A stretch of DNA of 50,795 nt from contig NZ_QMEA01000051.1 of the NCBI RefSeq assembly GCF_012912105.1, positions 1 through 50,795 on the forward strand. The letters run 5' to 3'. The translations under genes and the position numbers were made by a program. The DNA is from Brasilonema sp. UFV-L1. Its GTDB lineage: Bacteria > Cyanobacteriota > Cyanobacteriia > Cyanobacteriales > Nostocaceae. How positions within the stretch are numbered: position 1 is the stretch's first letter; each line of letters starts with the position of its first letter. Below the pieces are notes generated by a model. The model ran no database searches. It was not told the origin of the DNA and saw only the letters and a list, made by a program, of their open reading frames with translations. This document shows, piece by piece, positions 1 to 50,795 of this stretch.

Positions 1-11
1 ACCAAAACACT

Positions 12-194
12 ATGATGAAGAAAATGACTTCACACACTCAACATTCTGCTACATCCGCGATTGCTGCATACGGTGATCTACCTTGCCCCGTCGAGGAACT
101 CGCAATTGCAGAGACAACTCTAGGCGAACTAAGGGATGCGGATTTAAGGGCAGTAGTAGGGGGACTTCGGAGTAAGAGGAGGGGCCCTAAATAG
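12..194 (+). CDS. Double-glycine leader peptide (bacteriocin/RiPP-like precursor)
   Basis: A 60-residue peptide ends in a textbook double-glycine leader. Counting back from the GG at residues 50-51, Leu is at -12, an acidic residue at -8, Leu at -7 and Val at -4 (LRDADLRAVVGG). Cleavage after GG would release a nine-residue, strongly basic core, LRSKRRGPK. Such leaders are cut by peptidase-containing ABC exporters, and the next gene (517-1956, opposite strand) is the HlyD part of a bacteriocin-type export system. Three ATGs (12, 15 and 24) are possible starts; the ribosome-binding site would lie mostly outside the window. A strong hairpin terminator follows at 341-387. The core is unusually short, so the product could be a signal peptide rather than an antimicrobial. 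The leader match is seen directly; export and activity are inferred. Confidence 0.68.
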   Translation: MMKKMTSHTQHSATSAIAAYGDLPCPVEELAIAETTLGELRDADLRAVVGGLRSKRRGPK

Positions 195-340
195 CGCCAA
201 AAACACAACGCTCGTTCTGTAACAAACTTGTTTACAAATTCCCGACTGGGCGTGCGTTTCTTAACCTGGCACTACTCCTTTAAGTGTCAACTGACCTGGT
301 GGGAAGAGTGTGCTTACCTTGACTGACGGCTAATTTTGTG

Positions 341-387
341 ACCAGCTAGCAGTTTACTTCCCCAGTAAAACTTGCTGGCTGGTTTTT
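341..387 (+). terminator. Rho-independent terminator
   Basis: The left arm begins ACCAGCTAGCAG and the right arm ends CTTGCTGGCTGGT, giving a long stem with minor mismatches, followed directly by TTTTT at 383-387. It lies about 150 bases after the leader-peptide gene and reads in its direction. Confidence 0.7.
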
Positions 388-428
388 GTGTTGGTTTATA
401 CCGTTTATCAAAGTCTCGGTACTTTCTA

Positions 429-470
429 GAATCCCACGACTTTAACGAAGTGTAGCCGTGGGAGTGTCAA
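429..470 (+). mobile_element. Solo right-end-like hairpin of an IS200/IS605-type element
   Basis: A stem (TCCCACG pairing with CGTGGGA, with a short inner stem) is followed by GGAGTGTCAA at 461-470. The same terminal string ends the 78-bp element at 43694-43771, and a related end (GGGGGAGAGGTCAA) closes the tnpB element at 33130. It is therefore probably a stranded right end. No matching left end was identified nearby. Confidence 0.45.
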
Positions 471-516
471 CCAGTTCTAGTTTAGCTGGATGCCATGTAT
501 GAGCGTGCATCATTCG

Positions 517-1956
517 TTAATTAACACCAGTTAAAGACCTGAGAAAAGGAAAAACAAAGTTAATTGGCGCTCTTTCTTCTGTGGTGACTCGTACAGAAGC
601 AGTGGTTCCGGAAGAAACTTTCATCTGCGGACCCTTGGAAGAAGACCACTTGTAAGTGCTGAAGGTTGATATGTCCGGCTGCAATTCGGCCCAAACTTGG
701 ATTTGAGGTTCTTTAGCTATCAGACTTTGCACAATCTCAGCATTACCGATCGCACTTATTGCACCCTCTTTAGTCACGGGAAAAGCTGAAACATGAGTTA
801 CAGTAGCCACAATACCACCAAATTGTTCGCGCTCCACAGTCGAAGGTGTAATTTGTACCTTCATCCCCTTGCAAATCTTTTTACCCTCCCCAACAGAAAA
901 GAAAGTTAGACCAATTAGTTTGGCTCCTGGCTCCTCGGCTTGTATAGTAGCAATGGAGGTTCCTGGGGAGACAATTTGCCCAAAAGATACACTAACTTCT
1001 GAAACCCGTCCGTTATGCTGGCTGATGATTTGCCCGTTTTGATTTAATTGCACTTCTAATTGAACAATATTTCGCTTTACTTCTTGGATTTGATTTTTTC
1101 GGGTAATTGCAGATTGAAAATCTTGTTCAACAAGACTTTTTTCCTTTGCATCCAGTTCTTGCAACTGAGATTTAAAATTGTTGATTTGACTAATATTTTC
1201 ACGATAGGATTTCTCTATTTCAACCTGCTTAATCTCAAGTTCTTTGAGTTGAGTATCGATATCAGAGACTTTTTTCACAGCCTCTTGGTATACCTGGTAT
1301 TGATCCAAAACTATTTTCCGAGAAACTCCTCCCTTCGCGTGTAGTGCTTGGAGTCTCTGATATATTTCTTGTTGAGCGGGAACTATCTTTGCTGCGCTCA
1401 AGCGACTTTTCTTTAAGCTTTGCGCTTGCTGTTGCAGGGAACTGAAACTTCTATTTCTAATAATTGGAGTTAAGCTAGTCGCTTGTTGTAGCTTTTGCTG
1501 AAGAGTATGACGTTGCTGGGCGATCGCTCTAATTTCCTGTTGATTACGTTGTCCTTGAAGTGAGTTAGCATTCTGATTCTGAGATTCTAGCTCTGCTAGC
1601 TTGGCACGCTGCTGCTGTAATTGGCTTTGCAATTCGGTTTGGTCGATAGTTGCTAGCACAATTCCTTTTTTCACAGAGTCACCAACACTAACCTTTATAG
1701 CCGCAAGTCGTCCGGAAGCAGGCGATTGCACAGACGCAACCTTGCTAGGATAAACTAACACACCTTGCCCAGCAACCGTTATCGGTATACGACCGACAAT
1801 ACTCCAGATAATTCCTATTACTATTAATGAACCGAGAGCAGTTAAAGGCAGCCAATTCATCGGGTAGATCACTTTCATGACCTGATCGAGCCGTTCGGGA
1901 GAAGATGATTTTTCTAAAGCTTTTTTTCGGAAAAGGTTGTTATTTTGTGTAACCAT
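517..1956 (-). CDS. HlyD-family periplasmic adaptor, NHLM bacteriocin export type
   Basis: This 479-residue membrane-fusion protein links an inner-membrane ABC exporter to the cell exterior. It has a short cytoplasmic N terminus of the bacteriocin-secretion type (FRKKALEKSSSPERLDQVMKV), one membrane segment at about residues 35-54, a biotinyl/lipoyl-like strand block at about 74-105 (VQSPASGRLAAIKVSVGDSV), a long Gln/Leu-rich coiled coil at about 110-300, and a C-terminal beta domain. The ATG at 1956 is chosen because AAAAGG lies just upstream; an in-frame TTG at 2019 would add 21 residues without a clear site. It converges on the double-glycine peptide gene at 12-194, which supports a shared export role. 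The partner ABC transporter/peptidase is not in the window and may lie before base 1. Confidence 0.85.
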   Translation of the reverse strand: MVTQNNNLFRKKALEKSSSPERLDQVMKVIYPMNWLPLTALGSLIVIGIIWSIVGRIPITVAGQGVLVYPSKVASVQSPASGRLAAIKVSVGDSVKKGIVLATIDQTELQSQLQQQRAKLAELESQNQNANSLQGQRNQQEIRAIAQQRHTLQQKLQQATSLTPIIRNRSFSSLQQQAQSLKKSRLSAAKIVPAQQEIYQRLQALHAKGGVSRKIVLDQYQVYQEAVKKVSDIDTQLKELEIKQVEIEKSYRENISQINNFKSQLQELDAKEKSLVEQDFQSAITRKNQIQEVKRNIVQLEVQLNQNGQIISQHNGRVSEVSVSFGQIVSPGTSIATIQAEEPGAKLIGLTFFSVGEGKKICKGMKVQITPSTVEREQFGGIVATVTHVSAFPVTKEGAISAIGNAEIVQSLIAKEPQIQVWAELQPDISTFSTYKWSSSKGPQMKVSSGTTASVRVTTEERAPINFVFPFLRSLTGVN

Positions 1957-2118
1957 TATGATACCTTTTGATGATTTTACGATATGGCGTTTTTTCCTTT
2001 GCTGAAGTAAGAAAGCCAAAATTCAATTTATGATCTGACTCTCAAATGTTCTGGCTCCAGTTTCTTTACTTATAGGGAACACCTAAGTTGATTGATGCAG
2101 TTATTAAAATTTCTGATG

Positions 2119-2298
2119 CTGAGAGGATGTTTTAAAAGTATTGGGCGAATATAATTCGCTACTACACAAGCAAAGTCCACCTCCGTGGACTAACGAAAAA
2201 TCAAGGTTTTTAACCCGCGCAGGCGGGTTTTGTCTGTGTAGGCGCGACTTCTAGTCGCCAAGGCTAGTAATAAATTAGACTTTATAAACATCCTCTGA
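2119..2298. mobile_element. MITE-like element enclosing a common cyanobacterial repeat
   Basis: The ends are inverted repeats: CTGAGAGGATGTTTTAAAAG at 2119-2138 and CTTTATAAACATCCTCTGA at 2280-2298. The interior holds CCTCCGTGGACTAACG and a hairpin CCCGCGCAGGCGGG followed by TTTTGTCTGTGTAGGCG, a type of repeat widespread in Nostoc-like genomes. There is no coding capacity, so it would move only with help from another transposase. Confidence 0.5.
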
Positions 2299-3054
2299 AA
2301 ACAATATGAATGTCTTTGTGTCAGACCTTTTCAAGCATTTTTATTTTTTGGACTTTGGATAAAAAAAGTTGTTCGCGAACATGATTCGCCAAAACGTCCC
2401 CCAACATACCGCAGGTTGGTGGCGGTTAATACGATCTGCGCTTCTCCCAAGGCGAGACGCTCGCCGTAGGATGCCCGTTCCCATAGCGTCTCCTTTAGGA
2501 GAAGGGCTGTAGGGCGAACGGCGCAGCGCTAGCTCGCCTCTGGGAACCGTTACGCGTTAGACCGATTCGTGCGCTTGCGCTTACGCGATCGCGCTCATTG
2601 TTTAGATAATCTAATAATTCGTTTTACATATTTTTTTGGGCAAAAGACTATATAATGATTTCAAGATAAATTACGAAAAATTGACCGATTAAGTGTAGTA
2701 TAGCTATGCTGGTCTTTAAATACCTAGCAGTCAGATTATTTGACCCCTACGAGTCAACTCAGTTCGTTTCTAAATTGGGCTGTCATTTGAGTCGCGCACT
2801 CCCCACACCCGAGTGCAACCCCAAACAGTATGCGAAACAGTATGCGATCTGCGCTCCGCGCAACAGCGAAGCGATCGCCCAAAAAAAACAGTGCGCTCCA
2901 CGTGATTGCGCTAGCCTCGCGGGCTAAATCAAGAAAGCGCGACAAAGTATCATACTCACCTTTGAGTAGTCTATTTATTATCAAATTCAACCGGATGCTT
3001 TGTAATTTTGTATAGTCAGTTTGAGTTTTTGTCCCATACTAGGAACGATTAAAT
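2299..3054. repeat. Gene-free spacer packed with small palindromic repeats
   Basis: No convincing gene is present; short open frames here are repeat translations. Between about 2430 and 2600 lie interleaved palindromic units (for example GGCGAGACGCTCGCC and TCTCCTTTAGGAGA) and one GCGATCGC site. Another cluster lies at 2826-2935. The last 40 bases carry the AGGAACG ribosome-binding site of the next gene. Confidence 0.6.
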
Positions 3055-4182
3055 ATGACTATAGCGACAACTTTTGTTGAACAAAATACGATTCGCCGTC
3101 GGGGTACTGGTTTAAAAGCTTATAACCCGGAAAAAGTTTTTAATGGATACACGCTGTTTACACCATTAACTGGTAATGGAGAAGTTTATTTAATCAACCT
3201 GGAAGGCAAGATAGTACATGAATGGAAATTGCTTTATCCTCCCGGTTTATACGGCTATCTCCTACCAAATGGCAATTTATTTTATAATGGAAAAACTCCC
3301 GAAAATCCGCCGCGTTTCCCTAAGTGGTCTTTATTTAAAGGTGGTGTCATCTTAGAAGTAGATTTTCGAGGAAAGATTGTTTGGGAATATAAGCATCCAG
3401 ACCATCATCATGATGCTCGCCGTTTAAGCAATGGCAACACAATTGTACTTGCTATTGAAAAAGTACCCCGCTCTTTAGTTCCTCAAATTAAAGGTGGAGT
3501 ACCAGGTACAGAGGTAGATGGTCATGATATTTATGCAGATGTTGTTTATGAAGTGACTCCCCAAGGAGAGATTATTTGGACGTGGCACGCTTACGAACAT
3601 CTGGACCTGGAAACTGATATTATCACTGCTCAAGACGAACGCCACGAGTGGTCACATGGGAACACAGTTGGAGAGTTAGCTGATGGTAATCTTGTCCTGA
3701 GTTTCCGCAATATTTCAACAGTGGTGATTGTCGATAGAACAACAGGAGAAATTATTTGGAAATTGGGACATGATGTGCTGGCACAGCAACATTTTCCTAA
3801 TGAATTACCAAATGGTAACTTACTCATTTTTGATAACGGTGGGCATCGTCAAAATGCAGCTTTGAATTTCTCCCGCGTCATTGAAGTCAGTCGGCAGACA
3901 AAAGAAATTGTTTGGCAATACACTGATAACCCTCCACACAATTTCTACAGTGCATATATTTCTGGAGCGCAGCGATTACCAAATGGTAATACTCTGATTA
4001 CAGAAGGTGCTTATGGACGGATATTTGAAGTGACAAGAGAAGGAGAAATTGTTTGGGAGTATATCAATCCTTATTTTGGAAATCAAAATGCTCCTGGAGA
4101 GTCAGCACTTGTCGCACGTGGCGAGCAAAATTCTGTTTTTAGAGCCTTCCGTTATGCACCGGAACAAGTACCTTGGCTCTAG
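3055..4182 (+). CDS. Arylsulfotransferase-like (ASST family) beta-propeller protein
   Basis: The 375-residue protein is built from repeated blades marked by L-x-NGN motifs ([40 protein letters not shown]), each followed by a strand of the type G-E-I-V-W-E-Y. This pattern is typical of the PAPS-independent arylsulfotransferase (ASST) superfamily, whose characterised members move sulfuryl groups between phenolic sulfate esters and phenols. A His-rich stretch ([10 protein letters not shown]) at about residues 121-130 and VDGHDIYAD near 160 are candidate active-site regions. There is no evident signal peptide, whereas classical ASSTs are periplasmic, so location and substrate are uncertain. AGGAACG precedes the ATG. 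The GST gene follows 49 bases downstream, suggesting co-transcription. Confidence 0.72.
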
Positions 4183-4231
4183 TTGGGCTAGCTCACAATT
4201 TATTACCAATTTATTACGAGGAAATCATTGC

Positions 4232-4915
4232 ATGAGTACCATACAACTTTACTTTGCCAAAGGCTCTACCTTCTCCCAACGCACCCGTGTTGTGTTGTTG
4301 GAAAAAGGAATTGATTTTACCCCAATTGAAATTGACTTACAGAATAAACCAGATGGGTTTACTCAGATTTCACGCTATGGTAAAGTTCCTGCCATTAAAC
4401 ATGGGGACATCGAGATCTACGAGTCTGCCATCATAAATGAATATCTAGATGAAGTTTTCCCAGAACCACCCCTATTGCCAAGCGATCCAGGAGCAAAGGC
4501 GATCGCCCGCATTTGGATAGACTACGCTAACACTCGCTTAGTACCTGCGTTTAACAGACTCCTGCGCGGTAAAGATACCACCGAACAAGAACAGGGGCGA
4601 CGAGAGTTCACCGAAGCCCTATTGTACATTGAGGAAGAAGGATTAGGGAGACTGTCTGGTAGTGGTTCCTACTGGTTAGGAGATAAGTTTAGCCTAGTCG
4701 ATATTAGTTTCTATCCCTGGTTTGAACGCTTACCTTTGTTGGAATACTTTCGCAATTTCACGCTACCATCAGAAACACCTCGCTTGCAGACATGGTGGAA
4801 TACGGTGCGCGATCGCGAGTCAATTCGATTGGTAGCAAATTCGCAGAGCTACTATTTAGAAAGATTTACCAAGATTCTTGGTGAACCCACACCCGTTGGT
4901 GCGGCTCAAAAGTAG
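4232..4915 (+). CDS. Glutathione S-transferase family protein
   Basis: The 227-residue, two-domain protein fits the GST family in length. The N-terminal thioredoxin-like domain has the expected GKVPAI turn (cis-Pro) and the ES-x-x-I-x-x-YL glutathione-binding motif ([11 protein letters not shown]). The catalytic position reads S-T-F-S at residues 12-15 rather than cysteine, so a Ser-type activation of glutathione is possible. The C-terminal helical domain contains [16 protein letters not shown], a GST N-capping-box-like segment. GAGGA precedes ATG 4232; an upstream in-frame start inside the preceding gene is rejected. It sits directly behind the arylsulfotransferase-like gene. The substrate cannot be inferred. 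Confidence 0.85.
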
Positions 4916-5019
4916 GACACGCCGATGTGGAGATGGGGAGTGAGGGCTAGCAACGCCGAATAATGACTAACTCTTGACTATTGACCAACTATTCACCAAA
5001 ATTCAAAATGGTATAACCT

Positions 5020-5886
5020 ATGAGTTTAGATAGCCAAGTTCTAGAAAGACGGATTTCCAAGGATCTGCCATACGTAGAGGCTAACCTCAATTACCTGACC
5101 CCAATGGCAGAAAAACCTGTCAACTACACCTACGAACCACCACCAGGCATTCCCCGATACAATGGGACTTATCAGACATACAAGCTCCCAATCCATAATG
5201 CTCGTTCCATCTCAAAGAACATCTCCCTAGATCGAGAAGGATTCGCGTTCCTCTCGCATGATAGCAGTGTCCGAGACTTTTACAACGAAGACGAAATACG
5301 TAACGTCTACTACCCGGAAGCTGAGCAATTATTAAAAGAGGTGACTGGTGCAACTAAGGTAGTGATATTTGACTACACCCTCCGTAGTTGGCAACGGTTC
5401 AAGCAGGGTGAGAATGGGATTAGGGAACCAGTCAAGCGCGTACACAACGACTTCACCGCCAAGTCTGGTTATACTCGCGCCCGTTTGGAGTTAGCGGCGG
5501 CTGGCGTAGATGATATCGAAGCACTCTTGCAACATCGGTTTGCAATCATCAACGTCTGGCGGGCAATTAACCAACCAATTCAAGAATCTCCCTTAGCAGT
5601 GTGTGACGCCCAAAGTATTGCACCGACAGATCTGGTAGCTAGCGACCTTGTGTACCGCGATCGCATCGGTGAAACCTACGCAATCACTCACAACCCCACC
5701 CATCAATGGTTTTACTTTCCGCAAATGCAACCTAATGAGGCGCTACTGATTAAGTGCTTCGACTCTGCTCTTGATGGACGCGCACGTTTTGCAGCCCACA
5801 CAGCGTTTGAAGATCCGACAAGCCCACCAAACGCTCCTCCACGGGAGAGTATTGAGTTGCGGACGTTTGTTTTTTATCCTGCATAA
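5020..5886 (+). CDS. CmcJ/NvfI-type Fe(II)/2OG-like oxygenase
   Basis: This 288-residue protein resembles the CmcJ/NvfI/GA4-desaturase-like family, which acts in hydroxylation or desaturation steps of secondary metabolism (CmcJ in cephamycin methoxylation). The likely metal triad is H142-x-D144 in RVHNDFTAKSG and H260 in ARFAAHTAF, with R275 or R281 as the 2-oxoglutarate-binding arginine. Neighbours are a GST and an O-methyltransferase, which would fit a small tailoring cluster, although spacing (104 and 204 bases) gives no proof of an operon. Family assignment is fairly secure; the reaction is unknown. Confidence 0.7.
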   Translation: MSLDSQVLERRISKDLPYVEANLNYLTPMAEKPVNYTYEPPPGIPRYNGTYQTYKLPIHNARSISKNISLDREGFAFLSHDSSVRDFYNEDEIRNVYYPEAEQLLKEVTGATKVVIFDYTLRSWQRFKQGENGIREPVKRVHNDFTAKSGYTRARLELAAAGVDDIEALLQHRFAIINVWRAINQPIQESPLAVCDAQSIAPTDLVASDLVYRDRIGETYAITHNPTHQWFYFPQMQPNEALLIKCFDSALDGRARFAAHTAFEDPTSPPNAPPRESIELRTFVFYPA

Positions 5887-6090
5887 GTGCTTATTTGGAA
5901 GAACGGAAGCACGAGAATTACAATTAGAGTGAGTAGCTCTTATACCATTTTGAATTTTAGATTTTGGATAATCGAATTGTGAAAGAGCTACTGAGCAAGC
6001 TTTTGGACATTCCATCTGTCGCAATCATTATTCAAATTGGTATTAAATACTCATCTCGTTACCGGAAAACACAATCCGACGGTGTAATCT

Positions 6091-6765
6091 ATGACTCAGG
6101 AGCAATGGAGCGCGGTAGACCGCTACATCACCGATCTGCTTGTACCGCTCGATCCCGTACTAGATGCGGTGCTTCAGTCCAGTGCTACAGCCGGTCTGCC
6201 TCCGCACAACGTCTCGCCCAACCAGGGCAAGCTGCTGCTGTTATTGGCGAGGGTTCAGGAGGCGCGCACCATTCTGGAGATTGGCACGCTGGGCGGCTAC
6301 AGCACGATCTGGCTCACGCGGGCGCTGCCCGCCGATGGCTGCCTGATTACGCTGGAGGCTGACCCAAAGCACGCTGAAGTCGCCCGCACTAACATCGAAC
6401 GCGCTAAGCTGACCGACGTTGTTGAGCTGCGTCTCGGGCGGGCGCTGGATACGTTGCCTCAACTGGCTGCTGAGGGTCGTGGTCCATTTGACCTGATCTT
6501 CATCGACGCCGACAAGCCGAGCAATCCGGATTACTTCGCATGGGCGCTCAAGCTCTCCCGTCGCGGCAGCCTGATCATAGCCGATAATGTTGTGCGCAAC
6601 GGAGCGGTAATCAACGCCGCCAGCGATGATCCCAGTGTCCAGGGGGTGCGCCGCTTCAACGAACTGCTCGCCTCCTCGCCGCACGTCAGCGCTACGGCGC
6701 TCCAAACCGTAGGCAGCAAAGGGTACGATGGCTTTGCGATTGCGCTCGTCACAGCTGACCAGTAG
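6091..6765 (+). CDS. Class I SAM-dependent O-methyltransferase (catechol/caffeoyl-CoA type)
   Basis: The 224-residue protein matches the cation-dependent O-methyltransferase family in length and order of motifs. The SAM-binding glycine-rich loop is LEIGTLGGYSTIWL (about residues 62-75), an acidic ribose-binding residue occurs in LEADPKH, and the metal site is FIDADK (D139, D141) plus D165-N166 in IIADNVVRNG. Family members methylate catechol-like hydroxyls. Its base composition stands out: the gene is visibly GC-rich, with strings such as GCTGCTGCTG and GGCACGCTGGGCGGCTAC, while flanking genes are AT-rich. This suggests fairly recent transfer from a higher-GC donor. Confidence 0.88.
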   Translation: MTQEQWSAVDRYITDLLVPLDPVLDAVLQSSATAGLPPHNVSPNQGKLLLLLARVQEARTILEIGTLGGYSTIWLTRALPADGCLITLEADPKHAEVARTNIERAKLTDVVELRLGRALDTLPQLAAEGRGPFDLIFIDADKPSNPDYFAWALKLSRRGSLIIADNVVRNGAVINAASDDPSVQGVRRFNELLASSPHVSATALQTVGSKGYDGFAIALVTADQ

Positions 6766-6916
6766 CGCTGTGTCCTTAAGCTCAATTCCCCCATTTGAAG
6801 CAATATCTTGGCTGAAAATGCCACTTCATGATTCAAAGCACACGTTTGGTCATAGCAGAAACTCTGAATTGGCTGGTACAAACTAGAAATGAACTCTATA
6901 CCAGTACTCATTGATT

Positions 6917-7130
6917 TCAATACATTGGTTTATAGCCGAGTTTGTCATACAAATTGCGTGCTGGAAGATTTGCTTTTACTACCTGTATGTAAGAAAAACA
7001 AGCTCCTTTATTAATACCCCACTGAAGCAAACCCTGAATAATTGTGCTGCTGCATAGCCGCGCCGCTGTTGCATTGGACTGGTAATTAGGTCAAAAATGC
7101 CTAAAAAACTGCTTTCTAAAACACCTATAG
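6917..7130 (-). pseudogene. GNAT acetyltransferase relic (C-terminal half, frameshifted)
   Basis: On the minus strand two frames together spell the end of a GNAT N-acetyltransferase: LESSFLGIFDLITSPMQQRRGYAA, in which RRGYAA occupies the acetyl-CoA loop position, then, after a frame change, IIQGLLQWGINKGACFSYIQ and finally LPARNLYDKLGYKPMY before the stop. The N-terminal half is absent and a MITE-like element abuts the upstream end. The gene is dead. Confidence 0.6.
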
Positions 7131-7279
7131 CAATCCTAAATCATTTGTGAAATTCTCTGTTCTCTCTTTTCTTGGTGTTCTATGCCCTGCGGGCACGCTA
7201 CGCGAAGGCGTCTATGTCCTCTTGTCCACGCTATGCTAAGGCGGTTAATAATTTTCATAAATCAGATAGGACTGCTATA
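7126..7279. mobile_element. MITE-like element with about 25-bp inverted ends
   Basis: The left end TATAGCAATCCTAAATCATT (7126-7145) pairs with the right end, which reads AAATCAGATAGGACTGCTATA (7259-7279) and is its imperfect reverse complement. The interior contains the common palindromic repeat TGCCCTGCGGGCACGCTACG. It lies at the broken end of the GNAT relic, so its insertion probably contributed to gene loss. Confidence 0.5.
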
Positions 7280-7378
7280 TAGCGATCGCTTACTGGAAAC
7301 AGTAACAGTTTAATCCATTGCCTGTTGCGAAACTATTGCTACCTTAAAAGAACTTGTTTTCACAGGAAGATATATTCC

Positions 7379-8323
7379 ATGAGCAAAATACGTGCTATAG
7401 TTGTTGACCCTAACGTGCCAGGACGTTTAGCATTGCGTGAAGTCGCTGCACCGACTCCAGCTCCTGACGAGGCACTGGTCAGGGTAAGTGCTATTTCCCT
7501 CAACCGGGGAGAAGTGCGACGTTCTACTACTGCTGATGCAGGTTGGCAGCCTGGTTGGGATTTAACTGGTATAGTAGAAACTCCCGCCGCTGATGGTTCG
7601 GGACCTCCTCAAGGAGCGCGAGTGGTAGGCTTGCGCCGTTTTGGTGCTTGGGCGGAACTGGTATCCGTTCCTACCCACTCCTTAGCAGTATTACCTCCTA
7701 GTGTATCTTTTGCACAAGCTGCTACACTACCTGTCGCTGGTCTAACTGCCTATCACGCTTTACTCAAAGGTGGTTCACTTTTAGGTCGTTCAGTACTTGT
7801 TACAGGTGCATCAGGTGGCGTTGGTAACTTCGCTATCCAGTTAGCACGGCTGAGTGGAGCGCAAGTTGTCGCACACATTCGTCAAGCAGGCTATGAATCT
7901 CTGGTGAAAGAAGCAGGAGCGCAATCAGTTGTTATTGGCGAAGACCTTCAAGCCAACGAATACGCACCTTATCATTTAATTGTAGAGTCAGTAGGGGGAA
8001 ATACCTTGGGAACAGCCCTTGGCTTACTGGCACAAGATGGAGTCATTGTGCTGTTTGGAACGTCAGGAGGGTCTGAAGTAACATTTAATGCGCAGCGTTT
8101 TTACGGAACTGGTGGTGCAAGTTTATATGGTCTCATTCTGTTTCATGAATTGAAGCGGGAATCGGCATCTGTGGGCTTGCAACGACTTTTGCGTTTGGTA
8201 GAAGCGGGTCAATTGCGTCCTCACATAGATTTGGAAGCATCGTGGACAGAAGTGGCTGACGTAGCACAAAAACTGCTCGACAGACGCTTTCCAGGTAAAG
8301 CTGTATTGCACATCAACAATTGA
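7379..8323 (+). CDS. Zinc-independent quinone oxidoreductase / alcohol dehydrogenase-like (MDR) protein
   Basis: The 314-residue medium-chain dehydrogenase/reductase has a GroES-like N-terminal domain and a Rossmann domain with the NADPH-binding motif VLVTGASGGVGNFAIQLA (about residues 137-154). The cysteine cluster that binds structural zinc in classical alcohol dehydrogenases is absent, which points to the quinone oxidoreductase branch. ATG 7379 is preferred over an in-frame start 18 codons earlier because AGGAAG lies just before it. The truncated SDR gene follows 37 bases later, suggesting a former two-gene reductase operon. Confidence 0.85.
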   Translation: MSKIRAIVVDPNVPGRLALREVAAPTPAPDEALVRVSAISLNRGEVRRSTTADAGWQPGWDLTGIVETPAADGSGPPQGARVVGLRRFGAWAELVSVPTHSLAVLPPSVSFAQAATLPVAGLTAYHALLKGGSLLGRSVLVTGASGGVGNFAIQLARLSGAQVVAHIRQAGYESLVKEAGAQSVVIGEDLQANEYAPYHLIVESVGGNTLGTALGLLAQDGVIVLFGTSGGSEVTFNAQRFYGTGGASLYGLILFHELKRESASVGLQRLLRLVEAGQLRPHIDLEASWTEVADVAQKLLDRRFPGKAVLHINN

Positions 8324-8360
8324 GCGCTAAATAATCAAACCTAGTAGTAAGGCAGTAGCT

Positions 8361-8640
8361 ATGGAACTAGAACTATCGGGTAAAACAGCGATTGTAACAG
8401 GAGGTAGTGCTGGCATCGGGTTAGCTACTGCCAAAGCTCTCTACAGAGAAGGTGTGAGTGTGGCGATTGCCGCTCGCAATCCAGAACGACTTGAGCAAGC
8501 AGTCAGTGCCATCCAATCATTCTACAGTAGTGGTGGTAAAGTGATACCCATCAGTGCTGACCTTACTCAGGCAGCAGATGTTGATAAGGTTGTCTCAACG
8601 GCGCTTGGACAATTTGGTCAAATTGATATCCTAATTAAAA
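8361..8640 (+). pseudogene. Short-chain dehydrogenase/reductase, 3' half missing
   Basis: The start is normal (AAGG then ATG) and the first ~93 codons are a good SDR N terminus: TGGSAGIGLATAKAL is the TGxxxGxG cofactor loop, AARNPERLE follows, and GQFGQIDILI is the strand just before the expected NNAG motif. At about 8638 the homology stops abruptly and the frame runs into unrelated DNA, ending at 8735. The catalytic Ser and Tyr-x3-Lys are therefore absent. The break coincides with the 3' side of the tnpB element, and no SDR tail is found on its other side, so insertion plus deletion is likely. Confidence 0.7.
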
Positions 8641-8825
8641 CGTTTTTAGGGAGTTGCATCAATGGGATTGCTATTATTCCGTTACATAAAGCCTACCCAA
8701 AGCTACCCATAGTTGGACTTTTCTATCCTAGATAACTTGTACCAGCCAAGTTGCTTTGGGTTTCGTTTACTTCCTTGCTTCATTCTGGAGATGTCGGCAT
8801 CAACCAGTCCACAGGCTATCACTGT
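8640..8825. other. 3' flank of tnpB element, boundary unresolved
   Basis: This stretch lies between the SDR break and the tnpB stop codon and should hold the right end and guide-RNA scaffold of the element. It contains a perfect palindrome AAAACGTTTT, but no GTGTCAA-type end as in the other elements of this window. The exact border cannot be placed. Confidence 0.3.
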
Positions 8826-9911
8826 CTAACTGACAGCTTTACTCAAATTGACTGCTGCGTTCAAATCGCGGTCAATGACAAAGCCACAATGACCACATTC
8901 AAACACTCTCTCACTCAACGCGAGTATTTCTTTTTTGGTTCCACAGTTAGAACAGGTCTTAGAACTAGGAAACCATTTGTCAACCACAACCAATTTTGAA
9001 CCATAAAGCTCACATTTATAGGTTAACTGTCTGCGGAACTCGAAAAAGCTCATATCAGCTATAGCTTTGGCAAGTTTATGATTAGCCATCATTCCAGACA
9101 CATTGAGGTCTTCAATCACTATTACACCGTGATTCTTGGCTAGTAGTGTTGTTAACTTATGCAATGTGTCTTTTCGGATATTGGCAATCTTTCTATGCAG
9201 TCTAGCAATCTGTAACTGTGCTTTTCTCCAATTAGCTGAACCAATGATTTTATGCCGATTCAACCATTGCATTCTGCTTAGTTTTGCTTCGTAGTTTTTG
9301 TAAGACTTTGCACCTAAGATTACAACGCCCGTGCTAAGAGTGGCAAGGTTTTTTACACCTAAATCAACGCCTACAACAGAGTCAAAGGAAGATTCTTGAG
9401 TATCCACCTCAAATCGAAAGCTAATAAACCATCTATCGGCTTGGCGAGATATTGTACAAGACTTAATTAATACTTGTGGTAGTCGTTCATAAGTTTTGAG
9501 AACACCAATACATGGTACTTGAATCTTGTTATTGCCTAATATTTTGACAGTACCTTCAAGTGTGAAAGAGTCACGTTTACCTTTTTTCTTGAACAATGGT
9601 GTACCCGCAGTTTTGTTAAAACAACGTTTCCAAGACTCACGCAAAGCCATTAATGCTTGCTGTGGAGTAGACTTTGAACATTCATAATACCACTCGTTTT
9701 CAGACTTTACTAACGCTACTAACCATTTATGCAGGTCAATAGCACTCGGAAACTTAATCTTTGAATCGGGGTTATTTTTGTTATGGTCTAAGATTTGCTT
9801 GGTTAAAGCCAGTCCCCAATTCCAAGCATGGCGTGCTACACCGCAATGCTTCATTAATGCTATACGCTGCGCCTTATTCAGTTTCAATTCTGTTTTGAAA
9901 CCTAATAGCAT
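8826..9911 (-). CDS. tnpB: TnpB, IS200/IS605-family RNA-guided nuclease
   Basis: The 361-residue protein is a complete TnpB. RuvC-like catalytic motifs are present in order: GVDLGVKNLA (Asp), VIEDLNVSGMM (Glu) and DRDLNAAVNL (Asp). A zinc ribbon CSNC...CGHC lies between the last two. TnpB proteins use a guide RNA made from the element's own right end to cut the donor or empty site and so keep the element in the genome. There is no TnpA transposase next to it, so it is an IS1341-like, tnpB-only element. A divergent small ribbon-helix-helix gene starts 61 bases upstream, and a perfect palindrome sits between the two starts. Confidence 0.9.
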   Translation of the reverse strand: MLLGFKTELKLNKAQRIALMKHCGVARHAWNWGLALTKQILDHNKNNPDSKIKFPSAIDLHKWLVALVKSENEWYYECSKSTPQQALMALRESWKRCFNKTAGTPLFKKKGKRDSFTLEGTVKILGNNKIQVPCIGVLKTYERLPQVLIKSCTISRQADRWFISFRFEVDTQESSFDSVVGVDLGVKNLATLSTGVVILGAKSYKNYEAKLSRMQWLNRHKIIGSANWRKAQLQIARLHRKIANIRKDTLHKLTTLLAKNHGVIVIEDLNVSGMMANHKLAKAIADMSFFEFRRQLTYKCELYGSKLVVVDKWFPSSKTCSNCGTKKEILALSERVFECGHCGFVIDRDLNAAVNLSKAVS

Positions 9912-9935
9912 TGATTCGACCTTTCAATGTTATTC

Positions 9936-9956
9936 TACTCATATATTATATGAGTA
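9936..9956. promoter_or_regulatory. Perfect palindrome in divergent tnpB/RHH promoter
   Basis: The arms TACTCATATA and TATATGAGTA are exact reverse complements around one central T. The site lies midway between the divergent starts of tnpB (9911) and the RHH gene (9973), where an autoregulatory operator would be expected. Confidence 0.55.
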
Positions 9957-9972
9957 TTTATCAGTTGACAAT

Positions 9973-10137
9973 ATGGCAAGGAAAAAGATTTACTCGGAAG
10001 CAAAACGAAGATTTACAATGACTTTGACAGAAACAGCAATCCAATGGTTAGAGCAAAAACAGAATGAAATGCAAGCAGGCAGCTTAAGTGATGTCATTGA
10101 ACGTATGGCACGAGAAAAGCTACCCAAAAATGAGTAG
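9973..10137 (+). CDS. Ribbon-helix-helix (CopG/Arc-like) small protein accompanying tnpB
   Basis: The 54-residue protein reads as a minimal RHH DNA-binding domain: a basic N terminus (MARKKIYSEAKRR), a short strand (RFTMTLTE), then two helices separated by a turn (AIQWLEQKQNEM - AGSLSDVIERMAREKL). ATG 9973 is the natural start, since the open frame upstream overlaps tnpB on the other strand. Its position, back-to-back with tnpB across a palindrome, suggests it represses its own and the tnpB promoter. A second tnpB element in this window has the same arrangement. Confidence 0.65.
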   Translation: MARKKIYSEAKRRFTMTLTETAIQWLEQKQNEMQAGSLSDVIERMAREKLPKNE

Positions 10138-10159
10138 TAGTGGGTTGGGTCACAACGAT

Positions 10160-10302
10160 TGAAAAATCTGCCAGCCTCCGGAAAAATCGCCCATGTATAA
10201 ATACTCATTTTTTTGAAAAAATCTACGTTTGGGCGATTTTTCCGCCCAGATCGTTGGCGCGCTCACCAACCAATTAGTAATGAGGCTGGCAGATTTTTCC
10301 GG
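10160..10302. repeat. Nested long palindrome (cruciform-forming repeat)
   Basis: Two inverted repeats are nested. The outer pair is GAAAAATCTGCCAGCCTC (from 10163) and GAGGCTGGCAGATTTTTC (to about 10299). The inner pair is CGGAAAAATCGCCC and GGGCGATTTTTCCG. The spacer holds no gene. It lies between the RHH gene of the tnpB element and the truncated TauE fragment, so it may be a MITE or a complex element end. Confidence 0.6.
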
Positions 10303-10311
10303 TTTTAATGA

Positions 10312-10527
10312 AGCGGTAGCTTTGTCCATAAATTAAGTTACAGTTTCTTACCCTTTATTTTTGCAGGTGTCATTGCTTGGCCTCAAGCTGTTTTGATGGC
10401 TGTGGGTGGTTCTTTTGGTGGTTACTTGTGTGCTCACTATGCCCGTAGAGTTGAACCTCACTTAATTCGGAGAGTTGTTATGGTTGTTGCTTTTAGCATG
10501 ACGATTTACTTTTTTATTTATGGCTAG
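10312..10527 (+). pseudogene. TauE/SafE sulfite-exporter permease, C-terminal fragment
   Basis: An open frame without a start encodes the last ~70 residues of a TauE/SafE membrane permease: a hydrophobic segment, then GVIAWPQAVLMAVGGSFGGY, an RR-V motif (HYARRVEPHLIRRVV) and a final membrane helix before TAG at 10525-10527. In-frame stops just upstream (10306 and 10309) and the adjoining nested palindrome show that the 5' part was lost. The family exports sulfite or related organosulfur anions, which fits the sulfur theme of the window. Confidence 0.65.
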
Positions 10528-10538
10528 AACACAAAAAA

Positions 10539-11162
10539 CTAAGCTTGTATCCCTACTATTAAAAAATTTACTAATTCTTCGGCAAACGCATCATCTAACG
10601 TCGCATGCTTGAGCAGTAACCGATACCAGATAGGACCATAAATCGTATCAATCACCAATTCCAAATTCAAATCTGGGCGTAGTTCACCTCGTGCAATACC
10701 CCGCTCCAAAATTGTGCGCGTCGCTGCTCTACGACATTTAATAAACTGCTCGCGAAACGCCTCAGCTAAAGAAGCATCCATTTGTGCCTCAGCAATCAGT
10801 CCTGTAACAGCAGTACCTGTAGTTGTTGTTGTCAGGATTGCAAATAGTTGCTGTAGAATCTGATACAGGTCTTGTTTAACCGAACCTGTATCGGGTGTAG
10901 GAATATTCTGCGTAGCTTTTTCGGAGTATGCTTCCATAACGACTGCTGCCTTAGAAGGCCACCAACGATAAATAGTTTGTTTGCCTACTCCTGCACGAGA
11001 TGCGATCGCCTCAATACAAATATCGCGATAGCCTTTCTCCTCGAGTAACTCAGCAGTTGCTTTGAGAATTGCTTGATGAGAACGCTGATTTCGCCTGCGA
11101 ATCACAGGTGCTTCAGTAGGAGATGGTTTTTGAGTAGTTTTGTTCTCAAGTAGTTGTGACAT
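10539..11162 (-). CDS. TetR/AcrR-family transcriptional regulator
   Basis: The 207-residue protein has the TetR N-terminal helix-turn-helix at about residues 47-70 (ICIEAIASRAGVGKQTIYRWW), followed by KAAVVMEAY and a helical ligand domain with a TetR_C-like tail. ATG 11162 (MSQLLEN) is chosen; a longer frame starts 33 codons upstream but runs through the promoter and operator. It faces away from an exported small protein gene at 11303, and the inverted repeat between them is the likely operator. Its ligand is unknown. It converges on the TauE fragment. Confidence 0.85.
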   Translation of the reverse strand: MSQLLENKTTQKPSPTEAPVIRRRNQRSHQAILKATAELLEEKGYRDICIEAIASRAGVGKQTIYRWWPSKAAVVMEAYSEKATQNIPTPDTGSVKQDLYQILQQLFAILTTTTTGTAVTGLIAEAQMDASLAEAFREQFIKCRRAATRTILERGIARGELRPDLNLELVIDTIYGPIWYRLLLKHATLDDAFAEELVNFLIVGIQA

Positions 11163-11207
11163 AGACAAAAGACTCCAGCTGTGCAATTTTGTATAGACGT
11201 TACGATC

Positions 11208-11232
11208 CGTCTTGTTATAGATTGACAAGACG
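11208..11232. promoter_or_regulatory. Inverted repeat, probable TetR operator
   Basis: CGTCTTGT (11208-11215) and ACAAGACG (11225-11232) are exact reverse complements with a 9-base spacer. The site lies between the TetR gene and the divergent exported protein gene, and a TTATAATT box follows at about 11243, so binding would control both genes. Confidence 0.6.
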
Positions 11233-11302
11233 ATACGGTTCGTTATAATTAAAAATAACAAATTTGCTGAAATACTTACAGCAAAAATGCAGGAGTTGAA
11301 TG

Positions 11303-11662
11303 ATGAAACGTTTAATTGTTGGTAGCTTATCCTTATTGCTTATATCTACTGTTGGTGCATCTGTAGTTCGAGCTGAGTCATCGGCATATAATCCTGCTGT
11401 TTCAGGAAAGACTCCCTCTTATGTTGGGATTACACCTTTCAATCTCGTGAATTTGGCTTATCAAGGTCAGTTGCAAGACCAAGGTATTCCTAGTTACCAA
11501 GACCTTATATCGGCTTACCAGGCAAAACAAATTAGTGCTGAAGATATTGTTCGCAGCGCCGTTCAGTCAAAAAAACTGCCATCACAACTTCTTTCTGACA
11601 AAGCATACCTCAACGCTGTAAAAACTCAGCTAGATAGTTTCAGAACGACTCAAAATTACTAA
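11303..11662 (+). CDS. Small exported protein of cyanobacterial type, function unknown
   Basis: The 119-residue protein starts with a cleavable signal peptide (KRLIVGSLSLLLISTVGASVVRAES, probable cut after ARAE-like VRA). The mature part contains TPFNLVNLAYQGQLQDQGIP and repeated short helices ending in an acidic/polar tail. I recognise the pattern from small exported proteins in cyanobacteria but know no function. Two adjacent ATGs exist; AGGAG at 11291-11295 gives better spacing to the second, at 11303. It is divergent from the TetR gene and shares its operator region, so TetR control is likely. Confidence 0.7.
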   Translation: MKRLIVGSLSLLLISTVGASVVRAESSAYNPAVSGKTPSYVGITPFNLVNLAYQGQLQDQGIPSYQDLISAYQAKQISAEDIVRSAVQSKKLPSQLLSDKAYLNAVKTQLDSFRTTQNY

Positions 11663-12396
11663 CTCAAAATTACTAGAAGTATATCTAGGGAATCACTTGA
11701 GCTTGTGATTGTACGTGTGTGACCAGGCTTTATCGCAGGTGACCAAGTTTCTAGTCGTGAAATGGTACGTATTGCATATGACAAAAGGTTTTTTCATGGT
11801 ATGCGTTCCTGAGGTAACGACTAAACAATTTTGTTATCAATTGCTTGGTTCCAGTTTGGCTTTTGCTTGATAGTTCCCAGGCTTTGAGAATTTATTACCT
11901 TGATCAATAGTGACAGCAGGGGGGACTTATTCCGTACAGGGGTTAGAAACTGCTACTGCACTAGATCTTGTTGAAGATGATGCACTCCTTATTAGTGGTC
12001 AGCACAGATTGTACTGTGTACAAACTTTGTCCACCTGGCACTCTAATAAATTGCTAGCAATCAAACTTAAATTATACGGTAAATTGGTCTGTTGATAGTA
12101 GATTATGAATAATAATTGCATACATACCAGTGAAAAGCAAGATCACAGTTGCAAAACTTTAACTAATGGGGAGTCTGAGGGGCTATGAGTCTCCCCCCAT
12201 AACGGTACACCCCAAAGGCGGCGAGATACATAGACCTCTCAAGTAGTCAATTCCTAGTAACTAATTTCCTAGTGGTCTATCACATTAGTTTTGATTGATT
12301 TATATACTTCAAAACCATGTACGAACGCTCGGATGCAACGTCTCTACAACCCACTAGAATTAATGCGATAAACCACTAGACAAGCGCGAGAGCGAT
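11663..12396. other. Gene-poor spacer with a MITE-like repeat
   Basis: No convincing gene is present; a 61-codon frame at 11910 has no ribosome-binding site or recognisable motif. A hairpin (GGGGAG and CTCCCC arms) lies at about 12168-12203. A possible weak copy of the sulfur-region motif, TACGG-N16-TAGTA, lies at 12075-12100. A MITE-like repeat lies at 12269-12379. Confidence 0.45.
12269..12379. mobile_element. MITE-like element with 19-20-bp inverted ends
   Basis: CTAGTGGTCTATCACATTAG at the left pairs with TAATGCGATAAACCACTAG at the right (two mismatches). The interior carries GGATGCAACGTCTCTAC, which also occurs at about 27319, a dispersed repeat shared within the window. Confidence 0.45.
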
Positions 12397-14577
12397 TCAA
12401 ATTTGATAGTCTAATGTGTACAGAACTTTCCCACAGCGCTGATTTGCAGGTAAAGCCTCCAACATCTTTTTGGGTAATGGTAGTTTCAGGTTATTCATCA
12501 ACTCAATAAACTGACTGCGGCTGCGTCCAGCAAACCGGGGATTCCAGCGCTTTTCTTCGCCAATAGTAGACACTGTACGTCCTTGGTAGTCGTGACCAGG
12601 ATACACTAACGTGTCATCCGGTAGTGTGAATAGTTTTTGCGTGACGACATCATACAGTAATCCGGCGTCACCGTTCTGGAAGTCGGTACGACCACAGCCT
12701 CGGATGAATAATGCATCTCCGGTTAACAAGTGAGTCCCATTTACCAGGTAAGCCATGTGAGTGTCGGTATGTCCAGGTGTGGCTATCGCTTGAATCTGTA
12801 AATTCCCCAGTAGCAATACCTCACCATCTACAATGTAGCGGTCTGCACTGGTAATCTCAGCATTTTCAGGCATGATACTTAGACAACCTGTAAATGACCT
12901 GAGTTGACCAGATCCAGTAATGTGGTCAGCATGAATATGGGTTTCTAGACAGTAGCGTAAAGTCAGTCCTAGTTCTCGTAAGATTTGGAGGTCACGTTCG
13001 ACTTGTTCCAATACAGGATCTACTAGGATAGCTGTTGATGTGTCTGGATCAGCAATTAGGTATGTGTAGGTACTCGACTCTTTATCAAATAGCTGACGAA
13101 ATAGCATGGCAGGTTTGTCCAACGTGCTCAACGGATTTCTCATAAACCAATCTCTTTCAATAGCAGCATAGAATCTAAAATTGAGAGATTTCAGTAATTC
13201 CTGTGCCAAATTCGCTGCTTGAGAGCGAATTTCAGGAACAGCAGTGGTTTCCCAAAGGTTTCCCTTGCGCGGTGTTCCCAGCGTGTACAGCATTTGGGAA
13301 ACATTTCCTTCGGCATCAATGAGAGCACCATTTGCAGCAGTATCGATGCCAATGGACAAAGCATTAGGACGAATGAGCCGTTGTTCTTGTAAACTGGCAA
13401 GCAATGGATGCTGCAATCTGCGATAGTTACAATCTGAGCCTGTGCAATTTACAATCTGGTTCACCCGTAAAACAATATCTTTGTGTGTTACTCGTTGGCG
13501 AATTGTCACATCAACTCCCGAATCAAACTCCTGACAAGTTTGAATCCGACCTGCATAATGGGTAAGTTGACCAGACTCGGTAGCACAATGAAGTACCTCA
13601 GCAATTTCTTGAGCGATCCGGTGTCGATGAACTTCCCAGTATGCCTTGACGTGGCGCAAAAACCTTTTCTGTTCCTTCACTGGGAGTGCTTGCCAAAGTT
13701 GTTGAGTGACTGGACGGAGTGCATCGATAACCGCCCGCCAATCTGTCTGGTGAACAGCTGCTGCTTTTACTTCTCGACGTACTAGACGCAGTAGTTCTCG
13801 CGCAGTTTTTGGCGCAGTCTCTACGTTCAGAAAGGCAGGATAAGGAATTGTGGGTTTGTGAGGTTGCGGCTTCAATCCGTGACGAGAGACGGCATAAATC
13901 TTTCCTTGAAAACCTTTTTGGTGCAAAGCAATAACTGCATCAACCATTGTCAACCCAGTTCCCACCAACAAAATGGAATCCTCTGGATTGAGATCGGTAA
14001 TTGCATCTAACGTAGACCAAGCATCTCTCACACAGGGATGATTTTTCCCTAAAGCAGCAATTGGTTCTGGTAGAGATGCCGGGAAATTCCCTAGAGCGAG
14101 TACAGCTTTTTGCACATACAAACGCTGACCACCACGCAGGTATACTGTTGTGCTGTGGCTTGTCGTTTCAATGGCGACTGCCTCATCTACAATCCTCTCC
14201 AACCGCACATAAGCCAGAGCATTTGCTTCTGCTTCCTTCAGAACCGCCTGAATATAATCCCCATAAATCTTACGCGCCACAAAGGTAGATGCACTCACAG
14301 ACTCATGTCCATTGCTATGAAGCCAGTTTAAGAAATGATCCGGTTCATCAGCAAACGCACTCATTTTAAGAGCTGGCACGTTCAGCAAATGACAATCCAC
14401 TGGCGTACTGTATGCAACTCCTCTACCTATTGCAGAATGATGTTCAATCAACTTAATCGTAAGTGGTATTGTTGCATTTTGCAGAAGATTTGCTGCAACA
14501 AGAGAACCACTAAAGCCGCCTCCAATAATTGCAATTTCACAAGGATAAACAGTTAAATTTAGAATACTGTTATACAT
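12397..14577 (-). CDS. Fusion of FAD/NAD(P)-binding protein and ETHE1-like persulfide dioxygenase
   Basis: The 726-residue protein joins two enzymes. Residues 1 to about 470 form an FAD/NAD(P)-binding domain (NAD_binding_9 type) with the dinucleotide loop G19-G-G21-FS-G24. From about residue 490 follows a metallo-beta-lactamase-fold domain with metal ligands H547-x-H549-x-D551-H552, H603 (PGHT), D621 and H662 (YPGHDY). The signature IRGCGRTDFQ is typical of ETHE1-type persulfide dioxygenases, which oxidise glutathione persulfide to sulfite. A flavin domain on the same chain could supply or sense persulfide-linked redox chemistry, but that is inference. The ATG at 14577 is preferred to an upstream TTG at 14583. 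There is no frameshift at the join: one open frame covers both parts. Confidence 0.8.
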   Translation of the reverse strand: MYNSILNLTVYPCEIAIIGGGFSGSLVAANLLQNATIPLTIKLIEHHSAIGRGVAYSTPVDCHLLNVPALKMSAFADEPDHFLNWLHSNGHESVSASTFVARKIYGDYIQAVLKEAEANALAYVRLERIVDEAVAIETTSHSTTVYLRGGQRLYVQKAVLALGNFPASLPEPIAALGKNHPCVRDAWSTLDAITDLNPEDSILLVGTGLTMVDAVIALHQKGFQGKIYAVSRHGLKPQPHKPTIPYPAFLNVETAPKTARELLRLVRREVKAAAVHQTDWRAVIDALRPVTQQLWQALPVKEQKRFLRHVKAYWEVHRHRIAQEIAEVLHCATESGQLTHYAGRIQTCQEFDSGVDVTIRQRVTHKDIVLRVNQIVNCTGSDCNYRRLQHPLLASLQEQRLIRPNALSIGIDTAANGALIDAEGNVSQMLYTLGTPRKGNLWETTAVPEIRSQAANLAQELLKSLNFRFYAAIERDWFMRNPLSTLDKPAMLFRQLFDKESSTYTYLIADPDTSTAILVDPVLEQVERDLQILRELGLTLRYCLETHIHADHITGSGQLRSFTGCLSIMPENAEITSADRYIVDGEVLLLGNLQIQAIATPGHTDTHMAYLVNGTHLLTGDALFIRGCGRTDFQNGDAGLLYDVVTQKLFTLPDDTLVYPGHDYQGRTVSTIGEEKRWNPRFAGRSRSQFIELMNNLKLPLPKKMLEALPANQRCGKVLYTLDYQI

Positions 14578-14982
14578 AATCAAGTCTGAAATAAACTTGT
14601 TGCTACATATTTACTTACAAATTTATCTCAAGTTATTTCTGATGTGCATCTATTTTGATTAATGAAATGTATAAATTAATTTTAAACCGCACTTAGACAC
14701 ATGACAAACCGGGAATTTCACTTGAGTTTTAAATTCTCTAAATTGAGCGGGTTAACATTTGGAATTAACACTAACTAAAACCCAGGTTAGATAAATATTT
14801 TGAGTTTCTTCGTATCTCTTTTCCCGACTAAATCGATACAATTGTAGTTGTTTGCAAAACAACCCTGATTGACTGTTTTAGAACGTAAATTTTACCGATG
14901 GAATTGTCATTTTTTCCTGACAAAGCCAGCAATCTTTTGACCTAGGATTTCATTGAGCAAAAATACTTAAAGATGAGGACAA
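14578..14982. other. AT-rich spacer, nothing recognised
   Basis: This stretch between two divergent genes has no open frame of note, repeat or clear hairpin. It should carry promoters for the fusion gene (minus) and the FosX-like gene (plus). GAGGAC at 14974 is the ribosome-binding site of the latter. Confidence 0.4.
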
Positions 14983-15381
14983 ATGATTCAAGGAATTAGC
15001 CATATTACATTCATTGTGAGAGACTTGGAGAAAATGACGAAATTCCTCATATACATATTTGATGCCAAGGAAATTTATTCTAGCGGTGAGGAAACTTTCT
15101 CTATCTCAAAAGAAAAATTTTTTCTGATTAATGATTTATGGGTTGCTATTATGGAAGGTGAGCCTTTATCAGAAAAAACCTATAACCACGTGGCTTTTAA
15201 GATAGCCGAACAAGACTACGAACTCTATGCCGAAAAACTTAGAAATCTGGGAGTGAATATAAAAGAAGCTCGAAGCCGTGTGGAAGGTGAAGGACGCTCT
15301 TTATATTTTTACGACTACGACGGGTACAGCTACAGTTTTAATCCGATTAATAGAGATTTAATGCGATTAACTACGATTTAA
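14983..15381 (+). CDS. fosX: FosX-like glyoxalase-fold protein with a missing metal ligand
   Basis: The 132-residue protein aligns end to end with FosX, the Mn-dependent fosfomycin epoxide hydrolase: ISHITFIVRDL, FDAKEIYSSGEETFSISKEKFFLI, TYNHVAFKI and GEGRSLYFYDYDG. The metal ligands H7 and H69 and the general base E44 are in place. The third ligand, Glu118 in Listeria FosX (FELH), is replaced by Ser118 in the sequence YSYSFNP, and the last 15 residues no longer resemble the family. The reading frame is otherwise intact. It may be an inactive or repurposed member, so fosfomycin resistance should not be assumed. Confidence 0.78.
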   Translation: MIQGISHITFIVRDLEKMTKFLIYIFDAKEIYSSGEETFSISKEKFFLINDLWVAIMEGEPLSEKTYNHVAFKIAEQDYELYAEKLRNLGVNIKEARSRVEGEGRSLYFYDYDGYSYSFNPINRDLMRLTTI

Positions 15382-15538
15382 CGTTACCTAGTGATTAGAC
15401 CGGAGGCGATCCTGGTCATGCCCCGGCACGTTGTACCTATGAAAAGTTGGGTTTCAGGCTGTTAGCGATCGCCAGGTACTTCAAGAAGTTGTAGGTGCTC
15501 TGGGTTTGAAAACGATCAGATCGAGCGTCACGTCCGTA

Positions 15539-16546
15539 TCAAGTAAAAGTTGCATTTAATGCAGTTGCGATTTGCACAAAAACCTCACCAGCACCAGAAG
15601 TGGAATTGGTTACTGCAATAGGGTGTCCTGTATCACCACCGCTACAGATACGGGGATCTATGGGAATCTGTCCCAGTAAAGGTGCTTGCAATTCTGCTGC
15701 AAGTTTTTCACCACCACCACTACCAAAAATTGGTGTGCGTGAGCCACAATCACTACAGATTAAATAACTCATATTTTCCACAATTCCGAGGACAGGAACA
15801 CCCACTTGACGAAACATATGTATGTTACGGCGCACATCGGAAATAGCAACCAGTTGAGGAGTCGTCACCAAAATCACCCCACATATTGGGCTTTCTTGCA
15901 CAATTGTAATTTGGGCATCTCCTGTTCCTGGTGGTAAATCAATTAATAAATAATCCAATTCGCCCCATTCCACATCTTGCAGAAATTGAGTGATAATCTT
16001 GTGTAATACTGGTCCTCGCCATGCTAAAGGACGATTTGGTTCTGCGAGTAAACCCACTGACATGAGTTTAATTCCCTGGATTTCTAGGGGTAAAAACTTC
16101 TCACCTGCGGGAGTATGAATAACTTGAATATCAGCTTGTCCTATACCTAACATTTGCGGTATATTCGGACCATAGACATCAGCATCTAGTAACCCAACTT
16201 TTGCACCTTGTAATTTTAAAGCTGCCGCTATATTCACGGCTGTAGTGGATTTGCCGACACCACCTTTGCCACTGGAAACAGCTAGAGTGATTTTGACACC
16301 GGGAATTGTGCAGAGTTGAATGTAAGTTTTTTTGCACCAAGATAGGGATGATAATACAGATTGAATTTCTTTGTGTAATTGATGTTGATGGGAACCGATG
16401 TAGAAGCGTAGATAAATGTAGTCATCAACTATACGTAGATTTCGCACCATTCCCAAACTTACGATGTCATTTTTGAGAGTGGGTTCGATGACTTGTTTGA
16501 GGAGTTGGATGACTTCTTGCTGACGGGAATCGGGATTTGGTTGCAT
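15539..16546 (-). CDS. mrp: Mrp/ApbC/NBP35-type P-loop ATPase (Fe-S carrier)
   Basis: The 335-residue protein begins with a DUF59/MIP18-like domain (about residues 8-80), followed by the deviant Walker A GKGGVGKST at 93-101, DADVYGPNIP at 121-130 and LIDLPPGTGD (Walker B region). A CxxC pair (ICSDCGS, around 262-266) binds the bridging [4Fe-4S] cluster in this family. Mrp proteins hold and pass Fe-S clusters to apoproteins in the cytosol. The surrounding region encodes two ferredoxins and other Fe enzymes, but Mrp is a housekeeping gene and the link is only positional. Confidence 0.93.
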   Translation of the reverse strand: MQPNPDSRQQEVIQLLKQVIEPTLKNDIVSLGMVRNLRIVDDYIYLRFYIGSHQHQLHKEIQSVLSSLSWCKKTYIQLCTIPGVKITLAVSSGKGGVGKSTTAVNIAAALKLQGAKVGLLDADVYGPNIPQMLGIGQADIQVIHTPAGEKFLPLEIQGIKLMSVGLLAEPNRPLAWRGPVLHKIITQFLQDVEWGELDYLLIDLPPGTGDAQITIVQESPICGVILVTTPQLVAISDVRRNIHMFRQVGVPVLGIVENMSYLICSDCGSRTPIFGSGGGEKLAAELQAPLLGQIPIDPRICSGGDTGHPIAVTNSTSGAGEVFVQIATALNATFT

Positions 16547-16558
16547 CTTCTTTTCTAT

Positions 16559-16611
16559 CAGTTACCAGTTACCAGTTACCAGTTACCAGTTATCAGTTAT
16601 CAGTTATCAGG
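16559..16611. repeat. Heptamer tandem repeat (CAGTTAC/CAGTTAT)
   Basis: About seven consecutive copies of a 7-base unit, switching from CAGTTAC to CAGTTAT. Short tandem heptamers of this kind are characteristic of heterocystous cyanobacteria. Confidence 0.85.
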
Positions 16612-16691
16612 TGCTTACTGTTCAATTGATGTATGCGGCATAATTCTTTTTAGATGAGCGTAACACCACGCACAACGAGGAGGATAATAAC

Positions 16692-16893
16692 ATGAAAGTC
16701 TCACCAGTTGTGAATGAAGAGTTTTCACTCTTTGCGATCATTGATATTAGTGCCTTGGTTTCTGGAACTGATGAGCGCTATATGGTAGCCTCTCAAATTG
16801 GGGAAGCGTGTCGCGAGTGCGGGTTTTTCTATATAGTTGGACATGGTGTAGATGAAAATTTACAGCAACGGTTAGAAGAACTCAGAACGAGAA
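16692..16893 (+). pseudogene. 2OG-Fe(II) oxygenase (isopenicillin N synthase-like), N-terminal relic
   Basis: After a good ribosome-binding site (GAGGAGG) and ATG, the first ~65 residues match the start of IPNS-type oxygenases: IDISALVSG, then IGEACRECGFFYIVGHGVDENLQQRLEEL. Beyond about 16890 the frame continues to 17111 but the sequence is unrelated to the family. The metal- and 2OG-binding regions are missing. The gene is a truncated remnant fused by rearrangement to DNA upstream of the HigA-like gene. Confidence 0.65.
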
Positions 16894-17083
16894 ATCGAAT
16901 GAAATTACAGCAGTTTCCGAATGTACTACATTTTCATGCTTGGTGGTGTACGTATTTCATGACGACTACTCTGAAAATAAGGCAGACAGCAGAAGGAATA
17001 AGGATTTTCATCCTTAGTAGTGCTGAACTGAAAGTTCATGGACCACTAAACTCCAAACTATTAATCCAGAAATTTATGCCAAT

Positions 17084-17446
17084 TTGCTGGCTAAATATCA
17101 ACCTAAGGTAATTAAAACTGATGAAGAAAACGAACAAGCAATTGCCTTGGCGGAAGAATTGGCACATCGTCTTGATAAAACAGCGGAAGAATCAGCTTTA
17201 CTTGAGCTTTTAATTGCTTTAATCGAAAAATATGAAAATGAGACATACCCAATGGGGAAATCAAGTTCTCATTCAATGCTTCTACATTTAATGGAAGCAC
17301 GTGGTATTGAGGAAGCTGACTTAGTTGAAATTCTTAGTTCGAGTGGGATTACTTCTGAAGTGATTCAAGGTACAGAAGTAATCAGTGAAGCACAAGCTCA
17401 AACCCTAGCTAATTTTTTCAAGGTTGACCCTGGATTATTTTTTTGA
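17084..17446 (+). CDS. higA: HigA-type antitoxin-like protein
   Basis: The 120-residue product matches HigA-like antitoxins found in cyanobacteria: NLLAKYQPKVIKTDEENEQA at the N terminus, a helical middle, and a C-terminal helix-turn-helix (MLLHLMEARGIEEADLVEIL - SEVIQGTEVISEAQAQTLANFF). Homologous sequence continues upstream in frame (KLQTINPEIYANLL) but no ATG or GTG is found before a TGA, so the true start has probably been lost and TTG 17084 is the best available. No complete HigB toxin is visible on either side, making this an orphan antitoxin or a decaying gene. Confidence 0.6.
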   Translation: MLAKYQPKVIKTDEENEQAIALAEELAHRLDKTAEESALLELLIALIEKYENETYPMGKSSSHSMLLHLMEARGIEEADLVEILSSSGITSEVIQGTEVISEAQAQTLANFFKVDPGLFF

Positions 17447-17491
17447 ATTTGTAAGCATTTTTAAGAACTTATTTAGAGCGAAGCCACTACA

Positions 17492-18442
17492 TCACTTCTG
17501 AATTTTCTGAACCGCCCGTTGAGCTTGAATACTAACTTCTCGATCAGGATCATCTAACGCTTGCTGAAGTGCATTTATAGCATCAGGATGACCCAAATGA
17601 CCAAGAGCGATCGCAACTTCTTTTCGTACATCTGCAGATTCATCTGTTAATGCTTGAATTAACACTGGCAGAACTTTTATATGTGGTATTTTTTGTAAAG
17701 TCTGTGCTGCTGATTTCCGCACTTGCCAATGTTCATCACCTAAAGCGATTTCTAATGCTGAAATTGCTTGGTCATTTTCATGAATAGCAAGAGATTTTGC
17801 TGCATTGCGACGGACTTGCCAATCGCTGTCACTTGTGAGTGCTTGACTAAGTATTAAAATAACTTCTGTGTCTTGTAAATACCCTAAAGTTAAAGCAGTA
17901 GCACGGCGTACAGTCGGATTAGAATCAGATATTAACGCTAAAGCTTGGGGACATTTTTCAACTTGATTGAGATAGCGGAGTGTTGTGATCGCGGCTTCTC
18001 TTAAATGCGCATTTTCTGAATTGAAAAATTCTATAATATATGGTAATGACTGAATATCATGAATTTTGCGAAGAAGAATTAGGAGATTCAATTGTAAGTA
18101 GATATTGTTGTGACTGAGATGATTTAGCAATAATGATAAATGTGTAGGTGAAACTAAGTCATTTAAAGCTGATAATGCTTCAGTGCGAATTTCTGCATCG
18201 GGTGAACTAAGGCATTTTAATAAAGCTGGTACAGCAACAGGATTCGCAATTTCCCAAAGAGCAGAGATGGCTATTTTTTGAACATTCAAGTTTTCATCTT
18301 GTAGAGCATAAATTAGGGGTTCTATTGCCTCTTCCTCGCCAAGATGTTGTAAAGATTTGACAGCAACTAAGCGGTCATCAACTTCTGGCGATCGCAGCAT
18401 TTCGATCCAATAATTGGGGTTATTATGAGTGTCATTATACAT
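17492..18442 (-). CDS. HEAT-repeat (PBS-lyase-like) protein
   Basis: The 316-residue protein consists almost entirely of ~31-residue HEAT-like repeats, each with the pattern D-x-x-V-R-x-x-A-x-x-L-G/A (for example NPTVRRATALTLGYL, DWQVRRNAAKSLA, HWQVRKSAAQTLQ, SADVRKEVAIALGHLG). Such alpha-solenoids bind protein partners; in cyanobacteria related repeats occur in phycobilin lyases and in many uncharacterised scaffolds. It is the last gene of a tight minus-strand set: methyltransferase, ferredoxin (31-base gap), then this protein (57-base gap). A role as scaffold or maturation factor for the ferredoxin/flavoprotein pair is conceivable but not shown. Confidence 0.82.
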   Translation of the reverse strand: MYNDTHNNPNYWIEMLRSPEVDDRLVAVKSLQHLGEEEAIEPLIYALQDENLNVQKIAISALWEIANPVAVPALLKCLSSPDAEIRTEALSALNDLVSPTHLSLLLNHLSHNNIYLQLNLLILLRKIHDIQSLPYIIEFFNSENAHLREAAITTLRYLNQVEKCPQALALISDSNPTVRRATALTLGYLQDTEVILILSQALTSDSDWQVRRNAAKSLAIHENDQAISALEIALGDEHWQVRKSAAQTLQKIPHIKVLPVLIQALTDESADVRKEVAIALGHLGHPDAINALQQALDDPDREVSIQAQRAVQKIQK

Positions 18443-18499
18443 TTTTTAAAAACCGCACCAGATGCAGAGAGCGCAGAGTAATAACTTTTTACAAACAAA

Positions 18500-18727
18500 T
18501 TAGCGCAATAAGAATGGAATCTGTACAGTAATAGCATTTGTTGGACATTCTTTTTCGCAAGGCAGACAGAACCAACACTCGTCATATTTCATGTAGGCTT
18601 TGCCTGTCTCTGGGTTTTTTGCGAGGACATCAAGCGGACAAACTTCAATACAAGCTGTGCATTTTTCTAAACATTTTGATTCATCGACGATAACAGGGAC
18701 ATCAACTCTTTGATTTATTAAAGCCAT
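18500..18727 (-). CDS. Small 2[4Fe-4S] ferredoxin (AprB-like)
   Basis: The 75-residue protein has two cysteine clusters: C19-x3-C23-x2-C26-x3-C30-P and C51-x2-C54-x2-C57-x3-C61-P. The extra residue in the first cluster departs from the usual CxxCxxC spacing. Proteins of this kind partner AprA/fumarate-reductase-type flavoproteins, and one lies upstream in the same direction (21679-23394). ATG 18727 (MALINQ) is preferred; a longer frame overlaps the end of the methyltransferase gene. It would carry electrons to or from the flavoprotein in the cytosol. Confidence 0.8.
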   Translation of the reverse strand: MALINQRVDVPVIVDESKCLEKCTACIEVCPLDVLAKNPETGKAYMKYDECWFCLPCEKECPTNAITVQIPFLLR

Positions 18728-18758
18728 AGTATCTAACTCTCTTTTTATATCTCGTCTT

Positions 18759-19541
18759 TTAGTTATCAAGCGTAGCACGAATAAAACGATAACCTACGTC
18801 AATTTGTGTTAATTTTTCAATTTCACCATACTTTGCACCCCATTCTCCACTACTTAAATCTGCTGCGAGTAATTTCACTCCTTGCTTGACTAAATTCGGT
18901 TCTGCCAAAGCGAAAGATGATATTCCAGCACGTACTTCTTGTTGAAGATACAACTTAGGACGCTTCCAAGCTGCAGCTGCAAATAAATCAGACAAATCAT
19001 GGGGCAACAAAAAAGGTATAATTTCAACATGTCTTTTGGTATTAGCTTGAATTAGGTTAGCAAGTTCGTTAAGTGGTAAAAATCGTGAGGCATCTTGCCA
19101 CAAAAATGGAAAGTAATCATAAAGCCATATCTTCTGTGCTAATCTGATATCAAATGTCAGCAAAACTATTGCTCCGTTTCTGACGACTCTATGCATTTCT
19201 TGAAAGGATTTTTCTAAGTTAGAAAAATGATGAATGGTCAGGATACTTATGACTGCATCAACCGAATTATCTGCTAAAGGTAAATCTTCTGCATAGCCAG
19301 TGAACCACTTCACTTGTGGATGCTCTACTGCTTGTTTTTGCATGACTGGAGAAGGTTCGATAGCATTAACAGAAAATCCTTGGTTAGCAAGCGCTAGACT
19401 GTAACTACCAGTCCCCGCTCCAATATCAGCGATAGTGCTACCTTTGGGTAAATTAAGTTGGTCAATTAATGTATTAACAATGCGAGCGTCAGGGACACGG
19501 GTTTTGGAGTATTGTTGACCAATTGAATTGTAAATAGGCAT
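18759..19541 (-). CDS. Class I SAM-dependent methyltransferase
   Basis: The 260-residue protein carries the SAM-binding loop ADIGAGTGSYSLALA at about residues 34-48, an acidic ribose contact in AIEPSP, and LPLADNSVDAVISILTIHHF, a standard post-I to motif II pattern of the UbiE/Methyltransf_11 group. The ATG at 19541 (MPIYNSIG) is preferred over an upstream TTG. Its substrate is unknown. It heads the methyltransferase-ferredoxin-HEAT set. Confidence 0.82.
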   Translation of the reverse strand: MPIYNSIGQQYSKTRVPDARIVNTLIDQLNLPKGSTIADIGAGTGSYSLALANQGFSVNAIEPSPVMQKQAVEHPQVKWFTGYAEDLPLADNSVDAVISILTIHHFSNLEKSFQEMHRVVRNGAIVLLTFDIRLAQKIWLYDYFPFLWQDASRFLPLNELANLIQANTKRHVEIIPFLLPHDLSDLFAAAAWKRPKLYLQQEVRAGISSFALAEPNLVKQGVKLLAADLSSGEWGAKYGEIEKLTQIDVGYRFIRATLDN

Positions 19542-19615
19542 TGGTATAATGTTGAGATTTAGATGACTTAACTCTTGAAGCAATCTCTTAATAAAAGCAG
19601 ACTTTTAGTAGTATT

Positions 19616-19685
19616 GTAGGGTGGGCAGTGCTTACCGTATTTTGCTGACTACATCGGAGTTTTGCGTTCGCACTGCCCACCTTAC
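19616..19685. repeat. 70-bp inverted-repeat element
   Basis: GTAGGGTGGGCAGTG (19616-19630) and CACTGCCCACCTTAC (19671-19685) are reverse complements with one mismatch. A condensed relative (AAGGTGGGCATTGCCCATCTT) lies at 45309-45329, so this is a dispersed family. It contains TTACCGTA but lacks the left half-site of the 26-bp motif. Confidence 0.55.
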
Positions 19686-19702
19686 GTGTTGGTTTTTAGT
19701 AA

Positions 19703-20128
19703 TCAAGTTGAATATTTAGAATTCAAATCTACATAACCTTCTGAAAGGTCACAACCCCATACAGTTGCAGAAGCTTCACCAATGTTGAGACTAACGTGAA
19801 TACTTACTTTATCTTTTGACATAATTTTCCGTATATCTTCAAAAGTTTCATCATTTGAACCACTAGGATAAACGTGAATCTCACCAAATTTAATGACAAC
19901 AAGTTCTGGATTGATTTCTTTATCATTTTCACATTTCCCTATTGCCATAACTACTCTTCCCCAGTTGGGATCTGCTCCATGCACGGCAGTTTTCACCAAT
20001 GGTGAATTAACAATTGCTTTAGCAACTCTTTTGGCTTGTGCATAGTTAGTATCTGTAGTATCTCGTATACCTATATTGGTAATGAAAGTACTAAATCCTT
20101 GAGGAATGAAAGAAGTTGGTAATTGCAT
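19703..20128 (-). pseudogene. argJ: ArgJ (ornithine acetyltransferase) C-terminal half
   Basis: The 141-residue frame matches only the beta-chain half of ArgJ: AKRVAKAIVNSPLVKTAVHGADPNWGRV, a middle segment, then SVSLGxG-like VSLNIGEASATVWGCDLSEGYVDLN. Full ArgJ is about 400 residues and needs the preceding half, including the self-cleaving Thr in its KGxGMI/ATML motif, which is absent here. The first ~30 residues are not ArgJ-like. An ATG is present and the gene is spaced 6 bases from the GNAT gene, so it may still be translated, but argJ activity is not expected. Confidence 0.65.
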
Positions 20129-20134
20129 ATTCTT

Positions 20135-20599
20135 TTAGAAAATCAATTCTTTACAAAAAGTCAATGACTGTTTTATATTGGTATAACCAATTTTTTCATA
20201 AAAACGATGAGCCTCTTTGCGTTTAATATTAGAGCGTATGAGGATTCCCTGACAGCCAACAAGAGAAGCCCATTGCTCAATATGTTGCATAAAAAGTCGC
20301 CCAATCCCACTGTGGCGATAATCCTCATCTACAACTAACCCGAAGAGAACCGCCTGTTTTGGATTTACTATCAAGTCACAAGCGTGAGCATGTCCCCAGC
20401 CAATAACATAATCATTTGGTAGAGTTGCAACATAGACAACATGAGCCTCATTTTGTTCGATATGAGCGAGGCGTTCTTGTATCTGTTGCTGCGTGGCAGA
20501 ATACCCAAGTTGCTCGCAAAGAATAGCAATCCGCTCTGCATCTTTGCTCTTAGCTAGTCTCACTTTAGTTTGAGGATGAGCAGGTAATGTAAATGTCAT
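20135..20599 (-). CDS. GNAT-family N-acetyltransferase
   Basis: The 154-residue protein has the GNAT acetyl-CoA-binding motif in LVVDEDYRHSGIGRLFMQHIEQWA (R/Q-x-x-G-x-G/A form RHSGIG) and the C-terminal KRKEAHRFYEKIGY element. Length fits the family. ATG 20599 is used instead of an upstream TTG. It is followed after 6 bases by the ArgJ fragment and lies in the long minus-strand run that starts with the binding protein at 24536. The acceptor is unknown. Confidence 0.83.
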   Translation of the reverse strand: MTFTLPAHPQTKVRLAKSKDAERIAILCEQLGYSATQQQIQERLAHIEQNEAHVVYVATLPNDYVIGWGHAHACDLIVNPKQAVLFGLVVDEDYRHSGIGRLFMQHIEQWASLVGCQGILIRSNIKRKEAHRFYEKIGYTNIKQSLTFCKELIF

Positions 20600-20729
20600 G
20601 CAACTCAAGATGATTGAATTTTCTCAAACAATGATTGATCATCTATGTTTTAAAAATTTGTAGTATCAACTTCAAAGATTTGACTTTGTATATTTAACAT
20701 TTCGTATTCACCCTTTAATCAAGACTGTT

Positions 20730-21655
20730 TTACCTCCTACTTTGCTGAAAAAGCCTACCATCAATGGCTGTAAGTCCTATCAAGATAAATGCCATACCTG
20801 CAAAAGCAGTCCAATCTAATCTTTCACCCAGGATAAATACACCCAGTAGGAGTGCACTGACGGGAATCAAGAAAGCAACCAGTGAGAGGTTGGTTGCACC
20901 TGCGACAGAAAGTATACGGAAATAAATTAAGTAGGCGATCGCGGTATTACACAGCCCTAATATTAATAAAGCCCCCCAAGTGATAGTACTCGGTTTTAAA
21001 GTCCAAGGTTGTTCTAAGATAAGTGCTAGCGGCAGTATCATTACTGTTGTACTAGCAAGTATTCCTGCTGAAACAACAACGGGTGACAACTCCTGGAAAC
21101 GTCGCCCGTAGATCCCAGCACAGCTATAAGAAAAAGCAGCACCAATAATCGCAAACAGTCCAAGACTTCGTAATTTTATTCCATGCAGGACTTCTGGTCC
21201 AACCAACACAACTACACCACATAAGCCAATTATCACTCCGAACAAGCGATTAATTGTCAAACGTTCATCATGGGTGAGCAAATGTGCAAGCACCACTGTA
21301 AACAATGGGGTTGTGGCATTGAGAATAGCGGCAAGGCTGCTATCGATCTGCGTCTGCCCCCACACGATAAGACTAAACGGAATAAGATTGTTGAGAGCAC
21401 CCATCGCTAAAAACGCTCTCCACATTCGAGGTGAAGCTGGTATTTGCTGTCCGCTGAGGTAGACGAAGGAAATAAGGGCGATAAGCCGGAGGCTTGACGC
21501 TACGCGTACGCCGCAAAGCTAACACGACCTAACACCACTGTAAACGGCTGGAGATCCCTTAGAACAATCTTGGTGAAAAAGAAAGAACCACCCCACAACA
21601 AAGATAGAATCAACAGAAGTATCCATTCTTTCGCCCTCATTCTTGGATTCTTCAT
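20730..21655 (-). pseudogene. EamA/DMT-family transporter disrupted by a small repeat
   Basis: The reconstructed gene starts at ATG 21655 (MKNPRMRAKEWILL) and reads LLWGGSFFFTKIVLRDLQPFT through VVLGRV, then runs into a stop. The other part continues in a different frame from LIALISFVYLSGQQIPASPRMW to the normal end, with the paired EamA helices intact. Between them, about 21486-21520, lies a GC-rich palindromic repeat (GCTACGCGTACGCCGC). Its insertion shifts the frame (total length is 3n+2). The gene starts 24 bases after the flavoprotein stop and was probably co-transcribed. EamA proteins are inner-membrane metabolite exporters. Confidence 0.7.
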
Positions 21656-21678
21656 AGGTAAGGTTGCCCAAATCAAAT

Positions 21679-23394
21679 TCAGCGAACCGTCACATTATAA
21701 ACTTCTTTTGCGACATCAACCTCCACTACATAAGGTTCGACAGGACGCTTAAACAACACCATTTCCCCTGATTCATCTTTCTTTAAATTGACATGACAAA
21801 ACCACTCATCATCGTTCTTTTCGGAATAATCTAATCGATAATGATAAAGACCCCAACGACTTTCTCGACGATATAATGATGCTCTGGCTGCCATTTCTGC
21901 ACAGTCGCGAATAAAATGAACTTCCATACAGCGCATCAATTCATGGGGATCGCGAGCACCCATGAAATCTAATGTTTCTTGATAGTGGACAAAATTTCTC
22001 AAACCAATTTCTATTTTGTTCCCTACTTTGGGTGGTTGTAGATAATCATTAACTAAGCGCCGTAATTTATATTCCACCTGGGTGTGAGGAATACCATTTG
22101 ATCGAGTTAAAGGCGCATAAATTCTTGATTTTTCAGATTCTAAAAAATCTTTCTCTGGCTCGATGTGATCTAAGTTCTGAATATACTCAATGGCATGAGT
22201 TCCTGCTAGACGACCGAAAACAAATGCTCCAATCATATAATTATGAGGAACGCTTGCCATGTCTCCAGCAGCATACAAACCTGGGATAGTTGTTTGGGCT
22301 TTTTCATTCACCCAAACACCAGAAGCACTATGACCACTACACAAGCCAATTTCTGATATGTTCATTTCAACGCCGTGGGTGCGATAGTCTTCGCCTCTAC
22401 CTTGATGAAAGCGTTCTCTACTTGGTCGTTCATTCGACCAAAGTATGGATTCAATTTCTGAAATTGTATCTTCGTCAAGATGGGTCATTTTGAGTTGAAC
22501 TGGTCCTTTGCCAGAGTTTAATTCTTTCCAGATTTCTAGCATCATTTGACCACTCCAGTAATCGCAACTGATGAAGCGATTTCCTTCAGCGTTAGCAGTA
22601 TGAGCACCGAAAGGTCCAGCAACATAGGCGCAAGCTGGACCGTTATAATCTTTAATTAAAGGATTGATTTGAAAGCACTCAATGTTGCTGAGTTCTGCTC
22701 CAGCATGATAAGCCATTGAGTAGCCATCCCCGGCATTAGTAGGATTTTCATAAGTGCCGTAGAGATAACCAGAAGCAGGTAATCCTAAACGTCCACATGC
22801 TCCTGTACATAGAATGACTGCTTTAGCTTGAATGATAATAAAATCACCGTTTCTCACATCAAATCCCACAGCACCAATAGCACGTTTTTCTCCTACTAAA
22901 ACGCGGGTTGCCATGACGCGATTGGTGACTTTGACTTTGTGGCGTTTGACTTGTCGAGTCAGAATTGGCTTGAGGTCTTTTCCTTCTGGCATGGGCAGAA
23001 CATATTTCCCAACACGATGCACTTGTTTTAAGTCGTAGTTACCTTGAGCATCTTTTTGAAATTTCACACCCCAGCTTTCTAATTCTTGGATGACTTCGTA
23101 GCCTAATTTGCCCGTTTGATAAACGGCTTTTTGATTGAGAATACCATCGTTGGCAAGGGTGACTTCACGAACGTATTTTTCTGCAGTGGAATGACCGGGA
23201 ATGACAGCAGTATTTACGCCATCCATACCCATTGCGATCGCCCCACTGCGACGAATGTTAGCCTTTTCTAAAATCAGCACCTCAGCATCAGGATTTGCTT
23301 GCTTGGCTTTAATAGCAGCCATTGTTCCTGCTGTCCCGCCACCAATAACCAGCACATCGGTTTTTATCCACTGGGTAGTTGTATTCGTCACCAT
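21679..23394 (-). CDS. AprA-like / fumarate-reductase-type flavoprotein subunit (copy 1)
   Basis: The 571-residue protein has the FAD-binding loop VLVIGGGTAGTMAAIKA near the N terminus, the covalent/FAD-region motif ANIRRSGAIAMGMDGVN, the ILCTGACGRLGLP strand, the AHTANAEGNRF segment, and GLYAAGDMASVPHN near the C-terminal FAD contact. It resembles the alpha subunit of adenylylsulfate reductase (AprA) and related FAD proteins more than true SdhA. Cyanobacteria normally reduce sulfate through PAPS reductase, so an APS role is not assumed. It lies 75 bases downstream of a sulfonate-binding protein gene on the same strand, with a matching ferredoxin 3 kb on. ATG 23394 is chosen over a TTG six codons upstream. 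Confidence 0.8.
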   Translation of the reverse strand: MVTNTTTQWIKTDVLVIGGGTAGTMAAIKAKQANPDAEVLILEKANIRRSGAIAMGMDGVNTAVIPGHSTAEKYVREVTLANDGILNQKAVYQTGKLGYEVIQELESWGVKFQKDAQGNYDLKQVHRVGKYVLPMPEGKDLKPILTRQVKRHKVKVTNRVMATRVLVGEKRAIGAVGFDVRNGDFIIIQAKAVILCTGACGRLGLPASGYLYGTYENPTNAGDGYSMAYHAGAELSNIECFQINPLIKDYNGPACAYVAGPFGAHTANAEGNRFISCDYWSGQMMLEIWKELNSGKGPVQLKMTHLDEDTISEIESILWSNERPSRERFHQGRGEDYRTHGVEMNISEIGLCSGHSASGVWVNEKAQTTIPGLYAAGDMASVPHNYMIGAFVFGRLAGTHAIEYIQNLDHIEPEKDFLESEKSRIYAPLTRSNGIPHTQVEYKLRRLVNDYLQPPKVGNKIEIGLRNFVHYQETLDFMGARDPHELMRCMEVHFIRDCAEMAARASLYRRESRWGLYHYRLDYSEKNDDEWFCHVNLKKDESGEMVLFKRPVEPYVVEVDVAKEVYNVTVR

Positions 23395-23468
23395 AGCGTC
23401 TGAAAGTCCCAATACAAAACAGTATTAAATTAGAAACAATTTTTCATCCTTTATTCTTCAACTTTTAC

Positions 23469-24536
23469 TTATTGCCCTTTCCAAACGATTTCCTTCACTT
23501 GAATTTGCTTGGGAAGCAGCTTAATTTTTTGGAAGGTATCAGCAACCTCTTGTTGTTTAGCAATGACTTCCTCTGTCAAAGGCAAAACACCATACTCTCG
23601 CCGTTTTTCTGCTAGTTCCAGTACCGCCGCTTTAATACCTAATTGTGGTTCTAAAAACTTCGCAACTTCTGCTGGATTACTTGCTGCCCATTTGTCTACT
23701 TTAGTGACTTCATCCAAAATTGTTTTCAAAACATCAGGATGTTCTTCCACAAATGATTTGCGAGCAAGGTAATAACCCCGATTTGGTGCTAAATTTGTTG
23801 CATCTGTTATGGTTCTTGCCCCTGTTGCTTCTTGGGCTGCTGCTAGATAAGGATCCCAAATTGCCCAGGCATCAACGTTACGACTTTCAAAGGCAGCACG
23901 AGCATCTGCTGGTGTGAGAAAAACTGGCTTAATATCACTGTACTTTAATCCGGCAGATTCTAAGGCTTTGACAACGAGATAGTTAGTATTTGAACCTTTG
24001 GCAAAGGCAACTTTTCTGCCTTTAAGTTCAGCGACAGTTTTTATTGGTGAATTTTTCTGTACGATAATCGCTTCTGCCTTTGGTCCCCAAGGATCGTAGG
24101 CGACGTAAACTAAAGGATTACCTGCCGCTTGGGCAAAGATCGGTGGTGATTCACCTGTGTAACCAAAGTCAACACTACCCGCGTTCATGGCTTCCAGCAT
24201 GGGTGGACCTGCGGGGAATTCAGTCCATTTTACAGTTCCACCAGAAGGTGCTAAAGCTTGCTCTAGGCTGCTTTTGCTCTTTAGGGCATTGAGGATAGTT
24301 GCCGCCTTTTGAAAGCCAATATTAACTGTAATACTGCCAGTCACATTTTGATTGCTAGTAGGTGAGGTGACTGCTTCTGGTTTAGTGGCGTTGGAAGAAC
24401 AGGCAGACACGACTAGGCTTAAGCCCAGCCCCAAGGCAAATAGCAGAGAAAGGGAACGGGTTCTCCGTTGCCGGAAATTTGAGTATAAAACTTGTCCAAT
24501 ACTCAAAACCCTAGTTTTTAAGAATTTCATCAACAT
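23469..24536 (-). CDS. ssuA: Sulfonate ABC transporter substrate-binding lipoprotein (SsuA type)
   Basis: The 355-residue protein has a lipoprotein signal (LVVSAC, Cys46) and the two-lobed SsuA fold. Family motifs are IGFQKAATILNALKSK, VKWTEFPAGPPMLEAMNAGSVDFGYTGESPPIFAQAAG, and VAFAKGSNTNYLVVKALE. SsuA-type proteins capture alkanesulfonates or taurine-like anions in the periplasm and deliver them to SsuBC. It is the first gene of a minus-strand run with the flavoprotein and the broken EamA gene. Two copies of the 26-bp motif lie upstream, at 24732 and 24891. Confidence 0.9.
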   Translation of the reverse strand: MLMKFLKTRVLSIGQVLYSNFRQRRTRSLSLLFALGLGLSLVVSACSSNATKPEAVTSPTSNQNVTGSITVNIGFQKAATILNALKSKSSLEQALAPSGGTVKWTEFPAGPPMLEAMNAGSVDFGYTGESPPIFAQAAGNPLVYVAYDPWGPKAEAIIVQKNSPIKTVAELKGRKVAFAKGSNTNYLVVKALESAGLKYSDIKPVFLTPADARAAFESRNVDAWAIWDPYLAAAQEATGARTITDATNLAPNRGYYLARKSFVEEHPDVLKTILDEVTKVDKWAASNPAEVAKFLEPQLGIKAAVLELAEKRREYGVLPLTEEVIAKQQEVADTFQKIKLLPKQIQVKEIVWKGQ

Positions 24537-24731
24537 AGATGCATATAATCAAGTATTTCTGGAATAGTCTTACTGCTGAGCGCACTATGTTTTTAAGTAT
24601 TTACACTGCTATGCCATAGAAAATAGTGTTTTTTTACTTAAAAAGCGAAAAAGAAAAACTTGTACTCAAATTTAATTTTCCAATTGAGATTTAAAGATTG
24701 TTCTATATCTTAACTCTAGTTCACCATAAAT

Positions 24732-24757
24732 ACTATTTGTTTATCTGTTTACCGTAT
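24732..24757. promoter_or_regulatory. 26-bp sulfur-region motif, site A (TACTA-N16-CCGTA)
   Basis: The half-sites are exactly 16 bases apart, as in the two near-perfect dyads at 38103 and 43905. The site lies about 195 bases before the ssuA-type gene (minus) and in the shared spacer with the haloperoxidase-like gene (plus). Confidence 0.5.
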
Positions 24758-24890
24758 TTAACACTTGTATCGGTTGATAATGACATAGATTGCTGGAATA
24801 GGCAAGCCAAATATACGGTGATTTTGTAACAATCGTTTACTTGCTTTTGACGGTTGTTTGTGAGATATTGTTGATTTAACAGCTAAAATA

Positions 24891-24916
24891 TACGGTTATT
24901 TAATAGATTTACAGTA
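24891..24916. promoter_or_regulatory. 26-bp sulfur-region motif, site C (TACGG-N16-CAGTA)
   Basis: This is the second copy in the same spacer, with one mismatch in the right half. A further isolated TACGG half-site lies at 24814. The rest of the 775-base spacer is AT-rich, without a gene. Confidence 0.5.
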
Positions 24917-25311
24917 CATTTGCTGATTTTTGAAAGATAGTGGCTTTAGCTGTACCATCGTTTGAAAAAGCGATGTCGAATGATTTTTAGCTACTCAAAA
25001 TCAGCACTGACAAATCAACGAGGGATAAATGCCATCAATGTTTTGTTGATTTATTACGAGAGCATTGAGAACGATACCTAAGTCATTCTCACAATAGTTA
25101 AAGCAAGTCTAATTTGTGCGTAAAAACGCACGATTACTTACTGTTAGATATTCCTACAGCTTATACAGTCGCTTTCATATGTATAAGCATAATTGCTATG
25201 CAGTGAAACCGTAGCAATAGGTACAGCTATTAGGAATCATTCCTGCGTACTTAAAGTTGTCTTGCAATAGTACAACGCTCTATATCACTTTCTAGTTTTG
25301 GAGGAAATCTC

Positions 25312-27135
25312 ATGTCACCCGAACCAACTTCTAATCAAGCTTCTCAAGAGAATACACAACAGCAAAGCGAAAAAACAAATCCCAATCAAAATCTCTTTAG
25401 TGCCAGCAGCAGACGCCTATTATCTGGTCGAGTTGGTAGACGCGGATTTCTTGGTCGTGTTGGTTTGTTGAGTGCTACTGCCACTGGTGTTGTTACGGGA
25501 GTCATAGGTTCACCCTTCTCCTCTAAAAGAAGAGGAGATATTGTCCAGGCACAGGATATTGTTGGTCAATTTAACTTTGACTATGCAGGGTTTAGCCAGA
25601 AAGCGTATCAAGTACGTGTTCGAGCAGCGCAACTTGAGTTAGAGATAGGCGTTCCGCCTCATCCGACTAATGGCGATGAAGAACGCTATCCTAACAAAAT
25701 TGCTACCGACACCAGGGGATTACCACACGACGAACGAGGCGAAGTCAAGCCAGAAGCTTACAAATCTTTAATCAAAGCACTCTCATCGCGTAACCCTGAT
25801 GACTTTGAAAATATTATCTTGGGTGGCGGGCGGAAGTTGGTTAATCCTCAAGGACCATTGGCAATTAGCTTGGAAGGGATAAACGCAGCTCAAATAGCAA
25901 CTCCACCACCACCAACTCTAGATAGTGCAGAACAGGCTGGCGAGGCAGTTGAACTTTACTGGCAAGCTTTACTGCGGGAAGTCCCTCTTAACAAGTTGCA
26001 GAACAACACTGACGATCCAAAAGTCCTAGCCGCTATTGAAGACCTGAACAAACTTTCAGAATTTCGAGGACCAAAACAGGGTGGTGCTGTCACTCCTCAA
26101 ACTCTGTTTCGTGGCAGTGTCACCTATGTCGATAAGAATGACGGCAAGACAGCACAACACTTTGTTCCACCTGGAGTAACGGACGGTCCTTACATTTCAC
26201 AGTTTCTGTTGCAGGATATTCCTTTCAACACTCAGTTTATCTCGCCTCTGATTCGTACTGCTCTTCCTGGCAACGACTTCCTCACCGATTACCAGGAATG
26301 GTTAACCGTCCAGAATGGAGGCAGTTCTGGCAAATCTCTTAGATACGATCCAACACGCCGTTACATATCTACTGTTCGCGATCTAGCTGAGTATGCACAT
26401 ATTGGTGGTGCTTTGTTCTTTGGAGCTCTATTAATTTTAAGTGGTGGTATTAACGCTCCCTTGAATCCAGGCAATCCGTATGTCAACTCGAAAACTCAAC
26501 TAGGTTCTGCTGCGACATTTGCAGCAGCGCATTATCAAGCTTTACTCCTATTGGCTCCCTCACGGGCAATTAGAGCCTCCTACTGGCAGAAATTTTATGT
26601 ACACCGTCGTCTACGACCAGAGGCATATGGTGGACTAGTTTACAACAAACTGGTCAACAAAACTGACTATCCAATCAATTCCGAGGTCTTAAATTCCAGA
26701 GCTTTAGCTCAGACTAATAGCACCTTTGGAACCTATTTGTTGCCTCATGCGTACCCAGAAGCAGCACCGTTCCATCCCTCTTACACTGGTGGTGCTGCCT
26801 CTATTGCCGGTGTCCAAGCCACATTGTTGAAAGCGTTCTTTGACGAGAACTTTGTCATCCCTAATCCTGTGGTACCTGACCCCAATGATCCCACAAAAGT
26901 GATTCCCTATAGCGGCGAGCGACTGACAGTGGGTGGAGAATTGAACAAGCTGGCAACTAATTATGCTATTGGTCGCAGCCTTGGCGGTATCCATTGGCGT
27001 TCAGATGGTGCAGTTGGCTTGGCTTTAGGAGAAGAGGTTGCTATTAGCATTCTCAGAGACGAAAGGCTGGGGTACAACGAAAAATTTAACGGCTTCACGT
27101 TTACCAAGTTTGATGGGACAAAAATCACAGTTTAA
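25312..27135 (+). CDS. Tat-exported vanadium haloperoxidase-like protein with altered active site
   Basis: The 607-residue protein carries a twin-arginine signal (GRRGFLGRVGLLSATATG) and a C-terminal PAP2/vanadium-haloperoxidase fold. Vanadate-pocket residues K427 and R435 (WQKFYVHRRLRP), R555 and H561 (RSLGGIHWRSD) are retained. The catalytic loop that reads PSGH in bromoperoxidases (PAGH in other cyanobacteria) is T492-G-G-A495 here, so both the vanadate-binding Ser and the acid-base His are gone. It may bind phosphate or vanadate without halide oxidation, or have another function. GGAGG precedes the ATG, and a terminator follows at 27180. The spacer with the SsuA-type gene carries two copies of the 26-bp motif. 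Confidence 0.85.
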   Translation: MSPEPTSNQASQENTQQQSEKTNPNQNLFSASSRRLLSGRVGRRGFLGRVGLLSATATGVVTGVIGSPFSSKRRGDIVQAQDIVGQFNFDYAGFSQKAYQVRVRAAQLELEIGVPPHPTNGDEERYPNKIATDTRGLPHDERGEVKPEAYKSLIKALSSRNPDDFENIILGGGRKLVNPQGPLAISLEGINAAQIATPPPPTLDSAEQAGEAVELYWQALLREVPLNKLQNNTDDPKVLAAIEDLNKLSEFRGPKQGGAVTPQTLFRGSVTYVDKNDGKTAQHFVPPGVTDGPYISQFLLQDIPFNTQFISPLIRTALPGNDFLTDYQEWLTVQNGGSSGKSLRYDPTRRYISTVRDLAEYAHIGGALFFGALLILSGGINAPLNPGNPYVNSKTQLGSAATFAAAHYQALLLLAPSRAIRASYWQKFYVHRRLRPEAYGGLVYNKLVNKTDYPINSEVLNSRALAQTNSTFGTYLLPHAYPEAAPFHPSYTGGAASIAGVQATLLKAFFDENFVIPNPVVPDPNDPTKVIPYSGERLTVGGELNKLATNYAIGRSLGGIHWRSDGAVGLALGEEVAISILRDERLGYNEKFNGFTFTKFDGTKITV

Positions 27136-27178
27136 AACATTAAGGGCTATGCGTCCAAAAAGTAGCAATTGTATTTAC

Positions 27179-27205
27179 TAGCCCCAGTTTGGGGCTATTT
27201 TCTTT
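27179..27205 (+). terminator. Rho-independent terminator
   Basis: AGCCCC-AGTTT-GGGGCT forms a perfect 6-bp stem followed by ATTTTCTTT, 45 bases after the haloperoxidase-like stop codon. Confidence 0.8.
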
Positions 27206-28254
27206 GGTCATATCTTTGGTCAGATGTTCAATGGTAATAATGCATGAGAACAGCTTTTATTTAGACGTTGCTGAAATCTTAATATGAATTTCACGCATCC
27301 CATTAATGTAGAACTTTCGGATGCAACGTCTCTACAGAGATTTGCTTGCTATCTTTCTTTAAATATGTCAATATGTTTTTTCAGTTGTTTTAAATACGGT
27401 TTGTTTATCAATTTACTGTTAAAAAAGCAAGTCAAAAAAATTATACAAGGAAACAAAATAAGGAAAGTCACTCGCTAGCCCCTAAGAGGGGGCCGGAGCT
27501 AACGCTGCCTACGGCACGCTACGCTAACAAATTCAAAATTCAAAATTCAAAATTCAAAATTAAGGACTCCACGGACGCCACATGCTACAAGTCGGCACAG
27601 CCGCCCAACGCAGTGCCTCATGAATCCGGAAGCTTGAATAATGTTGCGGGACATTTTTTATTGTCCATGAATAAATACATTCGCATGTATCCTTTTCTTT
27701 TTCGGTCATATGACCTTTCTACAGTTATCACAAATTTAAAAACCAAAATCGGTTGAACTTTTTCTTTAGAGCATCGTTATTATGTTCTTTTTTTGGCAAT
27801 TCCCATATATCTTGTCTCCCCTGTTGTTGCTCCACTAATGACTGAAGATGAAGTGGTAATTTGGACTGTTGTCCAAGTAACCAAGGTTCTCCATCAAATA
27901 ATTCTCTTTCAAATGGTTGATTAAACATATTACATTTTTAATTTTTAATTCTTAACGCTGATTTTCCTAAAGACAAACAAATCACATCATTCTGTGGTGT
28001 ATGAATACAGCTACATCGTTGAAAGTAACAATCTCAATGTCTAATCCTGCATCAACAGTATTGTCTTAATACTGATTAACATCACTCCCTTCCTCCTCTC
28101 TTTTTGCGTACTCTGTCTTGGAAAGTTCTGAGCCTCGCTCCGCGAGGAGCTTGCGCTAACGGAAGAAACCTTCGCTCAGACTTTCCGCTGCGTACTCTGC
28201 GGTTCATTCATAAGTATCATTTCTGCAATACAAGTCAACTCTCCTTAAATTTTC
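27206..28254. repeat. Repeat-rich spacer
   Basis: It contains GGATGCAACGTCTCTAC (shared with 12332), a heptamer array AAAATTC at 27529-27562, palindromic GC repeats at 27476-27528, and a fold-back at 28121-28187 (GGAAAGTTCTGAGC against GCTCAGACTTTCC). The only plausible gene is the small frame at 27728. Confidence 0.55.
27728..27928 (-). CDS. Possible small protein, unknown
   Basis: A 66-residue frame starts with ATG and has ordinary protein-like composition (FDGEPWLLGQQSKLPLHLQSL), acidic and Gln-rich, without membrane segment or known motif. No ribosome-binding site is evident, and it lies in a repeat-rich spacer, so it may not be a gene. Confidence 0.3.
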   Translation of the reverse strand: MFNQPFERELFDGEPWLLGQQSKLPLHLQSLVEQQQGRQDIWELPKKEHNNDALKKKFNRFWFLNL

Positions 28255-28278
28255 AAAAAGCCCCCCTAGAGGGGGGGT
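28255..28278 (-). terminator. Rho-independent terminator of the LLM/diiron operon
   Basis: Read on the minus strand, CCCCCC-TCTA-GGGGGG is followed by CTTTTTG. It lies about 30 bases past the stop codon at 28309. Confidence 0.75.
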
Positions 28279-28308
28279 GAAAGAGGAGAACACGTTTTCT
28301 AAATTTCT

Positions 28309-29124
28309 TTACTCGCTAACGCTTACTAACTTGGGAAGTTGAGAAACGGGGATGTCCAAAAAGTAAGCAAGCACCTCTCTCCGCCATGCATCGTAAATCA
28401 CTGGTAATCCTTCAATTTCTGCACCCGTGGCGCGGTGAATAATACCCCAATACTCATTGAGGTAAGCATTGCGTCGCCGCTGTCCTTCTTCGTCCAGTTC
28501 AAGGAGTTGTGCTGCGATTTCCTGTTTCTGTGTAGGTGATGCTTGCTCATACTTACGTTGCCACCAAGCTAACACCCCCAAGCGGTGGTATGCTTCATCA
28601 GGGAGAATTTTCTCAACACCAAATTTCCCTGTTTCTGGGTCGTTGATTTTTGTTGTGCGGCTATTTAAAATCAACTGAGCAACGATATGCAGTTCATAGT
28701 GCAACTCAAACGCCATGAACCCTAACCAGTTACGATGAGGCAAGTCTCCCATGAAGTCCCAGTGCTTTTGTACCCTCTGCTGTATCTGGGTGATGGGATC
28801 GTGTCCTGTTAATTCCCACACTCGCTGACGGGTATGTTGAGCGTGTGCGCCATCATCGCCAATTTGGCGGCTCAAAAATAGTTGCAGTTCTGGGTCAGGA
28901 ATTTGGTCTATTACCTTACCACAAACTTGCACTATATACAAGTCGTGAGCTGCACCACCAATACGGAAGTGGCAGAAATTCTCTATTTCTTCTTGTGTGA
29001 TAGGTTGTCGGGGTGTTGCAGCGCGAGTTGTGGGAAAATGAGGAGCATACCGAGCAATGAGTTTGTCGATAATTTCAATTTCCAACTCAGGTGTCCAAGT
29101 CAGACGAGTCAAGGTTGCAGTCAT
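28309..29124 (-). CDS. Putative diiron (ferritin-like) protein paired with LLM monooxygenase
   Basis: The 271-residue, mostly helical protein is not one I can name. Its His/acid pattern suggests a carboxylate-bridged diiron site: E48 (TQEEIENF), D91-x2-H94 in DDGAHAQH, E140/E144 in FELHYELH, and E177-x2-H180 in PDEAYH. This E...(D/E)xxH...E...ExxH order is that of ferritin-like or haem-oxygenase-like diiron oxidases. It lies 59 bases downstream of the LLM flavin monooxygenase, shares its terminator, and so probably acts in the same oxidative step. Function is unproven. Confidence 0.7.
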   Translation of the reverse strand: MTATLTRLTWTPELEIEIIDKLIARYAPHFPTTRAATPRQPITQEEIENFCHFRIGGAAHDLYIVQVCGKVIDQIPDPELQLFLSRQIGDDGAHAQHTRQRVWELTGHDPITQIQQRVQKHWDFMGDLPHRNWLGFMAFELHYELHIVAQLILNSRTTKINDPETGKFGVEKILPDEAYHRLGVLAWWQRKYEQASPTQKQEIAAQLLELDEEGQRRRNAYLNEYWGIIHRATGAEIEGLPVIYDAWRREVLAYFLDIPVSQLPKLVSVSE

Positions 29125-29183
29125 ATAAGCCTTCAGTAATGAGAATCAAAAATGAGAGTCAAAAATGCTACTGTTGTTGGGTG

Positions 29184-30233
29184 TCAAGTTACAAATTCTA
29201 ATGAGCGCACTCGCGGCATCACCTCTTGGGAGAAGCGTTTTATCTCCGTAGGAAAAGGTTGAAATTGCAGCATAAAAGTATCAATGCCTATTTCTACAAA
29301 ATCAGCTATCCGTGCAGCTACGGTGTCATAGCTGCCAACTAAGCCTGCTGCTGTACCGCCGTTACTCCCCACACCAGGATATTTCGCCATGTTTTTGAAC
29401 ATCACCACTTCCGGTTCAACACCTTTCAAGAGTTCGCTTCTGTCGTCTTGTTTGGTGAGTTCTAACAAATATTCATATTCTGCCTGTGCTTCGGGGTCTG
29501 TTGATCGGGCAATCACAAAGGCTGACAGCGCAAAGCATAGCGGTTTGGATTGTGTGCGTGTCCGGTTTCTTAGGGAGGCGATCGCTTCGCGCACGACATC
29601 CAAAGGACGACCATTCAGGAAAAAGACATCTGCTTCGAGTGCTGCTAACTCTTTGGCTGCTTCTGACTCACCACCTAGATACACGCGGGGATGCGGTTGT
29701 GCGACTGAACGCGGACGCAAACACAAATCATTGATCGCAAAGTATTTTCCTTGAAAACTTACCCGTTCTCCACTCCACAGCCTCTTTACCACCTTAATCC
29801 ACTCCTGAGAATAGCCGTAGCGTTCATCGTGGGGTAGAAAAGGTATGCCGGACTTTTGTAGTTCCGGCATAAACCACGCGCTAACCAAGTTAACGGCAAA
29901 ACGTCCGCCGCTGATGGCATCAATACCTAATGCCATCTTGGCTAGGACGACTGGATGAAACAGCAAAGGCTTCACAGCAGCAATGATTTCAATCGATTTA
30001 GTTGCTTCAGCTAGGGCTGCTGCTGTTGTCCAAGTCTCTAACTGCTCAAATTCTTGATTTCTTGGATTAATGATGTGTTCAGCGATGAGAGTAGTCGTAA
30101 ACCCGTACTCTTCTGCTAGCTGGATGAGTGTCTTTGCTCTTAAGTAGCTTGCGTCACGAGGTTCAAGTGGATGGTTCATCGCGCCACAATTACCGTAAAC
30201 AGGAATCCAAATCCCGTAACGTGGTTGAAACAT
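29184..30233 (-). CDS. LLM-class flavin-dependent monooxygenase (SsuD/SfnG-like)
   Basis: The 349-residue protein fits the bacterial luciferase-like TIM-barrel family in length and motifs: YGIWIPVYGN at the start, LAEEYGFTTTLIAEHIIN, GIDAISGGRFAVNLVSAWF (the conserved S-x-GR-x-x-x-N-x-V), RPRSVAQPHPRVYLGGES and the C-terminal GIDTFMLQFQPF. Members near sulfonate transporters (SsuD, SfnG) cleave C-S bonds of alkanesulfonates or dimethylsulfone using FMNH2 from a partner reductase. A 26-bp motif copy lies 67 bases upstream. The exact substrate cannot be read from sequence. Confidence 0.85.
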   Translation of the reverse strand: MFQPRYGIWIPVYGNCGAMNHPLEPRDASYLRAKTLIQLAEEYGFTTTLIAEHIINPRNQEFEQLETWTTAAALAEATKSIEIIAAVKPLLFHPVVLAKMALGIDAISGGRFAVNLVSAWFMPELQKSGIPFLPHDERYGYSQEWIKVVKRLWSGERVSFQGKYFAINDLCLRPRSVAQPHPRVYLGGESEAAKELAALEADVFFLNGRPLDVVREAIASLRNRTRTQSKPLCFALSAFVIARSTDPEAQAEYEYLLELTKQDDRSELLKGVEPEVVMFKNMAKYPGVGSNGGTAAGLVGSYDTVAARIADFVEIGIDTFMLQFQPFPTEIKRFSQEVMPRVRSLEFVT

Positions 30234-30299
30234 AACTTCTATGGTTGCTTGAAAACAAAGTTTTCCGAAGTCTAGACGCTTAAACTAATGAATTTAATT

Positions 30300-30325
30300 T
30301 ACTTTTATATTATCGACTTACCGTA
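30300..30325. promoter_or_regulatory. 26-bp sulfur-region motif, site F (TACTT-N16-CCGTA)
   Basis: It lies 67 bases upstream of the LLM start. The inner ten bases next to the right half (TATCGACTTA) are identical to those of the site before the aldo/keto reductase at 39331. Confidence 0.55.
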
Positions 30326-30537
30326 GTATAAGTATTAGTATATAACTATTTCACAAATGAAGAGAAAAAGCAAGGAAAATAGGTGAACAAATGTTTACAG
30401 CTATTTTCAGTTCATTGAACCACAGATTTTCGTAGGGGCTTTCGTCTAGCCCATATGTGTCAACTTAAGATTTAAACGCTTGCGTGATAGTCGTTTCTCG
30501 TTCCTTGCTGTACTGCTGTGCCTCCCAATAATTATAT

Positions 30538-30600
30538 TGAGGCAGAGCCTCTGATAGTGCATTCCCATGAGTCGCATGGGAACGAGGGAATGATGGGAGA
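30538..30600. repeat. Dispersed cyanobacterial intergenic repeat
   Basis: The unit GAGGCAGAGCCTC followed by CATTCCCATGAGTCGCATGG and GAACGAGG is a palindromic repeat of a family common in Nostoc-like genomes. A frame reading through it is not a gene. Confidence 0.6.
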
Positions 30601-31483
30601 CCTTCCTAACGACTATACATTAACCTTTTCCACAGAGTGCAGCGGTCCTAATCGGCGTAGTTCCGGTAGCAGCAAGGCAATAACTAACACAACTAGAATC
30701 GTGCCAATTCCGCCGCCTACCACAGCAAGAGTAGGTCCAAAGAATGCTGCTGCTAAACCAGATTCAAAGCTGCCTAACTCGTTTGATGTACCAATAAATA
30801 CGCTGTTGACAGCAGAAACACGACCGCGCAGTTCATCTGGAGTACGCACTTGCACGAGTGTATGACGGATGACGACGCTGATGTTGTCAAAAGCTCCACT
30901 CAATGCCAACATAACTAGGGATAGCTCGAAGGAACGCGATAAGCCAAAAATAATCGTCACTGCACCAAAACCGATGACTGACCATATTAGCGCAATCCCT
31001 GCTCTTTTCATCGGTGGCAGATGCGCCAAGGTGACAGCCATCACCAATGCACCAATTGCTGGTGCAGCGCGTAACCATCCCAACCCAGTAGGACCGACTT
31101 GTAAGATATCTTTAGCAAAGATGGGTAATAATGCTGTAGCACCACCTAACAACACCGCAAACATATCGAGAGCGATCGCACCAAAAATGACTTTGTTGTG
31201 CCAGACAAAATTCATTCCAGCAACTAAGGTTTTTAAAGAGGGTGTTTGAGTTGACAAACGCACAGTTTTCTTGTAGATAATAGCGGCAATTAAACCCGTA
31301 CAAATCATGATCAGTGCCCCATCAATGACATAAACCCTGGTGGCACTTTTTTGTAGTGCGATCATCCATCCACCTAATGCAGGACCAAGTACTGCAGCTA
31401 GTTGGAAAGCGCTACCAAAACAGTATGGGAGCGTGAGAGCCTCCCACTTTTAAGGGGAGGCAGGAAAGAGAGCACGCAGGACT

Positions 31484-31636
31484 TTAGTCCGCAGTGTCTC
31501 TTCCTTTGGAAAGAACAAGACCATCAATCCACTCTTCAATCAAAGCAGTAACAGTCTTGTCTTTTTGAGCAGCATATAAAAGAAGCTTATGTTTTCGTCT
31601 GTCTGATAATCTGATTTGTAATGAATTATTTTTCAT
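31484..31636 (-). CDS. Ribbon-helix-helix small protein accompanying tnpB (second element)
   Basis: The 50-residue protein begins with a strand (NSLQIRLSDRRKHKLLLYAA) followed by two helices (KDKTVTALIEEWIDGLVLSKG), matching the CopG/Arc RHH layout. It is divergent from tnpB with a 58-base gap that holds a perfect palindrome (31663-31674), the same arrangement as the element at 8826-10137. It probably acts as a repressor of the element's promoters. Confidence 0.6.
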   Translation of the reverse strand: MKNNSLQIRLSDRRKHKLLLYAAQKDKTVTALIEEWIDGLVLSKGRDTAD

Positions 31637-31662
31637 AAAAGCAAATACATTGTAACTGCATT

Positions 31663-31674
31663 TATGTTAACATA
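31663..31674. promoter_or_regulatory. Perfect palindrome in second tnpB/RHH promoter
   Basis: TATGTTAACATA is self-complementary and lies just before the GGAGG of tnpB, where binding would block tnpB expression. Confidence 0.45.
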
Positions 31675-31694
31675 TAGTGAGGAGGTAATAAAAG

Positions 31695-33098
31695 TTGTAC
31701 AAAACAATTCAGGTCAAATTAAATGTATCCGAAGAGGTAATGACTTTCCTGGTTCATCAAGGTCATGCTGCAAATAGTTTGATAAACAGCGCTCATTACG
31801 AGATACGACAGAAGCATTATGCAGAATGTCCAAAGGTGGAATTCTTTGATAAAGACGACTTTTATCGTACTAGTTTTAAAATCAAAACGGTAAAGGACGC
31901 AGGATACGCAAGTCTTTGCACTCTCATGAAAGATAATCCCCACTATCAACAATTGGGTGGTCAGTGCGCTCAACAGACATTAAAATCTGTAGCCGAACAA
32001 TACGTAAGTTATAACGGACTTTTAAGTAGTTGGGCTAAGGGCGAAGTCAGTAAACCATCTATGCCAAAATATCGGAAATCTGGAGGTGTGTCAGGGTTTA
32101 CCTATCCTGCTCAAGCAGTTGCTTTAGACATAGAAAATGGAATGTGTCGCTTGCCAATTCCCAGGGAGTTAAACTCATTAATTAAAGACGAGTTAGGACT
32201 GAAAGAAATTTGGATTAATGGTGCAACTGGTTTTATTCCATCACAATTAGTGGAAGTCAGGATAGTGCCGAGAAATAATAATTGGTATGCAGAGTATGTT
32301 TACCAGTCAGGTCATGATGGAGCAATTTGCAGTTTAGTGTTAGACCATAAAAGTGCAATTGGAATTGACCCAGGCACTGCTAGAAACTGGTTAACCTGTG
32401 TAACCACAAACGGGAAAAGTTTTATTATTGATGTCAAAAAGATAAAGGCAAGCAATCAGTGGTATAACAAACAAGTTGCAACTTTGAAAGATGGAAAGCC
32501 ACAAGGTTTCTGGAATGACGAGTTAGCCCAGATAACAGAACGAAAGTACCGGCAAATGCGGGATGCTGTGAATAAAACAGCCAGATTTGTTATCAATTAC
32601 TGTTTGAACCACAAAATAGGTAATGTTGTATTTGGTTGGAACGCCGGACACAAAGATGGTTCTGACATGGGCAAACGTAATAATCAGAACCACGTTCAGA
32701 TACCGACAGCAAAACTAAAAGAACGAATTAAACAGCTTTGTGAGGAAAACGGAATACAGTTTCATGAAACCGAGGAGTCATATACTTCCAAGGCGTCTTT
32801 TTTAGATAATGATGTACTGCCAAAGTATGGTGAAAAACCCAAGGAATGGAAGCCATCAGGCATTAGAAATGGACGCATTTATAAAACGGCACATGGCATG
32901 ATTGTCAATGCAGATGCTCAAGCAGCTGCCAATATTTTAAGAAAAGTAGCTATACAGCTAGGTTTTAGCCTAGTCAAGATAGTTAGGGAAGTTTTGACCC
33001 TTCCAAAGCGCTATGACTTGTTCAGGAATCTGAAAAAGAGTTATAGAAAAAGAAGTTGCGAAGGGGGACTAAAAGTCCCCGTAGCAACAACTGCTTAG
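31695..33098 (+). CDS. tnpB: TnpB-like nuclease of divergent type
   Basis: The 467-residue protein is larger than the first TnpB and belongs to another branch. Motif RuvC-I is AIGIDPGTARNW (Asp). The region GKRNNQNHVQIPTAKLKERI followed by ETEESYTSKASFLDND replaces the usual IEDL block, and the last Asp is in VNADAQAAANILRK. No CxxC zinc ribbon is visible. The acidic residues of EESYTSK may supply the second catalytic carboxylate. The start is TTG 31695: GGAGG at 31681-31685 fits it, and no nearby ATG does. The C-terminal 30 codons overlap right-end hairpin DNA. Confidence 0.85.
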   Translation: MYKTIQVKLNVSEEVMTFLVHQGHAANSLINSAHYEIRQKHYAECPKVEFFDKDDFYRTSFKIKTVKDAGYASLCTLMKDNPHYQQLGGQCAQQTLKSVAEQYVSYNGLLSSWAKGEVSKPSMPKYRKSGGVSGFTYPAQAVALDIENGMCRLPIPRELNSLIKDELGLKEIWINGATGFIPSQLVEVRIVPRNNNWYAEYVYQSGHDGAICSLVLDHKSAIGIDPGTARNWLTCVTTNGKSFIIDVKKIKASNQWYNKQVATLKDGKPQGFWNDELAQITERKYRQMRDAVNKTARFVINYCLNHKIGNVVFGWNAGHKDGSDMGKRNNQNHVQIPTAKLKERIKQLCEENGIQFHETEESYTSKASFLDNDVLPKYGEKPKEWKPSGIRNGRIYKTAHGMIVNADAQAAANILRKVAIQLGFSLVKIVREVLTLPKRYDLFRNLKKSYRKRSCEGGLKVPVATTA

Positions 33099-33610
33099 AA
33101 TCCCCCTTCTTCAGATGGGGGAGAGGTCAATATTCCAAGTTGCTGCATTGCTGAATACTTCTAAAGGAATGAGTTGAGGTAGCCAAGCATTGCTGGCTGG
33201 GCTGTTAAAAGCTTTGGCAACACCACCTAAAAACAGACAGGTATAGACGAGGAAAATAGAACCGTGGGTGTAGGATAGTACTGCTAAACCAAAGGAACAC
33301 AAGGCAAGCATCAAGTCAGTTAAGAATACGATCCGCTGACGGTTCCATTGATCTGCAACATGACCAGCAGGTAATGTCAATAAAATGACTGGAATCACCT
33401 GTACCAAACCCACTCCACCTAAGATGAGGGCTGAACTTGTGCGTTCGTAGAGTTCCCATCCAATAGCAACACTTTGCATCTGGGAACCCAACATTAAAAG
33501 ATTACGGGCAATGGCAAATAAAGTATAATTACGGTAGCGCCATGCAGCATAGGGATCGTGGCGTTGCTTAGACATCAAGGTTGGTAAATTTGTAGATTTT
33601 AGTAGCCAGT

Positions 33611-34576
33611 TTAGTAGCCAGTATTTTTATCCACGATATTACGTAAAGGCAAGCCTTTACGATAGCGTGTTAAATTATCAAGAAATAACGCCACGATGCG
33701 ATCGTAAAGTTGTGGTGTCAGTCCTGAACAGTGAGGGGTTATAAATACGTTCGGTAAAGACCAAAAAGGACTCTGCGGGGGTAATGGTTCAACAGCAAAT
33801 GTGTCTAATCCAGCACCAGCAATCCAACCCTCACGTAGAGCAGTGAGTAAGGCATTTTCATCGACGATCGCACCGCGAGCAATATTAATCAAGTAAGCAC
33901 TCGGACGCATCAACCGCAATGCCTCTGCATCAATTAAGCCTTTGGTTTGAGGTGTAAGAGGTGTGGCAATGACTACATAGTCAGACTCGCTAAGAAGCGA
34001 TCGCCATTCATCCGCACCCACTATTTTGTCAAAATTTGGTAATGGTTCTGGGTGGCGACGACTGCCAAAAACATTCATCCCAAAAGCTTTAGCACGAATG
34101 GCAATTTCTTGACCAATATTTCCTGCACCAATAATCAGTAAAGTCTTATTGTATAACTCTTGTAGCTCTAACCACTTTTGTAGCTCAAACCACTTTAACC
34201 AGTGGTGATCAGCTTGTAAAGAGTGCAATTTCTGGACATTTTTAGCGTGATAAAGCATGAAAGTAATTACAAATTCCGCGATGGGAATGGCATGAACTCC
34301 CGATCCGTTAGTCAGAAGTATATCGTGTTCTAAAAAAATGGGTGTGAGAATGTGATTCACACCAGAACTTGGTGTATGCTGCCAACGAATTTTAGGTGCT
34401 GCTGCTAATACTTTATGGAGAGTTGTATTTTTTAACTTAAACCCGTTGAGGTAAACTTCAGCATCTTGTGGATCGCCTTCAAAATGACCTTCACTATCGA
34501 CACGTACAAATGTAATATCTGGTGGTAAAAGCGGCTCGATTTTCGCAGCCAGTTCTACAGGTAGAATGAGTTTCAT
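33611..34576 (-). CDS. D-2-hydroxyacid dehydrogenase family protein
   Basis: The 321-residue protein follows the D-isomer-specific dehydrogenase layout: NAD-binding LLIIGAGNIGQEIAIRAKAFGM, the ARGAIVDENAL motif with the substrate-binding Arg, GAGLDTFAVEPLP with the acidic residue, and ITPHCSG with the catalytic His. It probably reduces 2-ketoacids with NAD(P)H. ATG 34576 (MKLILP) is preferred over an upstream in-frame start. A 63-bp relic of a close paralogue lies just upstream at 34637. Confidence 0.88.
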   Translation of the reverse strand: MKLILPVELAAKIEPLLPPDITFVRVDSEGHFEGDPQDAEVYLNGFKLKNTTLHKVLAAAPKIRWQHTPSSGVNHILTPIFLEHDILLTNGSGVHAIPIAEFVITFMLYHAKNVQKLHSLQADHHWLKWFELQKWLELQELYNKTLLIIGAGNIGQEIAIRAKAFGMNVFGSRRHPEPLPNFDKIVGADEWRSLLSESDYVVIATPLTPQTKGLIDAEALRLMRPSAYLINIARGAIVDENALLTALREGWIAGAGLDTFAVEPLPPQSPFWSLPNVFITPHCSGLTPQLYDRIVALFLDNLTRYRKGLPLRNIVDKNTGY

Positions 34577-34636
34577 ACTAGTTATACAAAAGCAAATAAT
34601 TCCAATAAATTTTAACAATTGAAAGTAAAATATTGC

Positions 34637-34699
34637 TTAATAACCAGCATTTCTATCAACGACTTTACTTAAAGGCTTGCCATGACGATAGCTTGTTAA
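34637..34699 (-). pseudogene. Relic of a second D-2-hydroxyacid dehydrogenase (C-terminal tail)
   Basis: The minus strand reads LTSYRHGKPLSKVVDRNAGY and stop, very like the tail of the neighbouring intact gene (LTRYRKGLPLRNIVDKNTGY and stop). Everything before it is missing and the binding-protein gene ends 37 bases away. It indicates a former tandem duplication, since deleted. Confidence 0.7.
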
Positions 34700-34735
34700 T
34701 GGGTAATAGAATTTTCATAAAAGCTAACGCCAGAT

Positions 34736-35767
34736 TTATTTCTGTTTTTGCGCCACAATCCAATCAGTTAATTGAAAATCCGACTTTGCTAATTTCTGAG
34801 ACACCAAAAACTGCTTTGTTCCTTGCAACAATTCTAATCCTCTTGCCGGAATTGGTTCTTCTGGAAACTGTTTTATAGGGAAAGAAGCTTTCACCACATT
34901 AACAGGATATCCTGACACTTCGGCGTGAAACTTGTAATATGCCTCTGGGTTTGCTTTGATATCTTTAACAGCAGCTTGTTTAATCTCATTCCACTTTTGG
35001 GGCAAGTCGGGATGTTTTGCTAAGAAAGCTTCTGTGACGACAGTTACACTTGTTCCTGGTAAGTCTGGATGTTTGATAGCCTCATCAATGACAGGAAAAC
35101 CTTTGGATTGTAATAGTGGACCTGTACCTGTCGATGCTGCAATTGCTGCCACATCACCCCGTTCTAATGCAGCTTGGGCGTCATTCGGTAGCAGGTGAAC
35201 TACCGTCACTTGATCCACAATACCTGACTTTTGCAATAACCCTATCAAGTAGCGGTGCATGTATGACCCTTTTGACGTCGCTACCTTTTGTCCTTTGAGT
35301 TCCAATACAGAACGTGGTCCGTTCTTCTTTGCCAATAACCAGGCGTTTGTTCCTACTTGTTCTTGACTGATTAAGCGGGTGGGAGTGCCGTTTGCCCTAG
35401 CAACTATGGCAGGTGTATCCCCGTAGATGCCCACATCTAATTGACCTGCGACTAAGGCTTCATTTAAGTTGGGACCGTTGGGAAACGAAACCGTTTGCAC
35501 TTCTTTGATGCCCAGTTTTTGTAGTTCTGGCAGAAATTTGCCTTGATTAATTGCCCAACCAATGGGTCCTGTAGGGATTTTGCTACGTTTGACACTTATA
35601 ATACCTAAGCGCAGGGTGGAAGTATTTAGTTGTTTTTGAGTGGGCGATCCTGCTTGGGAGATAGTTTGACTGGAACTCGGACCAGTACTGAACAGTAGGA
35701 GGAATGCGATTAGTGTGGAGAAAAGAGGTTTTGAGTAATTTCTAATTATAGTGTTGGAGGATGTCAC
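34736..35767 (-). CDS. ABC transporter substrate-binding protein, SsuA/NitT-TauT superfamily (divergent)
   Basis: The 343-residue protein has an N-terminal signal segment (PLFSTLIAFLLLFSTGPSSSQ) but no lipobox Cys, unlike three of its paralogues. The binding-fold motifs are weaker: QTVSFPNGPNLNEALVAGQLDVGIYGDTPAIVARANG corresponds to the GESPPIFAQAAG region. The start codon is GTG, overlapping the stop of the ferredoxin gene by four bases (GTGA), so the two are translationally coupled. Linkage with flavoprotein and ferredoxin suggests it captures the substrate those proteins process. Confidence 0.82.
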   Translation of the reverse strand: MTSSNTIIRNYSKPLFSTLIAFLLLFSTGPSSSQTISQAGSPTQKQLNTSTLRLGIISVKRSKIPTGPIGWAINQGKFLPELQKLGIKEVQTVSFPNGPNLNEALVAGQLDVGIYGDTPAIVARANGTPTRLISQEQVGTNAWLLAKKNGPRSVLELKGQKVATSKGSYMHRYLIGLLQKSGIVDQVTVVHLLPNDAQAALERGDVAAIAASTGTGPLLQSKGFPVIDEAIKHPDLPGTSVTVVTEAFLAKHPDLPQKWNEIKQAAVKDIKANPEAYYKFHAEVSGYPVNVVKASFPIKQFPEEPIPARGLELLQGTKQFLVSQKLAKSDFQLTDWIVAQKQK

Positions 35768-36093
35768 TTGAGGTATTTGAGTAGTTGGTAAGTCGAATCT
35801 TCTTGGGCTGTGTTAGTTTGTCCACGTCCCCAACCTATATTTCTGCGATAGCTTCCTAAGAGTCCGCCTTCAGTGAGAGACTTTTCGTCTACTTCTGCTA
35901 ACGGTTCGACTTGTGGCGCTACGTACAAAGCGTCTACTGGACAGTACAATTCGCACATAAAGCAGGTTTGACAGTCACTTTGTCTGGAAATGGTGGGCGG
36001 TGCGTCTGGTACTTTATCAAAGACGTTTGTCGGACAAACGTTAATGCAGATATTGCACTGAATGCACCGAGATTCACTGACTAACTCAATCAT
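35764..36093 (-). CDS. 2[4Fe-4S] ferredoxin, AprB-like partner of flavoprotein copy 2
   Basis: The 109-residue protein has C10-x2-C13-x2-C16-x3-C20-P and C41-x2-C44-x2-C47-x3-C51-P, two standard [4Fe-4S] sites, followed by a ~55-residue tail without known motif. It lies 171 bases after the AprA-like flavoprotein gene and overlaps the binding-protein gene, so the three form one operon. It would shuttle electrons to the flavoprotein in the cytosol. Confidence 0.85.
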   Translation of the reverse strand: MIELVSESRCIQCNICINVCPTNVFDKVPDAPPTISRQSDCQTCFMCELYCPVDALYVAPQVEPLAEVDEKSLTEGGLLGSYRRNIGWGRGQTNTAQEDSTYQLLKYLK

Positions 36094-36174
36094 ACCAAGT
36101 GATTTTGAATACTTATAGTTTTTTGAGTCTCAAGCAAAGTCAAGAATCAATTATCAATGAACAATGATCAAATC

Positions 36175-36220
36175 GATAATTGATAACTGATAACTGATAA
36201 CTGATAACTGATAATTGACA
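36175..36220. repeat. Heptamer tandem repeat (GATAACT)
   Basis: About six consecutive 7-base units between the flavoprotein and ferredoxin genes, similar to the reverse complement of the array at 16559. Confidence 0.8.
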
Positions 36221-36264
36221 AGAGAATTGGTCACCAGGACGCAAAGTGACTCTTTTTGCTCTTA

Positions 36265-37920
36265 TCATGCTGCCACTTCTACTTTAACTCTGGTCTGTTG
36301 TACAGGGGCAGCTTTCACCCAGACACGATCCAAACCACCACTAATTAAGTAATGTTGCTGATTAACATCCTGTTGGGGATAGTCTGTATGTTTGTGCATC
36401 CCCCGAGTTTCTTTACGTTCCAAGGCGCTGCTATACATCCACCGAGATGTGGCTACCATTGCGGCGGCTTCCCGCACACGGAGAATGTTGTTATCATCTG
36501 CTTGAATTGTGCGAATTTCTTGCCAGAGGTGATTTAATCTCTGTAATGATTCGGTTAATCTTGTTTCGCTGCGGAAGTAATTGCGATCGTAGGGGAAAAC
36601 TTCTGCTTGGGTGGCTTGGATGATTTCTATAGAGTTGAGCCCAGCTTCACTATCGGTTTTGAGTGGATGTTGATGCCTGGATGTAAATCCTACCTCACCT
36701 ACAGCTTCGACTCGCCGTTGGTTTGCTTGTGTGCCTAAATCATGTGCATAAACAGCCGCAGATTGTCCTGCCCAATAACCTGAAGACAATGCCCAAGCTG
36801 CATTATGACTGCCTCCGCCCGTGAATCCACCGCAAATAAGTTCTCGCGTCGCGGCATCACCTGCAGCGTATAAGCCTGCTACGGAAGTTGCGCAAGTATC
36901 ATCAACAATCCGGATGCCACCTGTACCGCGTACAGTTCCCTCTAAGCGGAGAGTGACGGGGAAACGTTGTGTAAAGGGGTCTATGCCTGCACGATCAAAG
37001 GGTAAGAAGAAGTTGGGTTGTGCTTTTCGCATATGTACCCGCATTTCTTCTGTAGCTTGATCCAAGATGGCGTAAACAGGCTGCGTTAATAAGGTTTTGG
37101 CAATGACAGAACGCCCTCTTTGTGAGCCAGCTCCAGGAATTGGTGTACCATCAGAGTAAGTGAAAGTTGCCCAGTTGTAAAACAGAGTTTTAGTGACAGA
37201 AGAAAAGGCGGGAGAGATGCCGTAGGCGTTGGAAAACTCCATCCCCGACATCTCGGCACCCGCTTCGGCTGCCATAAGGTAACCATCCCCTGTTAGCACA
37301 TTGCAACCAAGCGCCTTACTCAAGAAAGCACAGCCACCTGTTGCAATGATGACTGCACCTGCATGCACAAGCCATTTGTTTCCAGTTTGGCGGTTGACTC
37401 CCGTCGCACCTGCAACTCTTCGGTCTCTATCCACTAGCAGTTGCAAAGCTGGACTATGGTCTAATATTTTTACCCCCGCCCGTTTGACTTGCTTTCGCAT
37501 CAAGTGCATATACTCTGGACCTTGCAGACTACGCCTGTAAGGTTTACCCTCGTCGTCTGTTGGGAAAGGATAACCCCACTGCGCCAACAAATCAACATTG
37601 GCATAAGTTTGATTTAGAACCCGTTGCATCCAGTTGCGGTTGGCTAAAAATCCTCCTAAAGTCTCCCGAGAAGCCATTGCCGCTTCCCGCGCCTGCGCAT
37701 CAGGTGGTACGTACCACACACCGTTACCCGATGCCGCTGCACAGCCACTCGTACCACAGTATCCTTTATCAACAAGAACGACATTCGCACCTTTGAAAGC
37801 CGCACTCCAAGCCGCCCAAGTGCCAGCTGGTCCACCCCCTATAACCAGAACATCACAGAGCAAGTTTGGTTCATATTCAATGGTAGATACTTTCCCTGTC
37901 CACAATAGATTCTTACTCAT
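36265..37920 (-). CDS. AprA-like / fumarate-reductase-type flavoprotein subunit (copy 2)
   Basis: The 551-residue protein has the FAD loop VLVIGGGPAGTWAAWSA, the motif KGYCGTSGCAAASGNGVWYV, the VIIATGGCAFLSKALG strand, and GLYAAGDAATRELICGGFTGGGSHNAAWAL near the C-terminal FAD contact. It is distinct from copy 1, being shorter and with a different middle domain, but of the same superfamily. Its own ferredoxin and a binding protein follow in an operon. A near-perfect 26-bp dyad lies about 183 bases upstream. Reaction unknown; oxidation or reduction of an organosulfur compound is the leading inference. Confidence 0.8.
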   Translation of the reverse strand: MSKNLLWTGKVSTIEYEPNLLCDVLVIGGGPAGTWAAWSAAFKGANVVLVDKGYCGTSGCAAASGNGVWYVPPDAQAREAAMASRETLGGFLANRNWMQRVLNQTYANVDLLAQWGYPFPTDDEGKPYRRSLQGPEYMHLMRKQVKRAGVKILDHSPALQLLVDRDRRVAGATGVNRQTGNKWLVHAGAVIIATGGCAFLSKALGCNVLTGDGYLMAAEAGAEMSGMEFSNAYGISPAFSSVTKTLFYNWATFTYSDGTPIPGAGSQRGRSVIAKTLLTQPVYAILDQATEEMRVHMRKAQPNFFLPFDRAGIDPFTQRFPVTLRLEGTVRGTGGIRIVDDTCATSVAGLYAAGDAATRELICGGFTGGGSHNAAWALSSGYWAGQSAAVYAHDLGTQANQRRVEAVGEVGFTSRHQHPLKTDSEAGLNSIEIIQATQAEVFPYDRNYFRSETRLTESLQRLNHLWQEIRTIQADDNNILRVREAAAMVATSRWMYSSALERKETRGMHKHTDYPQQDVNQQHYLISGGLDRVWVKAAPVQQTRVKVEVAA

Positions 37921-38102
37921 GAGAAGCCCCGCTTCAACAGTTTAGAACTTATGTACAAACAAAGACACAAAATGAGTGACAACACAAAAATGCCAGTTGG
38001 TTGTCAAACGAAGTTAAGATAATGGAAAATTACGAAAACTGCGTCAAACTGTAGCTTGTGACTAAAGTTGTTTGATAAACTCTTAACTCTTCAAATTTAA
38101 AG

Positions 38103-38128
38103 TACGGTTAATTAGTGGATTAACCGTA
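38103..38128. promoter_or_regulatory. 26-bp sulfur-region motif, site D (perfect dyad)
   Basis: TACGGTTAAT and ATTAACCGTA are exact 10-bp reverse complements around a 6-base spacer, 183 bases before the flavoprotein copy 2 start. It could in principle form an AT-rich hairpin after the aldo/keto reductase gene, but no T-run follows, so an operator is more likely. Confidence 0.65.
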
Positions 38129-38218
38129 TTATTGGATATCCTAGAAATATCGCACAGTTTGTAAAAAAAATCAAGAACAAATTTTATGGGCAGAAAATAT
38201 CTGGGACACGAGCATATT

Positions 38219-39259
38219 CTACGGTGCTGGATTAGGATACCGAGTATGAACTGCATTTAATTCTGCTATAGTATCTTTGTCCAACACGACATTCACACTT
38301 TCTAAATTTTCTTTCAGTTGTTCCAACGTTGTCGCCCCAATGATTGTACTGCTTGTAAACCAACGACTGCGGACAAAAGCTAATGCTAAATGTGAAGGTT
38401 TCAAGTTATACTTATGGGCGATTTCTACATACGCTGCGACAGCTTCATTAACATTTGGTTTAAGATAACGCTGTCCAAAACCAGGGAAGAGAGTGAGTCG
38501 TGTATCCTGTAGCGGTTTATTATGTACGTATTTGCCGGATAACAACCCAAATCCCAGTGGACTGTAAGCTAACAAGCTAACATTTTCGCGATAGCAAGCT
38601 TCTGCTAAAGCTGAATCAAACACCCGATTTAAGAGATTATAGGCATTTTGAATGGAAACAACTTTTGGTAGTCCCAACTGCTGTGCTGTACGGCTGAATT
38701 CACATACTCCCCAAGGAGTTTCATTACTCAAGCCCAAGTAACGAATTTTTCCTGCTTTAATAATATCTGCAAGAGCTTCTAGTTGTTCCGCAATAGGAAT
38801 AGTATCTCGCTCAAAAGCTGAATTATACTCTATTTGACCAAACAGAGGAACATAACGGTCAGGCCAGTGAATTTGATATAAGTCAATATAGTCTGTTTGT
38901 AAGCGTTTGAGGCTATCATCTACTGCCTGTTTGATATTCTCGCGGTTAATGTTTAAATTGCCTTCCCGCAGCCATTTAAATCCTCTTCCTGGACCTACAA
39001 TTTTTGTAGCGATGATCAGTTTATCGCGCTGTTGTTTTTTCAGCCATTCTCCAATATAAGTCTCTGTTCTTCCTTGGGTTTCACCACGAGGTGGAACTGG
39101 GTACATTTCTGCCGTGTCAATAAAGTTTACTCCATAGGCAATCGCATAATCTAGCTGCTTGTGAGCATCTTCAATAATATTTTGTTGCCCAAAAGTCATA
39201 GTTCCTAGACAAATTTCTGAAATCTTGAGGTCACTATTGCCCAGTTGGTTATATTTCAT
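38219..39259 (-). CDS. Aldo/keto reductase (Tas-like)
   Basis: The 346-residue TIM-barrel protein contains the family motifs LGTMTFGQQN, GVNFIDTAEMYPVP (catalytic Asp and Tyr), the Lys in KLIIATKIVGPG, YIDLYQIHWPDR (catalytic His) and IGATTLEQLKENL for NADPH phosphate binding. It reduces carbonyls; the aldehydes freed by desulfonation would be plausible substrates, by inference from position. A 26-bp motif copy lies 72 bases upstream with an inner sequence like that before the LLM gene. Confidence 0.88.
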   Translation of the reverse strand: MKYNQLGNSDLKISEICLGTMTFGQQNIIEDAHKQLDYAIAYGVNFIDTAEMYPVPPRGETQGRTETYIGEWLKKQQRDKLIIATKIVGPGRGFKWLREGNLNINRENIKQAVDDSLKRLQTDYIDLYQIHWPDRYVPLFGQIEYNSAFERDTIPIAEQLEALADIIKAGKIRYLGLSNETPWGVCEFSRTAQQLGLPKVVSIQNAYNLLNRVFDSALAEACYRENVSLLAYSPLGFGLLSGKYVHNKPLQDTRLTLFPGFGQRYLKPNVNEAVAAYVEIAHKYNLKPSHLALAFVRSRWFTSSTIIGATTLEQLKENLESVNVVLDKDTIAELNAVHTRYPNPAP

Positions 39260-39330
39260 GAATCCTTACGTTATTTCGCCTCGATATAGTCTCTATCAGT
39301 GTTTCAAAAAACTACACACCACTCTTAATT

Positions 39331-39356
39331 TATTTAATTTTTATCGACTTACAGTA
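39331..39356. promoter_or_regulatory. 26-bp sulfur-region motif, site G (TATTT-N16-CAGTA)
   Basis: The left half is weak, but the right half with its adjoining TATCGACTTA is nearly identical to site F before the LLM gene. It lies 72 bases before the aldo/keto reductase start. Confidence 0.45.
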
Positions 39357-39500
39357 GTTGTAAATAAATAATTGTATCTTACCAGACATTTGTTTAGTAG
39401 ACAATATCTTTGACTTAACATAAATTATAAAAAAATGTCATCTAAAATACTTTATTTTGTTCAGGTGATATGGAATGCTCCTATCTATGTAGAATAAAAA

Positions 39501-39526
39501 TACTTAAAATCGACTTAGTTACCGTT
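39501..39526. promoter_or_regulatory. 26-bp sulfur-region motif, site H (TACTT-N16-CCGTT)
   Basis: It lies in the spacer between the aldo/keto reductase and porin genes, about 380 bases before the porin start. It shares ATCGACTTA with sites F and G. Downstream, 39541-39837 holds a dispersed GC repeat and no supported gene. Confidence 0.42.
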
Positions 39527-39906
39527 TTTTATCTCCAAAGTTATTGTGTTCGTTCCAAATGAGTAGTTTTTGCTGTAAATTGCAGCGAGAATTCTGAGCG
39601 GAGAAAATCTCCGCCCAATGTACTGAGAGGGGACCGGTGAAGCCCCCCGACGGTGCGAACTGCCTCTCCCATTGGGCTGGATATTTTATTTTTTTGGATC
39701 TCTCCTACGCGAAACACAGGCTGCTGAACTTTGGATTTGTAGCCACTACAGTTTGTAGTAGTTAATAGCGGGAGCAACGCGAGTTGAGAATTTTTAGATA
39801 ACTCACGCAATACTTGGTTAACACTAAAGACTTCCATTTTATCTGGCTGGTTTCTGTGGAGATACAGAGCATGATGTGCCAGACCGACTTGGGTGATTCT
39901 AGCAAA

Positions 39907-41634
39907 ATGAAAAAAACTTTGTGGAATTTATTACTGACTCTACCAATATTTCTGGTGCTGCTTTTATTAGTAGCCAATGCAAAAGCTTTTGGAGAAGAAA
40001 CACCTTCAGAATTTCATCCTGATATTCGTGATCCAGAATTACTTAAGTCATTTGATCCTGCAATCAAAGAGTTAAAAATAGTACGAAAAAATCAGTTAAT
40101 CTCGCAAAATTTACCACAGACAACACCTACTGAGCCTACAAAACCATCATCAGAACCACCAATGACATCTGTTTCTCAACTTTCTGATGTGCAACCCACA
40201 GATTGGGCATTTCAAGCACTCCAGTCCTTGGTTGAACGCTATGGTTGTATTGTCGGCTACCCTAACAGCACCTATCGCGGAAATCGTGCCTTAACACGCT
40301 ATGAATTTGCGGCGGGTTTGAATGCTTGCGTAAGTCCTGTTAATAAACTGATTGCATCATCAACAGCAGATTTAGCAACTAAGGAAGATTTAGCGACGAT
40401 ACAGCGACTGACTGAGGAATTTCGTCCAGAACTTGCCGAATTAGCAGGAAGAATAGATTATTTAGAAACCAAGACAGCACAAGTTGAAGCGGAACAATTT
40501 TCGACGACGACTAAACTGGTAGGTAATGCGATTTTCGTAGTGGCTGATACTTTTGGAAATCGCCCAAACAACACTCCTGCCAATGATACCAAGGATACTA
40601 CTAACACCTTTTTTGCTTACCGTACTCAACTTTCGTTTCAAACCAGCTTTACTGGGACAGATCAACTACTCACTACATTACGAGCAGACAATATTCCTAA
40701 TTTGACATCGAGTACAGGAACTAGTATGACCCGCTTTGCCTTGGATGCATCAAGTTTTGGGGATAGTGACCTGTTTGTGGAAAACTTATACTACCGTTTT
40801 CCAATTGGTAAAAAAATCACTGCTTGGATAGGTCCGAGGACACTGAACTTCCCAATTTATGTCCCAACGTTAAACTCCTTGAATGGTAACCCATTTCAGG
40901 GTGGTTTTTCCCGGTTTGGACAGTTTAACCCGACTGTGTACCGACCAGGTTTTGATGGTGCAGGTGCAGCTGTTGCTTATAAATTTAGCGATCAATTACA
41001 AGCACACGTAGCTTACATAGCAGATGGCTTTTTTGCGAACAGACCCGACAAAGGACTTTTCAATGATAGTTCCCAAGCGGCGATCGCCCAACTCACCATC
41101 TCTCCCAGTAAGCAATTTGATTTAGGGCTGACTTATACCCGCAAATACTTTCCTACGAATTCTGGTAATAATCTGACTGGCGGAACAGGTAGCGCTTTTG
41201 CACGCAATCCTTTTGGGCAAAATGCTACTACATCCGATAATTTTGGCCTGGAGTTTAGCTGGAAAGTTAGCCAGCGTTTTACTTTAGGTGGATGGTTTGG
41301 TTACACGCAAGCGCATCAAGAAGTTGGCGGTGATAATGATGCGACTATCATCAATGGTGCGCTGACCTTTAGTTTCCCTGATTTATTTCAGCAAGGAAAT
41401 ATAGGTGGTATTACTATTGGCATTCCGCCGAAAGTTACCAGTAATGATTTCAGACTCGCTGGACAACAACGAGAAGACCCTGATACATCTTTACACATCG
41501 AAACTTTCTATACTTTTCGGGTAAATAACAACATCAGAATTACACCAATTGTTTATCTGATTACCAAACCAGAACATAATGGCAACAATGACCCAATTTT
41601 GGTAGGTGTTCTTCGTACAAGTTTTTCTTTCTAA
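39907..41634 (+). CDS. SLH-domain OprB-type outer-membrane porin
   Basis: The 575-residue protein starts with a signal peptide (KKTLWNLLLTLPIFLVLLLLVANAKAFG). An SLH domain follows (VSQLSDVQPTDWAFQALQSLVERYGCIVGYPNSTYRGNRALTRYEFAAGL), then a short coiled coil (LATKEDLATIQRLTEEF) and an OprB-type beta-barrel ending in an aromatic residue (TSFSF). This is the standard cyanobacterial porin layout: SLH anchors to peptidoglycan and the barrel spans the outer membrane. ATG 39907 (MKKTLW) is chosen because it begins the signal peptide; the longer frame has no such signal. A binding-protein gene follows 47 bases later, suggesting a dedicated uptake pore. Confidence 0.9.
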   Translation: MKKTLWNLLLTLPIFLVLLLLVANAKAFGEETPSEFHPDIRDPELLKSFDPAIKELKIVRKNQLISQNLPQTTPTEPTKPSSEPPMTSVSQLSDVQPTDWAFQALQSLVERYGCIVGYPNSTYRGNRALTRYEFAAGLNACVSPVNKLIASSTADLATKEDLATIQRLTEEFRPELAELAGRIDYLETKTAQVEAEQFSTTTKLVGNAIFVVADTFGNRPNNTPANDTKDTTNTFFAYRTQLSFQTSFTGTDQLLTTLRADNIPNLTSSTGTSMTRFALDASSFGDSDLFVENLYYRFPIGKKITAWIGPRTLNFPIYVPTLNSLNGNPFQGGFSRFGQFNPTVYRPGFDGAGAAVAYKFSDQLQAHVAYIADGFFANRPDKGLFNDSSQAAIAQLTISPSKQFDLGLTYTRKYFPTNSGNNLTGGTGSAFARNPFGQNATTSDNFGLEFSWKVSQRFTLGGWFGYTQAHQEVGGDNDATIINGALTFSFPDLFQQGNIGGITIGIPPKVTSNDFRLAGQQREDPDTSLHIETFYTFRVNNNIRITPIVYLITKPEHNGNNDPILVGVLRTSFSF

Positions 41635-41681
41635 AGACGACATTCAATCACAATCAAGTTATTAAGAGGTAAAAACCTATC

Positions 41682-42800
41682 ATGAATTTGATTTGGCAGC
41701 AGTTAGAAATGTGGATTTCATCACTAAAATCTCAATTATCGAACTGGAAGAATCACACAAAACTATTCTCTGTCATTCCTGTTCCTATTGCAGGAGCATT
41801 TGTGACTGGTGTGTGCCTTAGCTTATTATTTGCAGCTTGTACATCACCTAATTCTACGAATAGTAATCTAGCCAATTCTTCTGCTAGTCCTGTTAGTAAT
41901 ACAACTGGTGCTAAAGCTTCGATTGTGAGATTTGGCTATCAGAAGTCAGTGATTTTATTAAAAGCTAAAGGTGTTTTAGAGAAACGCTTAAAGCCAGAAG
42001 GAATAGGTGTTGAATGGATAGAATTTCCAGCAGGTCCTCAACTCTTAGAAGCGATGAACATAGGGAGTATTGACTTTGGTCATGCTGGAGAATCTCCACC
42101 AATTTTTGCTCAAGCTGCAGGAGCAAATCTGACTTATATTGCTGGTATTGCAGCAAATCCAGCAGGCTCAGCTATTCTCGTTCCCAAAAACTCCCCCATC
42201 AAATCAGTCGCTGAATTAAAAGGCAAAAAAATAGCTTTTCAAAAAGGATCTAGCGCTCATTATCTACTTTTACAAATTCTGGAAAAAGCAGGATTAAAAT
42301 ATAGCGATATTCAACCCATATCTTTACCACCAGCAGATGCACGTGCTGCTTTTGTAAAAGGTAGTATAGATGCATGGTCGATTTGGGATCCCTTTTATGC
42401 AGCGGCAGAAAAATCTGCTAATGCTCGCGTTTTAATTGATGGAAAAGAAATTAACAGGCAAGGAGGGTATTATCTGGCAAGTCGGAAATTTGCCGATAAT
42501 AATCCACAAACTATTAAGGCAATACTAGAAGAAATTAAAAAACTAGAAGATTGGTCTGATAAGCATCGGGATGAAGTAGCAGCAACTTTGTCGCCAGTTT
42601 TGGGCGTAGATTTAGATACCATGAAAAGGGCAACCCAGAGGAAAACTTTTGGGATTGTGCCGATTGATGAAAAGTTGATTGCGGAACAACAAAAAGTTGC
42701 TGATAAATATTATCAGTTGAAACTTATACCTAAACAAATTAGCGTGCGGGATGCGACGCTTACACCACAACAATATGCTGCTTTTTCCCCAAAAATATAA
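41682..42800 (+). CDS. ssuA: Sulfonate ABC transporter substrate-binding lipoprotein (SsuA type)
   Basis: The 372-residue protein has a long N terminus, a hydrophobic segment and a lipobox (LLFAACTS, Cys53). The binding fold shows VRFGYQKSVILLKAKG, VEWIEFPAGPQLLEAMNIGSIDFGHAGESPPIFAQAAG and PPADARAAFVKGSIDAWSIWDPF. It shares most motifs with the protein at 23469 and 45599. AGAGG precedes the ATG. It follows the porin and precedes the nitroreductase gene, so the three may be one unit. Confidence 0.9.
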   Translation: MNLIWQQLEMWISSLKSQLSNWKNHTKLFSVIPVPIAGAFVTGVCLSLLFAACTSPNSTNSNLANSSASPVSNTTGAKASIVRFGYQKSVILLKAKGVLEKRLKPEGIGVEWIEFPAGPQLLEAMNIGSIDFGHAGESPPIFAQAAGANLTYIAGIAANPAGSAILVPKNSPIKSVAELKGKKIAFQKGSSAHYLLLQILEKAGLKYSDIQPISLPPADARAAFVKGSIDAWSIWDPFYAAAEKSANARVLIDGKEINRQGGYYLASRKFADNNPQTIKAILEEIKKLEDWSDKHRDEVAATLSPVLGVDLDTMKRATQRKTFGIVPIDEKLIAEQQKVADKYYQLKLIPKQISVRDATLTPQQYAAFSPKI

Positions 42801-42869
42801 ATAATGAGATAAATAGTGAGTGGTGGGTTGTTATTTTAAAAAGGTGCTTTGATTTCTACTCAATCACTT

Positions 42870-43697
42870 ATGACTAATCCAACTGAGTTACTCAAACAGC
42901 GCTACGGAGTTGATGCTTTTGATCCAGAGATTCCTTGGAGTGACTGTATCACTACCTTACTGTCCCACCGTTCTGTGCGTGCTTATCTGGGCAAACCTTT
43001 ACCTTCAGGAACTCTAGAAACTTTAGTGGCGGCGGCGCAGTCGGCTGCGACTTCTTCTAATTTACAAACTTGGAGTGTAGTAGCTGTAGAAGAACCACAA
43101 CGCAAGGAAAAACTAGCGCAACTGGCGAATAATCAAGCACATATTCGCCAGTGTCCTCTGTTTTTGGTATGGTTAGCTGATTTGGCGCGACTGACGTATA
43201 TTGCTGAACATCGCGGACTACCCGATGAAGGTTTGGATTATTTGGAAATGTTTTTGATGGCGGTGGTAGATGCAGCAATAGCCGCACAAAACGCCGTGAT
43301 TGCAGCTGAATCTCTCGGTTTAGGAACGGTGTATATTGGTGCGATGCGGAATCGTCCGGAGGAAGTAGCACAGGTACTTGGTTTACCTCCCCATGTGTTT
43401 GCCGTCTTTGGACTGTGTGTAGGATATCCCGATCCAACAGCAAATACTGTAGTCAAGCCACGTCTACCACAATCAGTTGTTTTGCATCGAGAAACTTATC
43501 ATTTGGCAGAACAAGAGAACGGAATTGCCTTTTATAACCAACTCATGCAAAACTTTTATAATTCACAGCAGATGAATGTTCCCAGTGACAGTGACTGGTC
43601 AGAACATTCTGTCAAACGAGTTGCTTCTGCACGGTCCTTATCGGGACGGGATAGATTGCGCGAGGCGTTACAGAACCTTGGCTTTTTACTTCATTGA
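42870..43697 (+). CDS. NfsA-type nitroreductase-family NAD(P)H:flavin oxidoreductase
   Basis: The 275-residue flavoprotein has the FMN-binding HRSVRAYLGKPLP near the start, AAQSAATSSNLQTWSVVAVE, and GLGTVYIGAMRNRPEEVAQVLGLP, standard for NfsA/FRP-type enzymes. It ends with SGRDRLREALQNLGFLLH, the usual family tail. In sulfonate loci such an enzyme could supply reduced FMN to the LLM monooxygenase, by inference. The start is uncertain: TTG 42849 has AAGG close by, and ATG 42870 lies seven codons on. The stop codon TGA is formed by the first bases of the 78-bp element that follows. Confidence 0.85.
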   Translation: MTNPTELLKQRYGVDAFDPEIPWSDCITTLLSHRSVRAYLGKPLPSGTLETLVAAAQSAATSSNLQTWSVVAVEEPQRKEKLAQLANNQAHIRQCPLFLVWLADLARLTYIAEHRGLPDEGLDYLEMFLMAVVDAAIAAQNAVIAAESLGLGTVYIGAMRNRPEEVAQVLGLPPHVFAVFGLCVGYPDPTANTVVKPRLPQSVVLHRETYHLAEQENGIAFYNQLMQNFYNSQQMNVPSDSDWSEHSVKRVASARSLSGRDRLREALQNLGFLLH

Positions 43698-43771
43698 CAC
43701 TCTCATCGGCTTTTAGCCGATGAAATTCTTGCTAAGTCCTATGTCTTTTGGATATAGGGCTGGAGTGTCAA
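43694..43771. mobile_element. 78-bp PATE-like element with perfect 9-bp inverted ends
   Basis: It begins TTGACACTC and ends GAGTGTCAA, exact reverse complements. Two hairpins lie inside: CATCGGCT/AGCCGATG and one pairing AGTCCTATGTC with GGATATAGGGCT. Its end matches the solo end at 461-470 and resembles the tnpB element end at 33130, which suggests mobilisation by IS200/IS605-type machinery. Its first bases supply the stop codon of the nitroreductase gene. Confidence 0.65.
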
Positions 43772-43904
43772 GCAAGCCAAAATATACAAGTTCATTTGCA
43801 GTTTTTTGTAGTAAAAAATACGATAAATTTTGCCTTTCTAGCAATCTTTTTTTACAAAATGTACTTGCTTTTTTCCTGCAACTATGTCAAGATACAAAAA
43901 AAAA

Positions 43905-43930
43905 TACGGTTAACTAACTAATTTTCCGTA
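43905..43930. promoter_or_regulatory. 26-bp sulfur-region motif, site E (near-perfect dyad)
   Basis: AAAATACGG (43901-43909) and CCGTATTTT (43926-43934) are perfect 9-bp reverse complements; TACGG to CCGTA spans 26 bp as at site D. It lies about 268 bases before ssuB. Confidence 0.65.
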
Positions 43931-44197
43931 TTTTAATTTCCAAAATTAAACAAAAGAGGTTTAATCAAGTTTAAATGCTTGTATCTCTAAGTTCTTAAAC
44001 CATTGATATCTCAGTAGGGCGAAATGGTGTCTGTAGCTGTAGAAAAGATTTCGTTTCACCAAGTGTTGTTGCCCTGAAACTAGCAAGTTGTGTTTACCTA
44101 ACTCCAATAGAAAATCATTTAAATCTATTTTTGACTCACAACTAAGTAGTAATACTGCTGTGCTGATTGTAAGCTCTTTGTTCTGGAGGTTTTTGAC

Positions 44198-44977
44198 ATG
44201 AAATCTGAACAGCGTGGAATGTATTTAAGACTCGAAAGGTTAACAAAGTCCTTTGGAAGAAAAACAGTCTTGCACGGCATTGATTTGGACATATTGCCAG
44301 GAGAATTTGTAGCAATTGTCGGTCGCAGTGGATGTGGTAAAAGTACGATGCTACGCCTGATTGCTGGACTAGATGTGCCGAGTGGCGGCGGAGTGTTTTT
44401 GAATGGCGAGTCTCATCATCGGATTAATCCAGCGGTGCGGATGATGTTTCAAGACGCACGTCTGTTACCTTGGCAGCGAGTCTTGACAAATGTAGAGTTG
44501 GGTTTGGTAGGTTCCAACTCGAAAGTATACACCAAGCAAACTGCTTTGCAAGTTTTGCGTGAAGTTGGTTTAGAAGAGCGATCGCATGAATGGCCCGCCG
44601 TCCTTTCTGGGGGACAACGTCAACGGGTGGCGTTGGCAAGAGCGTTAGCAAGTAAGCCTTCTTTGTTGCTTCTAGATGAACCACTCGGAGCGTTAGACGC
44701 ACTGACTCGAATTGAGATGCAGCAATTAGTTGAGCGTTTATGGCAGGAGCAGGGCTTTACTGCAATATTAATTACCCATGATGTGGAAGAAGCAGTAGTA
44801 CTTGCAGACCGGGTGATCCTGATTGAAGACGGTCAAATTGGTATGGATGTTAACATTTCCTTACCACGTCCACGAGTGAGAGGAGATGCGGTATTTGCTC
44901 GGACTGTGGAAAGGATTTTAGACAGGGTGATGGGTAAACAGCAAAAGGATCAGGAATTGGTAGAGACTGTTCATTAG
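44198..44977 (+). CDS. ssuB: Sulfonate/taurine-type ABC transporter ATP-binding protein
   Basis: The 259-residue ATPase has every catalytic motif: Walker [10 protein letters not shown] (residues 42-50), Q-loop [11 protein letters not shown], signature [15 protein letters not shown] (137-150), Walker B LLLLDEP (156-162) and switch His in [10 protein letters not shown]. Sequence around the Q-loop and signature is that of the SsuB/NrtD/TauB subfamily. GGAGG at 44185-44189 precedes the ATG. It is the only ABC ATPase in the window and would power import for several binding proteins together with the permease at 49898. Confidence 0.92.
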
Positions 44978-45598
44978 TTTTTTAGCTAGTAACTACTAAC
45001 TTGGAGAAAACATTTTTTGGAAAGAAGAGAAACAGCCATAACAGTTTTTGCGGCTAAGGCTTTTGCCCTCGGTGTCGGGTTAAATATGATAACTGGCATT
45101 TTTGAAGTTATGGAAATTCAATCCACACTCAGCAAATATAACTTTGACCGTTACTGGCGTGACTAACGTACCTTGACTCTACACGACCCTGTAGATTACA
45201 AATTGCGCGACATTGGTAATTGGTGACTCAATGAAGAATTACCACTTATCACTCAGTATTCCAAAAGCACAAATTTCCACCACAGATTTCTCCTCTCCCT
45301 ATAAGCATAAGGTGGGCATTGCCCATCTTATATTTCTGATTTTTACTATAAGCCATCTTTAAAGATGAAGTCGCTTAAGTTCTCTTTATCAGTTATCAGT
45401 TATCAGTTTGAAGAAGTATTCAGTATTGCTGAATCCAGAATTCAGAATAGAAGAATCAATTAACTCTTTTATTCTGACCGGAGGCGGAGCGGCTGGTGGC
45501 TCCGCTCCTGACTCCTGACTCCTGACTCCTTCCCTGTTCACTGTTCACTGTTCACTGTTTTAAGGATTTAATAAGTTGTCATTATTATCACCATTATA
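44978..45598. other. Spacer with repeats and a possible gene relic
   Basis: From TTG 45018 a 48-codon frame reads FAAKAFALGVGLNMITGIFEVMEI and ends at 45163; it looks protein-like but I cannot assign it. Further on are a palindrome (45309-45329), heptamer arrays AGTTATC (45386-45410), ACTCCTG (45503-45530) and ACTGTTC (45534-45559). No gene is supported. Confidence 0.4.
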
Positions 45599-46693
45599 AT
45601 GCAAAACTTGAAAAAGAAGTTTGAACTCTGGAAGCGCCAACGCATCACTCGTCGTTACTTATTATTTGCTGTTGGTTACAGTATCGTACTATCTACTATC
45701 TTGTTTGGTTGTAGTAAATCAGCAAGTCAAATTCAGCAGCAAGAGCAAGCAGCCGCATCGAATACGAACCAAACGCAACCTGTCAAAAAAGTAGTACGAA
45801 TTGTGCGTTCTAAACAATTAACTGCACTTGCAGTTTTAGAAAAACAAGGTACTCTTGAAAAAAGATTAGAATCCCTTGGATATAGGCTAGAATGGCCAGA
45901 ATTTGCGGCTGGACCACAACAGCTAGAAGCCCTAAATGCAGGTGGACTTGATATTGCATCTACAGCCGAATCACCTCCTATTTTTTCACAAGCAGCTGGA
46001 GTACCCTTAGTTTATCTAGCAACGACTTCTGCTAATGCTAGATCAATTTCGCTTTTAGTTTCGGTCAAGTCTCCTATTAAGACCATTAAAGATTTAAAGG
46101 GTAAACGAATTGCTTTTCAAAAGGCATCTATAGGTCATTACCTCTTACTGAAAGCCTTGGAAAAAGAAGGTTTTAAACTGAGTGATGTTTCATCAGTTTA
46201 CCTACCACCACCAGATGCCAATGTAGCTTTTAGTCAAGGAAAAGTAGATGGTTGGTTTATCTGGGAACCATTTGTAACCAGAACTGAACAGAAGAAAATA
46301 GGTCGTGTTTTGATAGATGGTGAGAATCTAAGAGATACTGGAAACTTTTACTCGACAACAAGGCAGTTTTATCAAGAGCACCCAGAAGTCATCAAAGTTT
46401 TTTTAGAAGAACTCCAAAAAGCAGAAATCTGGGGTAAGAATAACCCGAAGAAAGTAGCACAATTACTGACTTCATTAACACAAATAGATGCACCTACACT
46501 AGAAAAAATGCATAGTAAATATGACTGGGATTTACGACCAATTACTGACAAAGTTATTGCTAAGCAACAAGAAGTGGCAGATAAATGGTATAGTCTGCAA
46601 CTAATACCGAAAAAAGTAAATGTACGAGACGGGTTTTTGACTCCTGAACAATATGCCGAAATTACTCCTAAGGAAGTGCTTGCTAAAAAGTAG
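45599..46693 (+). CDS. Sulfonate ABC transporter substrate-binding lipoprotein (SsuA type)
   Basis: The 364-residue protein has basic residues, a hydrophobic segment and a lipobox (LSTILFGCSK, Cys38). Binding-fold motifs include LEWPEFAAGPQQLEALNAGGLDIASTAESPPIFSQAAG, IAFQKASIGHYLLLKALEKEG and PPDANVAFSQGKVDGWFIWEPF. The core departs from its paralogues (STAESPPIF in place of YTGESPPIF), so it may bind a different sulfonate. It lies 183 bases upstream of the TauD-type dioxygenase. Confidence 0.88.
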   Translation: MQNLKKKFELWKRQRITRRYLLFAVGYSIVLSTILFGCSKSASQIQQQEQAAASNTNQTQPVKKVVRIVRSKQLTALAVLEKQGTLEKRLESLGYRLEWPEFAAGPQQLEALNAGGLDIASTAESPPIFSQAAGVPLVYLATTSANARSISLLVSVKSPIKTIKDLKGKRIAFQKASIGHYLLLKALEKEGFKLSDVSSVYLPPPDANVAFSQGKVDGWFIWEPFVTRTEQKKIGRVLIDGENLRDTGNFYSTTRQFYQEHPEVIKVFLEELQKAEIWGKNNPKKVAQLLTSLTQIDAPTLEKMHSKYDWDLRPITDKVIAKQQEVADKWYSLQLIPKKVNVRDGFLTPEQYAEITPKEVLAKK

Positions 46694-46876
46694 TGGTTCA
46701 TTGCATGAATATTGAGAAATAGTCAAATGTTCGACTTCTTGAAGTTGGAAATCTGACCAACACAAGCCCTCAGAATCCATCCAACAGACCAGTAGCAATT
46801 ATCATAAATAAAAAAATCAAATACAAAAATTTCTTCCTGCTCTTCCCAACTATCAATTTTTAACTAAAAGAAAATT

Positions 46877-47740
46877 ATGTCCACGTTAACTTTGACTGAA
46901 TTTAAAATCACTCCCCTTAATACACCTTTGGGAGCCGTAATTACTGGACTTGATGCTAGCCAATTAGTTGCACCCTTCGTCATCTTACAGTTAAAGCAAG
47001 CACTACGCGACTACCACATCTTAATTTTTAAAAATCAAAAGCTTACTGATGAGCAGTTATTGAATTTTGCCTTCTATTTTGGTTCTTTGTTTGTCCCACC
47101 AGATGACATCCCTGTGCTGGCTTCTCAACCAGGAGTTACTCCGGTAGTCATTCCTATTTCTAATCTTGATGGTGGTTATACAGGGACTGGAGAACTGGCT
47201 TTCCATTCCGATCACAAGTGGACTCCCTACCCTTCTAGTGGTTCGCTACTTTATGCTTTAGAAGTCCCAAGTCTTGGCGGAGATACTTATTGGTTGAATC
47301 TTAATTTGGCATACGAGACGTTAGATGATGCAACTAAAGAGCGGATTGCTGATTTGCAGTTGATTACTTACAATCCGTTTTTGGGAGACAGAAACGCGCC
47401 GCGCTCTAAGTATCGTTTGGATAAAAGTATTCCTCTTATTAGTCCTGTCTTTCCTCATCCTTTGGTACGGACGCATCCTGAAAGTGGCAAAAAGATTTTA
47501 TACCTAGACTATGACACAGAAGTAGAAATCGTGGGTTTAGAACCACAAGAAGGAGCAGAATTAATCGAACAGTTGCGTCAGCACCTCAATCAACCTCAGT
47601 TCTATTACAAACACAAATGGTCTGTGGGTGACATTGTTTACTGGGATAATCAGGCGACATTACATTACCGGGAAGCATTTGATCCGAATGAACGCCGAGT
47701 TATGAAGCGGGTGAGTTTAGCTGGAAGTCGTCCGTTTTGA
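46877..47740 (+). CDS. TauD/TfdA-family Fe(II)/2-oxoglutarate dioxygenase
   Basis: The 287-residue protein has the TauD metal triad H110-x-D112 (AFHSDHKW) and H263 (ATLHYREAF), with R274 or R278 as the 2-oxoglutarate Arg (NERRVMKRV). TauD itself oxidises taurine to sulfite and aminoacetaldehyde; the family also includes dioxygenases for other substrates, so taurine is likely rather than certain. The next binding-protein gene begins 12 bases after the stop, clearly one operon. Confidence 0.85.
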   Translation: MSTLTLTEFKITPLNTPLGAVITGLDASQLVAPFVILQLKQALRDYHILIFKNQKLTDEQLLNFAFYFGSLFVPPDDIPVLASQPGVTPVVIPISNLDGGYTGTGELAFHSDHKWTPYPSSGSLLYALEVPSLGGDTYWLNLNLAYETLDDATKERIADLQLITYNPFLGDRNAPRSKYRLDKSIPLISPVFPHPLVRTHPESGKKILYLDYDTEVEIVGLEPQEGAELIEQLRQHLNQPQFYYKHKWSVGDIVYWDNQATLHYREAFDPNERRVMKRVSLAGSRPF

Positions 47741-47752
47741 GGTGGGAGCAAA

Positions 47753-48928
47753 ATGATTGCAATTACAAGTTTACCTCGGAAACTCCAACACTCTGATTCT
47801 CTGTCGGGAAACTCTTCTATGTTCTGTGGACACGCACACGGTTCAGTACTGGAACCCTCAGGCGCTGGTTCACAGTTGCTTAAATTTAAGCGATCGCTCT
47901 CATCCATACCTTACTTACTGCTCATAGCAACTACCTTCACAAGTGGTGGTTCAAAAGCAAACAGCAATCCAAATCATCCAAATATCCAAAACCAAAACAC
48001 ACACAACACAAAAATTGAACAAATTTCCAGTGATTCTAAACAGAATTCCAAACAACAGACAGAAGTTCGTATTGGTTACCAAAAAGGAACAGCTTTTTTA
48101 AACATCATTAAAGCGAGAGGTAGTCTAGAAAAAAAATTTGCTCCTACAGGGGTGAATGTAAAATGGATTGAATTTGCTCAAGGACCTCCTATGATGGAGG
48201 CAATGAATGCCAATGCAATTGATATTGGGGTTGTAGGCGCACCTCCTCCTATCTTCGCCCAAGCAGCAGGTGTACCAGTTACCTATGTTGCTAGCAGTTT
48301 ACCTAATGGGAAAGGGCAGGTCATTTTAGTTAGAAAAAATTCTTCCATTCGGACGGTTGCTGATTTAAAAGGTAAAAAAGTAGCTGTCGGAAAAGGAACA
48401 GCAGGACATTATTTAATTGTCAAAGTGTTAGGTACAGCAAAGCTCACGCTTAACGAGATTCAGCCCGTTTACCTGTTACCTGCGGACGCTCGTGCTGCTT
48501 TTGAAGGAGGAAATGTTGATGCTTGGGTTACTTCCGATCCTCGTTATGCTGAAGCGGAACGGACAGGACAAGTACGTCTTCTTGCTAATGGAGCAAAAGT
48601 TGCAGAACAGCGTTCATACTTTATTGCCACTCGCTCTTTTGTTAGCAAAAATCCACAGTTGGTGAAAGCAATTATCGATGAACAGAAAAAAGACGAAGAG
48701 TGGGCAAAACGTAATAGGAAAGAAAGTGCAAAAATTTTGGAAACAGCAACGGGTGTTAAAGCTGAAAACTGGGAATGGACATTTGAAAGACGCCCTAATT
48801 TTGGTGTACTTTATATGAATAACCAAATTGTGAAAGAACAGCAGGAAATGGCAGACCTGTTTTTTCAACTCAAATTGATTCCTAAAACTGTACAAATTAA
48901 AGATGCTGTTTGGACTCCACAACCCTAA
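47753..48928 (+). CDS. SsuA-type substrate-binding protein without lipobox
   Basis: The 391-residue protein has an extended N terminus followed by a hydrophobic segment (SSIPYLLLIATTFTSGGSKA) and a long Asn/Gln-rich linker; no lipobox Cys is seen, so it may be a soluble periplasmic protein. The fold motifs are VRIGYQKGTAFLNIIKARG, VKWIEFAQGPPMMEAMNANAIDIGVVGAPPPIFAQAAG and VAVGKGTAGHYLIVKVLG. GGGAG precedes the ATG, 12 bases after the dioxygenase gene. Confidence 0.87.
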   Translation: MIAITSLPRKLQHSDSLSGNSSMFCGHAHGSVLEPSGAGSQLLKFKRSLSSIPYLLLIATTFTSGGSKANSNPNHPNIQNQNTHNTKIEQISSDSKQNSKQQTEVRIGYQKGTAFLNIIKARGSLEKKFAPTGVNVKWIEFAQGPPMMEAMNANAIDIGVVGAPPPIFAQAAGVPVTYVASSLPNGKGQVILVRKNSSIRTVADLKGKKVAVGKGTAGHYLIVKVLGTAKLTLNEIQPVYLLPADARAAFEGGNVDAWVTSDPRYAEAERTGQVRLLANGAKVAEQRSYFIATRSFVSKNPQLVKAIIDEQKKDEEWAKRNRKESAKILETATGVKAENWEWTFERRPNFGVLYMNNQIVKEQQEMADLFFQLKLIPKTVQIKDAVWTPQP

Positions 48929-48962
48929 AAAACTCAAGAAAATGTGATTTGGAACTCATGAA

Positions 48963-49772
48963 ATGACAACAATTCCTGCTTACGATCCAACATTATTTCA
49001 AGGTGCAGCTTGGCATTACGCCTGTTACAGACCTAAATATCCCCCTGTTTTATTTGATTTGCTGACACAAAAGTTTCAACTCAATGGTCAAGGGAGACTG
49101 CTAGACTTGGGTTGTGGTACTGGTTTGATTGCGATTGCTTTACGCGATGGCTTTACTGAAGTTATCGGTCTCGATCCCGACCCAGATATGCTTCAAGAAG
49201 CTCAACGACAAGCAGCAGCAGTAGGAGCACCAAATATCAGTTGGGTGCAAGACAGGGCAGAGAATATTTCTCTCGCTGTAGGTAAATTTCGTCTAGTAAC
49301 TATCGGACGTGCTTTTCATTGGATGCAGCGAGAACTAGTGCTGCAACGCATATATAATTTACTAACTAACGACGGTGGTCTTGCAATTCTCAAAACCCAC
49401 GAAGACCCTTGGAATAGTGATCATCCTTGGAAAAAAACAGCGATTTCCGTTGTCAAACGCTGGTTAGGTGAACAGCGACGCACAGGTCAAGGTGGCAAAG
49501 GTATTTGGCAACCACTAGAAGTTTCCCATGAGGAAATCTTAGCTAAGTCACCTTTCCCCCGTCAAGCCAAGTATGAAGTCAAATACCAACAATCTTGGAC
49601 AATAGACACATATCTTGGCTATCTCTACTCTACAGCTTTCTGTCTACCATCTTTTTTAGGAGAAAACCGCGAGAAATTTGAGGCTGATTTAAGAGAATCT
49701 CTTCTGTGGGTCGAACCCTCTGGAAAGTTTAGCGAAGAGTTACCTATCACTGTGCTTGCTGCTTGGAAATAG
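48963..49772 (+). CDS. Class I SAM-dependent methyltransferase
   Basis: The 269-residue protein contains the SAM loop LLDLGCGTGLIAIAL at about residues 46-60 and IGLDPDPDMLQEA, then VTIGRAFHWM, a pattern of the Methyltransf_11/25 group seen in trans-aconitate- or UbiE-like enzymes. The ATG follows the binding-protein gene by 34 bases, so it is in the same operon, and the permease gene comes next. The substrate is unknown; it is not closely similar to the methyltransferase at 18759. Confidence 0.82.
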   Translation: MTTIPAYDPTLFQGAAWHYACYRPKYPPVLFDLLTQKFQLNGQGRLLDLGCGTGLIAIALRDGFTEVIGLDPDPDMLQEAQRQAAAVGAPNISWVQDRAENISLAVGKFRLVTIGRAFHWMQRELVLQRIYNLLTNDGGLAILKTHEDPWNSDHPWKKTAISVVKRWLGEQRRTGQGGKGIWQPLEVSHEEILAKSPFPRQAKYEVKYQQSWTIDTYLGYLYSTAFCLPSFLGENREKFEADLRESLLWVEPSGKFSEELPITVLAAWK

Positions 49773-49897
49773 TTTTAAAATAGGTGTTGCACAATGCCTC
49801 CAATTTTAAATCCTTTTTGATAATTTAATAGCAAATCAGAGTTATCTCAACCACGACTAAGCATCTCATAAAAAAATAATAAGGTTTACAAAAATAT

Positions 49898-50743
49898 ATG
49901 AAAATTATCTTCTCTACTTCTAGCTCTTTTCGAGCAAAGCATATGAAAAAAAACGAATTCCTCTTGAAATTGTCTAAGAATCGTCAAGTTCAGTCACTCA
50001 TTCCTTGGATAGTACCTATATTAATCATCATCTTATGGCAGTTATTCTCTTCTATTGGCTTAATTCCTACAAGAATTTTACCTGCACCTTTAGGTGTTTT
50101 TGATGCTGCCATTAATCTAGCTCAAACAGGCGAACTATTTAGAAATATTGGTATCAGTGCAACACGAGCAGTAACTGGTTTTTTAGTTGGAGGGAGTATT
50201 GGATTTGGTTTAGGACTACTTAATGGCATTTCTCCCATAGCTGAAAAATTGTTAGATACCTCTCTTCAAATGCTCCGTAATATTCCCAATTTAGCATTAA
50301 TTCCCTTGGTAATTTTGTGGTTTGGGATTGGAGATGAAGCGAGATTATTTCTTGTTGCTTTAGGTGTAATGTTTCCTATTTATTTAAATACTTTTCACGG
50401 AATTCGTAGCGTCGATCCGGGATTGATTGAAATGGGAAAAATCTACGGTTTAAATGCTTGGGGTTTGTTTTGGCGGATTATTTTACCAGGAGCAATGTCT
50501 TCTATTTTGGTGGGTGTGCGTTTTTCGTTAGGGATTATGTGGCTAACACTCATCGTTGCTGAAACTATTGCAGCTGATTCTGGTATTGGTTATATGGCAA
50601 TGAACGCCAGAGAATTTATGCAAACCGATGTGGTAGTTCTGAGTATCTTACTATATGCTCTATTTGGCAAGCTAGCAGATGTCATTGCTAGAGCCTTAGA
50701 AAATTACTGGTTGCAGTGGAATCCTAGTTATTTGAAGAGTTAG
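49898..50743 (+). CDS. ssuC: Sulfonate/taurine-type ABC transporter permease
   Basis: The 281-residue inner-membrane protein has about six hydrophobic helices (from LIPWIVPILIIILWQLFSSIG onward) and the ABC permease EAA loop at KIYGLNAWGLFWRIILPGAMSSILVGVR. This is the SsuC/TauC type and should pair with the ATPase at 44198. The ATG at 49898 gives a short N-terminal extension; an alternative ATG lies at 49943, before KKNEFLLKL. It is the only permease in the window although five binding proteins are present. Confidence 0.9.
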   Translation: MKIIFSTSSSFRAKHMKKNEFLLKLSKNRQVQSLIPWIVPILIIILWQLFSSIGLIPTRILPAPLGVFDAAINLAQTGELFRNIGISATRAVTGFLVGGSIGFGLGLLNGISPIAEKLLDTSLQMLRNIPNLALIPLVILWFGIGDEARLFLVALGVMFPIYLNTFHGIRSVDPGLIEMGKIYGLNAWGLFWRIILPGAMSSILVGVRFSLGIMWLTLIVAETIAADSGIGYMAMNAREFMQTDVVVLSILLYALFGKLADVIARALENYWLQWNPSYLKS

Positions 50744-50759
50744 GAAGTAAATCGTTTTG

Positions 50760-50795
50760 ATGGATCAACTCACATCTTGCACCTGGAAATATGAA
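50760..50795 (+). CDS. Possible start of next gene, cut by window end
   Basis: After GGAAG at about 50743 an ATG opens a frame of 12 codons (MDQLTSCTWKYE) to the edge. It is too short to identify and could be chance. Confidence 0.2.
   Translation, partial: MDQLTSCTWKYE

Follow-up and report, generated by a model that had tools for sequence, protein, structure and literature searches.

A 26-bp palindrome recurs in the window analysed here, a 50,795-nucleotide stretch of Brasilonema sp. UFV-L1 (contig NZ_QMEA01000051.1), and, judged by its sequence and distribution, is a genuine control site on the DNA, one that tags genes for sulfur scavenging in Brasilonema and its relatives. There is strong support for a common site that has been kept across species and serves a dimeric regulator of sulfur genes. 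Probably, this operator belongs to a sulfur regulon run by an Rrf2 repressor that resembles CymR and is coupled to CysK.

In such a regulon, which would be genome-wide, a CymR-like Rrf2 dimer would occupy the two half-sites of the palindrome, one per subunit, and block transcription while cysteine is plentiful. Exhaustion of sulfur would raise O-acetylserine and alter the partnership of Rrf2 and CysK, which in turn might free the sulfate-permease, sulfonate, and other organosulfur genes.

The palindrome in the window

The pattern TAC(G/T)(G/T)-N16-C(C/A)GT(A/T) has eight matches in the 12.15 kb of intergenic DNA of the window (both strands, symmetric sites thus being counted twice), whereas 500 dinucleotide shuffles average 0.26 and never exceed five, and half-site gaps from 4 to 30 other than 16 yield zero to three matches each. 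The constant spacing described in the first-pass annotation thus holds and is sharp. A looser test with TAC-N20-GTA, corrected for trying all gaps, was weaker (33/500 shuffles reach the real count), and with one mismatch allowed the palindrome pattern occurs 45 times in the whole window against 29 expected, a count matched by one of 100 shuffles.

A 32-bp matrix built from aligned sites, which read TACGGT-N14-ACCGTA, revealed an extended palindrome of AAnTACGGTWAnTnnA followed across the axis by TnnAnTWACCGTAnTT. This matrix splits ten sites in the window (scores of at least 17.6; Table 1) from the next best (5.2); eight of these had served to train it, while 2672 and 12075 had not. The first-pass annotation had listed seven sites with a 16-base gap, all of which are present, six at the positions reported and the first beginning at 24731 rather than 24732. 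They lie upstream of the genes named there (SsuA-type, haloperoxidase-like, LLM, AprA-like, aldo/keto reductase, porin, and ssuB), and the perfect arms described for two of them were recovered as 10-bp inner arms at 38103 and, by eye, as 9 bp counted outward into the flanks at 43905. The site at 12075 had likewise been noted as a weaker copy lacking an obvious target, and reading of the sequence from 11662 to 12397 found none. The sites at 27395 and 2672 are new; for the former, the list of open reading frames offers no convincing gene between 27135 and 28309.

Table 1. Palindrome sites and adjoining genes in the window.
Feature	Position	Strand	Remarks
Weaker palindrome site	2672..2697	.	matrix 17.6; 371 bp upstream of arylsulfotransferase-family gene
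Arylsulfotransferase-family gene	at 3055		PF05935
Weaker palindrome site	12075..12100	.	matrix 18.9
SsuA-family aliphatic sulfonate binding protein, putative target	23469..24536	-	TIGR01728 251.5 bits, PRK11553 307.7 bits, both above cutoff
Palindrome site	24731..24756	.	between SsuA-type gene (-) and bromoperoxidase-family gene (+)
Palindrome site, top matrix score in window	24891..24916	.	divergent SsuA-type/bromoperoxidase-family promoter region
Vanadium bromoperoxidase-family protein, putative target	25312..27135	+	PDB 1qhb, E=4e-72
Palindrome site	27395..27420	.	matrix 25.8
LLM monooxygenase nearest SfnG/SsuD, putative target	29184..30233	-	TIGR04021 241 bits, below cutoff
Palindrome site	30300..30325	.	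about 80 bp upstream of LLM monooxygenase gene
AprA-like FAD flavoprotein, putative target	36265..37920	-	PF00890/PF02910
Palindrome site	38103..38128	.	about 196 bp upstream of AprA-like flavoprotein gene
Aldo/keto reductase gene	38219..39259	-	
Weak palindrome site	39331..39356	.	matrix 18.0; upstream of aldo/keto reductase gene
Palindrome site	39501..39526	.	matrix 22.6; upstream of OprB-family porin gene and divergent aldo/keto reductase
OprB-family porin gene	39814..41634	+	Pfam
Palindrome site	43905..43930	.	about 281 bp upstream of ssuB
SsuB-type ATPase (ssuB), putative target	44198..44977	+	best match PRK11247, 339 bits, below cutoff of 395

Sites elsewhere in the genome and in relatives

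Searching the whole genome placed further copies of the palindrome upstream of sulfate-binding proteins, ssuE, an ssuD-like gene, TauE/SafE, and a LysR gene, as well as between cysE and an Rrf2 gene (rrfC). Sites precede putative target genes for cysteine, sulfonate, and sulfate uptake. In relatives, 15 of 24 promoters of AprA-like genes and six of seven promoters of LLM monooxygenase genes carry the site with fixed geometry. The spacing is conserved in orthologous promoters, where its loss would have refuted the annotation: across 51 loci, three of them from the Brasilonema genome itself, 43 half-site pairs of TACnGT and ACnGTA are 14 bases apart, compared to 2-11 pairs at each of the remaining gaps between 6 and 24 bases. 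Two readings of single loci were rejected. The target at C111:154889, considered as a second haloperoxidase, is a carbonic anhydrase according to Pfam and has only the leader region in common, and C334:241, considered as a site near an LLM gene, is adjoined by fragments of a copy of a C138 aminotransferase gene.

The position of the sites is more in keeping with an operator than with a site for an activator further upstream, since their centres are close to start codons: in 128 target promoters, selected for the presence of a site, the median distance is 63 bp and the lower quartile 31 bp. Among 97 sites within 130 bp, Shine-Dalgarno-like bases within 30 bp follow the site in 38 cases and precede it in seven; several sites in the window lie 180-410 bp upstream of genes. 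TATAAT-like hexamers were placed relative to the site no better than by chance in 97 promoters of reference-homologous genes (23/97; null mean 22), and a first test of -10 hexamers on 107 promoters, from an ORF set without truncated genes, gave 25 upstream compared to 39 in the reverse-strand control and 40 downstream. Repression is therefore argued from closeness to the start codon only.

CymR-like Rrf2 proteins as candidate regulators

The Brasilonema genome encodes three CymR-like Rrf2 paralogues, all located outside the window: RrfC beside cysE, RrfB followed by cysK, and RrfA near the LysR gene. All three score above the TIGR00738 cutoff and thus belong to the Rrf2 superfamily (RrfA, PF02082, 121 bits). 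At 104.1 (RrfA), 104.5 (RrfB), and 97.0 bits (RrfC) they fall below the NCBIfam CymR equivalog cutoff of 195 and are therefore not filed as CymR.

The C-terminal isoleucine tail of CymR is able to dock in CysK. A C-terminal MYYI is found in 49/49 RrfC proteins of named cyanobacteria and at 30/30 loci read, and is invariant in 12 aligned proteins; it is not unique to CymR, given that the chain of IscR-type 4cic has the same end. CysK partners usually end in isoleucine, according to passages in PMC4961446.

A genetic link between Rrf2 and cysteine synthesis is evident from the rrfB-cysK pairs (cysK adjoins rrfB at 23/23 loci read) and from the cysE/rrfC/cysK array. Sites precede rrfC at 18 of 19 loci at a score of at least 13, and at 42 of 49 loci in named cyanobacteria, which partly repeat the former; a distance of 55 bp between site centre and start is common. 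Of these 49 loci, 26 have a divergent cysE and 28 a cysK downstream. At rrfB-cysK loci, no site reached 15 in 23 cases (one scored 13.1) and, separately, none reached 13 in six. Of seven rrfA loci, only that of the Brasilonema genome has a site of at least 15, before the neighbouring LysR gene.

Sites and Rrf2 proteins co-occur. Sbp promoters carry a site (score at least 15) in 42 of 63 cases when a tail-reaching Rrf2 match is present in the genome and in 0 of 24 when it is absent; by genome, the counts are 32/46 and 0/18 (Fisher test, ignoring kinship, with some divergent Sbp pairs having one site in common). All 15 Sbp-bearing genomes of the sample in which only shorter Rrf2 matches occur belong to the 18 that lack a site of at least 15. 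Model matches at E<=0.001 in whole genomes occur in 15 of 56 genomes with a tail-reaching Rrf2 and in 0 of 138 without, and the eight of 59 genomes that lack a CymR-like Rrf2 (E<=1e-20) show no model match better than E 0.45. Seven genomes in which RrfB is the only tail-reaching Rrf2 among the matches listed (G038, G073, G094, G111, G117, G136, and G173) have an Sbp site. The association is incomplete: seven of 51 relatives with a CymR-like Rrf2 (G016, G024, G026, G036, G041, G043, and G048) have no model match at E<=1, and where an Rrf2 is present, 21 of the 63 Sbp promoters are without a site, including those of RrfB-only G032, G051, and G066. Taken together, the co-occurrence and the neighbouring genes suggest CymR-like Rrf2 proteins as the regulators.

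Comparison with known systems

Among the closest known systems is the regulon of CymR, an Rrf2 repressor that works with CysK in B. subtilis and S. aureus. The cyanobacterial proteins share with CymR the Rrf2 fold (Foldseek match to 2y75), match the NCBIfam CymR model through its last position, 139, and have cysK or cysE as neighbours; their putative targets, too, are genes for sulfur and sulfonate use; B. subtilis CymR has CysK as its partner and ssu and cysK among its targets, according to parts of PMC3828012 and PMC2940859. They differ in missing the CymR cutoff, in their cyanobacterial host, in the presence of three paralogues, and in putative targets that include a sulfate permease and many organosulfur genes.

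The Fe-S cluster regulator IscR is alike in fold, T. potens IscR being, together with B. subtilis CymR, nearest to the RrfC model, which also matches the DNA-bound structures 4hf1 and 4chu. However, no cysteine triad was seen in RrfC, which has two cysteines in all, and sulfur rather than Fe-S genes adjoin the sites. A study of C. acetobutylicum mentions a resemblance between the motifs of IscR and CymR (PMC3828012).

Shorter cyanobacterial Rrf2 proteins, probably of the Slr0846 type, belong to the same superfamily but lack the MYYI tail; in the paralogue of this kind in Brasilonema (C326:23229-23618), the match to the CymR model stops at position 125 of 139.

Alternative explanations

Rrf2 proteins might instead act on the site as activators, or without CysK, for example by direct thiol sensing through cysteines. 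Activation is described for IscR on suf (in parts of PMC9973013) and sensing through cysteine for SifR (in parts of PMC9218516), and some sites lie 150-410 bp upstream; the invariant MYYI tail, the cysE/cysK neighbourhood, and the closeness to start codons in many targets nevertheless render this unlikely. It is rather unlikely, too, that the same regulon is served by another binder that happens to occur in the same lineages as the Rrf2 proteins with the tail. While the co-occurrence is phylogenetically confounded and rrfB-cysK loci lack the site, one of its well conserved locations is before an Rrf2 gene, often between Rrf2 and cysE.

Crp-family proteins can control sulfur genes, as does CysR of Synechococcus, and LysR regulators such as CysB and Cbl have targets similar to those seen here. 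Our analysis upheld the dimeric, shared site of the first-pass annotation; its proposed LysR- or Crp-type activator, acting under sulfur limitation, is improbable, and this assignment is probably wrong. The LysR gene has a site in its own promoter, and several relatives have it in a cluster with rrfC and rrfA. However, no LysR match (E<=1e-60) was found in four relatives with strong sites (G008, G029, G032, and G038; best model E 5.8e-5 to 2.9e-4), which disfavours LysR as the binder, although these four may encode a more diverged LysR, and G041 has two LysR matches, yet no model match. The frequent proximity to start codons also speaks against a LysR or Crp activator, and the aligned sites lack the Crp-like half-site of TGTGA-N6-TCACA. 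Though LysR proteins govern sulfur genes elsewhere (according to parts of PMC2940859), LysR here looks like a target of the regulon.

Finally, chance pairing of TAC and GTA in AT-rich intergenic DNA has next to no probability: the bare 12-base pattern with two mismatches is uninformative genome-wide (154 matches versus 333 in the backward control) and, of 87 Sbp upstream regions, nine reach 15 in one or more of 100 shuffles, but the shuffle tests and the spacing profile oppose this explanation and conservation across species already refutes it.

Implications and putative targets

If a CymR-like repressor indeed acts on the palindrome, the outcome is a defined 26-bp operator with a candidate repressor and an architectural clue to its signal. 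For filamentous cyanobacteria, we found in the literature searched no description of an operator that serves sulfate-permease and sulfonate genes. A broader scheme is conceivable, which we hold with more doubt than confidence: a sulfur-starvation regulon widespread in cyanobacteria, in which the MYYI regulator, an Ile-ended serine acetyltransferase, and cysteine synthase would be in three-way competition, often from a cysE-[two operators]-rrf2-cysK arrangement, with RrfA, RrfB, and RrfC on one operator and LysR subordinate.

The matrix could name unknown organosulfur genes by their promoters, and the operator would already point to genes with a new role in sulfur use. Examples would be an exported enzyme of the bromoperoxidase family and the unclassified 271-aa partner of an LLM monooxygenase, which is encoded at 28309 and gave too poor a structure model (pLDDT 46). 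The AprA-like flavoprotein reaches only 41 bits against NCBIfam AprA, below its cutoff. The bromoperoxidase-family protein has no Pfam family at E<=0.001; by eye, it carries a twin-arginine-like leader.

The palindrome and its spacing

The 26-bp palindrome TAC(G/T)(G/T)-N16-C(C/A)GT(A/T) is a real, conserved, genome-wide sulfur operator, and its most likely binder is a CymR-like Rrf2 repressor, with binding, direction of control and signal all putative. The seven window sites recorded in the first-pass annotation are all present in contig C284 of this 8.31-Mb, 337-contig genome, with the first starting at 24731 rather than 24732. Their constant spacing also held: the window's intergenic DNA (12.15 kb) contains the 5-mer pair eight times at gap 16 (shuffle mean 0.26, maximum 5 in 500 shuffles), and only 0-3 times at each of the gaps 4-15 and 17-30. 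A weaker test of TAC-N20-GTA that allowed for all gaps tried was matched by 33 of 500 shuffles, and a one-mismatch search of the whole window (45 found, 29 expected) was less striking than the gap-16 test.

Aligning 21 sites on both strands, including three without an adjoining sulfur gene (C35, C12 and C111:20382), yields a 32-bp palindrome with the halves AAnTACGGTWAnTnnA and TnnAnTWACCGTAnTT. The resulting matrix divides the window cleanly, with ten sites at 17.6 or above and all else at 5.2 or below; eight of these ten were among its training sites, 2672 and 12075 being the exceptions. No target gene was found for the site at 27395-27420 or, in line with the first-pass annotation, for that at 12075-12100; these operator-like sites may be either relics of lost genes or small-RNA promoters. 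By eye, two transposon-associated TnpB-type look-alikes (8826-9911, minus strand; 31695-33098, plus strand) flank or lie inside the sulfur region.

Sites across the genome and in relatives

Trained solely on the seven window sites, model R1 (150 of 6620 candidates scored) picked out nine places beyond the window at E<=1, four of which precede sulfur genes (see table). Two others are near-identical operators, one preceding an intact aminotransferase gene (L045, C138, 328-1530) with a sub-cutoff match to methionine aminotransferase among others, and one preceding fragments of another copy (L044, C334, 285-705). The remaining three, at an exported carbonic anhydrase (C111:154889), C35 and C12, have no evident sulfur link. 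The ssuD-like gene (L022, 7889-9035, minus strand) is apparently split into two overlapping ORFs. A 12-base pattern search gave 20 one-mismatch places, three of them within coding sequence (C235, C280, C304:77751); the examination covered all but those on C1, C88, C118, C277, C282 and C310. Two more sites lie on C336 between cysE and an Rrf2 gene.

Genes and promoters considered in this analysis
Feature	Location	Strand	Neighbourhood or site	Remark
RrfA	C21		adjoins LysR	
RrfB	C63		then cysK	
RrfC	C336		divergent from cysE	
Fourth, shorter Rrf2	C326			
ssuD-like gene	C304		site upstream	R1 match; short ORF, 259 aa, under NCBIfam cutoff
ssuE	C272		site upstream	R1 match
Sulfate-binding protein gene	C271:57615		site upstream	R1 match
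TauE/SafE gene	C326		site upstream	R1 match
Further sulfate-binding protein promoter	C271:56401			one-mismatch 12-base place
Further sulfate-binding protein promoter	C325:10403			one-mismatch 12-base place
LysR gene	C21:5546			one-mismatch 12-base place
271-aa protein	window 28309-29124	-	adjoins LLM monooxygenase	
Vanadium bromoperoxidase-family protein	window 25312-27135	+	putative sulfur operator	

The proposed conservation between species was borne out for homologues searched for irrespective of the motif. Sites scoring at least 15 lie upstream of 15 of 24 AprA-like flavoprotein genes (from 14 genomes; the 24 include our own genome's second copy, which has no site) and of six of seven LLM monooxygenase genes (four genomes). 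Spacing is kept in orthologous promoters as well, with 43 half-site pairs at gap 14 versus 2-11 at the other gaps from 6 to 24 (51 loci, three from our own genome).

A CymR-like Rrf2 protein as candidate binder

The first-pass annotation proposed a LysR- or Crp-type activator, which is probably wrong as to the kind of regulator. Among our genome and its relatives, LysR was found at E<=1e-60 in 29 of 59 genomes, and not in G008, G029, G032 and G038, where the best model matches have E 5.8e-5, 2.9e-4, 2.9e-4 and 1.5e-4, respectively. Model matches at E<=1 occur in 48 of the 59. The eight genomes lacking a CymR-like Rrf2 (E<=1e-20) have no match better than 0.45, and 7 of the 51 that carry one are also without a match at E<=1. 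Four Rrf2 matches at E<=1e-15 are present in our genome. Of 194 genomes sampled across the phylum, 79 have a match at this level, and in 56 of these one of the matches listed (the weak end being cut short) extends to the final residue of the query. Model matches at E<=0.05 (37 candidates scored in each genome, stricter filters) are present in 31 of 56 genomes with a tail-reaching Rrf2 versus 11 of 138 others; at E<=0.001, the counts are 15 of 56 versus 0 of 138.

Sulfate-binding-protein promoters show the same association. Of 104 loci coding for relatives of this protein, three from our own genome, used in matrix training, were left out and 87 of the other 101 were examined, the remaining 14 all lying in genomes with a tail-reaching Rrf2. 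With a matrix from 18 own-genome sites and a threshold of 15, sites occur in 42 of 63 upstream regions with a tail-reaching Rrf2 versus 0 of 24 without, counts in which some divergent pairs have one site in common; by genome, the figures are 32 of 46 versus 0 of 18 (Fisher p 2e-9 for regions and 3e-7 for genomes, although related genomes are not independent). Lower thresholds give 44 of 63 versus 2 of 24 (12) and 46 of 63 versus 3 of 24 (10); G018, without a tail-reaching Rrf2, has a partial site of 12.9 common to two divergent genes. The best of 100 shuffles reaches 15 in 9 of the 87 regions. Seven genomes in which RrfB is the only listed tail-reaching Rrf2 (G038, G073, G094, G111, G117, G136 and G173) have the site, and RrfA and RrfC are therefore not needed there; RrfB-only G032, G051 and G066 have no site at this gene.

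In its AlphaFold model (pLDDT 84.6; under 50 for each of the final three residues), RrfC is closest in fold to Thermincola potens IscR (4cic) and Bacillus subtilis CymR (2y75). NCBIfam CymR aligns with the Rrf2 proteins through its last position at 97-104.5 bits; given that the cutoff of 195 is missed, we name them CymR-like rather than filing them as CymR. In B. subtilis, CymR with CysK has been described to repress ssu, cysK and other genes, with relief by O-acetylserine (PMC3828012), and CysK to act as the sensor (PMC2940859). CysK partners usually have Ile as last residue (PMC4961446), and the terminal Ile of CysE enters the CysK active site (PMC5562914). The CysE of our genome ends in Ile. 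CymR itself uses such an Ile tail toward CysK. RrfA, RrfB and RrfC all end in MYYI; since the IscR-type 4cic chain has the same end, this tail alone is little proof. Among the matches listed in open-licence literature, we found no description of this operator or of a cyanobacterial CymR-like regulator; RegPrecise 3.0 includes a Cyanobacteria collection (PMC3840689), and sulfur loss is reported to induce Synechocystis sbpA-cysTWA (PMC2491639).

Promoters of the rrf2 genes and direction of control

Sites of at least 13 precede rrfC in 18 of 19 loci from our genome and its relatives. A named set (Brasilonema, Scytonema, Tolypothrix, Nostoc, Anabaena, Calothrix and others) held 53 loci, reduced to 49 before counting by removing the four weakest, non-cyanobacterial ones; sites occur in 42 of 49 at 13 or above and in 37 at 15 or above, in a set that overlaps the other relatives (several loci with identical sites are probably from the same genomes). 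The site centre is often 55 bp ahead of the start, 26 loci have two sites (at least 22 pairs 80-93 bp apart), and MYYI ends all 49 proteins. Contig ends make the neighbours lower bounds: divergent cysE in at least 26 of 49 and downstream cysK in at least 28. At rrfB-cysK loci, 0 of 23 reach 15 (one reads 13.1) and 0 of a further six reach 13; at rrfA, one of seven reaches 15, our own genome's only, before LysR. G054 has one B-like gene with two upstream sites. In the rrfC-cysE region (L131-L149, L337-L385), the second operator lacks symmetry and keeps one TACGGTAAGTCGATA-like half well; because window sites 30300 and 39331 share this half, two site classes may exist.

Across 128 target promoters, chosen for having a site, the median distance between site centre and start codon is 63 bp (lower quartile 31 bp), and the 97 sites within 130 bp have Shine-Dalgarno-like bases within 30 bp on the 3' side in 38 cases and on the 5' side in seven. 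This placement suits an operator near the transcription start. A test of -10 placement relative to the site in target promoters was negative, and in the window several sites are 180-410 bp upstream.

Window genes beside the sites

The 271-aa protein has no Pfam, NCBIfam or credible PDB match; judging by its conserved clusters of His, Asp and Glu, it may be a metal oxygenase, and in G009 a strong site is found 363 bp away from a 63% relative. The carbonic anhydrase on C111 (L047:11732-12604) also has a site nearby, and its leader resembles, by eye, the twin-arginine-type leader of the bromoperoxidase-family protein.
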